In this document: positions 1 to 64,000 of the stretch, piece after piece
Layout of the letters: each line of letters opens with the position of its first letter
How positions within the stretch are numbered: the stretch's first letter is position 1
From: Agelas oroides
Taxonomy: Eukaryota > Porifera > Demospongiae > Agelasida > Agelasidae
DNA length: 64,000 bases
Direction of reading: 5' to 3'
Assembly (NCBI GenBank): GCA_949130485.1
Contig: OX422184.1
Location: 539,943 to 603,942, forward strand
Notes under the pieces: model-generated
Told to the model about the DNA's origin: nothing
What the model saw: only the letters and a program-made list of their open reading frames with translations
Database searches by the model: none
Translations under genes and position numbers: made by a program

Positions 1-687
1 GCAAATAATGTTAATTCGGTGCTGACTTTGAGCAAAAATTATGCCAGTTGTGAGCAGCGGAGAGTACCCATTCCACCTTTGCAAGGTGAGTTTCCACTAG
101 GACTACAAATTTACGTTAGCTTTTTCAGTAAAATTGCTCCACTGGCTAGCGGTGTGCGCTTGAAAACGCGATTTGGAGACGGCCCTGGCGCTCTGGCTGA
201 CAGTTACGCAGTGGAAAATCCTAACGTAGATTTCGAAGACTTGTCCCATACATCTCAGCGCACCAAGTCGTGTTTGCAACCTTCACGTCGTTGTGGCATA
301 ATCGTAGCCTCGTTCCCAGGCCTTCTGAGCGAATTATTTCGTACTGCAAGCGACGAACGCGCGAAGGCCTGGGAACGAGGCTACGATTATGCCACAACGA
401 CGTGAAGGTTGCAAACACGACTTGGTGCGCTGAGATGTATGGGACAAGTCTTCGAAATCTACGTTAGGATTTTCCACTGCGTAACTGTCAGCCAGAGCGC
501 CAGGGCCGTCTCCAAATCGCGTTTTCAAGCGCACACCGCTAGCCAGTGGAGCAATTTTACTGAAAAAGCTAACGTAAATTTGTAGTCCTAGTGGAAACTC
601 ACCTTGCAAAGGTGGAATGGGTACTCTCCGCTGCTCACAACTGGCATAATTTTTGCTCAAAGTCAGCACCGAATTAACATTATTTGC
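1..687. repeat. Large near-perfect inverted repeat centred on a short hairpin element
   Basis: Bases 1 to about 326 reappear as the reverse complement at about 362-687, around an axis near 344. By eye the arms look identical. The centre is a hairpin with ends TAGCCTCGTTCCCAGGCC and an unpaired middle of roughly 35 bases. The left arm reaches the window edge, so the repeat may continue. The arms hold open frames, but these mirror each other and match no protein I recognise, so I do not call a gene. It could be a recent inverted duplication or an assembly hairpin artefact. Confidence 0.85.
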
Positions 688-994
688 TACCTAGCCCCTC
701 CCCTTTTACATAAAAAATTCCCCAAAAATATTTTTTATTATCAGCACACAGCAAGGATTCCAAAAATATACAGAACATGAAAAAATAAATTTCACTGCCA
801 CATTACCTTAATTACAGTTTGACATTCACAAATTATGTATTTATAGTTTCTCGAAAAGAAACTGTATATACAGATACACAACACAATATATGATTGAGTT
901 TTGCGCTCTTCCCTACTCTGCACAGTATAGTCACTACACAGACATCTGCGTAGGATCCAGTGCTATAGTCTGCAGCTCTTCTGGCACCGTTCTC
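688..994. other. AT-rich stretch downstream of gene 1
   Basis: No gene is seen. The stretch is AT-rich and lies 3' of the stop codon of minus-strand gene 1, so it probably contains that gene's 3' UTR. Confidence 0.4.
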
Positions 995-3900
995 TCAGAG
1001 TCTTTCTTCAGGCTCCTCCCCTAGAAACTCAACAGCATTGGTGACAGGCTCCCCAGAGGTGGACGTGTCTGCTCCCTTCAGCCATGCCCTCAGAACTTCC
1101 TCAAGGCAGTGCTGGGGATCGTGCTGGTGTCTGACAGCAATTGCCTGCAGGGTGTCTACAGAGACGTGAAGGTGGGCACCGAGAACCTGCCACTTGTCTG
1201 CCGCAGTGTGGTAGAGGGCATCCAGCAGGTTCTGTAGCACGGGTGTGGAATCTGGAGAAATAGGACAATCACTGCAATATTATGTAATATACATGCAAAA
1301 TTAGTGCATAAATGTAAAGACGATAGTTTTAGCTTCGGTCCAGGCCCATTCAGACCAGTGTTCTCACCAGAATTTACAGGCCAAAGGGCACAAATAATAT
1401 CTCATGACCACGCCCCTCATCAATTAGTGATTGTCAGAACCAAACACTTGTACAAAGCATTTTAGTTGAGTTCACTATATCAGAACCCAGACAGTTAAGT
1501 TCAAGTGGCTGTTAAATATATGGGGTGGAACCAAAGGGCACATTGTTGGTTTTGGGGCAGACCCAAAGGGCATATTAGAGCCCACAATGTCCTTTGGAAA
1601 GGCCTAGCGAGAACCCTGATCCAGACCCATCAACTAAAGTAAAAAATGTGGAAATTTAGAGGTTTTGAGGTGAAAATAGGGCATATGAGGGCTGTGAGGA
1701 CTAGTGGTTGTCTGGTTGACGTAGCTCAGTGGCAGAGCACTGGCAGCTCAAGCCAGGGTGAACTGGGTTCGATTTCCTGCAACTACTGGCTTTTTTCACT
1801 TTCCTCTATTTTCACATCAAACATCTAAAGTTCTTTAGGAGACTATGTGTTCCTTGTGAAAAACATATGGTTGAAAAACATTCGACATTTCATCTGAAGA
1901 AGATAGTGTAAAAAAATTACAATGATTTCTTCAGACAAAATCTCGGCAGAAGTTGTACAAAATAATAATTCAGGCAGAGATACAGTGGAGCCATATTTCA
2001 GCCTCGTTCCCAGGCCTCCCCCAAGGCCTGGGAATGAGACCTGTTTCAGCGATGTAGGCTACAGTAATATAGCTTACCAGAGGTATGTTCGGGTAATGAA
2101 CTTCCCAAATGTGCGCTTCCCAAAGATGCCTTGTACGCTGGAGGGTATAATAATAAGTACTGTTAACCCAATCATTTAACAAAGCTGTGTATAACAAATT
2201 ATTTCTGCTATAATCTCATAGATAAGTTCCTGTTTGTTAATACATAATCACAGGTGTTTGTTAATACATAATCACAGGACCAACTTCCTGTTTACAATTA
2301 GATAATCAATTAGGCAATTTCCTAGATCTTCTCACTCCAGGATTATTTACCCCATTCTCAGGCCCTTTAAATCCAGCGTTTGTCACTTGCAGACCAACGC
2401 AGGGAAAGGCCTGGTATCTTCACATAGACTAGTCCTTCACCTGCCAGGCCTCCCCCGTTTTTGTTCTTCGGTTTGCGTTCAGTATAATACACGGAAGCGG
2501 AAGAGCGGCGAAAAACAGGGCTCTTCCACTTCCATGTATTATACTGAACGCAAACCGAAGAACAAAAACGGGGGAGGCCTGGGAACGAGGCTAGGTGAAG
2601 GACTAGTCTATGTAAATATACCAGGCATTTTCCTGCGTTGGTCTGCAAGAGACAAATGCTGGGGTGAAAAGGCCTGGGAACAAGGCTACATGGCGTGTCA
2701 TTTCACCTTCCTTCATAGGATTAAGGGTGAGGTAGAGAAAGTTGTGTGGAGGTTTGGCTCCGACCAGGCTGACTTTGTGTCTCAACCGCTCTGGGGTTTC
2801 TCCCTCCTTCTCCCACTCCACCATCAGCTCACACTCAGGTACCCACTGATCTGGGTCAAAGTAGTCAGCATCTCGTCTGGAAATCTGGGAGGAGATAAAA
2901 CTGCATGCCTCAAGTAGCCATTTGTAAGGGAAATGGAGGATAAGGTGAGGTAGAGGGAGCAAGAGGGGAAGGGGGGAGGGGAGAGGGTGGAGTTAGAAGG
3001 GCGGAGGGAGGGGAGGGAGGGGTTAGAAGGGTGGAGGGAGGGGATAGAGAGAGGGGGAGGTAGAGGGGTGGGAGGGAAGTGAGAGGGGAGAGAGTGGGGA
3101 GGGAGGGGAGGGAGGGAAGCGAGAGGGGAGAGAGGGAGATGGAGGTGAAGGAGAGGAAGGGAAGAGAAGAGGAGGAAGGAGAGGGAGAAAGAGCGAGGGA
3201 AGAGGGGAGAGAGAAACAAGATTCTTATGAAAAAGATTGTAATGGTAGAGACAAGTTCCTGCTGTTCCTGTAGACTGTGCCTCCCTCTCCCTCCCCTCTC
3301 TCCCTCTCACTCCCCCTCCCTCCTTCTCCCTCTCTCCCTCAACATTTCAGAACCAAAGCAATGGTGATATATTAGGCTCCTCACTGTTGGACACGAGCGA
3401 GGGGTGATCCGCCATCCCTGGCAGGTCTTGACTCCATTCTCTGGAATGTCCACTGTGATCTCTCGACTCTCGAAGCTGACTCGCAGAGTCGTTTGTTGTC
3501 TGGCAAAACGGCAATAGTGTTTCTTCACAATCTGTGTGATGGTGTGAGGGTGTGTGAGTGTGTGTGTGCAAGGGTGTGAGGGTGGAGTGGGACTAAATTA
3601 AAGTTATCATGTATTTGTGCTACTGGACACTTCTGGTGCACATACATTACTGGGTATATCTGGGTATTTCAATAATACAGGGACCTGGATAATTAGATAC
3701 TATAACATTAGACCATATTACATCACTTTCTACGTATTTCATTGGATGAACAGTGGAGTATCTACTCCTATTATGTAAATAATAGTTTGCACAAAACTGA
3801 GTTATAGTTTACTGTCTCAATGCGGTTATAAGGTAGCTATACTTGGAGAATATACTCCGCTGCGCCTTGGGTAAACCGTCTAGTGAAGTATATCTGCATT

Positions 3901-6900
3901 TATACTCCTCGTATAGGTAGTATATCCAATACATAGACTACTCTAATTCTGAGTTACTATCATCATCGTGAAATTTCCAGGACACACCTCTTTCTGAGTC
4001 TCAAGGTCCCTTGTGATTACAATGTAAAATCTCCAGTCGTATGGTCCTTGACCCGTGCAAAAGACGTGGGCACAATAGCAGCATGGAGTCGTCTTTCTCC
4101 CAGCCACGCCCACACCATAAAAATGAGTCTGTTGTGTCGGCTGTGTTAGCTGTATGCTACCATAGGAGCTGCGACAGGTAAACACTCCACCCTCCAGAGC
4201 CTTGAAGACGTATGGTAGCTGACCCTCACTAGGGGAGGGTTCGGCCAAGACGAAACTGAGATCAGCAAGCACAGACTCTTCCTCCTCAACTTCATACCTA
4301 GAGGCACAGTGTTGGGTTTCCATGGTAACAGATTTCAGTATGTTCACGTTGCTAGGTGATGATAACCAGAAGACGGGGCTTAAAAGTTCCATGTCCTTTG
4401 GTAGTTTGTACTGCCCATTAAGACTGGCTTTGATGGATATCCTCTCTTCTTCTGAGTCGGAGTGTGCTGGCGTATAAAGCCTGATTCCATACCCTTTCCA
4501 CTCAAATGTGCTACCCTCAGAGGGTACTTTGAATTCTGTCTCTGCAATGACTTTAATTCCACAATGAGAAACTTGGTTGAAAGGTAGGGGGGAAGGGGAA
4601 GGGGAGAGGGAGGGAGAGAGGAAGGGAGAGGGGGAAGGAGAGAAGGAGGGAGAGAGAGAGAGAGAGGGAGGGGAAGTGGGAGGGGGGGAGGAGGAGGGGA
4701 GGAGGAGGAGGAGGAGGAGGAGGAGGAGGAGGAGGAGGAGGAGGAGGAGGAGGAGGAGGAGGAGGAGGAGGAGGAGGAGGAGGAGGAGGAGGAGGAGGAG
4801 GAGGAGGAGGAGGAGGAGGAGGAGGAGGAGGAGGATGGGGAGGAGATAAAGAGGGAAGGAAAGGGAAGAGATAAGAGAGAGGGGAGTGAAGGGAGGGAGA
4901 AAGGAGAGAGGTATAACCCGTCACATGCAATTCAAGTTTTGAGCAGCACAGCAAGTTAAAACAGCACACACAGTGCAGAGGTCATACCACTGGTCTTGTG
5001 AGCCGTGGTGGGTTCAGTATCAATCTGATCAAGATCAAATGACTCTTCTTCTACTCTTCCTTCTTCTTCTACTCTTCCTTCTTCTTCTACTCTTCCTTCT
5101 CTTGATAATCCTCTTCTCATCCCTTCTCTTCCTCCTCTTCTTCCTCCCCCTCCTCTCCCTCCTCTCCCTTCTCCTTCTCCTCCTCCTCTCCCTTCTCCTT
5201 CTCCTCCTCCTCCTCCTTCTTCTCCTCCTCCTTCTCCTCCTACAACTCTTCCAACATCTTCAGACTTCAGAACAGGCAACTCTTCCTCCTTCTCCTCCAC
5301 ATTCTGGAAGTCAAAAGATAAAGGGGGATGACATTGTATAAGATCGCACACAAACAGTGTGTGTGGGCTACACCTAGCCTCATTCCCAGGCTTTCCCCAT
5401 GTGCCTCGTTCCCAGGCTCCATACTGCAAGTGACAGAAAGCAGGGTGGGGACTGGGAACGAGACTACAGTACATCAACATGACATGATTTTGACACCACA
5501 CCTGGCCACTGATTAGCAAGCCTAACCATCTATGACAGCTCATTGCACTAAGTGATATCATGAGGCTGAATCTGATGACTGCAAAAGTATATAGCATACA
5601 CCATACTATTAGGGGGAATGTAGAACATTGTGGGGCGAGCGTGAGCAAGCGATGCACTACAGCATTGACTGTTACGTAGCAGCACGCCTAGCCCTGTCAG
5701 CTTCCCTGCGCCTTGACAAGCGAAGTTCTTTCTGTTCTGCTGTTTCTGCAGAGCGTCGAGCTCTCTCATATTCCTCAATCTGTCTTCTCTATCCATAATT
5801 TTACAGTTTAGCTCATTAATGCGCCACATGCAACAAGCTTGACCTCTTACCCATGCCAGTTGATCTCGTTCCCAGACCTGGGGCAGGGCGCCGCTTAAAT
5901 AGATCATAGAGATATACGGAATCACGTATGTACCATACGTACATATCGAGAATCCCCCAGCCAACTCGCTAGTGTGGGGCTCGCTCACGCTCGCCCCCAA
6001 TTAGCTAGGCCCAACCAATCACAGTGCAGATTGCTTCCAAAAACCTAACCCTTTCTTCCACATGCGTGGTACTAGTCAATTCCTCAATCATTCAACAGTC
6101 TTGTAATCTCATTGGTCCTTACCACTTTTTGGGAATAAGAAATTCGACTTCGTTCACCAGACTGTTTTTCACCGGGTGGCGCGCGCGGGCTGGGCACGAG
6201 ACTATAGTATAGTGTCCCTTGATCAAAATATACCACATAATCAGTATTAACTAACTCTTTAGCCTCATTCCCAGGCCCGCGCCCAGCTTCCCGTCGCTTG
6301 CAGTACGGTTAACCATACTGCAAGCGACGGGAAGCTGGGCGCGGGCCTGGGAATGAGGCTACTAACTCTTACTAGCATGAACGGCTTGCTGAAGAACTTC
6401 TCAATGCAGTCAGCGATCTTCCCCATCTCTAACTTCCTCAAGACATCCAGCAGGTTGCTCCATGTTGGCGACAGTAAGCATCCACATCCGATCCACTCCT
6501 CAAACACAGCCTGGCACCCCTTGTCTGGGGTCATGTGCTGCTCCTTAAGGGCATTGTATATGTGGTTGGAAAATTGGAGTATCTCCGCCAAGCTCAGATA
6601 TTTTGGAGCCAATGAGTTGAAAATGGAGATCGGTATTGCCTTCTCCAGGTAGATGAGGGCACGCGTACTGAAGTGTCCATTGGGGAAGGATGGTGCTGTA
6701 GGGGGTAATGATTTGGGCTTGAAAATTAATAGTCTATCAAGTTGGACCATATCCCTCACTTAACCTCGTTCCCAGGCCTTCGCCCAGCTTCCCGTCGCTT
6801 GCAGTAATATGATTAAGCCGTACTGCAAGCGATGGGAAGCTGGGCGAGGGCCTGGGAACGAGGTTATCCCTCACCTACGTCACTTTTCTGGAGGGTGAGA

Positions 6901-7502
6901 CGGTATGGCTAAATAGACGAACGTATTTCTTCAATCAGATGCCGCGGCTACTATTTTTTCACTGCTTGTTATTATTCAAGGGCGGCGACTATGCAAGGCA
7001 GCGTCTCTTCGAAGAAATACGGTAGTTCTGTAATGGAGGGTGTATCATATCCTTCGTGACTGTGCAAGTGGCGTCGTTCCCAAGCAATGGCCACCTCTCC
7101 AGTCTTTGATTGCTTGCAGTATGCAAATATGCTCAGGTACCATGACGCAAGAGCGCATAAGAACCGGCAGCTAGAGGAAGAGCGTGTAACTCCAATAGAA
7201 GCCTGTAGTCCGATCAAAAAAATAGAACACCCGGCACGTGCTTGTCTACACAGCTGCGCATATGTGTTACTATTTTTAGTACTGGAGGTAAATTCTGACC
7301 AGTTTGGAATTTTACGTAGTTACACGCTCTTCCTCTAGCCGCCGGTTCTTATGCGCTCTTGTTTCATGGTACCTGAGCATACTGCAAGCAACCAAAGACC
7401 GCTCATATCGTTTACATACAACAAGCTGCATGTAGCTCTGCATAGCAGCGATAACTTGACCATGACAACAAAGTGGAACTGATATACACGCACACGGCAC
7501 AC

Positions 7503-7576
<74 letters not shown>

Positions 7577-10500
7577 CACATGCACATGCACATGCACACA
7601 CACTCATGGCACACGGCACACACACACACATGCACATGGCACACACACACACACACACACACGCACACATGCACATGCACACACACACACATGCACATGG
7701 CACACGCACGCATGCACACACACACACATGCGTACATGCACACACACACGCACGCGTACATGCACACACACACACACACACACATGCGTACATGCACACA
7801 CACACACACACACATGCGTACATGCACACACACGCACACACACATGCGTACATGCACACACACACACACACACACATGCGTACATGCACACACACACACA
7901 CACACACACATGCGTACATGCACACACACACACACACACACATGCGTACATGCACACACACACACACACACACACATGCGTACATGCACACACACACACA
8001 CACACACACATGCGTACATGCATACACACACACACACACATGCGTACATGCACACACACACACACACACATGCGTACATGCACACACACACACACACACA
8101 CACACATGCGTACATGCACACACACACACACACACACACATGCGTACATGCACACACACACACACACACACATGCGTACATGCATACACACACACACACA
8201 CATGCGTACATGCACACACACACAAGCTAGAACAGTTTTCCAATTATCAATCTTATAAACTTATGTCTCTTTTGTCGTAAAATTTGTTGTGTGCTAGTTC
8301 AGCCATAACATTTTGAGACAGTAGCAACACCTGCAGATTAAACAAGCTGTGAACTATGAATACTAACAACATCTGCGGCTAGACTACCTAAAATCCAAGA
8401 ACCAAGTGACCTAGTTTGTAAACTACAGTTACAATAGTTTCTATGACTTTCGTTCTTCCGAAAATATATATAGAAGATGGCTGCCAAGTATGTCAGATTT
8501 TTTCCAAAAATTTCTAACACATAACTGCTATGGAAGGTCTAGGAGCTCATCACTATTACTTACTACTCATGGCTTCATAATTATGTGACCAAGATATGGC
8601 ATGGCTTTTGTGGTCGGAGTGGTCTAGGTTAGGTCACTCCACAAGTGCTCTCCAGCAGTTGTATGGTACTATGGAGTACATTGGAATACTCAAGTTCAAC
8701 AGTGCAACTATTAACCCTGGGTAGTGGTGTTGCTAGGATACAGAAGATGTGGGACACCGCTGGTCTATAAGCACGAGGTGCAGAGGTAATAGCTTGCTGT
8801 TGAAGGGGTCAGGGGTCGTGGTCCCCCAGAAAAAGTCTGAAATTTAGAGCCTCTCATGGTTATGGGGTGACTATTTGGCCATTGGCATTGCGGTCTGTCT
8901 TGTGCTTCCCATGACATTGTGATAGGTGATGTGTAGTCGTCCCACCTCACATGCAAATTACGTAGCCTCGTTCCCAGGCTATCCCCACATGCAAACGGTA
9001 AAATCAAACTTCAAGCAACGGAAAGCTGGGCGGAGCCTGAGAACGAGGCTACAAATATAAACAACTAGCTGGGACTTGCCGGACTAGGCCCATTACCTAG
9101 CTATGCCACTGATACAAGGTTGTATCTTAAAGCACTGTTGAAATGAAGCACAATTGCACCTAGCCTCGTACCCAGGCTGTTCATTAATGGTACGAGGCTA
9201 AATTGCACCTTGTGTGTGCCCCATGTAACAAGCCATGGTTGTAACAATGGCACAAGATGTAGGGATGGCCGATGATGCAAAGTGGGGTGTCGTTCCTACA
9301 TAATTTGGTTGCTTTTGGAGATTCCATTCCTGCACATGTTTGTTTTCATTTTGAAAACGTGTCCTGTGTATATATACACAAGCTTACTATGACAACAATC
9401 AACATAGAGTGGGGGCAATCAGTTGTACCATACTGATAAGCCAAGAGTTGGCGGCATGCTTGTGGTTAGAGGTTGTAAAGATATATCTGACCCACTGCCA
9501 AAGTTGAACGAGAAGACTGTGTGTGTACGTGAATGTCATTAGCATAACTCCCATGTGTACCTGTTGCTGTCCTACTTTGGGCAAGCTATGCTCAGCAAAT
9601 GAATATGGCAAGAATTTACAATAAAGCCATTTTAATTTAATCCCGTGAGTACTACGAGTTCTCTCTCTTAAGACTAATGGATGAAACTAGTGTATCCTCG
9701 TTCCCAGGCCTTGCTCAGTTTCTCATGGCTTGCGTACGGTATCGCTAGGACAAGAAGTTTGCAAGCAGCGGAAAACTGGCCAGGGAACGAGCCTAAAGCT
9801 AGCTTACAAAATGCGCAAACACTCTCTTAGAAATGAATATGACAAGAATTTATATCGTCTAGTGTAACCTCGTTCCCACGTCTCACCCAGTACGGTACTG
9901 CTAGGACCGGAAGTTGAAAGCAATGGAAAACTGGCCATGCAGGGCCTGAGGACAAGGCTAAAGCTAGCTCACAAAATCACACTCTGAACAAATAAGGAAT
10001 TTACAGTATACAGTATACAGCTACCATTCTTAAATGGCAGCTTAGGTTGCACTCTCTCTCTTAAGATTAGGCAAACAAACCATGAAAGGTGAATACTGTC
10101 ACCACATAGTTACACGAGAAGACTATTTGTGTGTGTACGTGAATATATTGTCACCATTCCTGTTGCTATGACGTCTCTTATATGGTAGAAGAATTTTACT
10201 GTAGTGAAGTTCAAGAACCCATCTTGTATTACAGTACGATTGTGGATTTCTTTCTTGCAAGATTGTAACTGCTGTGAGATCGTAGCAAGAGCTAGTGTAG
10301 CCTCGGCCTGGGTAAGAGGCTAGAGCTGGGGAAGCTTCTATTAACATGTAACTTGTATTACACATTTCCTTTCGCTAGAACTAGTGAAGCTAGCTTCTCT
10401 TTCAACTGCACACATACTACATTCTACCGTATAGCTGGAAAATTTGACAGGGAATTAAATTTTGTGGTTTGGCAGTTGGGGTTGAAACCTCCAAATTAAA

Positions 10501-12334
10501 ATTCTATTTCGTATGCAACGCGTAATGACATAATGCTTGCAGTAGTGCTCTTGGCCCCGTCCGGCGCCCCTCTACGCCAGTTTGTAAATTTGTGAACTCA
10601 CGGCTTTGTTCAAGTACCTCAAGCGAGAGACGACAACGCTCCTTGATAAACGGACATGAAACACCACTGCCAAATTTAAAGACCGCCAATATTTCCGGCT
10701 ATACAGTATTAGCTATACATTTGGCTGTATGGTGCTGTTTCATTTCTAAGGAACTGCGTAGACCATATATGGTAATTACAATTCAGGCGCCAAAATTTTT
10801 TTTGCACAATGTTTCGCCCATTTACTTTTGTTAAAAATTGGTAAATTATAGTGAAGGCACTCAGTACCAATCGTACTGTATATATTTGCAGGGTTTTTTT
10901 GTGGGAGAAAATGTTTTCACCTTTCGTCAGCAATTCGGGTTTTGAAGTGGGAGGGCAAAAAATAGCTTTGTACATTTTGTAAATCATGATCTTACCGTTA
11001 GTTACCATGCTTGGTTTAGGCATCTGACGGTTAATTACTGACCTAATTGTCAGTAAGGTTACACATCTTGAAACTCTCCTCTCAGATTACATAGTAGTAT
11101 ACTTCCTTACCACTGACAGTCCCCCTGAACACCCGTGAGGCCAATCCACTCCCTTCCTCCCCGGTCACCAACAGCACTTCTCCATTAGGGAGGGACACAC
11201 TGCAACTGGAATCACAAGCAATCGGTGTGCTTCCAACAGCCACCCAGGATCTCTTCTGGCTAGAGTAAGCGTGAACGGTAGCACTTTGCTCTCCTCCGAT
11301 GGACAGCAGCTCTGTGCCGAGTAAAGAAAGGCTGGAGTATCCATAGGGAACATCGGGAAAGCTCTGCCAAACGGATTCATCTTTATCTATAGACTTGGTC
11401 GATGTCAAAACTTTGAGGGAGGTGCGGAATATGTTTCCATCCAGCCACCGGCCACCAGCAAGATACCAGTTTCCCTTGTCTTGCAAAGATTTCATCCAGT
11501 AACTTGCACGGGATATGCACTGGGCCTTCCATGAAGACCAACGATTTCCATCAAATACTTGCACCAGAGTTAGCGCACTCTTGTCATGCCCACCAGCCAC
11601 TACGAGGTGATTGCTTATACTTGTAGCTGATGCTCCACGACACTTTCTCAACATGGCGGGGATTGGTTCGGTCCAAGTAAACTCTTCACCCAACACCCAG
11701 AGTTTGTTTGTGATGTCATGATTAGATATGTCCACGCCCCCCACCAGCACCAGCTGTGATTGGTAAGTGGCAAGGGCATAGTGATACGTTGGTGTATCGA
11801 TCCCCCTCCAAATATTCTTCTTGATGTTATAAATATAGACGAAGGCATCTTCAGAGAGGCCCATCCCTCTCGCAACCCCACCGCCAAGGTAGATTTGGTT
11901 CTCCAGGACTGCTGCCTGGGGATGCAGCATGTTTGTGGGTAGACTGCTACATTCATGCCATTCCAAGGTAGAAAGAGGGTGAAGGATATTCACCTGAAAC
12001 AGGGGAAAAAATATGTTTACGTTTAGTCACATTGGCTGCAATGGAACTGGCTATTGGTACTACTGGCAATAGAATAGCTGCAAATAATATAGCTCTGCAT
12101 TTACACGATATTGTGTGAATGTGCGCGCGCAGTGTAGCCCATGAGGTCTGGTATAATTGGCTGAGATGCATATTCAACAATTTATGCATTGATGTAGATG
12201 TCGGGTAGTTTATACAGTTCATAACAAAATCAGCCATAGAAATCTTAACAGAATAGCCACACAGCAATTACATTTTTAGGGAGATATGGCTCGTTGATTG
12301 TTCATGCACTCACCTCGTTCTTGGGACGATCCAT
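995..12334 (-). CDS. Gene 1: Kelch-death-ZU5-UPA-death domain protein (minus strand, spliced)
   Basis: Reconstructed exons, all on the complement: 12314-12334 (start, MDRPKNE), 11111-11993, 6373-6695, 4988-5303, 3988-4571, 3385-3531, 2707-2884 and 995-1251 (stop). All junctions are GT-AG, phases agree, and the frame stays open for about 902 residues. The second exon is a Kelch propeller with repeated GG and W positions. The third is a death-like helical domain. The fourth is a Glu/Gly/Arg-rich linker with repeated EEEGRV units. The fifth is ZU5, containing a YGIRL core and QHC. The sixth and seventh form the UPA-like part, and the last is a death domain. The autocleavage position reads H-F-Y (4117-4125), so serine is missing. 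A small phase-1 exon before the last, present in paralogs, was not found and could exist. It is the most divergent paralog and the only one on this strand. A cytosolic sensor/adaptor role is inferred. Confidence 0.75.
1715..1786 (+). pseudogene. tRNA-like relic
   Basis: This 72-nt stretch has a D-arm (GCTC/GAGC), a perfect 5-bp anticodon stem (CTGGC/GCCAG) and a TTCGATT T-loop. The acceptor stem pairs badly and position 33 is G rather than T. I read it as a decayed tRNA or the head of a tRNA-derived SINE, not a functional tRNA. It lies in the last intron of gene 1. Confidence 0.5.
2348..2688. mobile_element. Nested inverted-repeat element of the TAGCCTCG hairpin family
   Basis: A long imperfect palindrome: the segment from about 2370 to 2525 pairs with about 2525-2665. 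The right terminus is a variant of TAGCCTCGTTCCCAGGC in reverse, and a second copy of that terminus lies inside the right arm (about 2574-2594). The left arm lacks about ten bases of the inner terminus. The right end is only 17 bp inside the intron from the gene 1 splice donor at 2705-2706. Confidence 0.65.
2936..3215. repeat. Polypurine low-complexity tract (GGGA/GGAG)
   Basis: About 280 bp almost wholly of G and A on the plus strand, in the intron between two gene 1 exons. Open frames here are low-complexity shadows. Confidence 0.8.
4580..4915. repeat. Purine tract with a long (GGA)n trinucleotide array
   Basis: An uninterrupted GGA/GAG array spans about 4690-4835, flanked by GGGA/GAGA sequence. 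It sits in the gene 1 intron next to the Glu/Gly-rich exon (4988-5303), which has the same purine bias on the coding strand. This suggests the linker exon grew by the same kind of repeat expansion. Confidence 0.9.
5377..5467. mobile_element. TAGCCTCG-family hairpin element, degenerate
   Basis: Starts with TAGCCTCATTCCCAGGC and ends with the reverse complement GGGAACGAGACTA. A second internal GCCTCGTTCCCAGGC lies at about 5404. It is in the intron between the gene 1 death-like exon and the Glu-rich exon. Confidence 0.6.
5627..6002. mobile_element. Inverted-repeat element with GGGGCGAGCGTGAGC ends
   Basis: The left end GGGGCGAGCGTGAGC is matched by its reverse complement at about 5979-5998. 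The interior holds no convincing gene; a charged minus-strand open frame is likely incidental. A related left end occurs at about 63153, and similar ends bound the 37846-40709 block. Confidence 0.5.
6259..6361. mobile_element. TAGCCTCG-family hairpin element with 9-bp target duplication
   Basis: 103 bp, a nearly perfect palindrome with TAGCCTCATTCCCAGGC ends. It is flanked by exact 9-bp direct repeats CTAACTCTT (6250-6258 and 6362-6370). The right duplication is part of the gene 1 splice-donor region, so the element sits 11 bp inside the intron from the donor of the death-like exon. Confidence 0.9.
6761..6866. mobile_element. TAGCCTCG-family hairpin element, second copy
   Basis: 106 bp, with TAACCTCGTTCCCAGGC ends and the same internal core as the element at 6259. 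It is flanked by TCCCTCACT and TCCCTCACC, a 9-bp duplication with one mismatch. It lies 66 bp upstream of the acceptor side of gene 1's death-like exon. Confidence 0.85.
7504..8225. repeat. (CA)n microsatellite with a CATGCGTACATG higher-order repeat
   Basis: About 60 bp of pure CA, then irregular CACATGCA units. From about 7729 the motif CATGCGTACATG recurs every 20-45 bp, separated by CA runs of varying length. Six-frame open reading frames (Cys-Val or His-Thr polymers) are artefacts of the repeat. Confidence 0.95.
8963..9051. mobile_element. TAGCCTCG-family hairpin element
   Basis: The ends TAGCCTCGTTCCCAGGC and GAACGAGGCTA are inverted. Flanks CAAATTACG and CAAATATAA match only in part, so the target duplication is decayed. 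Confidence 0.7.
9161..9200. mobile_element. Minimal 40-bp TAGCCTCG-family element with 9-bp target duplication
   Basis: Only 40 bp: inverted ends TAGCCTCGTACC and GGTACGAGGCTA around a short middle. It is flanked by exact 9-bp repeats AATTGCACC (9152-9160 and 9201-9209). It shows how little sequence the family needs to be moved. Confidence 0.88.
9597..9975. repeat. Diverged tandem block with decayed hairpin elements
   Basis: The AATGAATATGGCAAGAATTTA motif neighbourhood occurs twice (about 9598 and 9832). Each copy is followed by a decayed CCTCGTTCCCA hairpin and an AAAGCTAGC stretch. This is a local duplication in the gene 1 intron. Confidence 0.55.
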
Positions 12335-12443
12335 TCTCCCCTCGAGAAGGATGGAGGAGGGCATACACGGCGCCCCGCCTTTCACGCATGCGCAGTACAA
12401 GAACGTCCGTCTGGGCACGAGACTTGCGACCCCTGAATTCAAG
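12335..12443. promoter_or_regulatory. Putative bidirectional promoter between gene 1 and the 7TM receptor
   Basis: 109 bp separate the divergent start codons of gene 1 (12334, minus) and the receptor (12444, plus). It is GC-rich for this region and contains GCATGCGCAG, an NRF-1-like palindromic site common in animal housekeeping promoters. Copies of the gene 1 side, including the site, occur near 14690 and 47450. Promoter activity is inferred. Confidence 0.55.
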
Positions 12444-13556
12444 ATGGATAACCAGTTACTCGCCTTCAAGAATTGTTCTAATTTTACCGATGAACAACTT
12501 ACAGTAATCGCTCTTTTCAGAGGCGCCACTGCAGCTGCATGCTGTGTCATTTTGTTTTTAGTTCTTGTGACACTTCTGGTGCTTGCAAGATTCTACTATC
12601 AGAGAGTGTGTGGGTCTGTTCTAAAACACCTCACCCTTGGGTTCACAGCTACTAACGTTCTTTACCAACTTGTTCTTGCACTGCATCTCCAGTATTATCT
12701 CAACCCACATGATTTAAAATTCTGTGAAGCAGATGCCTTTTTAGACCAATATGTGGGTTCTGTTCTGTTGCTGTTCATGCTGGAAATAGCCCTGTTTTTG
12801 TTCTTCAAAGCATTACACGTGTCTACCTCTTGGGAGTTTGTTGATGTGTACTACGAAAAAGTAAAAGAGTGCAAGTTCATATTTTGTGGCTGGAAGATCA
12901 ATAAACTAGAAGTTGCCATTTTTGTTTTTGCAGTTACCCTCCCCCTTCTCTTTGAATGGATACCGTTCACCACTAACTCTTATGGCCCTCTTGGAACATG
13001 GTGCTGGATTCGAAATTTAGAGGAAAATTGCAATTTATCCAGTGCAGGAATGCTGGAGCAGGTGTGGCTATGGGATGTGCCATTTGTAACTATCGCTTTT
13101 CTAACATCCTTACTTTTTACAGTGTCACTGTACCTGCTGGGATGTGGTGTTAAAAATGCCAAAGTTGAAAAACTGGCGCTATTCGAAGTGGGAATAACTA
13201 ACATTGTATTCTTCCTTACCTTTCTGGTCCTCACAGTATTGTGGTGCCTTCAAGAAACAGGCACAGTTTCTTCTTATATTACCTGGCTACTTATTGCAAT
13301 CTCTATCCCACTTGCTCTGACTGTGGCCTCACTGGCTACGCTGTTTTCCATCCACCTGCCTCTTTCTTTCATGATCGCCTGTGCATGTTGCAAACACCAG
13401 AGACAAAAAAGCATCTATGATGTAACTATTGACCAGAGTACTGACAGACATCAACCCAGTTCCACCACATGGGACTCCCCTCACAGTTCTGCTGATAATG
13501 AAATCATACCTCTCGTGTGTGACCAGCAACAACCAAACTATGGCAGCAACACTTAA
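12444..13556 (+). CDS. Intact 7TM receptor (GPCR-like), single exon
   Basis: 370 residues, intronless. The frame is open further upstream, but I chose ATG 12444 because earlier sequence overlaps gene 1 exon 1 and the promoter. The N-terminus is short with N-glycosylation sequons (NCS, NFT). Seven hydrophobic segments lie at roughly residues 26-50, 60-85, 95-122, 150-172, 205-232, 242-268 and 275-305. The second extracellular loop has a TWCWI motif, as in cAMP-receptor-like and secretin-superfamily receptors, so I place it near those; the ligand is unknown. The tail is rich in Ser/Thr/Gln. The start region is divergent with gene 1. Decayed copies follow each plus-strand Kelch gene, which links the receptor and Kelch families by descent. 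Confidence 0.8.
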   Translation: MDNQLLAFKNCSNFTDEQLTVIALFRGATAAACCVILFLVLVTLLVLARFYYQRVCGSVLKHLTLGFTATNVLYQLVLALHLQYYLNPHDLKFCEADAFLDQYVGSVLLLFMLEIALFLFFKALHVSTSWEFVDVYYEKVKECKFIFCGWKINKLEVAIFVFAVTLPLLFEWIPFTTNSYGPLGTWCWIRNLEENCNLSSAGMLEQVWLWDVPFVTIAFLTSLLFTVSLYLLGCGVKNAKVEKLALFEVGITNIVFFLTFLVLTVLWCLQETGTVSSYITWLLIAISIPLALTVASLATLFSIHLPLSFMIACACCKHQRQKSIYDVTIDQSTDRHQPSSTTWDSPHSSADNEIIPLVCDQQQPNYGSNT

Positions 13557-13686
13557 ATTATAGTGTGTATACATGCTGAAAGTACTAGTGTCCCATTTTG
13601 AACCATTACGCTCAGAGGTTTCAAGTATACACTTGAACCATGACTGTATATATGTGCATGTTTAATTTGTGGGTTGTGGGTGGTGC

Positions 13687-13724
13687 TAGCCTCGTACCCA
13701 GGCTCCTCCCTGGGTATGAGGCTA
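13687..13724. mobile_element. TAGCCTCG-family minimal element
   Basis: 38 bp with TAGCCTCGTACCCAGGC at the left and the inverse at the right. Flanks GGTGGTGC and GGTGGTGT are near-matching repeats. The D2 copy at about 46468-46499 has lost about 6-7 internal bases. Confidence 0.75.
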
Positions 13725-14247
13725 GGTGGTGTATGATTCATGTATACAGTGTAGCCATGCAAGTAGTACACTATTTAGGTCTGAATAACAAACTAGTATC
13801 ATGACATGCTCATATATAGACTCATGATCAGTCCCTTGCCATTATGTATGGGGAGAAGTAAGAATGAGGTTACATGTATACTGGCTGTATAGAGGCACTG
13901 TCGTCTTTGACTCTCCTCACAGATTGAAGTAAGAAAGTTCCGAGCCTCATTTCCAGACTAAATCTTTGAACCAGGCCAAGTGGGGGTGGTGTGGCCTCCT
14001 TTTCCCTCCCCTCGAAAGACATGGGACAAAATATAGAACTCAGCAAACATGACAGTGTAGCAAAGTCAATACAAGTAAAGCATAAGCACATTCAGGATGG
14101 CCAGAAAAACAAAGTCCATCCTACACACTCCTAAGTCAATTCAGTAGGCATGTACATATAGGACTGGAAGCATAATCATGTTACCTAGCATTCATAATCT
14201 ACTAGTAATGTGCAATATGTGGCAAGAGCGTGACTTGTGTGGTCTAG
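13725..14247. other. Region downstream of the 7TM receptor, no gene
   Basis: I see no exon here. The stretch is copied with small deletions at about 46500-47007. Confidence 0.5.
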
Positions 14248-14639
14248 TAGACTTGGTTTTCCAGGATTGCTGCCTGGGGGGTGCAGCATGTTTGTGGGTA
14301 GCTAGACTGCTACACTCATGCCATCCAATATTCACCTGAAACAGACAAAAAAAGATGTACTCGTTTAAGCCATAATTTATTGGCTGCAATGGAACTGGCT
14401 ATTGGAACTACTGGCAATGGAATAGCTGTAAATAATAAAGCTCTTCATTTATACGATATTGTGTGAATGTGCGCGCGCAGTGTAGCCCATGAGATCTGGC
14501 CGAGATGCATATTTAACAGTTTGTGCATTGAGGGAGATGTGGTAGTTTATACCGTTCATAGCCAAATCAGCCATAGAAATCTTAACAGAATAGCCATACA
14601 GCAACTACATGCACTCACCTTGTTCTTGGGACGATCCAT
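14248..14639 (-). pseudogene. 5' fragment of a gene 1-like Kelch gene
   Basis: On the complement, 14619-14639 matches gene 1 exon 1 (MDRPKNK then a GT donor). The intron is similar, and about 14248-14335 matches the first ~100 bp of the gene 1 Kelch exon, with its acceptor. The rest of the gene is absent. The NRF-1-like upstream site is kept (about 14688-14697). This is a truncated duplicate of the minus-strand gene and its promoter. Confidence 0.75.
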
Positions 14640-15044
14640 TCTTGATCATGCCGATCGGAGGGCACTTATACGTGCGCCCTGCCTTTTACGCATGCGCAGT
14701 AGATCTATGGCCGTAGACGGTATTCGATAAACTTTGAACTTTGAACTTTGAATGCAGCCATACGATGCAGCGCAGCTGAGGCCTGATATGGCCGAAACGC
14801 GTCCTGCGCAGTGGATGACTTTGTATACCAATCTGGGCCTGCCTTTTTAAAGAGAAATGTGGTTCATGGATTGCATGTTCATGCTGACATGCCCTTTGTG
14901 ATGTACGGTTCATGTACATGCACTGCAGCGTCGGCGTGAAAGAGATCGCCGTGAGCAAAGACGACTCAAGGCGTTTGCAATACGCATGGCAACTTACTTC
15001 TGGTTTCTGTAAAGCTACCTCAAGTACGGACTCCATGAGGTTGT
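14640..15044. other. Upstream region of gene 2, no gene
   Basis: Contains the promoter copy of the truncated gene 1-like fragment and a short ACTTTGAA tandem repeat near 14732-14750. No exon is supported. The stretch is repeated at about 47400-47804. Confidence 0.5.
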
Positions 15045-15383
15045 CTAGTCTCGCGTGGCCACACCCATTTCCGCAAGAGAGGGAAGGGGTCTGGTAACTT
15101 CTGTTACAGCAGTTTGTTGCCCCGCACTGTGGAGTGCGTTCCAATCACAGCGCAGTATTCGGTCACATGAGTGCTGTTATTACAACTTCAATAGGAAATT
15201 ACAAGGTGTAAATCAACTGTGAAACCACAAGCAGCTGCTTCGTCAGTCTTCCCGAGATAATTATGCGGCCTTAGCGCTTACGCAATGCGAGTAAATGAAA
15301 TTCCTGTGCTACGAGCGGCTGCAACGAAGGTTACCAGACCCCTTCCCTCTCTTGCGGAAATGGGTGTGGCCACGCGAGACTAG
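15045..15383. mobile_element. MITE with ~54-bp terminal inverted repeats (hAT-like by target duplication)
   Basis: Ends CTAGTCTCGCGTGGCC and its reverse complement extend as inverted repeats of about 54 bp. The flanking direct repeat is AGGTTGT, or GAGGTTGT if the last base is counted outside (7 or 8 bp). The D2 copy has the empty site with a single repeat at 47797-47804, which proves insertion after duplication. There is no coding capacity. An 8-bp duplication would fit hAT. Confidence 0.88.
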
Positions 15384-15778
15384 AGGTTGTCATTCATACT
15401 TGACCCGGCCTTTTTATAATACGTAAAATACCTCGGTGAAGCAACCTCAACCAGTGTGCACTCTAACGTCAGTGAGGAACCTTCCTTGACTGTAATTTTG
15501 AGTGTGAAGCTTAGCCCATGCCTGTGTAGCCATAGTAGCTGCCCTGGCTGTGCAAATGGCACCATTGTCTGTGTGTATGGTCACACACATGCTCTGTTTA
15601 ATCAACTACTGGATCACTCAGGTTCGCCCCATATGATGAAGCATCTCCCTGGATACACTGATAGAGCGTGGGTGGGGCTCTAGCTTGCGCTGCACTGCAC
15701 GATAAACAATCGAAATCGCTGAAGCTTTAACGAATTTAGACAACTATTTATTGTAGGAGGCACGTAGACGGGTTACTG

Positions 15779-16067
15779 GCGGAGCTTCAACCACAAGCAA
15801 CTTTGTCTATGGATCGACAACCGAAGGTAATGCATCTACGCACCCAGCATGATTTTAACAATACCAACGAAGACTAATAAATATATGCTGATGCTTACTG
15901 CATGCTTTCAATCAGCAGCTACTGGCGGAGCTTCAACCACAAGCAACTTTGTCTATGGATCGACAACCGAAGGTAGGCCTAATGCATCTACGCACCCAGC
16001 ATGATTTTAACAATACCAACGAAGACTAATAAATATATGCTGATGCTTACTGCATGCTTTCAATCAG
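15779..16067 (+). repeat. Tandem duplication of gene 2 first exon and its flanks
   Basis: About 145 bp from the ACTGGCGGAGCTTCAACCAC region to the end of intron 1 occurs twice in a row. Each copy has ATG, the coding piece MDRQPK and a GT donor (15809-15826 and 15955-15972). Either can splice to the Kelch exon at 16068. The same arrangement is in gene 5. Confidence 0.85.
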
Positions 16068-19000
16068 GTTGATATCCTCCACCCTCTCGCCACACTGGCT
16101 GACTGGAAAGAGTACAGTAGGATGCCAGTGGGTATGCGTGATGCCCAGGCCGTGGTGCTAGGAGACAAGGTCTACATTGGAGGAGGAGATACAGATGCTG
16201 GTCCATCATACAAGCTCCTTATTTATGATTTAACCACTGATTCTTGGGACGTAATCTGCACTCCTACACATTCATACAGTCTCACAGTCTTCCGTTCCCA
16301 GCTAGTGTTGGTTGGAGGAGTGGGATATTGGCATAACACTGTTACAAATAAGATATGGGTGTTGGATAAGGAATGTCAGTGGGACTCATCTGCAATTCCG
16401 GCCATGCCAACAGAACGCTTTGGAACATCTGCTGTTAGTGTGGGCCATCACCTCATAGTGGCTGGCGGAGACAAAGGTGGTATAATTGGCAGTCGTCTGA
16501 GTGTGGTGGAAGTATATGATGGTCATAAGTGGAGGACAGTCCAATCTCTCCCACGACCATGCTCTCGAATGAAGTCTGTTGTTGGTGAGGGGTTCTGGTT
16601 CTTGGCTGGTGGAGTAGGTCAAGGCAAAGAAGTTTTCTATGCCTCTTTTGAAGACCTAACAGTTCCGGAGAGTGCCGGAGTATGGGTGGTTCTGCCTGAT
16701 GCACCTTTGGAACGTTGCACTCCAGTCATTTTTGGAATGCAGCTAACAACTGTGGGAGGTCTGTCAGAGCCAACAATCCATGCTTACTCCCATCGCACCA
16801 GAACCTGGGTACTTGTGGGAAACTTGCCAGTTGCCTATGGCTTTTCCTGCAGCGTAGTCCTCCCAAATGGAGAACTTCTGATGGTCGGAAGAAAAACAGA
16901 TCAGGAGACTTCATCTCATGTATTCAGAACAAATGTTCAGGGTAAGCAATGAAAAACTGCATGAGTGGATAGATCCTCTTTGTAAGGCTGTGTTTCCTCC
17001 TTACAGTAAGCAATGCAACTGGGTAACCTGACTCACATTTACTTTTGTGTTTATGTCTCTTATGCAGTTACGTCTTTCCCTGGTGGCAAATTCACCCTAA
17101 GTGCTCTTGATCGGTTTGAGGCTGCAAGTGGCATTTCTGTTTACGAGCAGTTAGCTCCTGAAATATTGCCTAAAATGGCATCAACCCTGCACTTGGATGT
17201 ACCTACTCTTAACAACCCAAAGCAGTTGTTTGAAGGGTGGGTCTCAGGCAAGGGTTCCCAACCACCAACCTGGGAGACATTGCTAATGGTACTTATCCAT
17301 CATCCACTGCGTAATGAGATTGAAGATTTCTTCAACAGAGTAACACCTGTGACACAAGCAGTATCCTCGGTACACACGTTACTTACTGGGCATGTAAATG
17401 GTCTCTTCTTTACGCTCCATTATTTAATTTTACAGCTCCTTGAACTGAAGAAGAGCAAACAAATCCAGCGTTCTTCATCAACTGAAGGTAGTGTTTACAA
17501 ATCATTTAGTGTCCAGATTAATGTAGTTGCAGATATTCACATCAGAAGTGAAGGATACAAACAGAAGTTGTGGAGAGAGTGGACCAACTTGTGCAGGCAA
17601 GAAGCGCTGCACCCCATCTAGTGTAACTCCCCCCCCCCCCCCCCCAAAAAAAAAAAAATGAAAAACTGGTCTCAGTTATAGTTTGGCCTCATCCAGACCT
17701 TGCCCAATCAAAGATATGGCAAATGAAATTCATTAATTATGATTGCATATTTGTGCCAGGAAAGGGGTGGGACTCTGAGCTATATTCATGCATCTTGGAC
17801 TCTATGCAGTATTCACATATTGTATTCGTGCCCTGTTGGGACATTGAGTACACAAGGAATGTAACCCTAAACCATCGCAAAAAGTGGGAGGTGACCTGGA
17901 CACATCTTGAGTTGTTTTACTTCACCTTTGTTAGCATGCAGACTGGAGTGGGTGGGTTAAGGCCTGCATAGGAATGAGGCTAAACTGCAACTGAGGCAAC
18001 CCAGTGAACTTGATAAGCATGATGATGGTTCTAGAAAATTTAATTACCGTTCAGATGATAGAGCTTGACCATACATTTGCATAGAAAATCGCAAATTTGA
18101 GTGAATTGCAATCAATTTTCTCAAAGTTGTTCATCTCAGACTAACTAGGCCAGGGTAGTTTTGGTTGCCTAGCTCGATTCAAAAAAACACTTTGCCTGTG
18201 GCTTCATGGTGACTGTGTATTGCATCTAGCAGCGATAAGGCCCAAGATGCAAGAAAAGGAATCCATGCATGCTGAATTTTTACACTACAGTTGCACCACC
18301 CCTATATTATATATATATATACAAAACAGACCTTCACTTTGCCCCCAGATCCCCCCTTCCCTGACCTTATGGAGGTGACCTCTCATCGGAAGCAGAGGAG
18401 AGAGGAAGAAGAAATGGTGGGAGTAAAGAAGATAAAGGGTGATGAGGAGAGACTCCAAAGGAGAGAGAAGGGAGAAAAGATGGTTGTGAGATTTGTGGGG
18501 AGAAGAGAGGCAGTTGGAGAAGGTGAGTGTTGTGTGTGTGTGTGTGTGTATGTGCTCGCATGCATACATGGGTATATGCAGATGAAATGTATGGTGAATT
18601 GTTTTTTGTCTATTCCACACATACGTGTGTTTGCTATACAAACATACTGGCTGAAGAGAAATTGCCTTGTGTAACAATGTTGCAGCTGTGCAGTTGTTCC
18701 GCATTGTGATGTGGTTAATGTTAATAATAGCCTTTGTGTTTGAATGGTAAAATTCCATGCATATATGGCATTCACAATCTCCAAGTCCAGGTAGTCTCTA
18801 CTTATCCTCATCCCCACCCCCCTTTGTATTTGATCGTTTCAAATGTGAAGGGAGAAGGCCTGGGATATCTTGTCACATGTGTCAGGAGTTCACGAACCAG
18901 AACATAAACGATAGTTGGACTCTGAGATTTTAGTACAGTAGGGAACATAAAGCACACATACATAAAGCTCCTGCCTTGGTACAGCAAACAATGTGCAACA

Positions 19001-21042
19001 AATTTACATAATTCTTGCTATGGAACTTGCAGATCAAGAACAAGAACAAATACTGGAGGAGTTACAACTGTGTCATGATGAGAGGGAGGCAGCCCTGAGG
19101 CACATCAAGTCAGTGAAGGCAGAGAACGAGGAGTTAAAAAGACAACTACACTACATCTATCCTGGTGGAATGGAAACAACAGGTATACAAAATAAATGAA
19201 TGATTTATCAACATAGCATTTTCATAACATTCTTGTGATCACTCAGGCTCTCTTAAAGGGCTGGATGTCATTGCAGAGACCAACTTCATAGTCACCAACC
19301 GTGCTCAGAGCTTCAGCTGGACTGGGTATGGGCTGAAGCTTCACATTCCCGCGGGAGCCCTGCCAGCTGGCCTGGAGGAGTGTAGACTTCTCCTGAAGGT
19401 GGGCTTATCTGGTCAGTTTGCACTCCCTGAGAATACCTCCCTCGTAAGTGCAGTGTACTGGCTAGACAGTGAGCCTCGACGCAAGTTCTCCAAGCTCTTC
19501 ACTATGGAGATCCAGCATTGTGTGAAGCCCACTCATACATCGAAGTTAAAGTTTGTCCATGCAAAATGTTCACAGAAGCACCTCCCCTATGAATTCAAGG
19601 ATGTAGAGGGAAGAGTGTTTTCCACTGACACTGCTTACGGATGTGTGCAACGTGATCACTTTTCTCTGCTTGGTATGGTCATTAGTAAGCTTGTACCACA
19701 AGTTCAGTTGTATTGTGCCAGCCTCTACTATCTGAGGACGGGAGTGAATCGGATAGATATTCACTTTGTCATCACCAAGGACCTAGAGGCACATGCCACA
19801 GTGAGTTTGGAGCTATTGACTTACTGCGATCGCTACTCATTGCTGTCATGTGTCCAAATATTTCTACATGCAGGTTGTTGAAGAGAAGTACACAGCCATG
19901 GGTGCCATATTTGAAGCTGAAATGCGGGTTGATTTTGAGTCAAATAGCATCTCACTGCAAGAAGTTGATCTTGAAAATGGATGGAGAATATTTCCAGTGT
20001 TTCACCCTGAGGTACTATGCACATTAATATTGTTAGACACAACATGTGATGAGGTCGATTGTTTGTTCTCACAGATCACTAAAGAGGAGGTGGATATTTA
20101 CAAGCCTGGACGGCATATCCCCTCCTGCAAGTTGAAAGCAGAGTGGACTAAGCAGAGCAAGCCATCACGACTCATCCATAAAGTAACCCTGAAGGGTGCT
20201 AAGCAACCATTGAACTACATCGACATTGACCTTGACTGTGACCCCATCCCACTAGGTACTTTAATCATATGGGAACCAAACCCAAATTCGTAACTTTTAT
20301 TAGCCTTTGCCTACCTCCTACCTTTTGTGACTTGGGAAGTTTTAAAGCATGTCTGCACTATACCCCCCTGAAAGTTTATCATGCAGTCAAAGTTCATCAT
20401 GAATACTGCCTGTATGAGTTCAATGAATTTTACCTGAGTTCTGTCTGTTGTACAGAATTGTATTCCCTACTTACACCATGAATATGATGATCATCTGCTT
20501 TCTTTAATCTAACTTGAGTGCACACTATGTAGCAACAGCTTCTGGTTGTGTCTGTCATGTTGTTATATATCATTTGCTTGATGAAAGAGACGAAGCTCAG
20601 CCTACATGATTGTATTTTACACAGGTGGTGAGATTACAGCCAGAAATGTACCAGGGCAAGGTAAACTGGTCTAAGACAATGTCATGCACTGTTATGAGCA
20701 ATTGTTTCTTTCATAGGTCAACATAGAATGTTACCAGCTAGTTTGGACAGTGAACCAAAGCTTCCAGATCTCATGAATGAAGTAGCTGCCAAGACCCCGA
20801 GCAAATGGAGAGACATAGGCCTTCAGTTGGGGCTGGATCAGGGGGTACTAGAGGGAATTGCCACCATCAGCCCAAGAGACACCAACCTGTGTTACAGTAA
20901 TGTCTTCACACTTTGGGAAAATTCAACAACACATCCCTACACCTGGTCGACAATAGTGGAGGTTCTGCAAGCTCGATCAGTTGGGGAGAAGAGATTGGCA
21001 ACCAAAATCAAGAATAAACTGACTGGACCTCCACCTCAGTAA
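15809..21042 (+). CDS. Gene 2: Kelch-death-ZU5-UPA-death domain protein with H-F-S motif
   Basis: Exons: 15809-15826 (or the duplicate 15955-15972), 16068-16941, 17068-17369, 17436-17487, 18349-18522, 19033-19182, 19247-19800, 19874-20011, 20075-20255, 20625-20660 and 20717-21042. All are GT-AG, phases agree, and the frame is open for about 934 residues. Kelch propeller about 7-297; death-like domain 298-398; Lys/Arg/Glu-rich linker 416-473; coiled coil 474-523; ZU5 about 524-665, with GYGLKLHIP and IQHC cores; UPA-like region to about 814; C-terminal death domain about 835-925. H-F-S at residues 661-663 (19657-19665) is where PIDD1 and FIIND proteins cut themselves. I infer a cytosolic sensor with a cleavable death-domain effector. 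An ATTAAA polyadenylation signal candidate is at 21198. Gene 5 is its recent duplicate. Confidence 0.8.
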
Positions 21043-21501
21043 CTTTGGGAATGGACTCGAGATTGATAGTTGCACTAGTAGATTAATAATAATACTGTTG
21101 GACCTTCTTCACAGCTTTTGTATTTATTGTGACCTTTGTCAGTTATTTTCTTTTTATTTATCGACTATGTAAGAGTAGGCATTGGCTGAATGGTTTCATT
21201 AAAGCTTTTGGATTCTGAATCTATTATGTTCCACTCATTCATCACAGTGTGAATGTTGCTAGGGGACCTAGCCCAAGAAATTTGACTTGGTTCACCAGAC
21301 CGTTTCTCCTCGTGACAGGGCGGGGTCTGGCGACGAGACCACCTACTATTTTAGCATTCAGGCAATGACTCAGAGGAGACAACAGAATGGCAAGTGATTC
21401 ATATCACTGATTTCTTGTTTACGTTTACATGCTCACTTCACTGGCAGTACCTTCATGTCTATAGCTGTAGGTTGGAGTTCTTAGTTGCTAAAATATAATA
21501 T
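21043..21501. other. 3' flank of gene 2
   Basis: Contains the ATTAAA signal at 21198-21203 and a conserved downstream stretch shared by genes 2, 3 and 5. No exon is seen. Confidence 0.5.
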
Positions 21502-22251
21502 TCTGTGAAGCAGATGACTATTAGACTAATACATAGGTTCTGTTTTGCTGCTGTTATACTGGAAATAGCGAACCCTGGTCCTGTTCTTCAAAATATTACA
21601 CGTATCTACCTCTTGGGAATTTTTTTCTGCAGTTACCCACCCCCTTCGATTCTTTTTGTCATTCACACCTAATTAGCTCTTATGGCCCACCCGGACCATG
21701 GTGGTGGATTCATGCTTCCTAGAAAAACAGCACTTTATCCAGTGCAGGAATACTGGAGCAGATATGGTTATGGGATATGCCATTTATAACTATTGCTGGC
21801 ATCTGTACTTTTTACGGTGTCACTGTACCTACTGATATGTGGTATTAAAGATGCTAAAGTTGAAAAACTGGCACTATTCGAAGTGGGAATAACTAATGTT
21901 ATATTCTTCCTTACCTTTCTGGTCCTCACAGTGTTGTGGTGTCTTCAAGAAACAGGCACAGTTTCTTCTTATATTACCTGGCTACTTATTGCAATCTCTA
22001 TCCCACTTGCTCTGACTGTGGCCTCACTGGCTACGCTGTTTTCCATCCACCTGCCTCTTTCTTTCATGATCGCCTGTACATGTTACAAACACCAGAGACA
22101 AAAAAGCATCTATGATGTAACTATTGACCAGAGTACAGACAGACATCAACCCAGTTCCACCACATGGGACTCCCCTCACAGTTCTGCTGATAATGAAATC
22201 ATACCTCTCGTCCGTGACCAGCAACAACCTAACTATGGCAGCAACACTTAA
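21502..22251 (+). pseudogene. 7TM receptor relic downstream of gene 2
   Basis: Similarity to the intact receptor starts at its TM2-TM3 loop. The first half has deletions and frameshifts. The last 150 codons (21793-22251, TM5 to the C-terminus) remain open and close to the intact gene, ending NYGSNT. It lacks TM1-TM4, so it is probably not a working receptor. Confidence 0.8.
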
Positions 22252-22284
22252 ATTATACACTCATTGGATTAAATATTTTGAAGG

Positions 22285-22483
22285 GTGATTGATTGGTTGA
22301 TTGATTGATTGGTTGATTGATTGATCAACTGATTGATCGATTGATTGATTGATTGATCAACTGATTGATTGATTGATTGATCGATTGATTGATTGATTGA
22401 TTGATTGATGGATCGATTGATCGATCGATCGATTGATTGATTGATCGATCGATCGATTGGTTGATTGACCAATTGGTTGATCA

Positions 22484-22514
<31 letters not shown>

Positions 22515-22515
22515 A
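22285..22515. repeat. (TTGA)n-type tetranucleotide repeat with GATC variants
   Basis: Runs of GATT/TTGA units broken by TTGATCGA and GGTTGA variants. A similar array follows each receptor relic (31124-31391, 55085-55155, 62790-62870). Asn-Gln-Ser-Ile polymer frames across it are artefacts. Confidence 0.92.
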
Positions 22516-22927
22516 ATTTTATGCAGAAAAGCCACCCCAATAGCTGAGTCCTGTGTACATAATGCACAGAAAAAGAACAGTACACTAGAAATACTATAAT
22601 TATTAGCAAAGAGAAATAGTAGGGTCATTCCCAGCCTCCCATTTTTTTTACTCTTTCCATTTGTTTTCAATAATACACGGAAGCCGGAAATACACAAGTC
22701 AGCAAACAGGAAAGTGAACTGCACTAACACATAATGGACTTTTGTAAATGTACAGCCAAGAAAACAAAGTCAATGCTACATAACTCCCAACTGTAATCAA
22801 TCAATCATTACCTTACCATACATGTTCTATTGTCTATGCTTAGACTATGATAAAGTATAGCTGCCTTTGCTGCCTGTCCATAGTTTACTATTTGGCAAGC
22901 ATGAACTGTGAGCTACCCAGCACATAA

Positions 22928-23236
22928 TGAATGAATGAAACATTTTATTAGAGTGACACGCAAAATGCCGGCCTGGTTTGGCCTATGAGTCAAACAAATG
23001 TTAAACAGATACTACAAATTTAACACAAATTGTAGTTAACAGTTGATTTTTACAAATGTTTTCCTATTATTTTACAATGATAAGTAATGATAATGATAAT
23101 GTACTTAAATTTTCCAATAAGGGTTAATTAGGGAGGTATAATTACATCCAATGCAGCTAAACAAGTAAGATCGTACATGTTCGAGGCCTGGACACAGCAT
23201 AATAAAGTGTAAAGTAGATAATATAGACGGGTATAT
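22928..23236 (-). mobile_element. 3' end of a non-LTR retrotransposon (LINE), 5'-truncated
   Basis: Reversed, this is a diverged copy of the 3' end of the LINE at 38331-40225. It includes the last part of the RT frame, the segment containing GTGTCACTCTAATAAAAT and the ATTC tail. It is shared with D2 (about 55572-55930), so insertion predates the duplication. Confidence 0.75.
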
Positions 23237-23487
23237 GTTATATATCTATGTCAGTTTCAACCGCGTTTGATCAACACGCAGGCTTGTATTTAATACAGCT
23301 TATTGCCAAGCCAGTGGGTGGGGCTCTTGCAGTCTGCAATTACGCTGCATTCCGCAACTTGTGGGCATATACGTAGGTGTTCCGTGCGACAAGCAGTCGG
23401 AATCGCCTTCCATGCGCACGAATTTGGACAAATAATTGTAGGCTGCAGCTGGTTACTGGTCGAGCGTCAACTCGTAACTCTGGCCCC

Positions 23488-26400
23488 ATGGATCGACCTG
23501 AACCAGAGGTAATCCACGCTATCAATGTCCTACATTATGATCATCACAGTATAATTCAATTTTGTCAACGAAATACGGTAGCTGACAGAGTATTGATGTT
23601 CCGACTTTGCCAGGTGGATCTCCTCCATCCTCTCGCCACTCTGGCTGAGTGGAAAGAGTACAGTAGGATGCCAGTGGGTATGCGTGATGCCCAGGCTGTG
23701 GTGCTAGGAGACAAGGTCTACATTGGAGGAGGAGATACACCAACCGGTCCATCATCTGACCTACTCATTTACGATTTCAAAAAGGATTCCTGGGAAAAAA
23801 TCAAAACTCCTACGCAATTATACAGCCTTGCAGTCTACCGTTCACAGCTGTTATTGGTGGGAGGAATAGTGTGCTCTCATAACACTGTTACGAATAAGAT
23901 ATGGGTGTTGGATAAGAAGGCCGATACAGATGAGCCTGAAGGTTGCTGGGTCGCATCCTTGATACCTGCCATGCCAACAGAACGCTTTGGAACATCTGCT
24001 GTTGGTGTGGGCAACCACCTCATAGTGGTGGGGGGAGACAAAGGTGGCCTTGATGGTCGTCTGAATGTGGTCGAAGTATATGATGGTCATAAGTGGAGGA
24101 CAGTGCAATCTCTCCCACGATCATGCTCTCGAATGAAGTCTGTTGTTCATGAAGGGTTCTGGTACTTGGCTGGTGGAGTAGATCAGGGCAAAAAAGTTTT
24201 CTATGCCTCCTTTGAAGACCTAACAGCTCCAGAGAGTGCCGAACAGACCGGAATATGGGTGGTTTTGCCCGATGCACCTTTGGAACGTTCCACTCCAGTC
24301 ATTTTTGGAATGCAGCTAACCACTGTGGGGGGTTTGTTTAGGTCAGCTATCCACGCTTACTCCCATCGCACCAGAAGCTGGGTACCTGTGGGGAAGATGC
24401 CAGTTGCTCATGGCTTTTCCTGCAGTGTAGTCCTCCCAAATGGAGAACTGCTGATGGTCGGAGGAAAGACTCATCATGGGATTTCATCTGATGTATTTAG
24501 AACAAAACTTCAGAGTAAGTCTGCTAGCCTGTGGCCTGGGAATGATTGAGGCTAAATCTCATTTGTAAGGTTGCACATTATGTAAATGATCCTAAAAAGT
24601 ATAGTCTGACTTGCACTTAAGTTTTGCTGCAGATGATCTAGTTACCATTACTCTTCTCACCAGCTACATCTTTCCCTGATGGCCAATTCACTCTAAATGA
24701 CCTTGATCGGTTGGAGGCTGTGAGTGGAATCTCTGTTTACGAGCAGTTAGCTCCTGAGTTATTGCCTAAAATGGCATCAACCTTGCACTTGGATGTACCT
24801 ACTCTTAACAACCCAAAGCAGTTGTTTGAAGAGTGGATCTCAGGAAAGAGTGCACTACCGGCAACCTGGCCGATACTGGTTGGAGTACTTCGAGGTGTAC
24901 GCCCTCCACTGGGTAGCGATATTGAAAATTTCTTCAACACACAAACACCTACGACACGAGCAGTATCACTGGTGCGAGTGTGTAATTGTCATACATATTA
25001 TACTTGTCTCTTCTTTACACTCTGTTATCCAATTTTACAGCTCCTAGAACAGAAGAAGAAGAATGAACAGTCACCATCAGGTGAAGAGAAAATCAAATCA
25101 GAATCAGAAGGTGGGAACACTACCATTCAGATTATCCCTGTTGCAAAAGATAGACGTTCATAACAGCCCAAGTTCTGGAGTATAGAAGCTAGGCCATCTT
25201 TGAGGTTGTAGCAAGGAGGGTTTCATGGACTTGTTCTACAGATCGTCATTTGAGGTAGCCTTATATGCTATGGCTGTGTTGTGTGATGATTATTATCATG
25301 TCTTTCTGGTCCATGTACTTAGATAGTGAGCTAGATGCAGGCTAAGCGTATGTATCCACAAGTTTACACCTGATATAAACTAAGAATCAATATGTTACTA
25401 TTGCTGGCTACACATGGTGGATTTCACAGAGTTGTCCCATAGATCACTATTTTAGGTGGCCGTCATGCTGTGGCAGCGTTGGTGGTGCAATTATCTTTCC
25501 ATGCCTGTAGTATGTGGATGGCAAGCTAGATGCAGGCTGAGAGTAGGGATAAACTAGGAGAGTAGGGATAAACTTAACATGCACAAGTTTCACACCTGAT
25601 ATTGACAACTCTCCAGAGTGTCCTCATTAGGATTGGGCTTAAGTAGCCCTAAAAAGCTGAAAGAATTTACTAAACGTAGTTAAATTTCCAGCATTTCAAT
25701 GCTTATTGGCTACATGTTGTTACATACATGTGTTTGGTTGATGAATTCTCCTACTGAATCTGATTGGTCAACATCTCATGAAAGCTAATGACCTGTGCTA
25801 GACCTTTGCTTCACCCACCCCCATGGCAGTGCTATGAATATAGTTAGACTATAAAGCTGGGATCTCACACTGTTTTATTCATCACAGCTGGTCCAGTTAA
25901 GGTAGAGCATCGAGTTGTGTGATTGGTCAGTATGACATGAATACTAACAATCTGTACTAGACCATCTTAACGCCTCCATGAGATTACTGTGAATAAAGCT
26001 TGCCTTTTGGTGGGAGAGACTCACAGGGGCGGTGGCAACAACTCAAAGGTGGTCAGGCCATTATATGGCAAAGGCTGAAAAGGAAGTGATAATTTTAGTT
26101 TTGTTTTTGGCTATCAGGAGAGCTTGGTGTATTTTAGTACTGTTTATAGCCAAAGCTATAAAAGTTCAAAAAATGTTCCAGCCAAATTCAGATCAGTCCG
26201 AGTGGTGCTGGAGCTGTGTGCATGTGACTGTGATCTTATCATGTCCTTTACGATATATAGATGGGTGATTGACCTGTGCTAGACCATTTCTACTGATGAA
26301 GTTATAAACAGAGTCATTCACTGCTTGTTTTACCACAGCTGGCTTGGGTAAGGCGAAGGTGGAGGACCAGGAGATCCAGACAGAGGTTGTGGAGACAGTG

Positions 26401-29206
26401 GAGCAGGAGATCCAGGCAGAAGACACAGCACAAGGTGTGTGATTGGATTCCATGAATATGATTCAACTTGAAATCACAAGTTGACCACTGAAAAGCAGAT
26501 TTTCCGTTACCTACTTAAATTGGAAGCTTTTGTCAACAAATGTTTATGCAATCATTGGGGCAAGACAGTATGAAACAATGCCACCGTTTATGACCATGCA
26601 AATCATGTTTGGTTCAGCCCAACTGTCCATGGATGCAGTGAGCAAAGGGAGTGTGGAAGGAGTGTGGCACAGGATACTGGTATTAGTTAGAGTAGTCTTG
26701 AGCTTATATCACTAAGAGCTGATGCTCTCTGGAATGCAACAATGCAGTCTTAATTAGTGACAGAGGCACGTGTGTACTTATAGACATTAGTTTACCTACC
26801 GTGAATCAGCAGCTCATGAATTCCCGTATGTACTCATCCACCCCCATGAGTTGGTTATGAATAAAGATTGCCTGATGTTTTCTTAGTTTAATATCCAAAG
26901 CTATTAGTATACTGAAGCTAGTTATCAAATTGCACATTCCAGCTACCACAGCTTTGGTGCCCAAGACAACGTTTGCTGGCACAAGTTTTACATAGCAACT
27001 TGGTTACATAGTTGGTCTTGCCTACAAGTATATAGTTTTGCTTGATAGTCTTATTGCAGAAAAGCAGATTAGCATGTAAATACAAATTGTTGCTATACAT
27101 TTTACAGAGCAAGAACAAGTGCAGGTGCTGGAGAAAGAGCTACAACAATGTCATGATGATAGGGAGGCAGACATGTGGCGCATCGAGTCACTGAAGGATG
27201 AGATTGAGGAGCTAAGAAGACAGCCACACTACATCCATCACAGTGACATGGAAATAACAGGTATATAGAATAATCTATCAACATGGCATTTGGATAACAT
27301 TCTTGTGATTTAGGCTACCTGAGAGGGATGGATGTCATTGCCGAAACCAGTGCCCTGATCACCAACCAGGCCCAGACCTTCAACTGGGCAGGCTATGGAC
27401 TGAAGCTCCACATTCCCCAGCAGTCCCTGCCAGCTCGCTTGGAGGAGTGTAGACTCCACCTGAAGGTGGCCTTATCTGGTCAGTTTGAACTCCCCCAGAG
27501 CACCTCTCTTGTGAGCGCAGTCTACTGGATAGACAGTGAGCCTCGATGCAAGTTCTCCAAGCATCTCACCCTTGATATCCAGCACTGTGTGAAGCCCACT
27601 GATACCTCAAAGCTGAGCTTTGTTCAAGCAAAGTGCTCCCAGACAGACCTTCCCTATAAATTCAAAAATGTTGAGGGAGGAGTGTTTTCCAGTGATAGTG
27701 CCCACGGATATGTGCAATGCAACTGCTTCTCTCTGTTTGGAGCAGTCTATAATAAGCTGGTGCCTCAAGTTCAGCTATATTCTGCCGGCATTTACTACCT
27801 GAGGAAGGGAGTGAAGCGAATAGATATTCATTTTGTCATCACCAAGGACCTGGAAACACATGCAACAGTAGGTCGAGCTACGTATGTGTGTGCTCCTTAC
27901 TCATTTTGTCACTAACTGAATACATGTATTTCTACAGTTTGTTGAACGGAAGTACAATACCAAGGGTGCCATACTTGAAGCAGAAATGAGGGTTGAGTTT
28001 GAATCAGACAGCATCTCATTGCAAGGAGTTATTCTTGAAGACGGATGGCAAATAATTTCAGTGTTTCACCCAATGGTAAGATAGGTGCTGTGTATGTGAT
28101 TGTTATTTAGAACCTGTGATGATACTGCATGTTACCAGTAATTCACAGTACCGGAAAATACCTTAGCAGTAGTTGACATTTAGTTTAATCTTCCCACATA
28201 ATATTATACAACTTCAAATTAGCAGATGTATGTGATTATAGTCTAAAAAATACTTTGCTACAGCAAGAAGTTTTGTTGACTGTTCTTACAGATCACTAAA
28301 GAGGAGGTGGATATTTTCAAGCCCGGACGGCGAATCCCCTCCTGCCAGCTGAAAGCAAAGTGGACCAAGCCAAGCAAGCCATCTGACTTCATCTGTGAAC
28401 TAACTCTTAAGGGTGCTAAAAAACCTTCCAACTACTTTTGCATTGACCTTGACTGTGACTACATCTCAATAGGTACTTACTTTTGAATGGCCAAACCAAC
28501 TTCTTACCTTTGCCCACCTTCTGCCTTGGGGTACTCTATAATCTATGAATATCCCTAAACTAAACGTTTATCAGTCAAAGTTTATCCTAATGACACATGA
28601 ATACCCTTGATGAATGAATTTTGCCAGAGTTTTGTTCCTTGTAACTAATTATACTATAGAATACAGAGTGCATATCACTAGCTGACCTGTACTTCAGTCT
28701 ATTCATCTTGAGGACACTAGCAACAGCTTCTGTGCTTGTGATGTTGTTTTAATTGCTTGTTGCAAGTTGTATGTCAACAGCTAACATGTTATTTCACACA
28801 GGTGGTGACATTATACCACCAGATCAAGGTAAGCAATATAAACTGATCGAATACATTGCCATTCACACAAGTTTTCTTCCACATAGGTCCATCAGCTGGG
28901 TTGCACAGTGAACCAAAGCTCTCGGACCTCCTGAACACAGTAGCTGCCAAGATCCCGAGCAAATGGAGAGATGTGGGCCTGCAGCTGGGGCTGGATCTGG
29001 GTGTACTAGACGGAATTGCCTACATCAGCCCAAGAAACACCAACCTCTGTTTCAGTAATGTTTTCACACTTTGGGAAAACCAAAATTCAACAACACATCC
29101 CCACACCTGGTCAACAATAGTGGAGGTTCTGCAGGCTCCGTCAGTTGGGGAGAAGAGATTGGCAACCAAAATCAAGAATAAACTGACTGGACATCCACCT
29201 CAGTAA
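23488..29206 (+). CDS. Gene 3: Kelch-death-ZU5-UPA-death domain protein with C-F-S variant
   Basis: Exons: 23488-23508 (MDRPEPE), 23614-24514, 24664-24971, 25041-25110, 26339-26434, 27108-27260, 27314-27867, 27938-28075, 28292-28472, 28802-28828 and 28887-29206. All are GT-AG, phases agree, and the frame is open for about 922 residues. Domain order matches gene 2, but the linker differs. It uses a 96-bp phase-1 exon with a repeated QEIQ-E-V motif and lacks the Lys/Arg-rich exon. An extra upstream linker exon at about 25888-25914 has lost its GT donor, though gene 6 keeps it. The autocleavage position reads C-F-S (residues 654-656, 27724-27732). ATTAAA is at 29362. The Kelch frame reads through intron 1 by chance; the start at 23488 matches all paralogs. 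Confidence 0.78.
25546..25573. repeat. Possible target site or footprint matching a gene 6 insertion
   Basis: GGGATAAAC occurs twice, 10 bases apart (TAGGAGAGTA between). At the matching place in gene 6 the same two 9-mers flank a complete TAGCCTCG-family element (58296-58390). It could be an excision footprint or an older 19-bp tandem duplication. Confidence 0.5.
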
Positions 29207-29639
29207 CTTTGGGAATGGACTCGAGATTGATAGTTGCACTAGTAGATTAATAATAATACTGTTGGACCTTCTTCACAGCTTTTGTATTTATTGTGACCTT
29301 TGTCAGTGTAGGAGTTATTATTTATCAACTATGTAAGAGTAGGCATTGGCTGAGTGGTTTCATTAAAGCTTTTGGATTCTGAATCTATTATGTTCCAACA
29401 TGCAGTGTGAATGTTGCTAGGTGACCTAGCCCAAGAAATTTGACTTGGTTCACCAGACCGTTTCTCCTCGTGAGAGGGTGGGGTCTGGGGACGAGACTAC
29501 CTACTATTTTAGCATTCTGGCAATGACTCAGAGGAGACAACAGAATGGCAAATGATTCATATCACTGATTTCTTGTTTACATGCTCACTTCACCTTCATG
29601 TCTAGCTATAGGTTGGAGTTCTTAGTTGCTAAAATTTAA

Positions 29640-30331
29640 TATTTTGTGAAGCAGATGCCTATTACATAGGCTCTGTTTTGCTGCTGTTATACTGGAAATA
29701 GCTAGCCCTGATTCTGTTCTTCAAAATATTACACATATCTAGCTACCTCTTGGGAATTTATTGATGTGTACTTTGAGAAAATGAGTGCAACTTTGCATGC
29801 TGTGGCTGAAAGGCCAATAGCTAAACTAGAAGTTGCCATATTTGTTTCTGCAGTTACCCACCCCCTTCTTTTTGATCGGATACCATTCACACTTAATAAA
29901 CTCTTATGGCCCACCTGGACTGCGGGTGCTGGATCCGTGCTTCTGAGAAAAATTACAATTTATCCAGTGGAGGAATGCTGGAGCAGGTGTGGCTATGGGA
30001 TGTGCCATTTGTAACTATCGCGTTTCTAACATCTGTACTTTTTACGGTGTCACTGTACCTGCTGGGATGTGGTATTAAAAATGCTAAAGTTGAAAAACTG
30101 GCACTATTTGAAGTGGGAATAACTAACATCATGTTTTTTCTTGCCTTTCTGGTCCTCACAGTATTGTGGTGCCTTCAAGAAATAAACACAGTTTCTTCTT
30201 ATATTACTTGGCTACTTATTGCCATCTCTATCCCACTCGCTCTGACTGTGGCCTCACTGGCTACACTGTTTGCCATCCACTTGCCTCTCTCTTTCATGAT
30301 CGCCTGTACATGTTGTTCATGCTGGAAATAG
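29640..30331 (+). pseudogene. 7TM receptor relic a, downstream of gene 3
   Basis: Starts in the TM2-TM3 loop region with deletions. It is open from 29906 to 30331 (TM5 to TM7) and is then joined abruptly to a second receptor copy within TM3 sequence. Confidence 0.8.
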
Positions 30332-31095
30332 CCTTTGTTCTGTTTTTCAAAGTATTACACATATGGGAGTTTGTTGATGTGTACTACGAAAAAGAAGAGT
30401 GCAAGTTCTTATGTTGTGGCTGGAAGATCAATAAACTAGAAGTTGCCATTTTTGTTTTTGCAGTTACCCTCCCCCTTCTCTTTGAATGGATACCGTTCAC
30501 CACTAACTCTTATGGCCCTCTTGGAACATGGTGCTGGATTCGAAATTTAGAGGAAAATTGCAATTTATCCAGTGCAGGAATGCTGGAGCAGGTGTGGCTA
30601 TGGGATGTGCCATTTGTAACTGTCGCATTTCTAACATCTGTACTTTTTAGTGTCACTGTACCTGCTGGGATGTGGTATTAAAAAATGCCAAAGTTGAAAA
30701 ACTGCCACTATTCGAAGTGGGAATAACTAACATTATATTCTTCCTTACCTTTCTAGTCCTCGCAGTGTTGTGGTTTTTTCAACAAACAGGCACACTTCAT
30801 TCTTTATATTACCTGGCTGCTTACTGCAATCTCTATCCCACTTGCTCTGACTGTGGCCTCACTGGCTACGCTGTTTTCCATTTATTTGCCTCTTTCTTTC
30901 ATGATCGCCTGTACATGTTGCAAACACCAGAGACAAAAAAACATCTATGATGTAACAACTATTGACCAGAGTACTGACAGGCACCAACCCAGTTCCACCA
31001 CATGGGACTCCCCTCACAGTTCTGCTGATAATAAAATCATATCTCTCGTCCGTGACAAGCAACAACCAAACTATGGTAGCAGCAGCAACAGTTAA
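30316..31095 (+). pseudogene. 7TM receptor relic b, fused to relic a
   Basis: Begins at the TM3 motif LFMLEIA. It keeps the WCWIRN loop, then has a 2-bp deletion near 30648 and extra A bases near 30680, both shifting the frame. The C-terminal tail is open again (30853-31095). The junction with relic a shares a short TGTTG stretch, which suggests illegitimate or unequal recombination. Confidence 0.8.
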
Positions 31096-31123
31096 ATTAT
31101 ACACTCATTGCTTTAAATTTTGA

Positions 31124-31241
31124 AGGATGATTGATTGGTTGATTGATTGGTCAATTGATTGATTGATTGATTGATTGATCGATTGATTGGTTGATTGATC
31201 GATTGGTTGGTTGGTTGGTTGATTGATCAATCGATTGATCA

Positions 31242-31291
<50 letters not shown>

Positions 31292-31341
31292 CGATCGATT
31301 GATTGTCGATTGAGTGATTGATTGATTGATTGTCGATTGAG

Positions 31342-31390
<49 letters not shown>

Positions 31391-31391
31391 T
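31124..31391. repeat. (TTGA)n-type tetranucleotide repeat
   Basis: Same array type as 22285-22515, after the gene 3 receptor relics. Confidence 0.9.
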
Positions 31392-31451
31392 TATGCAGAA
31401 AAGTCACCCCAATAGCTGATTCCTGTGTACATAATGCACAGAACAAGAATA

Positions 31452-32162
31452 CCGTATAGCGGGAAATTTTCGAGGGGTCCAATTTTCGCGGTTTTCGCGG
31501 TTGATTGGCAAACCACGAAAATTAAACCCGCGAAATAAAAACCTATACGCAAGTTCTCGCACGCGATTAAGAGGGGGCGTGGCCATCGTGATTTGCATGC
31601 TGCTCGATCGATCAGCTGGTCAACTTTTAGTAGCACCTTGACCTTATCGACGTCGCCGTGAGATCCTCTCAGTGTCAGCGTGCAAGGTACTTCTAATCCC
31701 CCTTCAGGAAGATCTTCGGAATAGCGTCTGCCGCCGGTAACTGCAGCTGATAGTCCCACCTCGTCTTAAAAACATCGAACATACCGACGATATCTTTCTT
31801 GGGACGTGACCGACGATTACTCCCGATCTTACCACTGCTACAGCGAACGGATCGCGATAGTTCTCCACTTCTCTCATGCAAGATAGCTCTTCTCCAACAG
31901 CAGCACACCAAATTTCCTTGTACACGTGATAGCCACGGACCATAGCCTCGATCATAGCGACTCGCGTGCCATTTCTCCTACTATCTTTCACAAGTTTTTC
32001 GGCCGGTTCGAGCCCGCGCGCGCATGCGCTAAGAGGGGGAGTCAACCAGGTATTGTGGGCGGAGCAGTTCTGGAACGGCCATCCGCGAAAATTAGACCGC
32101 GAAATCTTTGAAGATTGCTCTTCCACGAAAATTGGACCCCTCGAAAATTTCCCGCTATACGG
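31452..32162. mobile_element. TA-flanked inverted-repeat element (Tc1/mariner-like ends) carrying a HIRAN-like frame
   Basis: 711 bp with perfect 37-bp inverted ends starting CCGTATAGCGGGAAATTT, flanked by TA on both sides. Homologous sites near 22580, 55220 and 62930 are empty, which defines the insertion. It has no transposase. The interior encodes a broken HIRAN-like domain on the minus strand. TA target duplication fits Tc1/mariner mobilisation; the class assignment is inference. Confidence 0.8.
31635..31943 (-). pseudogene. Frameshifted HIRAN-like domain inside the TA-flanked element
   Basis: The minus-strand frame from 31943 reads MVRGYHVYKEIW, then DPFAVAV and VGHVP, the typical HIRAN pattern. 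One extra base near 31744 shifts the frame, and the domain continues with TGGRRYSEDLPEGG to about 31635. HIRAN domains bind DNA ends in other proteins. Here it is broken and mobile. Confidence 0.65.
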
Positions 32163-32488
32163 TAGTACACTGAAGACAAAGAGAAATACTAGGATCATTC
32201 TAGGCCTCCCATTTTTTTACTCTTTCCATTTGTGTTTTCAACAATACACGGAAGCCGGAAATACACAAGTCAGCAAACAGGAAAGTGAACGGATTTTTGT
32301 AAATGTACAGCCAAGAAAACAAAGTCAACACTACAAAACTCACAACTGTAATCAATCAATCATTACCTTACCATACATGTTCTATAGACTATGCTTAGAC
32401 TATGATAAAGTATAGCTGCCTTTGCTGCCTGTCCATAGTTTACTATTTGGCAAGCATGCATTGTGAGCTACCCAGCACATAACTGGTA

Positions 32489-32690
32489 TGAATGAATGAA
32501 TGAATGAATGAATGCATGAATGAATGAATGAATGGATGGATGGATGGATGGATGGATGGATGGATGAATGAATGAATGAATGAATGAATGAATGAATGAA
32601 TGAATGAATGAATGAAGGAATGAATGAAACATTTTATTAGAGTGACACGCAAAATGCCGGCCTGATTTGGCCTACGAGTCAAACACTCCT
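32489..32690 (-). mobile_element. LINE 3' end with expanded ATGA/ATTC tail
   Basis: Reversed, it has the GTGTCACTCTAATAAAAT segment of the LINE at 38331-40225 followed by about 140 bp of TGAA/TGGA tetranucleotide repeat as the tail. Confidence 0.7.
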
Positions 32691-34895
32691 GGGCCACCAT
32701 AATTTTCCCTCCTCCCACATGGTCTGGGTACGAGGCTAGGTTAGCCTCAGGTTCCAAAACACCGCCGAAAGGAATATAATCTAGCGCAAGTTAAATTATG
32801 TTCTTCTATCTCCTCCTTTATTATTATTAATATTATTATTATTATTATTGCTTTACAGCTGCAGTATGAGGTGGTGATATAAAACTGAAGTGAAATGAGG
32901 AGTTCATAGTGTGTGGTGACTGTTGGATAGTATTGAGCCTGTCTACAGCTGAGGGTCAACTATAACATGTATAGCAGCCAGGACATAAAAATTAAGCTTA
33001 TAGTTAGGTTTAACTGATTATGAAACAGTGAATATGTGTAATTGCATGTAGTTACAATGATCGGAAGTTTGATTTGGGTTGTGTTTAAAAGGTCCTTGTT
33101 GTATCACTTTGAGGCACATGTATCACATTAGCTATCAGCTACACTCATGTTGCCTTTGTCATTTATGAAAAAAAAAGCACGAGAATGTGTTCCTTTTGGT
33201 GGTGGGTGTGGCTTGGGAACGAACGCATATGCAAGAATTAACAGTAAGAACTGTTATAATATACCTTGAAATTCTCCTGCTGCGGTCCAACCAATGCCTG
33301 CGGCGCTTGAATCTGACTTTTCAAGTTAGCCGCCACACACTCCTGCTTTCGCCTGGGAAAAGCAGAGATTGGGTGTTCGCGATACGACTTCGTTTACATG
33401 TTTAGCGCGAGGTTCAGCGCGCTCGGGGCTGAGCGCGCTGTACAACGTTTCAGACACACCCCAACTGTCAGCGGGAAAGCGTTGCTAAGTAGTAGTTTGT
33501 TGCAGCCACTCAGTATAATTCACAGGGAAATCGCCGCGGAGTTTACAGACCTGCAAATATAGTGTACCATACCTGTATTTTACATCACCGTACAGACTTG
33601 TCTATATACAGTATGTATGACAACACATCTGTTACAGACCCGTATAACATATCTGTACCATACTTGTATTCTATCACTGCTGTACAGATCCGTATATACA
33701 ACCTGTATTCAAAATGTCAGAGAGTCGGTAGACTCTCTATGTAGGGATGGCGCGGACGCGCAATATATGCAATACTTAAACGCCCAGGCTTCCTCTTTGA
33801 GTGCCTTTGTGATCAGTAAGGTTCTTAAAAGTGGCCAAAAGTCACGCGGAAGACAGCTAAATGCGAAAGTGTGTGGCCGGTCATGAAAGTGCCATTTTTC
33901 GTATTCTTCTTTCTTCGTTCAGCCTTCAATTTTCAACAACGATATCTCGCAAACGGTTTAAGTACTCACCGTTATTTTAGCACGAAACTGATGCTTATCA
34001 CAGCGCGGAGCTCTACGACCACTCAGCGTCGTCATAGCTTCAAATTCACCCTGGTCAATAAAAGCCATTCACAACACCCTGTGGTTGCTGTTCGTTGTGA
34101 AGGACGCCATTTTCTAATTTTGTACGCATGCGCACACGAAGTCTCGTTCCCAGGCCAATACCACGCCCATTGGTCTGGGAACGACACTAGTGCACAAGCG
34201 AAATTAACCACGCGCGCGGCTGGCACCATAGATAATATCAAGAAGCAAAGTGATCCTTGAACTTGCGAAGGACTTAGCTTCATGCGTCGGAGTGGTTTAG
34301 TTATTATTAGTGCAATGAAATCGATATGCGGTTTATTATATCGAAACTGTACTGCTATCAAGAGCACCTTCCACCGAGCAATGAAGCGCAACGGGCGCAA
34401 CTCGGATTGTAAGGGGGAAGTGACGTCACGCAATACATTGCGTATACGCGTTTCCAATCCCTACTATATGCTCTATTATCTATGCTGGCACGGTCTCTTC
34501 CCGTAGTAGTGGCAAGGTTTTTGAACACCACATAGGTAAAGCGCTGCATTCAGCTACCAATTTATAGCTACACTAAATAAAGTAGCTACTCACAGCTTTA
34601 GTAAACTGTGATGCTATGATGGTCAGTTGTCAAATTATATAGTTTTCTGTGCTTCAGCTGGTCAGTCGTCATGTGTTCGAAATTCAGGAGATTGGTTTCA
34701 AAAAGTTTGGTACAGAGCTCCGGAGAGTGGTTGGCCTTCATCAGATTCTAGCTGGCAATGTTATTACATGCTTGGAACCACTACTGAATTGTCAATGCCG
34801 TTTCAAGTTCTGGAGTTGTAGTTACACTTGAAATATTCTTCTTAGGCTTAGGTCTAACTGTAACTGAGAATAACATCAAAAAAGTACAGAAACAA

Positions 34896-35169
34896 GACTT
34901 AAAAAAAACATTAAAAATGTAAAAGGATGTAGGGATGGCATGCCAAAAAGTATGCAAACAAGGTAGGGATGATATAATAGTGAAGGTAAATTTACAAAGC
35001 CCTATCCCTACATCTTTTTACATTACAGTTGCAAACTAATCTGAAAACGATGCAGGGATGTGGCTTTGTAAATTTACCTTCACTATTATATCATCTCTAC
35101 CTTGTTTGCATACTTTTTGGCATGCCATCCCTACATCCTTTTACATTTTTAATGGGTTTTTTTAAAGTC
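34896..35169. mobile_element. Long imperfect inverted repeat (MITE-like)
   Basis: About 105-bp arms (from 34896 and ending at 35169) pair around a spacer of roughly 60 bp, with internal repeats of GATGTAGGGATGGCATGCC. No flanking duplication was resolved and there is no coding capacity. Confidence 0.7.
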
Positions 35170-35183
35170 TTTATTATATACGT

Positions 35184-35223
35184 GTCTGTAACAGGATGTT
35201 GACGCCCACATCCTGTTACAGAC
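35184..35223. repeat. Perfect 16-bp-arm hairpin
   Basis: Arms GTCTGTAACAGGATGT and its reverse complement around an 8-base loop. Confidence 0.75.
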
Positions 35224-37908
35224 CCAGGGATATTTTGCTGTGTAGACAATTTTCCGTTTTCACCACACAGTCGTTTCGCCAACGGAACGGAAGTAACTAC
35301 GCGCCGTGTAAATTTATTTGCAACGGAAGCGCTACTTCCGCTCAGTAACCGCTAAATGTGATCTATCTTATTATATATTCATACACCTATATTTTTTTCT
35401 CTGTAAGAGCAGTGCTAAAACGTTTTCAAGTTACAAGAAGAATGAACATCGTACTTTCAATTTACCAAGTTACAAGTAGTAATCTTACTGCAGCAGAGCT
35501 CCAGAGCCGCCAACACTAACTAATGTATACTCGCGGTGGTGCCGTAAAACGAGTGAGGAAACTATTTTGCCATTGCCCGGTAAATTTGAAACTTTTTGAG
35601 CTATGAATAGACTCCTGGTCCTAGCTTAGCAAAAAAATTTGAAGCTGTTCCCGCGTATAGTTACCGAGATATGGACTTGCAAAAATCATGAATATTATTA
35701 CGTAAAATTTATGAGGCGTACAGTAGCTCCCTAAGAAGCGCACTTTGACAACTGCCAGAATACAGCTTTCTGTGCTTTTCAAGCCAGCAGGAGTGAGTGT
35801 AGCAAGTAAGTGTGGATTATGGGTGTTGTAGAAATGGTTTGATACAATATAAAAGAGTGCATAAACATGCCACCATCATGAATCGTACTACAGAACCGAA
35901 TACTACATGGACAAAAGATCAAGTAGTAGAAGAGAGCTGTCATTTTCAGGTAGTGGTTCTACCAGTATCTGCAGTCACAGTTGTCTGTCACCACCAGCAG
36001 AATGGAAGAACAAGCACGCTCATACACATGCTGTCTTTAGGTGTTCCCTTGGCGTGTCTGGTATGTTGTCAGCGTAGGCATGATGTGACAAGGGCATTAG
36101 CCAACCCTAGTTATACACCTGGATGGAGAAAGAATACCAGCAAGGGTTCAGAGATTGTTATGTAGTTAATTGCTAGCCTTGTTCCCAGGCTCTTCCCCAC
36201 CTTTTCAATATATATATATATATATTTCTATACGAATTCAAATATGTGTCTGAATTATAGAACTCAAGATTCGATTCAGAGTGCAGGAGACGACTCGGCA
36301 GAGTACACCCACAGAGGTGAGGTACAGGCTAATGCAACAGTATTTTAAATTCTAAATACATTGCGTGTCTACGCCATTCCTACATAGAGAGTCTACCAAC
36401 TCTCTGATACAGATCGAGTGTGACAAAGGTATGAAACTGACAACTGCTAGGCACGTAGCAGGTCAGATCAAGAACAAAGAACAGGCTGAGCCCTTGTCAA
36501 CATGTCTAAAGAGGAATCATGGCACTTGAGGTACCAGAGAGCCTGGCTGCTACAATGCCATAGGCTTTACTGTTAGGTAGTGGCAGTAAGGGTCAATGTT
36601 GGGCAGGTAACACATTGTTTCTGATCTAGCTAATGCAGCCGTCTACTACGAACTTGTGGAGGACAAGAACAACATGATAGCCTTGTGTCCAGACCATTCT
36701 CAATTCCCTTTCAGTGTGCTAAAGTAGCATCAGCTAGACATAAGGTAGACCAGACACATGGGGACGATGTCCCGCAAAAGATCTCGACCCCCTTTCTTGT
36801 AGCTGGTCAAAAAGGAGGAGGCCAGAGCATTCATACAGCATCAACAGGGTTTTGGTATACTGGACACAGAATTATTGTGGTCGGGCACTGCCCCGTGTGT
36901 CTACTTTTTGTCTACCAGACACTGCCTGACATCACCATTCACAATGAGATCTCATAGGCCTTCCTTAAGGCTTGTAAGCCATCAAAAACTGGATGATGGA
37001 TTGGCCTGAGGACAAGGCTACAACATGGTTCTCAAGTTAATCACCGAGTACAGCTTGACAGTCGATAACGAGCTGACTGTTCTCTGGGAAATGCACATGC
37101 AAACAGAGGGTTCACTTACTGGATGCAAGTGTGTTGCAGGTTGTACGACCAAAAGGAACACACAATGCTCTGTAGGGCATATCAGCTGCTTGAACATTCC
37201 CACGACTGAAGGGAGAGAACATATAGACCTAGCTTGTAGGGGAAGTGGTAACAACAGACACTACATAACTAGATATAGACACAGATGAGCTTATAGACTA
37301 AGTTGTGGGAGCTGATGAGGACACTGCAATTGTGGAAGATGATGACAATGAACTTGGAAATGGCTTAGAGCCTAACAGAAGATATTTATTGTGATTACAA
37401 GAAACGTATCCATGCAGTAGTCCATTTATTGCAGTGAGGAAACCATTTTGCAACAATGCTATAAGTACCAATTTTGCTGTGGAGTATGCTTACAAGCTTA
37501 CCAAACATATGCTCAAAACTCAGCTTGTTCTGACATTCCACCACAGAGTAACAGCTAGTTTTATAAATTTCACAACATGATTGCGTAATCACATTGGTAA
37601 GTTCAACTCACCCTTGCTTCAGCAAACGCGCCAGATCTGCTCTTTTGACCCCTTCCGTTCATGTAACAGGGAATCCATAGCTCGCAGAAATCGTTTACTG
37701 CCCGTTTTCTCCAACCACTATTTCCCAGTGCTTCCGTTTGTATCTCTCACTCACATTCCCTCCCGTACCGCCATTTCGCCCAAAATATGACGTCACTCTG
37801 CAAATAAATTCACGTGACTTTTCCGTTGGCGACACGACTGCACAAGTGTGGGGCTCACCGAGGGGTCCGTCACGGCGCGCCTCGGCGTACGAGATTTCGA
37901 AATCCACT

Positions 37909-38113
37909 GGATTTCACGTGGATTTCGGATTTCAGAATGGATTTCTGGATTTCAAAGTGGATTTCTGGATTTCAAAGTGGATTTCTGGATTTCAAAGTGG
38001 ATTTCTGGATTTCGAGTGGATTTCTGGATTTCAAAGTGGATTTCTGGATTTCAAAGTGGATTTCTGGATTTCAAAGTGGATTTCTGGATTTCAAGCGGAT
38101 TTCTTGATTTCAT
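37909..38113. repeat. 20-bp minisatellite, left array
   Basis: About ten units of GGATTTCTGGATTTCAAAGT. Open frames with Phe-Trp-Ile-Ser repeats are artefacts. Confidence 0.93.
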
Positions 38114-38330
38114 TTGAACCGCTATTATTCCGAAGATACAGAACAATCACGAACCACATTCTTCTCAGCCTATATGCTAACAATACAATGTCACAGGCAC
38201 TTCACCGCTACATAGCGCATAGGCAGCGTGTTCGTTGATTGTCATACATATACATACGCATACTTTCGTTGATTTTTATACATATTCATAAGCATACTGA
38301 GTGTTCGTTGATTGTCATACATATTCATAC

Positions 38331-40225
38331 GCATAAGACCCTAGAAACCCCATTAACTACCGTGGTATTGCACTCCAGAGTGTTGTCCTGAAAGTCTTTT
38401 GCAAAGTTCTCAATGCTAGACTCTCTGACTGGTCAGAGACAAACTGCGTTCTATCGGATGAACAAAATGGTTTTAGGCCCAACCGCTCATGTCTGGACCA
38501 TCTTTTTGTAATCTGTAGTATTATTAGCACTAGAAAATTGAACAAGTCACCAACATTTGTTGCCTTTGTAGACCTCAAAAAAGCTTTCGACAGTGTAGAT
38601 AGAGACCTCCTATGGCACAGATTAGGCCACTATGGAATTAGTGGGAAATTCCTAGATCTTATAAAATGCCTGTACAGAGATACTGAGTACTGTGTTAGAG
38701 TCAATGATACCGTCACTGAACCATTCCCTGTAACATCTGGAGTTAAACAAGGATGTCTGCTTTCCCCTACATTATTCAATCTCTTCATCAATGGTCTAAT
38801 TGAAGAAATAAAGCAGCTTAACTTAGGAGTAAAATGTGGTGAAATTCTCTTAGCTCTCCTGATGTTTGCTGATGACATTGCTATAATGGCGGAAACAGAG
38901 GAAGATCTGCAGTGTATGCTTAGTACACTACACACCTGGTGTGAATCCTGGCGACTTCACATTAACACCAGCAAAACAAAAATTGTCCATTTTAGACATA
39001 AATCCCAGCCTAGGACCTCGTTCAATTTTAAATGTGGCCCCTCAGAATTAGAAGTTGTGCCTTCATATAAATACCTTGGTGTTTGGCTTGATGAACACTT
39101 AGATTACCAAAACTGTGTTAATGCACTTAGTGAATCTGCCAGAAAAGCTTTGGGCCTTCTTATAGCTAAATCAAAACAATTTGGTAATTTTCCCTTTGAA
39201 GCATTCAGCTCACTTTATGACTCACTAGTAATACCTAGAATGGACTATGGGGCTGGTGTCTGGGGTTACAGAACCTTCCCCAAGTTACAAACCATTCAGA
39301 ACAAGGCAATTAGACATATTTTGGGTGTGGGTAAAAACTGCCCAGTAGATCTACTAGAAGGTGACTCAGGATGGATGCCAGTCTGGTGTAGACACCAGTT
39401 TGAGATGCTCAAACTCTGGTTCCGTCTTGCTACTATGGATAATAGTCGTCTTACTAAAAAGATTTTTAAATGGTCACTAGAACTAGCCAATAAGGGCAAA
39501 CCTACCTGGTGTTTTCATGCAAATAAATTGCTCACTCAGATCAACCTAGGACACTTAAATCCAAATAATGTAACTAGCTTGTCTCCTAAGGAATTTCAAA
39601 CCATAGTCATCACTAAATTAACTGATAAAGCAAACCACAAATGGAGAATGCGAATCTGGGACCATAACACCTACTGTACAGACTCAGGGGGTAGGCTACA
39701 TAACTATAGAGTTATAAAACAACAACCTAGGCCAGAGTGCTACATTAGTGGTATTCTGTGCAGGGGTCACCGGTGGGTCATGGCTGCCCTCCGGGGGGGT
39801 TGTCTCCCACTTCACATTGAGACAGGCCGATATAGGACACCAAAAACACCATACCACCTCCGGACCTGCAGATTGTGTTCATCAGACACTGTTGAAACTG
39901 AATTTCATTTTGTTATGTTGTGTCCAGCTTTAGATCATTTACGTTCTACCTTTTTCAGTTGCCTATCCGACTTAGATAACTCTTTTACCTCCCTTACCCT
40001 TATTGATAAATTTAAGTACATCCTTAGCGCAAATAATCATTGTAGAATAATTGGGAAACATTTGTATAACCTGTATAAAACTAGAATCCAGCTTTTAAAT
40101 CTGTAATATCTGTATACTTAACCATTATTTTGTACCCGTTTGTAGTGACTCATAGGCCTAATCAGGCCGGGCATCTCGCGTGTCACTCTAATAAAATATT
40201 TCATTCATTCATTCATTCATACTGC
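38331..40225 (+). mobile_element. 5'-truncated non-LTR retrotransposon (LINE) with 30-bp target duplication
   Basis: It holds an open reverse-transcriptase frame and ends in an (ATTC)n tail. It is flanked by the same 30-bp sequence at 38301-38330 and 40226-40255, as expected for target-primed insertion. The endonuclease part is missing. The family is uncertain (CR1/L2-like or similar). Confidence 0.85.
38340..40106 (+). CDS. Reverse transcriptase fragment of the LINE
   Basis: The frame is open for about 588 codons from the truncated 5' end. Early residues include NYRGIALQ and NGFRPNRS; then DLKKAFDSV; the catalytic FADD is at about 38869-38880; the thumb region follows; a C-terminal CxxC...H....C zinc-like motif (CRLCSS, then HFVMLC) is near 39870-39925. 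It lacks the N-terminal endonuclease and any start of its own, so it is not autonomous. The long intact frame suggests a fairly recent insertion. Confidence 0.85.
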   Translation, partial: PRNPINYRGIALQSVVLKVFCKVLNARLSDWSETNCVLSDEQNGFRPNRSCLDHLFVICSIISTRKLNKSPTFVAFVDLKKAFDSVDRDLLWHRLGHYGISGKFLDLIKCLYRDTEYCVRVNDTVTEPFPVTSGVKQGCLLSPTLFNLFINGLIEEIKQLNLGVKCGEILLALLMFADDIAIMAETEEDLQCMLSTLHTWCESWRLHINTSKTKIVHFRHKSQPRTSFNFKCGPSELEVVPSYKYLGVWLDEHLDYQNCVNALSESARKALGLLIAKSKQFGNFPFEAFSSLYDSLVIPRMDYGAGVWGYRTFPKLQTIQNKAIRHILGVGKNCPVDLLEGDSGWMPVWCRHQFEMLKLWFRLATMDNSRLTKKIFKWSLELANKGKPTWCFHANKLLTQINLGHLNPNNVTSLSPKEFQTIVITKLTDKANHKWRMRIWDHNTYCTDSGGRLHNYRVIKQQPRPECYISGILCRGHRWVMAALRGGCLPLHIETGRYRTPKTPYHLRTCRLCSSDTVETEFHFVMLCPALDHLRSTFFSCLSDLDNSFTSLTLIDKFKYILSANNHCRIIGKHLYNLYKTRIQLLNL

Positions 40226-40460
40226 GTGTTCGTTGATTGTCATACATATTCATACCATACTGCAATCATACATAATACATTTGACAATTGCAATTACATC
40301 ACCTTGGAAGAATGACCTTTGTACCTGACCGCGAAGATCGGCCGGGTACAAAGGTCATTCATTGTGGTGAAGTTCTATACGTCATAGAAATCGGTGCACG
40401 TGCATGTCTTGTAGTGTAAAGTATACGGATATTTGCGGAGTATTTTAATAGAATCCTGAA

Positions 40461-40648
40461 TTGGATTTCCGGATTTTAGAGTGGATTTCTGGATTTCAGA
40501 TTGGATTTCTGGATTTCAGATTGGATTTCTGGATTTCACAGTGGATTTCTGGATTTCACAGTGGATTTCTGGATTTCACAGTGGATTTCTGGATTTCTTG
40601 ATTTCAGTTTGGATTTCTGGATTTCTTGATTTCAGTTTGGATTTCTGC
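40461..40648. repeat. 20-bp minisatellite, right array
   Basis: About nine units of GGATTTCTGGATTTCACAGT and variants, same orientation as the left array. Confidence 0.92.
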
Positions 40649-42362
40649 CGATGGTGTACGAGATTTCTTTCGTGACGGACCCCTCGGGGCTCACTGCGCT
40701 CGCCCCAATAATATCTATGTAAAAATTTACTGTAGGCTGTTTACTGGTCGAGCGTCAACTCGTAACTCTGGCCCCATGGATCGACCTGAACCAGAGGTAA
40801 TGTATTATCCATACAATCACTGTCCTACACTATATGCTTTTTGTCAACGAAATACGGTAGCTGACAGTATTGATGTTCCGACTTTGCCAGGTTGATATCC
40901 TCCACCCTCTCGCCACTCTGGCTGAGTGGGAAGAGTACAGTCAGATGCCGGTGGGTATGCGTGATGCCCAGGCCGTGGTACTAGGAGACAAGGTCTACAT
41001 TGGAGGAGGAGATACAGATGCTGGTCCATCATACAAGCTCCTTATTTATCATTTTACCACGGATTCTTGGGACATAATCTGCACTCCTACACATTCATAC
41101 AGTCTCACAGTCTACTGCTCACAGCTAGTGTTGGTTGGAGGTGTGGGATATTGGCATAACACTGTCACGAATGAAATATGGGTCTTGGATGAGGAAGGTT
41201 GCTGGGACGCATCCTTGATACCTGCCATGCCAACAGAACGCTTTGGAACATCTGCTGTTGGTGTGGGCAATCACCTCATAGTGGCGGGGGGAGATAAAGG
41301 TGGCCTTGATGGTCGTCTGAATGTGGTGGAAGTATATGATGGTCATAAGTGGAGGACAGTACAACCTCTCCCACGATCATGCTCTCGAATGAAGTCTGTT
41401 GTTCACGACGGGTTGTGGCACTTGGCTGGTGGAGTAGGTCAGGGCAAAAAAGTTTTCTATGCCTCTTTTGAAGGTCTAACAGCTCCAGAGAGTGCTGAAC
41501 AGAATAGGGTATGGGTGGTTTTGCCAGATACACCTTTGGAATGTTCCACTCCAGTCATATTTGGAATGCAACTAACTAACCACTGTGGGAGGTTTGTATA
41601 GGTCAGCTATCCATGCTTACTCCCATCGCACCAGAACCTGGGTACCTGTGGGAAACTTGCCAGTTGCCTATGGCTTTTCCTAGGCCCATTGGGAGATTTC
41701 ATCTCATGTATTCATGACGAAACATCCGGGTGAGAGTTATACAAGGGCTCAGAACCTGAATAGTTTGGCCATGTTTTTTCTAAACAGTATACTTAGATCC
41801 ACTATAAGCCACTGCGCAAGTTTAGTTCCTACATTTGCATAGGCAGGTGCCTGCTAATTAAACCTGACAGCTGAAAACGGAAGGAACTCTGATAGTTATA
41901 CCATTTATGATTACTCTTCTCCCCCCACAGTGATTCTTGGTGGCAATTTCCGTGCTCTTGATCGATTGGAGGCTGTGAGAAGTGCTCGATCCTCATTGCT
42001 GGACACACTGCGAGGAGTAGTTGCAAGGCGTAGCATTCAAGATCTCCTTAACACAGGAACACTATCCTCGGTATGTATGTAATTGCATGTACATGTCTTT
42101 TCTTTACACTCCATTATCCAATTTTACAGCTCCTTGAGCAGAAGAAGAAGAAACAAATACAGCTACAAAAACTGCAGTCATTAGCTGATGGCAATGACAA
42201 GCAAATCAAGCCAGAAGGTGGGAACACTAATGAATGCACCTAGCAGACAGCTAGGAAAGATATGCTCTTAACAAAGCTTAACCTACTTTCATTTTCATTT
42301 TTGTGCAACCTATAAATTGGACCCTATTTTTGACGAGGTCGCAAGCCACGCATAAAAAAATT

Positions 42363-43946
42363 CTGGTTGCTTTAGCTTAGATATATGTGCCAGTCCCAAG
42401 TTCTGGGAAATAGCTAGTCTAACATGCTAGGTTCTCCTTATATTAGGAACTTAGTAACTCGGGGACATCAGAACAAATATATTCACTGCTATAACCAGCA
42501 TCCCACAGAGTCCTTATGTGGAACAATTTAGTTAAGTAGATGAATCCTTTTACTAGTTGGCATCTCATTAACCTGCACTAGACTATGAATATTGCACATG
42601 AGACCCCCCACTGTTTGTTTGCGCTAGACCATGCATATGAGATCCCACTATTGGCTCCACTACAGCTAAGGTGAAGGACAAGCAAATCCAGACTGAAATA
42701 GTAGGGACAGTGGACCGGGATGAACAGGCTGGTGACACACAACAGCAGCAAGGTGTGCATCTCTTGATCAGTGCTATATCCTCTCCACATGAGATGGTTA
42801 TGTTTGATTTTCTTACTTATGATGTTAAGATGGCACTACCCACTTCATCACAGCTGGCTTGGAGGTAAAAGATCAGGGGATCCAGACAGACACTGTGGAC
42901 CTGCGTGTGCAGGCAGGAAGCACTGCACAGCATCAAGGTATGTGGTTGGTCAGCATCTCATGACCTGTCTAGGTCTTCTTAGCCAGATTAGCATGCACTC
43001 TGGCAGATAACTGTCTTTAGTCTGTCTTTAATCTGTCACTGCATTAGTATATAACTAAGGTGGCTGACTGACCTACGTGTATAGCAGGAAATTTCTTCCT
43101 GCAAACACACTTTTGAAGTTTATATACGTGTTACAGCTGGCTATGTTGCTTCATCGCTACTTCAAGTCTGTGGTTGCAGTGCCATCTCCCAAGGGGACCT
43201 TGTCATCCATTGTCAGTCCTGCAGCCTGCGAATGAGTTGAGAAAGCGGAACACATCATGATCGCCATCAAGTCGTGGACCCGGATGAGTCCTCGGAGTTA
43301 GTTCGCTCCCTTTGGCATGGCAGTTCTTGGCATGCAATAGGAGATTGAAATCACTGGTTGCTTTAGCTTAGATATATGTGCCAGTCCCAAGTTCTGGGAA
43401 ATAGCTAGTCTAACATGCTAGGTTCTCCTTATGTTAGGAACTTAGTAACTCGGGGACATCAGAACAAATATATTCACTGCTATAACCAGCATCCCACAGA
43501 GTCCTTATGTGGAACAATTTAGTTAAGTAGATGAATCCTTTTACTAGTTGGCATCTCATTAACCTGCACTAGACTATGAATATTGCACATGAGACCCCCC
43601 ACTGTTTGTTTGTGCTAGACCATGCATATGAGATCCCACTATTGGCTCCACTACAGCTAAGGTGAAGGACCAGCAAATCCAGACTGAAATAGTAGGGACA
43701 GTGGACCGGGATGAACAGGCTGGTGACACACAACAGCAGCAAGGTGTGCATCTCTTGATCAGTGCTACATCCTCTCCACATGAGATGGTTATGTTTGATT
43801 TTCTTACTTATGATGTTAAGATGGCACTACCCACTTCATCACAGCTGGCTTGGAGGTAAAAGATCAGGGGATCCAGACAGACACTGTGGACCTGCGTGTG
43901 CAGGCAGGAAGCACTGCACAGCATCAAGGTGTGTGGTTGGTCAGCA
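42363..43946 (+). repeat. Direct duplication of a linker-exon block in gene 4
   Basis: 42363-42955 and 43354-43946 are near-identical and 991 bp apart. Each holds two phase-1 symmetric mini-exons (87 and 84 bp) coding an IQT-V repeat. The spacer (about 42956-43353) is not similar to anything else I noticed. Confidence 0.9.
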
Positions 43947-44379
43947 CTTGGCCTGTCAGTGTCAGAAAAGTATGTCGCTCACATTCTGTTTGCTGGCCTG
44001 CTTTTCCAACACTCGATTCACCTTTTTTGTTCATTTCATGAGTTGTCACCACTCCAATCGATTGTCCTTGTTGCTTGGGAGTCGCATAGTTGGACTAAAT
44101 AGTAGCGAATACAAGTAGTATGCTGTCAGCACTGGTCATTGGTAGGTGTGTTTTACTATATCAGATAACTCACACAGAATCCAACCCAGTAGAATAAAAC
44201 TTGCCGAATATAGTGTAGAGAACGTGTACAGCAAAAAAGATTTGAAGCAGCTCACTTTGTAACTGTAGTAATCTGGTGGGTGTTACAGCAAAATCTCCAG
44301 TATGAAGCGTGTAACCTTAATTGCAAGGCATATTGATTTGAAATTAGAGTGGTATTACAATATTTTGGGGATTATTTAG
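43947..44379. other. Gap where the gene 4 coiled-coil exon is expected
   Basis: Nothing resembling the coiled-coil exon of genes 2, 3, 5 and 6 is found here. Some open frames occur, none supported. Confidence 0.4.
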
Positions 44380-45925
44380 GCTACCTGAAGGTGGTGGATG
44401 TCATTGCAGAGAGAAGTGTCGTGGTCACTGGCAAGGCCCAGACCTTGTGCTGGGGAGGCTATGGGCTGAAACTCCACATTCAATTCTCTTGCATAGAGAG
44501 AGTTGATGCAAAGCCAGTGTCAGACCATGTGTACTATGCCAGCCTCTATTACTTGAAGAGGGGAATGAATCAGATAGAGATTCACTTTGTCATCACCAAG
44601 GACGAACATGCCACAGTAAGTCCTGAGCCACTGTTCTCTCTACCCATTGTTGTCATCTGGTAAGTATTTCTATAGGTTTCTCGACAGGAGTACACTGCGA
44701 GTGGTGCCATATTTGAAGGAGGAATGCAGGTTAAGTTTGAGCCAGGGTCAAATAGCATCACACTGCAAGAAGTTACTATTGAAAATGGATGGAGAATGTT
44801 TTTGGTGTTTCACCCAGTGGTAAGAAACATGCTATGTACATTGTTAGTTAGAACCTGTATGCATCATAATACTGTGAACACAAAATTGTTGTTGCAGCAA
44901 AATATTTGGTTAGTACCTGTAGCAACAAATATTGATTGTATTTACAGATCACTAAAGAAGAAGTGGACAATTTCAAGCCTGGACTACCTATCCCCTCTTG
45001 CCTGCTGAAAGCAGAGTGGACTGGGCAAAGCAAACCATCACGGCTCATCCATAAAGTAACTCTTGAGGGTGCTATGCAACCTTCCAACTACGTCAACATT
45101 GACCTTGACAGTGACTCCATCCCTCTAGGTACTTACTTTAATCATTTCAATCATTTTTCACCTCATGCCTTCCATAGAGACTGGTAGGATTATGAATAGT
45201 AATAATTCATGACTAAAAGTGTCGAAGTCCATTCTAATGACATATAAATACTGCCTGCGTGGATGTTGTGTGGTCATCTGCTACTCTGCTCTTTGTATCC
45301 ATCTTGAGGGCAGTAGTGACAGCTTCTGTACTTATCATGCTATCTAAACAGAATATGCATTGCTTAATGAAAGAGATAGTGTGACAGTATGTCTACAGCA
45401 TTTATTTTACACACAGGTGGTGATAAGGCACCCAGATCTGTACTAGAGCAAGGTAAACAATATAGGCTGCAATGTCATGCACTATTGGAGGCAATTATTG
45501 TTTCTTCCACCTATAGATCTTCACAGCAAGTACCCAGCTGGTTTGGACAGTGAACCAGAGCTAGCAGACCTTATGAATGAGGTAGCTGCCGAAATCCCAA
45601 GCGGGTGGGCAGATGTGGGTGTGCAGGTGGGGCTAGACCAAGAGGTACTGCAGGGAATTAAAGGAGATAACAACCACTGTTACCGTAATGTCTTCAGACT
45701 GTGGAAGAATCAGAACTCAACAACATACCCCTACATCTGGTCAACAATAGTGCATGCTCTGAAGACTCAGTCAGTTGGGATGCACAAACTGGCAGATGAG
45801 ATCGTGAATAAACTGACTGGACACCAAACTTGACAGTTGCAGTAGTAACAAATTTGATCATGCTACTCCGAGGATTGCAACTACTACATGTCTGTATGTA
45901 ATGGTGTATGTATGTGAATGTATGT

Positions 45926-46337
45926 ATGGTATCAAGAATGCCAAGTTGAAAAACTGGCACTAATCGAAGTGGGAATAACTAACATTATATTCTTCCTTAC
46001 CTTTCTGGTCCTCACAGTGTTGTGGTGCCTTCAAGAAACAGGCACAGTTTCTTCTTATATTACCTGGCTACTTATTGCAATCTCTATCCCACTTGCTCTG
46101 ACTTTGACCTCACTGGCTACACTGTTTGCCATCCACTTGCCTCTTTCTTTCATGATAGCCTGTACATGTTGCAAACACCAGAGACAAAAAAGCATCTATG
46201 ATGTAACTATTGACCAGAGTACTGACAGACATCAACCCAGTTCCACCACATGGGACTCCCCTCACAGTTCTGCTGATAATGAAATCATACCTCTCGTGTG
46301 TGACCAGCAACAACCAAACTATGGCAGCAACACTTAA
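45926..46337 (+). pseudogene. 7TM receptor relic downstream of gene 4 (chimeric)
   Basis: Only TM6 to the C-terminus remains (about 130 codons, open). The 5' part matches relic-type variants (AIHLPLSF), while the tail (PLVCDQQQ) and all downstream DNA match the intact receptor at 13.4-13.6 kb. This marks a recombination junction. Confidence 0.82.
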
Positions 46338-46467
46338 ATTATAGTGTGTATACATGCTGAAAGTACTAGTGTCCCATTTTGAACCATTACGCTCAGAGGT
46401 TTCAAGTATACACTTGAACCATGACTGTATATATGTGCATGTTTAATTTGTGGGTTGTGGGTGGTGC

Positions 46468-46499
46468 TAGCCTCGTACCCAGGCTAGGGTATGAGGCTA
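46468..46499. mobile_element. TAGCCTCG-family minimal element, D2 copy
   Basis: Matches the D1 element at 13687 with a shorter middle. Confidence 0.65.
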
Positions 46500-47007
46500 G
46501 GTGGTGCATGGTTCATGTACAGTGTAGCCAAGTAGTACACTATTTAGGTCTAGTATCATGACACGCTCATATATAGACTCATGATCAGTCCCTTGCCATT
46601 ATGTATGGGGAGAAGTAAGAATGAGGTTACATGTATACTGGCTGTCGTCTTTGACTCTCCTCACAGATTGAAGTAAGAAAGTTCCGAGCCTCATTTCCAG
46701 ACTAAATCTTTGAACCAGGCCAAGTGGGGGTGGTGTGGCCTCCTTTTCCCTCCCCTCGAAAGACATGGGACAAAATACAGAACTCAGCAAACATGACAGT
46801 GTAGCAAAGTCAATACAAGTAAAGCATAAGCACATTCAGGATGGCCAGAAAAACAAAGTCCATCCTACACACTCCCAAGCAAGATATTCAGTCAATTCAG
46901 TAGGCATGTACATAATTATAGGACTGGAAGCATAATCATGTCACCTAGCATTCATAATCTATTAGTAATGTGCAATATGTGGCAAGAGCGTGACTTGTGT
47001 GGTCTAG

Positions 47008-47399
47008 TAGACTTGGTTTTCCAGGATTGCTGCCTGGGGGGTGCAGCATGTTTGTGGGTAGCTAGACTGCCACACTCATGCCATCCAATATTCACCTGAA
47101 ACAGACAAAAAAAGATGTACTCGTTTAAGCCATAATTTATTGGCTGCAATGGAACTGGCTATTGGAACTACTGGCAATGGAATAGCTGTAAATAATAAAG
47201 CTCTTCATTTATACGATATTGTGTGAATGTGCGCGCGCAGTGTAGCCCATGAGATCTGGCCGAGATGCATATTTAACAGTTTGTGCATTGAGGGAGATGT
47301 GGTAGTTTATACCGTTCATAACCAAATCAGCCATAGAAATCTTAACAGAATAGCCATACAGCAACTACATGCACTCACCTTGTTCTTGGGACGATCCAT
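47008..47399 (-). pseudogene. 5' fragment of a gene 1-like Kelch gene, D2 copy
   Basis: Nearly identical to 14248-14639: exon 1 (47379-47399), intron and about 100 bp of Kelch exon. Confidence 0.75.
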
Positions 47400-48222
47400 T
47401 CTTGATCATGCCGATCGGAGGGCACTTATACGTGCGCCCTGCCTTTTACGCATGCGCAGTAGATCTATGGCCGTAGACGGTATTCGATAAACTTTGAACT
47501 TTGAACTTTGAATGCAGCCATACGATGCAGCGCAGCTGAGGCCTGATATGGCCGAAACGCGTCCTGCGCAGTGGATGACTTTGTATACCAATCTGGGCCT
47601 GCCTTTTTAAAGAGAAATGTGGTTCATGGATTGCATGTTCATGCTGACATGCCCTTTGTGATGTACGGTTCATGTACATGCACTGCAGCGTCGGCGTGAA
47701 AGAGATCGCCGTGAGCAAAGACGACTCAAGGCGTTTGCAACACGCATGGCAACTTACTTCTGGTTTCTGTAAAGCTACCTCAAGTACGGACTCCATGAGG
47801 TTGTCATTCATACTTGACCCGGCCTTTTTATAATACGTAAAATACCTCGGTGAAGCAACCTCAACCAGTGTGCACTCTAACGTCAGTGAGGAACCTTCCT
47901 TGACTGTAATTTTGAGTGTGAAGCTTAGCCCATGCCTGTGTAGCCATAGTAGCTGCCCTGGCTGTGCAAATGGCACCATTGTCTGTGTGTATGGTCACAC
48001 ACATGCTCTGTTTAATCAACTACTGGATCACTCAGGTTCGCCCCATATGATGAAGCATCTCCCTGGATACACTGATAGAGCGTGGGTGGGGCTCTAGCTT
48101 GCGCTGCACTGCACGATAAACAATCGAAATCGCTGAAGCTTTAACGAATTTAGACAACTATTTATTGTAGGAGGCACGTAGACGGGTTACTGGCGGAGCT
48201 TCAACCACAAGCAACTTTGTCT

Positions 48223-51200
48223 ATGGATCGACAACCGAAGGTAATGCATCTACGCACCCAGCATGATTTTAACAATACCAACGAAGACTAATAAATATAT
48301 GCTGATGCTTACTGCATGCTTTCAATCAGCAGCTACTGGCGGAGCTTCAACCACAAGCAACTTTGTCTATGGATCGACAACCGAAGGTAGGCCTAATGCA
48401 TCTACGCACCCAGCATGATTTTAACAATACCAACGAAGACTAATAAATATATGCTGATGCTTACTGCATGCTTTCAATCAGGTTGATATCCTCCACCCTC
48501 TCGCCACACTGGCTGACTGGAAAGAGTACAGTAGGATGCCAGTGGGTATGCGTGATGCCCAGGCCGTGGTGCTAGGAGACAAGGTCTACATTGGAGGAGG
48601 AGATACAGATGCTGGTCCATCATACAAGCTCCTTATTTATGATTTAACCACTGATTATTGGGACATAATCTGCACTCCTACACATTCATACAGTCTCACA
48701 GTCTTCCGTTCCCAGCTAGTGTTGGTTGGAGGAGTGGGATATTGGCATAACACTGTTACAAATAAGATATGGGTGTTGGATAAGGAATGTCAGTGGGACT
48801 CATCTGCAATTCCGGCCATGCCAACAGAACGCTTTGGAACATCTGCTGTTAGTGTGGGCCATCACCTCATAGTGGCTGGCGGAGACAAAGGTGGTATAAT
48901 TGGCAGTCGTCTGAGTGTGGTGGAAGTATATGATGGTCATAAGTGGAGGACAGTCCAATCTCTCCCACGACCATGCTCTCGAATGAAGTCTGTTGTTGGT
49001 GAGGGGTTCTGGTTCTTGGCTGGTGGAGTAGGTCAAGGCAAAGAAGTTTTCTATGCCTCTTTTGAAGACCTAACAGTTCCGGAGAGTGCCGGAGTATGGG
49101 TGGTTCTGCCTGATGCACCTTTGGAACGTTGCACTCCAGTCATTTTTGGAATGCAGCTAACAACTGTGGGAGGTCTGTCAGAGCCAACAATCCATGCTTA
49201 CTCCCATCGCACCAGAACCTGGGTACTTGTGGGAAACTTGCCAGTTGCCTATGGCTTTTCCTGCAGCGTAGTCCTCCCAAATGGAGAACTTCTGATGGTC
49301 GGAAGAAAAACAGATCAGGAGACTTCATCTCATGTATTCAGAACAAATGTTCAGGGTAAGCAATGAAAAACTGCATGAGTGGATAGATCCTCTTTGTAAG
49401 GCTGTGTTTCCTCCTTACAGTAAGCAATGCAACTGGGTAACCTGACTCACATTTACTTTTGTGTTTATGTCTCTTATGCAGTTACGTCTTTCCCTGGTGG
49501 CAAATTCACCCTAAGTGCTCTTGATCGGTTTGAGGCTGCAAGTGGCATTTCTGTTTACGAGCAGTTAGCTCCTGAAATATTGCCTAAAATGGCATCAACC
49601 CTGCACTTGGATGTATCTACTCTTAACAACCCAAAGCAGTTGTTTGAAGGGTGGGTCTCAGGCAAGGGTTCCCAACCACCAACCTGGGAGACATTGCTAA
49701 TGGTACTTATCCATCATCCACTGCGTAATGAGATTGAAGATTTCTTCAACAGAGTAACACCTGTGACACAAGCAGTATCCTCGGTACACACGTTACTTAC
49801 TGGGCATGTAAATGGTCTCTTCTTTACGCTCCATTATTTAATTTTACAGCTCCTTGAACTGAAGAAGAGCAAACAAATCCAGCGTTCTTCATCAACTGAA
49901 GGTAATGTTTACAAATCATTTAGTGTCCAGATTAATGTAGTTGCAGATATTCACATCAGAAGTGAAGGATACAAACAGAAGTTGTGGAGAGAGTGGACCA
50001 ACTTGTGCAGGCAAGAAGCGCTGCACCCCATCTAGTGTAACTCCCCCCCCCCCCCCCCCAAAAAAAAAATGAAAAACTGGTCTCAGTTATAGTTTGGCCT
50101 CATCCAGACCTTGCCCAATCAAAGATATGGCAAATGAAATTCATTAATTATGATTGCATATTTGTGCCAGGAAAGGGGTGGGACTCTGAGCTATATTCAT
50201 GCATCTTGGACTCTATGCAGTATTCACATATTGTATTCGTGCCCTGTTGGGACATTGAGTACACAAGGAATGTAACCCTAAACCATCGCAAAAAGTGGGA
50301 GGTGACCTGGACACATCTTGAGTTGTTTTACTTCACCTTTGTTAGCATGCAGACTGGAGGGGTGGGTTAAGGCCTGCATAGGAATGAGGCTAAACTGCAA
50401 CTGAGGCAACCCAGTGAACTTGATAAGCATGATGATGGTTCTAGAAAATTTAATTACCGTTCAGATGATAGAGCTTGACCATACATTTGCATAGAAAATC
50501 GCAAATTTGAGTGAATTGCAATCAATTTTCTCAAAGTTGTTCATCTCAGACTAACTAGGCCAGGGTAGTTTTGGTTGCCTAGCTCGATTCAAAAAAACAC
50601 TTTGCCTGTGGCTTCATGGTGACTGTGTATTCCATCTAGCAGCGATAAGGCCCAAGATGCAAGAAAAGGAATCCATGCATGCTGAATTTTTACACTACAG
50701 TTGCACCACCCCTATATTATATATATATATACAAAACAGACCTTCACTTTGCCCCCAGATCCCCCCTTCCCTGACCTTATGGAGGTGACCTCTCATCGGA
50801 AGCAGAGGAGAGAGGAAGAAGAAATGGTGGGAGTAAAGAAGATAAAGGGTGATGAGGAGAGACTCCAAAGGAGAGAGAAGGGAGAAAAGATGGTTGTGAG
50901 ATTTGTGGGGAGAAGAGAGGCAGTTGGAGAAGGTGAGTGTTGTGTGTGTGTGTGTGTGTATGTGCTCGCATGCATACATGGGTATACGCAGATGAAATGT
51001 ATGGTGAATTGTTTTTTGTCTATTCCACACATACGTGTGTTTGCTATACAAACATGCTGGCTGAAGAGAAATTGCCTTGTGTAACAATGTTGCAGCTGTG
51101 CAGTTGTTCCGCATTGTGATGTGGTTAATGTTAATAATAGCCTTTGTGTTTGAATGGTAAAATTCCATGCATATATGGCATTCACAATCTCCAAGTCCAG

Positions 51201-53845
51201 GTAGTCTCTACTTATCCTCATCCCCACCCCCCTTTGTATTTGATCGTTTCAAATGTGAAGGGAGAAGGCCTGGGATATCTTGTCACATGTGTCAGGAGTT
51301 CACGAACCAGAACATAAACGATAGTTGGACTCTGAGATTTTAGTACAGTAGGGAACATAAAGCACACATACATAAAGCTAGCCTCGTTCCCAGGCTCTCC
51401 CGGAACGCGAGTTGTACACGCGTGGAGAGCCTGGTATCTATTCTACGTAGGCATGACGTAATCGAAATAGGACTAAAACAGAAAGGCAACGTTTTGCGCG
51501 TTTTTCAACCAACTGTGCGTTCAACGCTCGGTGTGTATGATATTCAACCCCCGATAACTAGATACATGTAGTAAGTTGGCCGCTACCTTCACTCTTTTTC
51601 CTGTTCTGAGTCTCGGGTACGCCCACGCGCAATTAAGGTCGTTCTACCTCCGTTCTATCTTTGAGGGTTCTCACGTGAGATTAAATACCAGGCTCTCTCC
51701 GCGTGTACAACTTCAATATCGCGTTCCGGAGCGGAGGAGCCTGGGAACGAGGCTAACATAAAGCTCCTGCCTTGGTACAGCAAACAATGTGCAACAAATT
51801 TACATAATTCTTGCTATGGAACTTGCAGATCAAGAACAAGAACAAATACTGGAGGAGTTACAACTGTGTCATGATGAGAGGGAGGCAGCCCTGAGGCACA
51901 TCAAGTCAGTGAAGGCAGAGAACGAGGAGTTAAAAAGACAACTACACTACATCTATCCTGGTGGAATGGAAACAACAGGTATACAAAATAAATGAATGAT
52001 TTATCAACATAGCATTTTCATAACATTCTTGTGATCACTCAGGCTCTCTTAAAGGGCTGGATGTCATTGCAGAGACCAACTTCATAGTCACCAACCGTGC
52101 TCAGAGCTTCAGCTGGACTGGGTATGGGCTGAAGCTTCACATTCCCGCGGGAGCCCTGCCAGCTGGCCTGGAGGAGTGTAGACTTCTCCTGAAGGTGGGC
52201 TTATCTGGTCAGTTTGCACTCCCTGAGAATACCTCCCTCGTAAGTGCAGTGTACTGGCTAGACAGTGAGCCTCGACGCAAGTTCTCCAAGCTCTTCACTA
52301 TGGAGATCCAGCATTGTGTGAAGCCCACTCATACATCGAAGTTAAAGTTTGTCCATGCAAAATGTTCACAGAAGCACCTCCCCTATGAATTCAAGGATGT
52401 AGAGGGAAGAGTGTTTTCCACTGACACTGCTTACGGATGTGTGCAACGTGATCACTTTTCTCTGCTTGGTATGGTCATTAGTAAGCTTGTACCACAAGTT
52501 CAGTTGTATTGTGCCAGCCTCTACTATCTGAGGACGGGAGTGAATCGGATAGATATTCACTTTGTCATCACCAAGGACCTAGAGGCACATGCCACAGTGA
52601 GTTTGGAGCTATTGACTTACTGCGATCGCTACTCATTGCTGTCATGTGTCCAAATATTTCTACATGCAGGTTGTTGAAGAGAAGTACACAGCCATGGGTG
52701 CCATATTTGAAGCTGAAATGCGGGTTGATTTTGAGTCAAATAGCATCTCACTGCAAGAAGTTGATCTTGAAAATGGATGGAGAATATTTCCAGTGTTTCA
52801 CCCTGAGGTACTATGCACATTAATATTGTTAGACACAACATGTGATGAGGTCGATTGTTTGTTCTCACAGATCACTAAAGAGGAGGTGGATATTTACAAG
52901 CCTGGACGGCATATCCCCTCCTGCAAGTTGAAAGCAGAGTGGACTAAGCAGAGCAAGCCATCACGACTCATCCATAAAGTAACCCTGAAGGGTGCTAAGC
53001 AACCATTGAACTACATCAACATTGACCTTGACTGTGACCCCATCCCACTAGGTACTTTAATCATATGGGAACCAAACCCAAATTCGTAACTTTTATTAGC
53101 CTTTGCCTACCTCCTACCTTTTGTGACTTGGGAAGTTTTAAAGCATGTCTGCACTATACCCCCCTGAAAGTTTATCATGCAGTCAAAGTTCATCATGAAT
53201 ACTGCCTGTATGAGTTCAATGAATTTTACCTGAGTTCTGTCTGTTGTACAGAATTGTATTCCCTACTTACATCCATGAATATGATGATCATCTGCTTTCT
53301 TTAATCTAACTTGAGTGCACACTATGTAGCAACAGCTTCTGGTTGTGTCTGTCATGTTGTTATATATCATTTGCTTGATGAAAGAGACGAAGCTCAACCT
53401 ACATGATTGTATTTTACACAGGTGGTGAGATTACAGCCAGAAATGTACCAGGGCAAGGTAAACTGGTCTAAGACAATGTCATGCACTGTTATGAGCAATT
53501 GTTTCTTTCATAGGTCAACATAGAATGTTACCAGCTGGTTTGGACAGTGAACCAAAGCTTCCAGATCTCATGAATGAAGTAGCTGCCAAGACCCCGAGCA
53601 AATGGAGAGACATAGGCCTTCAGTTGGGGCTGGATCAGGGGGTACTAGAGGGAATTGCCACCATCAGCCCAAGAGACACCAACCTGTGTTACAGTAATGT
53701 CTTCACACTTTGGGAAAACCAAAATTCAAGAACATATCCCTACACCTGGTCGACAATAGTGGAGGTTCTGCAAGTTCGATCAGTTGGGGAGAAGAGATTG
53801 GCAACCAAAATCAAGAATAAACTGACTGGACCTCCACCTCAGTAA
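48223..53845 (+). CDS. Gene 5: Kelch-death-ZU5-UPA-death domain protein with H-F-S motif
   Basis: Exons: 48223-48240 (or duplicate 48369-48386), 48482-49355, 49482-49783, 49850-49901, 50759-50932, 51829-51978, 52043-52596, 52670-52807, 52871-53051, 53422-53457 and 53514-53845. The frame is open for about 936 residues with the same phases as gene 2. It differs from gene 2 by a few substitutions (for example DYWDII for DSWDVI; S for P in the death-like domain). It keeps two residues that gene 2 lost in the C-terminal death domain. H-F-S is at 52453-52461. The intron before the coiled-coil exon carries a 377-bp element absent from gene 2. ATTAAA is at 54001. Confidence 0.8.
51379..51755. mobile_element. 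377-bp TAGCCTCG-family element with 9-bp target duplication
   Basis: Ends TAGCCTCGTTCCCAGGC in inverted orientation, with imperfect inverted arms of about 60-70 bp. It is flanked by exact 9-bp repeats ACATAAAGC (51370-51378 and 51756-51764). The D1 copy (near 18961-18975) has the empty site with one repeat. Confidence 0.93.
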
Positions 53846-54302
53846 CTTTGGGAATGGACTCGTGATTGATAGTTGCACTAGTAGATTAATAATAATACTG
53901 TTGGACCTTCTTCACAGCTTTTGTATTTATTGTGACCTTTGTCAGTTATTTTCTTTTTATTTATCGACTATGTAAGAGTAGGCATTGGCTGAATGGTTTC
54001 ATTAAAGCTTTTGGATTCTGAATCTATTATGTTCCACTCATTCATCACAGTGTGAATGTTGCTAGGGGACCTAGCCCAAGAAATTTGACTTGGTTCACCA
54101 GACCGTTTCTCCTCGTGACAGGGTGGGGTCTGGCGACGAGACCACCTACTATTTTAGCATTCAGGCAATGACTCAGAGGAGACAACAGAATGGCAAATGA
54201 TTCATATCACTGATTTCTTGTTTACGTTTACATGCTCACTTCACTGGCAGTACCTTCATGTCTATAGCTGTAGGTTGGAGTTCTTAGTTGCTAAAATATA
54301 AT

Positions 54303-55054
54303 ATTCTGTGAAGCAGATGACTATTAGACTAATACATAGGTTCTGTTTTGCTGCTGTTATACTGGAAATAGCGAACCCTGGTCCTGTTCTTCAAAATATT
54401 ACACGTATCTACCTCTTGGGAATTTTTTTCTGCAGTTACCCACCCCCTTCGATTCTTTTTGTCATTCACACCTAATTAGCTCTTATGGCCCACCCGGACC
54501 ATGGTGGTGGATTCATGCTTCCTAGAAAAACAGCACTTTATCCAGTGCAGGAATACTGGAGCAGATATGGTTATGGGATATGCCATTTATAACTATTGCT
54601 GGCATCTGTACTTTTTACGGTGTCACTGTACCTACTGATATGTGGTATTAAAGATGCTAAAGTTGAAAAACTGGCACTATTCGAAGTGGGAATAACTAAT
54701 GTTATATTCTTCCTTACCTTTCTGGTCCTCACAGTGTTGTGGTGTCTTCAAGAAACAGGCACAGTTTCTTCTTATATTACCTGGCTACTTATTGCAATCT
54801 CTATCCCACTTGCTCTGACTGTGGCCTCACTGGCTACGCTGTTTTCCATCCACCTGCCTCTTTCTTTCATGATCGCCTGTACATGTTACAAACACCAGAG
54901 ACAAAAAAGCATCTATGATGTAACTATTGACCAGAGTACAGACAGACATCAACCCAGTTCCACCACATGGGACTCCCCTCACAGTTCTGCTGATAATGAA
55001 ATCATACCTCTCGTCCGTGACCAGCAACAACCTAACTATGGCAGCAACACTTAA
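54303..55054 (+). pseudogene. 7TM receptor relic downstream of gene 5
   Basis: D2 counterpart of 21502-22251, with the same broken first half and an open C-terminal part (54596-55054). Confidence 0.8.
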
Positions 55055-55084
55055 ATTATACACTCATTGGATTAAATATTTTGA

Positions 55085-55107
55085 AGGGTGATTGATTGAT
55101 TGATTGG

Positions 55108-55155
<48 letters not shown>
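55085..55155. repeat. (TTGA)n tetranucleotide repeat
   Basis: A shorter, purer version of the array at 22285-22515. Confidence 0.9.
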
Positions 55156-55157
<2 letters not shown>

Positions 55158-55571
55158 AATTTTATGCAGAAAAGCCACCCCAATAGCTGAGTCCTGTGTA
55201 CATAATGCACAGAAAAAGAACAGTACACTAGAAATACTATAATTATTAGCAAAGAGAAATAGTAGGGTCATTCCCAGCCTCCCATTTTTTTTACTCTTTC
55301 CATTTGTTTTCAATAATACACGGAAGCTGGAAATACACAAGTCAGCAAACAGGAAAGTGAACTGCACTAACACATAATGGATTTTTGTAAATGTACAGCC
55401 AAGAAAACAAAGTCAACACTACATAACTCCCAACTGTAATCAATCAATCATTACCTTACCATACATGTTCTATTGTCTATGCTTAGACTATGATAAAGTA
55501 TAGCTGCCTTTGCTGCCTGTCCATAGTTTACTATTTGGCAAGCATGAACTGTGAGCTACCCAGCACATAAT

Positions 55572-55930
55572 GAATGAATGAAACATTTTATTAGAGTGAC
55601 ACGCAAAATGCCGGCCTGGTTTGGCCTATGAGTCAAACAAATGTTTAACATTAGCCTCGTACCCAGGCCGTTAACGGCCTGGGTACGAGGCTAATGTTAA
55701 ACAGATACTACAAATTTAACACAAATTGTAGTTAACAGTTGATTTTTACAAATGTTTTCCTATTATTTTACAATGATAAGTAATGATAATGATAATGTAC
55801 TTAAATTTTCCAATAAGGGCTAATTAGGGAGGTATAATTATAAAGGTCTCATCCAATGCAGCTAAACAATTAAAAAGTAAGATCGTACATGTTCGAGGCC
55901 TGGACACAGCATAATAAAGTGGAAAGTAGA
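55572..55930 (-). mobile_element. LINE 3' end, D2 copy
   Basis: Counterpart of 22928-23236, interrupted by the palindrome at 55643-55702. Confidence 0.7.
55643..55702. repeat. Perfect 60-bp palindrome built on TAGCCTCG ends
   Basis: 30-bp arms with no spacer, centred on GTTAAC. The inner part is TAGCCTCGTACCCAGGCC and its reverse. The outer 9 bp each side (GTTTAACAT/ATGTTAAAC) are inverted, not direct, repeats. D1 has only ATGTTAAAC here (about 23000). Confidence 0.92.
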
Positions 55931-56199
55931 TAATATAGAATATGTTATATATCTATGATGGAATTCAGTTTCAACCGCGTTTGATCAACACGCAGGCTTG
56001 TATTTAATACAGCTTATTGCCAAGCCAGTGGGTGGGGCTCTTGCAGTCTGCAATTACGCTGCATTCCGCAACTTGTGGGCGTACGTAGGTGTTCCGTGCG
56101 ACAAGCAGTCGGAATCGCCTTCCATGCGCACGAATTTGGACAACTAATTGTAGGCTGCAGCTGGTTACTGGTCGAGCGTCAACTCGTAACTCTGGCCCC

Positions 56200-59100
56200 A
56201 TGGATCGACCTGAACCAGAGGTAATGTATAATCCACGCTATCAATGTCCTACATTATGATCATCACAGTACAATTCAATTTTGTCAACGAAATACGGTAG
56301 CTGACAGAGTATTGATGTTCCGACTTTGCCAGGTGGATCTCCTCCACCCTCTCGCCACTCTGGCGGAGTGGAAAGAGTACAGTAGGATGCCAGTGGGTAT
56401 GCGTGATGCCCAGGCTGTGGTGCTAGGAGACAAGGTCTACATTGGAGGAGGAGATACACCAACCGGTCCATCATCTGACCTCCTCATTTACGATTTCAAA
56501 AAGGATTCCTGGGACATAATCAAAACTCCTACGCAATTATACAGCCTTGCAGTCTACCGTTCTCAGCTGTTATTGGTGGGAGGAATAGTATGCTCTCATA
56601 ACACTGTTACGAATAAGATATGGGTGTTGGATAAGAAGGCCGATATAGATGAGCCTGAAGGTTGCTGGGTCGCATCCTTGATACCTGCCATGCCAACAGA
56701 ACGCTTTGGAACATCTGCTGTTGGTGTGGGCAACCATCTCATAGTGGCGGGGGGAGACAAAGGTGGCCTTGATGGTCGTCTGAATGTGGTCGAAGTATAT
56801 GATGGTCATAAGTGGAGGACAGTCCAGTCTCTCCCACGATCATGCTCTCGAATGAAGTCTGTTGTTCATGAAGGGTTCTGGTACTTGGCTGGTGGAGTAG
56901 ATCAGGGCAAAAAAGTTTTCTATGCCGCCTTTGAAGACCTAACAGCTCCAGAGAGTGCTGAACAGACCGGAATATGGGTCGTTTTGCCCGATGCACCTTT
57001 GGAACGTTCCACTCCAGTCATATTTGGAATGCAGCTAACCACTATGGGAGGTTTGTATAGGTCAGCTATCCACGCTTACTCCCATCGCACCAGAAGCTGG
57101 GTACCTGTAGGAAAGATGCCAGTTGCTCATGGCTTTTCCTGCAGTGTAGTCCTCCCAAATGGAGGACTGCTGATGGTCGGAGGAAAGACTCACCATGGGA
57201 TTTCGTCTGATGTATTTAGAACAAAACTTCAGAGTAAGTCTGCTGGGTTGTGGCCTGGGAAATGATCGAGGCTGAATCTAATTTGTATGGTTGTGCATTA
57301 TATATATGTAATTGTTACCATTGATCCTAATAGCAGAGTATAGTCTGACTTGCACTTAAGTTTTGCTGCAGATTGATTTAGTTACCATTACTCTTCCCAC
57401 CAGCTACATCTTTATCTGATGGCAAATTCACTCTAAATGACCTTGATCGGTTGGAGGCTGCAAGTGGAATTTCCGTTTACGAGCAGTTAGCTCCTGAGTT
57501 ATTGCCTAAAATTGCATCAACCCTGCACTTGGATGCACCTACTCTTAACAACCCAAAGCAGTTGTTTGAAGAGTGGATCTCAGGAAAGAGTGCACTACCG
57601 GCAACCTGGCCGATACTGGTTGGAGTACTTCTAGGTGTACGCCATCCACTGGGTAGCGAGATTGAAAATTTCTTCAACACACAAACACCTACGACACGAG
57701 CAGTATCACTGGTGCGAATGTGTAATTGTCATACATAATATACTTGTCTCTTCTTTACACTTTGTTATCCAATTTTACAGCTCCTAGAACAGAAGAAGAA
57801 GAATGAACAGTCACCATCAGGTGAAGAGAAAATCAAATCAGAAGGTGGGAACACTACCATTCAGATTATCCCTGTTGCAAAAGATAGACGTTCATAACAG
57901 CCCAAGTTCTGGAGTATAGAAGCTAGGCCATCTTTGAGGTTGTAGCAAGGAGGGTTTTCAGAGGTTCCTGAATTTCATGGACTTGTTCTACAGATCGTCA
58001 TTTGAGGTAGCCTTATATGCTATGGCTGTGTTGTGTGATGATACGATTATCATGATGTCTTTCTGGTCCATAGATAGTGAGCTAGATGCAGGCTAAGCGT
58101 ATGTATCCACAAGTTTACACCTAAGAATCAATATGTTACTATTGCTGGCTACACATGGTGGATTTCACAGAGTTGTCCCATAGATCACTGTTTTAGGTGG
58201 CCGTCATGCTGTGGCAGCGTTGGTGGTGCAATTATCTTTCTTGGTCTATAGTATGTGGATGGTGAGCTAGATGCAGGCTGAGAGTAGGGATAAACTAGCC
58301 TCGTTTCCAGGCCTTCCCACCGTTCAGTTTTTGATCGCATACTACAAGCGCTCAAAAACTGGATGGTGGGAAGGCCTGGGAACGAGGTTAGGGATAAACT
58401 TAATATGCACAAGTTCACACCTCTGCGTCCTCATTAGGATTGGGCTTGAGTAGCCCTAAAATGCTGAAAAGCAATGAAATAATTTACTAAATGTAGTAAA
58501 ATTTCCAGCATTTCACCACTTGTTGGCCACATGTTGTTATGTGTAATTGTGTTTGGTTGATGAATTCTTCTACTGAATCTGATTGGTCAACATCAGGCTC
58601 ATGAAAGCTAATGACCTGTGCTAGACCTTTGCTTCACCCACCCCCATGGCAGTGCTATGAATATATAAGCTGGGATCTCACACTGTTTTATTCATCACAG
58701 CTGGTTCAGATAAGGTAGAGCATCGAGGTGTTTCATTGGTCAGTATAACATGAATACTAACAATCTGTACTAGACCATCTTAACACCTCCATGAGAGTAC
58801 TGTGAATAAGGCTTGCCTTTTGGTAGGAGAGACTCACAGGGCAACAACTCAAAGGTGGTCAGGCCATTATATAGCAAAGGCTGAAAAGGAAGTGATAATC
58901 CATGCAAAATTTGTTTTAGTTCTGTTTTGGCTATCAGGAGAGCTTGGTGTATTTTAGTACTGTTCAGCTGTATGAGACCAAAGCTATAAAAGTTCAAAAA
59001 ATGCTTCAGATCTGCCGGAGTGGTGCTGCAGAGTCATTCATTGCTTGTTGTACCACAGCTGGCTTGGGTAAGGCGAAGGTGGAGGAACAGGAGATCCAGG

Positions 59101-61968
59101 CAGAGGTTGTGGAGACAGTGGAGCAGGAGATCCAGGCAGAAGACACAGCACAAGGTGTGTGATTGGTCAGCATCTCATGATCTTTGCTCTCCACACTTGC
59201 ATGAGATTCCCATGAATATAATTTGACTTGAAAGTTTTACCACCCACTGAAAAGAAGATTTTTCTGTTATCACCTACTCAAAATTGGAAGCTTTTGCCAA
59301 TGAATGTTTCAGGGCAAGACAGTATGAAACAATGCCACCATTTATGACCATGCATACAATCATGTTCACTTCAGCCCAACTGCATGGGTAAATCACTGTG
59401 GCAGTGAGCAAAGCGAGTGTGGAGGGGGTGTAGCACAGGATACTGGTATTAGTTAGAGTAGTCTTGAGCTTATATCCATCAGAGCTGATGCTTTCTGGAA
59501 TGTCAACAATGCAGTCTTAATTAGTGACAGAGGCACGTGTGTGCACTTATTGGTAGACATTAGTTTATCTACTGTGAATCAGCAGCTCATGAATTCCAGT
59601 ATGTACTCATCCACCCCCATGAGTTGGTTATGAATAAAGATTGCCTGATGTTTTCTTAGTTTAATATCCAAAGCTATACTGAAGCTAGTTGTCAAATTGC
59701 ACATTCCAGGTAGCTACCACGGCTTTGGTGCCCAAGACAACGTTTGCTGGCACAAGTTTTACATAGCAACTTGGTTACATAGTTGGTCTGCCTACAAATA
59801 TAGTTTTGCTTGATCGTCCTATTGCAGAAAAGCAGATTAGCATGTAAATACAAATTGTTGCTATGCAATTTACAGAGCAAGAACAAGTGCGGGTACTGGA
59901 GGAGGAGTTACAACAGTGTCGTGATGAGAGAGAGGCAGACATGGGGCTCATTGAGACACTGAAGGATGAGATTGAGGAGCTAAGAAGACAGCCACACTAC
60001 ATCCATCACAGTGACATGGAAACAACAGGTATATAGTAATAATCTATCAACATGGCATTTGGATAACATTCTTGTGATTTAGGCTACCTGAGAGGGATGG
60101 ACGTCATTGCCGAAACCAGTGCACTGATCACCAACCAGGCCGAGACCTTCAACTGGGCAGGCTATGGACTGAAGCTCCACATTCCTCAGGGGGCCCTGCC
60201 AGCTGGCTTGGAGGAGTGTAGACTCCGCCTGAAGGTGGCCTTATCTGGTCAGTTTGAACTCCCCCAGAGCACCTCTCTTGTGAGCGCAGTCTACTGGATA
60301 GACAGTGAGCCTCGACGCAAGTTCTCCAAGCATCTCACTCTGGAGATCCAGCACTGTGTGAAGCCCACTGATACCTCAAAGCTGAGCTTTGTTCAAGCAA
60401 AGTGCTCCCAAACAGACCTTCCCTATGAATTTAAATATGTTGAGGGAGGAGTGTTTTCCAGTGATAGTGCCTACGGATGTGTGCAATGCAACTGCTTCTC
60501 TCTGTTTGGAGCAGTATACTATTGGCTAGTGCCGCAAGTTCAGCTATATTCTGCCAGTATCTACTACCTGAGGAAGGGAGTGAAGCGAATAGATATTCAC
60601 TTTGTCATCACCAAGAACCTGGAAACACATGCAACAGTAAGTTCCGAGCTATGTACTGTGTGTGCTCCTTATTCATTTTGTCACTTGCTGAGTACATGTA
60701 TTTCTACAGTTTGTTCAACAGAAGTACCGTACCAAGGGTGCCATACTTGAAGCAGAAATGCGAGTTGAGTTTGAATCAGACAGCATTTTATTGCAAGGAG
60801 GTATTCTTGAAGATGGATGGCAAATAATTTCAGTGTTTCACCCAATGGTAAGATAGGTGCTGTGTACATTGTTAGTTCTGGAAAAGACCTCAGCAGTGGT
60901 TGATATTTCATATCTTCCCACAAAATGTTACACACAGTTTTCAATTAGCCTAGCTATTTATAGTCTGACTTAACTGTAGTAACAAATACTTTGCTAAATT
61001 TTTAGCAACAGGTTTTGTTGACTGTTCTTACAGATCGCTAAAGAGGAGGTGGACAGCTTCAAACTTGGACAACGAATCCCCTCCTGCCAGCTGAAAGCAA
61101 AGTGGACCAAGTCAGGCAACCCATCAGAGTTTATCTGTAGACTAAGCCTTAAGGGTGCTAAAAAATCTTCCAACTACTTTCACATTGACCTTGACTGTGA
61201 CGACATCCCACCAGGTACTTACTTTAATATTGTGAATGGTCCAGAACCCAAATTCTGGACCTTTGCCACCTCCTACCTTCAGGGGATTATAGGCTACTCT
61301 ATAACCTATGAATATCTAGTCAAAGTGCATCCTATATAACACATGAATGAAACATGAATGAAACATGAATTTTGCCAGAGTTTTGTTCCTTGTACAGAAT
61401 TAACTGCAATGCTATGGAATACAGAGTGCACATCATTATAGCTGACCTGTTCTTTTTATTCATCTTGAGGGTACTCAGAGCAACAGCTTTGTGATGTTCT
61501 TATTGCTTGTTGCAAGTTGTATGTCTACAGCTAACATGTTATTTCACACAGGTGGTGACATTATACCCAGAGATGTACCAGATCAAGGTAAGCAATACAA
61601 AGTGATACAATGCCATCCACATGTTTTCTTCCACATTATTATATATAGGTCCATCAGCTGGGTTGCACAGTGAACCAAAGCTCTCGGACCTCATGAACAA
61701 AGTAGCTGCAAAGATCCCGAGCAAATGGAGAGACATAGGCCTTCAGTTGGGGCTGGATCAGGGGGTACTAGAAGGAATTGCCACCATCAGCCCAAGAGAC
61801 ACCAACCTATGTTTCAGTAATATCTTCACACTTTGGAAAAACGAAAATTCAAGAACACATCCCTACACCTGGTCGACAATAGTGAAGGTTCTGGAGACTC
61901 CAGCTGTTGGGCAGGAGAGTCTAGCAAGTAAAATCAAGAATAAACTGACTGGACCTCCACCTCAGTAA
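56200..61968 (+). CDS. Gene 6: Kelch-death-ZU5-UPA-death domain protein with C-F-S variant
   Basis: Exons: 56200-56220, 56333-57233, 57404-57711, 57781-57844, 58701-58727, 59059-59154, 59876-60028, 60083-60636, 60710-60847, 61034-61214, 61552-61587 and 61649-61968. All are GT-AG, phases agree, and the frame is open for about 932 residues. It is the duplicate of gene 3 but keeps a 27-bp linker exon whose donor is lost there. Small in-frame differences occur in the linker. The autocleavage position is C-F-S (residues 661-663, 60493-60501). The ATTAAA found after genes 2, 3 and 5 is deleted here, so 3' processing may differ. An element of the TAGCCTCG family sits in intron 4. Confidence 0.78.
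58296..58390. mobile_element. TAGCCTCG-family hairpin element with 9-bp target duplication
   Basis: 95 bp, ends TAGCCTCGTTTCCAGGCC and the inverse, flanked by exact GGGATAAAC repeats (58287-58295 and 58391-58399). It lies in the gene 6 intron. Confidence 0.92.
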
Positions 61969-62716
61969 CTTTGGGAATTGATAGTTGCACTAGTAGATTA
62001 ATAATAATACTGTTGGACCTTCTTCTGAGACACAGCTTTGGTATTTATTGTGACCTTTGACCTTTGTCAGTGTCGCTAGTGTCAGTGTAGGAGTTGGGTT
62101 ATTATTTATCAACTATGTAAGAGTAGGCACTGGCTGAATGGTTTTGGATTCTGAATCTTTATGTTCATTCATCACAGTGTGATGTGGGCCGTCTATAACC
62201 ACTGGACTAGTGGCTTTCTTTTTTGCACAGACTGATTTGATACCAAGCTATTCATTTTTTTTTTGATGACAATAGCCAATTCATAACCTGGGACTCATTT
62301 CCAAAAATTGTAAAGATTTGATGGAGCAACACCCTATGTTGTTTTGCCTCGAGGTCTCAGGAACAAGATTGGCAGAGTAGATGAGACTTGACTTGTAAGA
62401 AGAAAGGAACAAGTATTGTGCTGGGTATTTGATTGGATTGCTCACTAATATACACTTGAGCATTATATAGTGAAGTCAGTGAAAGAGGTTTGCAATGTGG
62501 TGAACTGTTCAGTTGTCATTACACCATATTATAGCTGCAGGTTGTCTAACACTACAACAATGTCATATGAGATGAGAAAGCCATTAGCTACACAGTCGAT
62601 ACACCTTCACTAATACTGTAGGCCAGTCCAGTCCACCAGCCCAGTCTGGATCCACTAGCCGGTCCTAGTCCAGTGATTGTAGATAGCTGTGTGATATGTG
62701 CCAATTTAAGAGAAAT
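61969..62716. other. 3' flank of gene 6
   Basis: The start resembles the 3' flanks of genes 2, 3 and 5 but with deletions. The rest is unique, with no gene seen. Confidence 0.45.
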
Positions 62717-62780
62717 TATGGCCTCACTGGCTACACTGTTTTCCATCCACTTGCCAAACTATGGTGGCAACACTTAAAAT
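62717..62780 (+). pseudogene. Tiny 7TM receptor relic downstream of gene 6
   Basis: About 35 bp matching the TM7 stretch ASLATLFSIHLP, followed directly by the last codons (NYGGNT and stop). Everything else is deleted. Confidence 0.7.
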
Positions 62781-62789
62781 TACATTTAA

Positions 62790-62793
62790 AGGG

Positions 62794-62850
<57 letters not shown>

Positions 62851-62870
62851 TGATTGATTGACTGATCAAT
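62790..62870. repeat. (TTGA)n tetranucleotide repeat
   Basis: Same array type and same position relative to the receptor relic as the three other copies. Confidence 0.9.
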
Positions 62871-63573
62871 TTTATGCAGAAAAGTCACCCCAATAGCTGG
62901 GTCCTGTGTACATAATGCACAGAACAAAGAACAGTACACTAGAAATACTATATAATGAGGACAAAGAGAAATACTAGGGCTGTTCCAGGCCTCCTCCGTT
63001 TTTTGTGTTTTCAATAATACACGGAACCCGGAAATACTCAAGTCAGCAAACAGGAAGGAATCAGCAGAGTGAACTAAAGTAACGCATAAGGAAAGTACAG
63101 AACCAAAACTCCTAACTGTAATCAATCATACATTTACTAGACGAATGCAGGGCATTGTGGGGCGAGCCTGAGCAAGCAGTATGCCAAGGACTACAATTGT
63201 GCCCTTTCGCACTTCTTGTCGAGGTGTCGAAGTTGGCGTGGCGTTTAGTAAGAAGTAAAGTTGCTGTTTGTCTACTGTGCCTCATCCGAGTGTATAAATG
63301 ACAAAGGCAGTGTTGTACATTATTCACACAGGGATGACCTCGTAATTGAAAGTCTTCAATTCCGTTGGCCAACCCACATCTAGTTTTCTGCTTAGGGATG
63401 AGAAACAATGAACTGATTTGGAAGAATCCTTCCATTTTCTCTGAGAGTTTCTACTCCAGGTTGCTGAACGTCGTGCTGCCTAGAAGAGTCTATATTTTGC
63501 ATCATCATTGTCTCTGGCAGATTGTGTAGTGGAGACAACTGTGGCAAATGCTTCTCATTCTTGCTTACCTGGG

Positions 63574-63649
63574 TAGCCTCGTTCCCAGGCTCTCCCCGCT
63601 AAGAAGGGCTCTCCCCCTTCTTAGTGGGGAGAGCCTGGGAACGAGGCTA
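63574..63649. mobile_element. TAGCCTCG-family hairpin element
   Basis: 76 bp with long inverted arms, TAGCCTCGTTCCCAGGCTC and its reverse. Flanks TACCTGGG and CACCTGGG are near-matching repeats. Confidence 0.85.
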
Positions 63650-63680
63650 CACCTGGGTACAGTTCACTGAAAACAAGCCG

Positions 63681-63805
63681 TTAACGACAGTACGTTAGCA
63701 TCCGTATGCTATACTGTATTTATACCAGCCCTAACCCAACCCTAACCACACCCTAACCATATAAATCACTGTATAGCATACGGATGCTAACGTACTGTCG
63801 TTAAT
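63681..63805. mobile_element. TTAA-flanked hairpin with telomere-like repeats in the loop
   Basis: Ends TTAACGACAGTACGTTAGC and its exact reverse complement, with arms of about 35-50 bp. TTAA at both borders fits piggyBac/Kolobok-type target duplication. The middle holds CCCTAACCCAACCCTAACC and further CCCTAACC units. Confidence 0.8.
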
Positions 63806-63861
63806 GGAAATACACTGAAATCACACAGCTATTGCTTGAATTCTTTGTTGTTAAAGATCAC

Positions 63862-63921
63862 CTGACGGATGGCGTCCTTTTCCTCCTTGACGTCGGCTTC
63901 TCTTGCGATCACGGAAGCCAT
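63862..63921 (-). CDS. Possible first coding exon of a neighbouring minus-strand gene
   Basis: On the complement, an ATG at 63921 opens a 20-codon frame (MASVIAREADVKEEKDAIRQ) ending in CAG at a GT donor. The context is GC-rich, as in a promoter. The following exons were not identified, so the call is tentative. Confidence 0.3.
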
Positions 63922-64000
63922 GTACGCTAATGTGATATTGGAAGCCCTACATCTTCGTGCGACCAAGCGCGGCGCGCGGATGATTCTCTTGCGGTCACGG

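Follow-up and report, generated by a model that had tools for sequence, protein, structure and literature searches.

A 64-kb window of the Agelas oroides genome (the whole stretch of DNA analyzed here) carries a cluster of six related genes whose predicted products combine Kelch repeats with two death folds and a ZU5 domain. The cluster is real, and with about thirty recurrences of the design across the genome it appears to be part of a real, apparently undescribed family. The predicted proteins share one order: Kelch repeats, a first death fold (DD1), a coiled coil, ZU5, a conserved segment of ~150 aa at the position of UPA, a second death fold (DD2) and the stop. The original prediction of six copies between positions 995 and 61968 holds, although it left unsaid that the strands differ, with five copies on plus and G1 on minus. 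Its domain order stands for Kelch, ZU5 and both death folds, while UPA lacks profile support. Spliced protein-to-DNA alignment with the model of gene B as query scored 4759 for B, 4262 for B', 3117 for A, 3116 for A', 1757 for C and 1040 for G1, compared with 42, 42 and 47 for three block shuffles of B DNA and 41 for one unrelated region. A seventh, decayed copy with a stop lies directly beyond the window end (C2:607242-612935). A search against Rfam returned no matches.

Gene B (23488–29206, plus strand) has 11 exons encoding 922 aa, free of stops and frameshifts: 23488–23508, 23614–24514 (Kelch), 24664–24971 (DD1), 25041–25110, 26339–26434, 27108–27260 (coiled coil), 27314–27867 (ZU5), 27938–28075 and 28292–28472 (UPA position), 28802–28828, and 28887–29206 (DD2 and stop). 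Gene B' (56200–61968, plus strand; 923 aa) is likewise intact, with 11 exons as in B (56200–56220, 56333–57233, 57404–57711, 57781–57844, 59059–59154, 59876–60028, 60083–60636, 60710–60847, 61034–61214, 61552–61587 and 61649–61968) and identical intron phases (0,1,0,1,1,1,0,0,1,1). Gene A (15955–21042, plus strand) is open, comprising exon 1 (15955–15972), Kelch (16068–16941), DD1 (17068–17369), a linker (17436–about 17487), coiled coil (19033–19182), ZU5 (19247–19800), UPA position (19874–20011 and 20075–20255), a short exon (20625–20660) and DD2 (20738–21042); gene A' (48369–53845, plus strand) is a nearly identical copy, and one linker micro-exon is uncertain in each.

The remaining two copies are less complete. 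Gene C (40776–45833, plus strand) is the one decayed paralog, as originally proposed: this pseudogene has a frameshift near 41579, a stop in the Kelch exon, a scrambled DD1 and a largely missing ZU5, with the UPA-position and DD2 exons still open. G1 (12334–995, minus strand), with 38% identity to B, includes exon 1 (12334–12314), Kelch (11993–11111), DD1 (6695–6373; donor 6372, phase 0), ZU5 (4571–3988), UPA position (3531–3385 and 2884–2707) and an eroded DD2 that ends early (1251–995). An exon linking its DD1 to its ZU5 was sought between the two and not found. Of five continuous spliced frames claimed beforehand, B and B' are thus clean and A and A' open apart from the doubtful micro-exon, but G1 is not continuous in our models.

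Kelch scores 69.4 bits for Kelch_1 (cut-off 20.1) and 74.5 for Kelch_6 (25.3) in the whole B protein; B', A and G1 also exceed the Pfam cut-off, and by eye the B Kelch exon holds six repeats. Pfam ZU5 (PF00791, cut-off 21) is exceeded by G1 (25.2) and by the A exon alone (22.8), whereas full-length B (16.0), B' (19.0) and A (19.4) fall below it; 58 of the 62 family members match at E ≤ 0.01. Pfam Death stays under its cut-off (22.6) in all window copies and in the paralogs on contigs C20 and C21 (13.3 for the C21 DD2), and reaches 24.7 in a C7 paralog, where the best stretch lies within DD2. Spliced paralogs on C6 and on C7 each exceed the cut-offs for Kelch, Death and ZU5 within one protein. 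Profile searches, suggested as a check on the prediction, therefore recovered both ZU5 and Death folds rather than failing to find them.

A DD2 profile built from the six window copies matched the FADD death domain (E 2.1e-4) and PIDD entries at E 0.43 and 0.96; in this sequence comparison DD2 is assigned as a C-terminal death domain. The predicted structure of DD1 gave its best alignments to death folds only (Foldseek alone returned no match with E below 1), and according to this model DD1 is a member of the six-helix death-fold superfamily. The direct comparison of DD1 with DD2 (hhalign probability 36%, E 4e-4) was set aside as evidence. Of the structure predictions called for, that of DD1 was thus informative, but the ZU5 exon model had a pLDDT of 44.5 and the Foldseek list obtained from it was discarded. 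For the UPA-position segment, searches run without a UPA positive control gave no UPA match in PDB sequences (G1 segment, 7-member or 20-member profile) or in Pfam (segment-profile members); we label it putative UPA solely by its position and its conservation at 20 of 20 loci.

The proposed likeness to PIDD1 and to the FIIND of NLRP1 and CARD8 is supported and extends to the FS motif at the ZU5 end, which is conserved in 116 of 125 ZU5 sequences (120 of them database sequences, many of which may stem from the same or near species, and one of which, P0005, is the B' exon of the window, so that B' is counted twice). The motif reads HFS in A and A' (residue 137 of the ZU5 exon translation in A) and in all seven Kelch genes read outside the window, CFS in B and B', where F and S are retained and the first residue is changed, and HFY in G1. 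Among the 125 sequences, no conserved column corresponds to the histidine that NLRP1/CARD8 require (H942/H1186/H270): the reference catalytic His lies 27 residues before the Ser, A has His at 28 and 35, and the two candidate columns hold His in 25/125 and 29/125. Nor was there any sign that a second His compensates in non-HFS copies, the association being opposite in direction. Self-cleavage is therefore not assured, and the departure of B/B' and G1 from HFS also counts against the reading favored below. In the HFS copies, self-cleavage between F and S is probable, and the two halves would then remain associated, as has been reported for CARD8; G1, which has lost the nucleophile, is probably uncleaved. 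This variation among paralogs of one cluster makes self-cleavage directly testable.

In PIDD1, ZU5 ends in an HF/S-type motif and a C-terminal death domain follows (PMC3210808), as in the window genes; PIDD1 differs in having LRRs, which found no match in the five window Kelch-ZU5 sequences (Pfam, E ≤ 1), and more than one ZU5, in place of Kelch, an extra death fold and a single ZU5. NLRP1 and CARD8 carry a FIIND (ZU5-UPA) with an FS motif, followed by CARD (PMC8081665; the mechanism of ZU5-UPA proteins is treated there and in PMC3210808). They share with the window genes the FS motif and a ZU5 block ahead of a death-fold effector, but the latter end in a death domain, have no NACHT or CARD match in Pfam at E ≤ 1 and lack a conserved counterpart of H270/H1186 across the ZU5 family. 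The ZU5-UPA-death tail of UNC5b and the ankyrins (PMC3210808) has the order seen here (UPA by position), whereas Ig and ankyrin were unmatched in Pfam in the window proteins. BTB-Kelch proteins (KEAP1 and the KLHL family) share the Kelch propeller, but the window proteins gave no BTB/BACK match (E ≤ 1). The KEAP1 Kelch domain binds DPP9, a regulator of NLRP1/CARD8 (PMC11773481), a link that we regard as coincidence and not as evidence.

Other combinations are on record for early-diverging animals and marine invertebrates. NACHT-Zu5 is named among the architectures that early-diverging animals share in a single sentence of PMC12909245; two C6 loci resemble it, where frames for NACHT and LRR occur with a death-like domain and with a ZU5-UPA of the Kelch-ZU5 family, the head being NACHT-LRR instead of Kelch. 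The sponge Amphimedon shows a combinatorial expansion of proteins with death-like and TRADD-N domains (357 proteins), and other TRADD-N proteins are fused to FIIND or UPA-ZU5, with autoproteolysis predicted (PMC8195603). Domain shuffling around death folds was therefore already known, but the Kelch-ZU5 order is not named in the portion of PMC8195603 consulted, and TRADD-N is unmatched in Pfam in the window proteins.

The ZU5-UPA-DD tails of UNC5b and the ankyrins, together with two ankyrin-ZU5 ORFs in the ZU5 family (P0092 and P0103) and the unconserved second catalytic histidine, would fit a structural ZU5 block in a scaffold or adaptor that is neither cleaved nor related to cell death. We consider this rather improbable, though it deserves weight: UNC5b has Leu at the Phe site that is part of the conserved FS (PMC3210808), and the pair of death folds in each protein, the numerous diverged copies and the NACHT-LRR frames that precede the same ZU5 block have the look of an immune-type expansion.

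Kelch-ZU5-death is a genome-wide family rather than a local oddity. A Kelch exon with a downstream ZU5 occurs at 30 loci on 11 contigs. Of the best 37 Kelch matches, 28 are followed on their own strand by a ZU5 no more than 7 kb away, and so are 22 of the 30 that lie outside the window cluster (random placement gave 0.12 on average and at most 3 over 2000 draws; the test used those 37 of 137 Kelch and 114 of 148 ZU5 matches, with the extents of several contigs estimated). DD1 follows Kelch in 27 of 29 places. These locus counts used 127 of 137 Kelch, all 29 DD1 and 134 of 148 ZU5 matches, omitting the weakest Kelch and ZU5 matches; 68 of 150 DD2 matches were chosen by eye and their count was not used. 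One ZU5 exon has at least 148 genome matches, fragments included. Scoring covered the best candidates, namely 150 of 166 (ZU5), 131 of 400 (Kelch) and 150 of 592 (DD2), which makes the totals lower bounds. ZU5 matched 109 times outside the window; in the best 20 of these loci, ZU5 and the two UPA-position exons are ordered in 20/20 and DD2 lies downstream in 17/20. A protein search with a profile of the tail gave 127 matches (best 120 used) and one with Kelch-DD1 two distant proteins; a search with residues 505–922, its candidates restricted by whole-protein length, found nothing, and scans of genome_contigs and viral_contigs confirmed no relative.

Kelch is absent nearby in 14 of those 20 loci, two C7 Kelch-DD1 loci have no ZU5 close by, DD1 was not found in the two C10 paralogs that carry Kelch and ZU5, and confidence in the models is lowest for the linker exons, above all in G1. 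Such observations would fit if a Kelch-death gene and an independent, adjacent ZU5-death gene had been duplicated repeatedly as a pair. We judged this unlikely and give it only a slim chance, since DD1 precedes ZU5 by 291–2374 bp in 26 of 29 places, the phases of shared junctions agree across copies and contigs, and B and B' splice through without a stop. In the genomic sequence, the separation of Kelch and ZU5 parts that was named beforehand as refuting did not appear: the parts stay paired at the 30 loci.

As point estimates across domain exons (linkers left out), dN/dS is 0.37 for A-B and 0.39 for B-B' (Kelch 0.15, DD1 0.74). Between A and A', the 830 codons compared show 8 non-synonymous changes and no synonymous ones. 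Successive parts of the duplicated block are 95.9, 99.7, 99.3, 92.6, 82.5 and 83.3% identical; this unevenness does not fit a uniform second haplotype, and a haplotig or assembly artefact was rejected for the block, although A/A' alone could be an assembly doubling. The array has the appearance of birth-and-death evolution, in which A/A' would be a fresh duplicate, B/B' a diverged pair and C a dead copy. That the copies are mostly relict or recently dying duplicates of little function is very improbable: pseudogene C, the eroded DD2 of G1, the stop in the seventh copy and the A/A' changes agree with it, but the dN/dS values and the paralogs on C6, C7 and C20, which splice without stop or frameshift, do not.

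The reading we favor, with reasonable but far from complete confidence, is a lineage-expanded family of Kelch-headed, ZU5-gated sensors or adaptors with a death-domain output, because the order is shared, the loci are many, dN/dS is below 1 in comparable paralogs and FS is found at the ZU5 end. The protein would be cytosolic; its Kelch propeller may bind a ligand or partner, and the coiled coil and DD1 may drive oligomerization. The ZU5-UPA block would keep DD2 silent, comparable to ZU5 and the effector part in NLRP1 and UNC5b, and DD2, once released, could nucleate a death-fold platform.

Related ZU5 domains are preceded by NACHT-LRR, kinase and ankyrin heads. Somewhat more tentatively, ZU5-UPA-death may be a self-cleaving chassis present in roughly a hundred places with swappable sensor heads: Kelch-death (about 30 loci), NACHT-LRR-death, protein kinase, ankyrin repeats and coiled coil. 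ZU5-gated death-fold sensors are mainly known with LRR (PIDD1) and NACHT-LRR (NLRP1) heads. If the chassis reading is true, PIDD1 and NLRP1/CARD8 would represent two remnants of an old combinatorial set of ZU5-gated death sensors, the Kelch head having been lost or yet to be noticed elsewhere. The presence of a version with a Kelch head and two death folds at about 30 loci, in a genome where one ZU5 exon has 148 or more matches, would suggest that the ZU5 switch was a general platform in early animals.

Self-comparison of the DNA shows that the window (C2:539943-603942 in a genome of 259.3 Mb and 141 contigs) is a tandem array whose copies span a gradation of ages. The presence of introns together with ZU5 and death domains indicates animal DNA. 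Copy B was modelled first by hand reading and then by a purpose-written spliced alignment, and the same program was used for the other copies; window copies scored 1040-4759 versus 41-47 for shuffled or unrelated DNA. B encodes 922 aa from 11 exons without stops or frameshifts (intron phases 0,1,0,1,1,1,0,0,1,1), and B' is likewise intact, with 923 aa and identical phases. The short peptide from exon 1 reads MDRPEPE in B, B' and C; MDRQPK is the version of A and A', and MDRPKNE that of G1. Its donor is phase 0 in all six copies. The minus-strand G1, the most distant window copy (38% identity to B), preserves the domain order and retains exons for the Kelch propeller, the first death fold (DD1), ZU5 and the UPA position. 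Thus, the original prediction of five continuous spliced frames stands cleanly for B and B' and, with one linker exon uncertain in each model, for the open frames of A and A', but not beyond these: C is decayed, and in G1 a search for the linker exon downstream of DD1 found none and the C-terminal death domain (DD2) stops short relative to paralogs on contigs C6 and C21. A seventh, decayed Kelch-DD1-ZU5-DD2 copy lies just beyond the window end (C2:607242-612935).

An intact multi-pass membrane protein of 370 aa is encoded at 12444-13556 (+), with six hydrophobic segments in a simple scan and no family above cut-off in a Pfam search. Its gene is head-to-head with G1, with about 110 bp between the start codons. 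Fragments related to it lie behind Kelch genes (21790-22248, 29900-31092, 45918-46334, and 54593-55054), and thus the duplicated unit includes both genes. The G1 introns contain an extended CA-rich minisatellite (7483-8280) and a polypurine/polypyrimidine tract (4588-4900). Upstream of pseudogene C, a reverse transcriptase frame (38337-40103, +; RVT_1, E 1e-40) is flanked by two arrays (about 37.8-38.1 and 40.45-40.67 kb) whose encoded short repeats resemble each other. An open frame at 31707-32213 (-) has a HIRAN-like domain slightly under the Pfam cut-off (22.9 vs 24.7).

Over the domain exons, dN/dS was 0.39 for B-B' (Kelch 0.15, DD1 0.74) and 0.37 for A-B; dS was saturated in comparisons against G1. 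A and A' differ by eight non-synonymous and no synonymous changes across 830 codons, numbers too small for reading selection.

The architecture recurs across the genome. The B' ZU5 exon has at least 148 matches, fragments included (the 114 best-placed, on 20 contigs, were used), the Kelch exon at least 137 and DD1 29; for DD2, 150 of 592 candidates were scored. At least 30 Kelch loci on 11 contigs (match ranks 1-8, 10-29, 35, and 40) have a same-strand ZU5 within 7 kb downstream. With a stricter ZU5 set, 28 of the best 37 Kelch matches were paired, against an average of 0.12 and never more than 3 in 2000 random placements, and 22 of 30 when the window cluster was excluded. Within 15 kb, ZU5 lay downstream of 29/37; the control counts were 4/37 for the opposite strand and 9/37 for upstream, the last being expected given tandem arrays. 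Weaker Kelch matches had a downstream ZU5 in 4/90 cases. Five Kelch exons at C6:9.13-9.57 Mb (44-45% identity to B'), with none of the used ZU5 matches within 15 kb downstream, are the same propeller with a different partner or none. DD1 matches had ZU5 291-2374 bp downstream in 26/29 and Kelch upstream in 27/29.

Twenty loci centred on the top-ranking ZU5 matches from beyond the window all had ordered ZU5-UPA1-UPA2, followed by DD2 in 17 and preceded by Kelch in six (seven genes). Four of six spliced paralogs (C20, C7, C21, and C6) share the phase-1 Kelch-DD1 junction and the post-ZU5 phases (0, 0, 1) of B, the C21 model requiring two frameshifts, both outside domains. Both spliced paralogs on C10 have broken linkers, and no DD1 was found in either.

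Related ZU5 domains also follow other heads, read here as adjacent open frames, which does not prove single genes. Two loci on C6 (L022 and L024, about 1.60-1.65 Mb) have NACHT and LRR, then a death-like domain, upstream of a same-strand ZU5-UPA of the Kelch-family type, an NLRP1-like order; in L022, the one tested, the death-like domain exceeds the Pfam cut-off (22.8 vs 22.6). On C11, a protein kinase frame (L017, 4310-5788, +) immediately precedes ZU5-UPA-DD2, and database ORFs include two ankyrin-ZU5 and, by eye, one coiled coil-ZU5.

Two papers place the PIDD cleavage site at HF/S, behind the ZU5 domains, and those of CARD8 and NLRP1 at SF/S; Ser and Phe matter, and Leu replaces Phe in UNC5b (PMC3210808, PMC8081665). 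We aligned 120 database ZU5 sequences (one being B' itself) with five window copies. The triplet ends in FS in 116/125 (HFS 68, SFS 17, QFS 10, GFS 7, RFS 5, CFS 3, EFS 3, NFS 2, DFS 1; the others are HFC 4, HFY 3, QFY 1, QLS 1), and in 79/85 once sequences at least 80% identical were removed. A and A' have HFS, B and B' CFS and G1 HFY; all seven Kelch genes read outside the window have HFS. Counting against cleavage, the 125 sequences contain no conserved second His column and the non-HFS copies no compensating His. Retention of the Ser could also be structural, as 24 of the 172 columns are more conserved than this one (rank 25).

We found no description of the Kelch-death-ZU5-death order in titles and abstract starts of the open-access papers covered; judged from this literature, its novelty is provisional. 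Death-fold shuffling and ZU5 fusions are already known in marine invertebrates (PMC8195603), and PMC6208332 gives sponge Kelch and death-domain genes as separate lists. In the available text of a Dysidea avara paper the word "kelch" is absent and ZU5 occurs a single time, in the term NACHT-Zu5 (PMC12909245). Reading beyond anatomy, conservation and motif, by analogy with named ZU5 proteins, the Kelch propeller would be the input, the coiled coil and DD1 may act as oligomerisers, ZU5-UPA could serve as the lock and DD2 would be the output.
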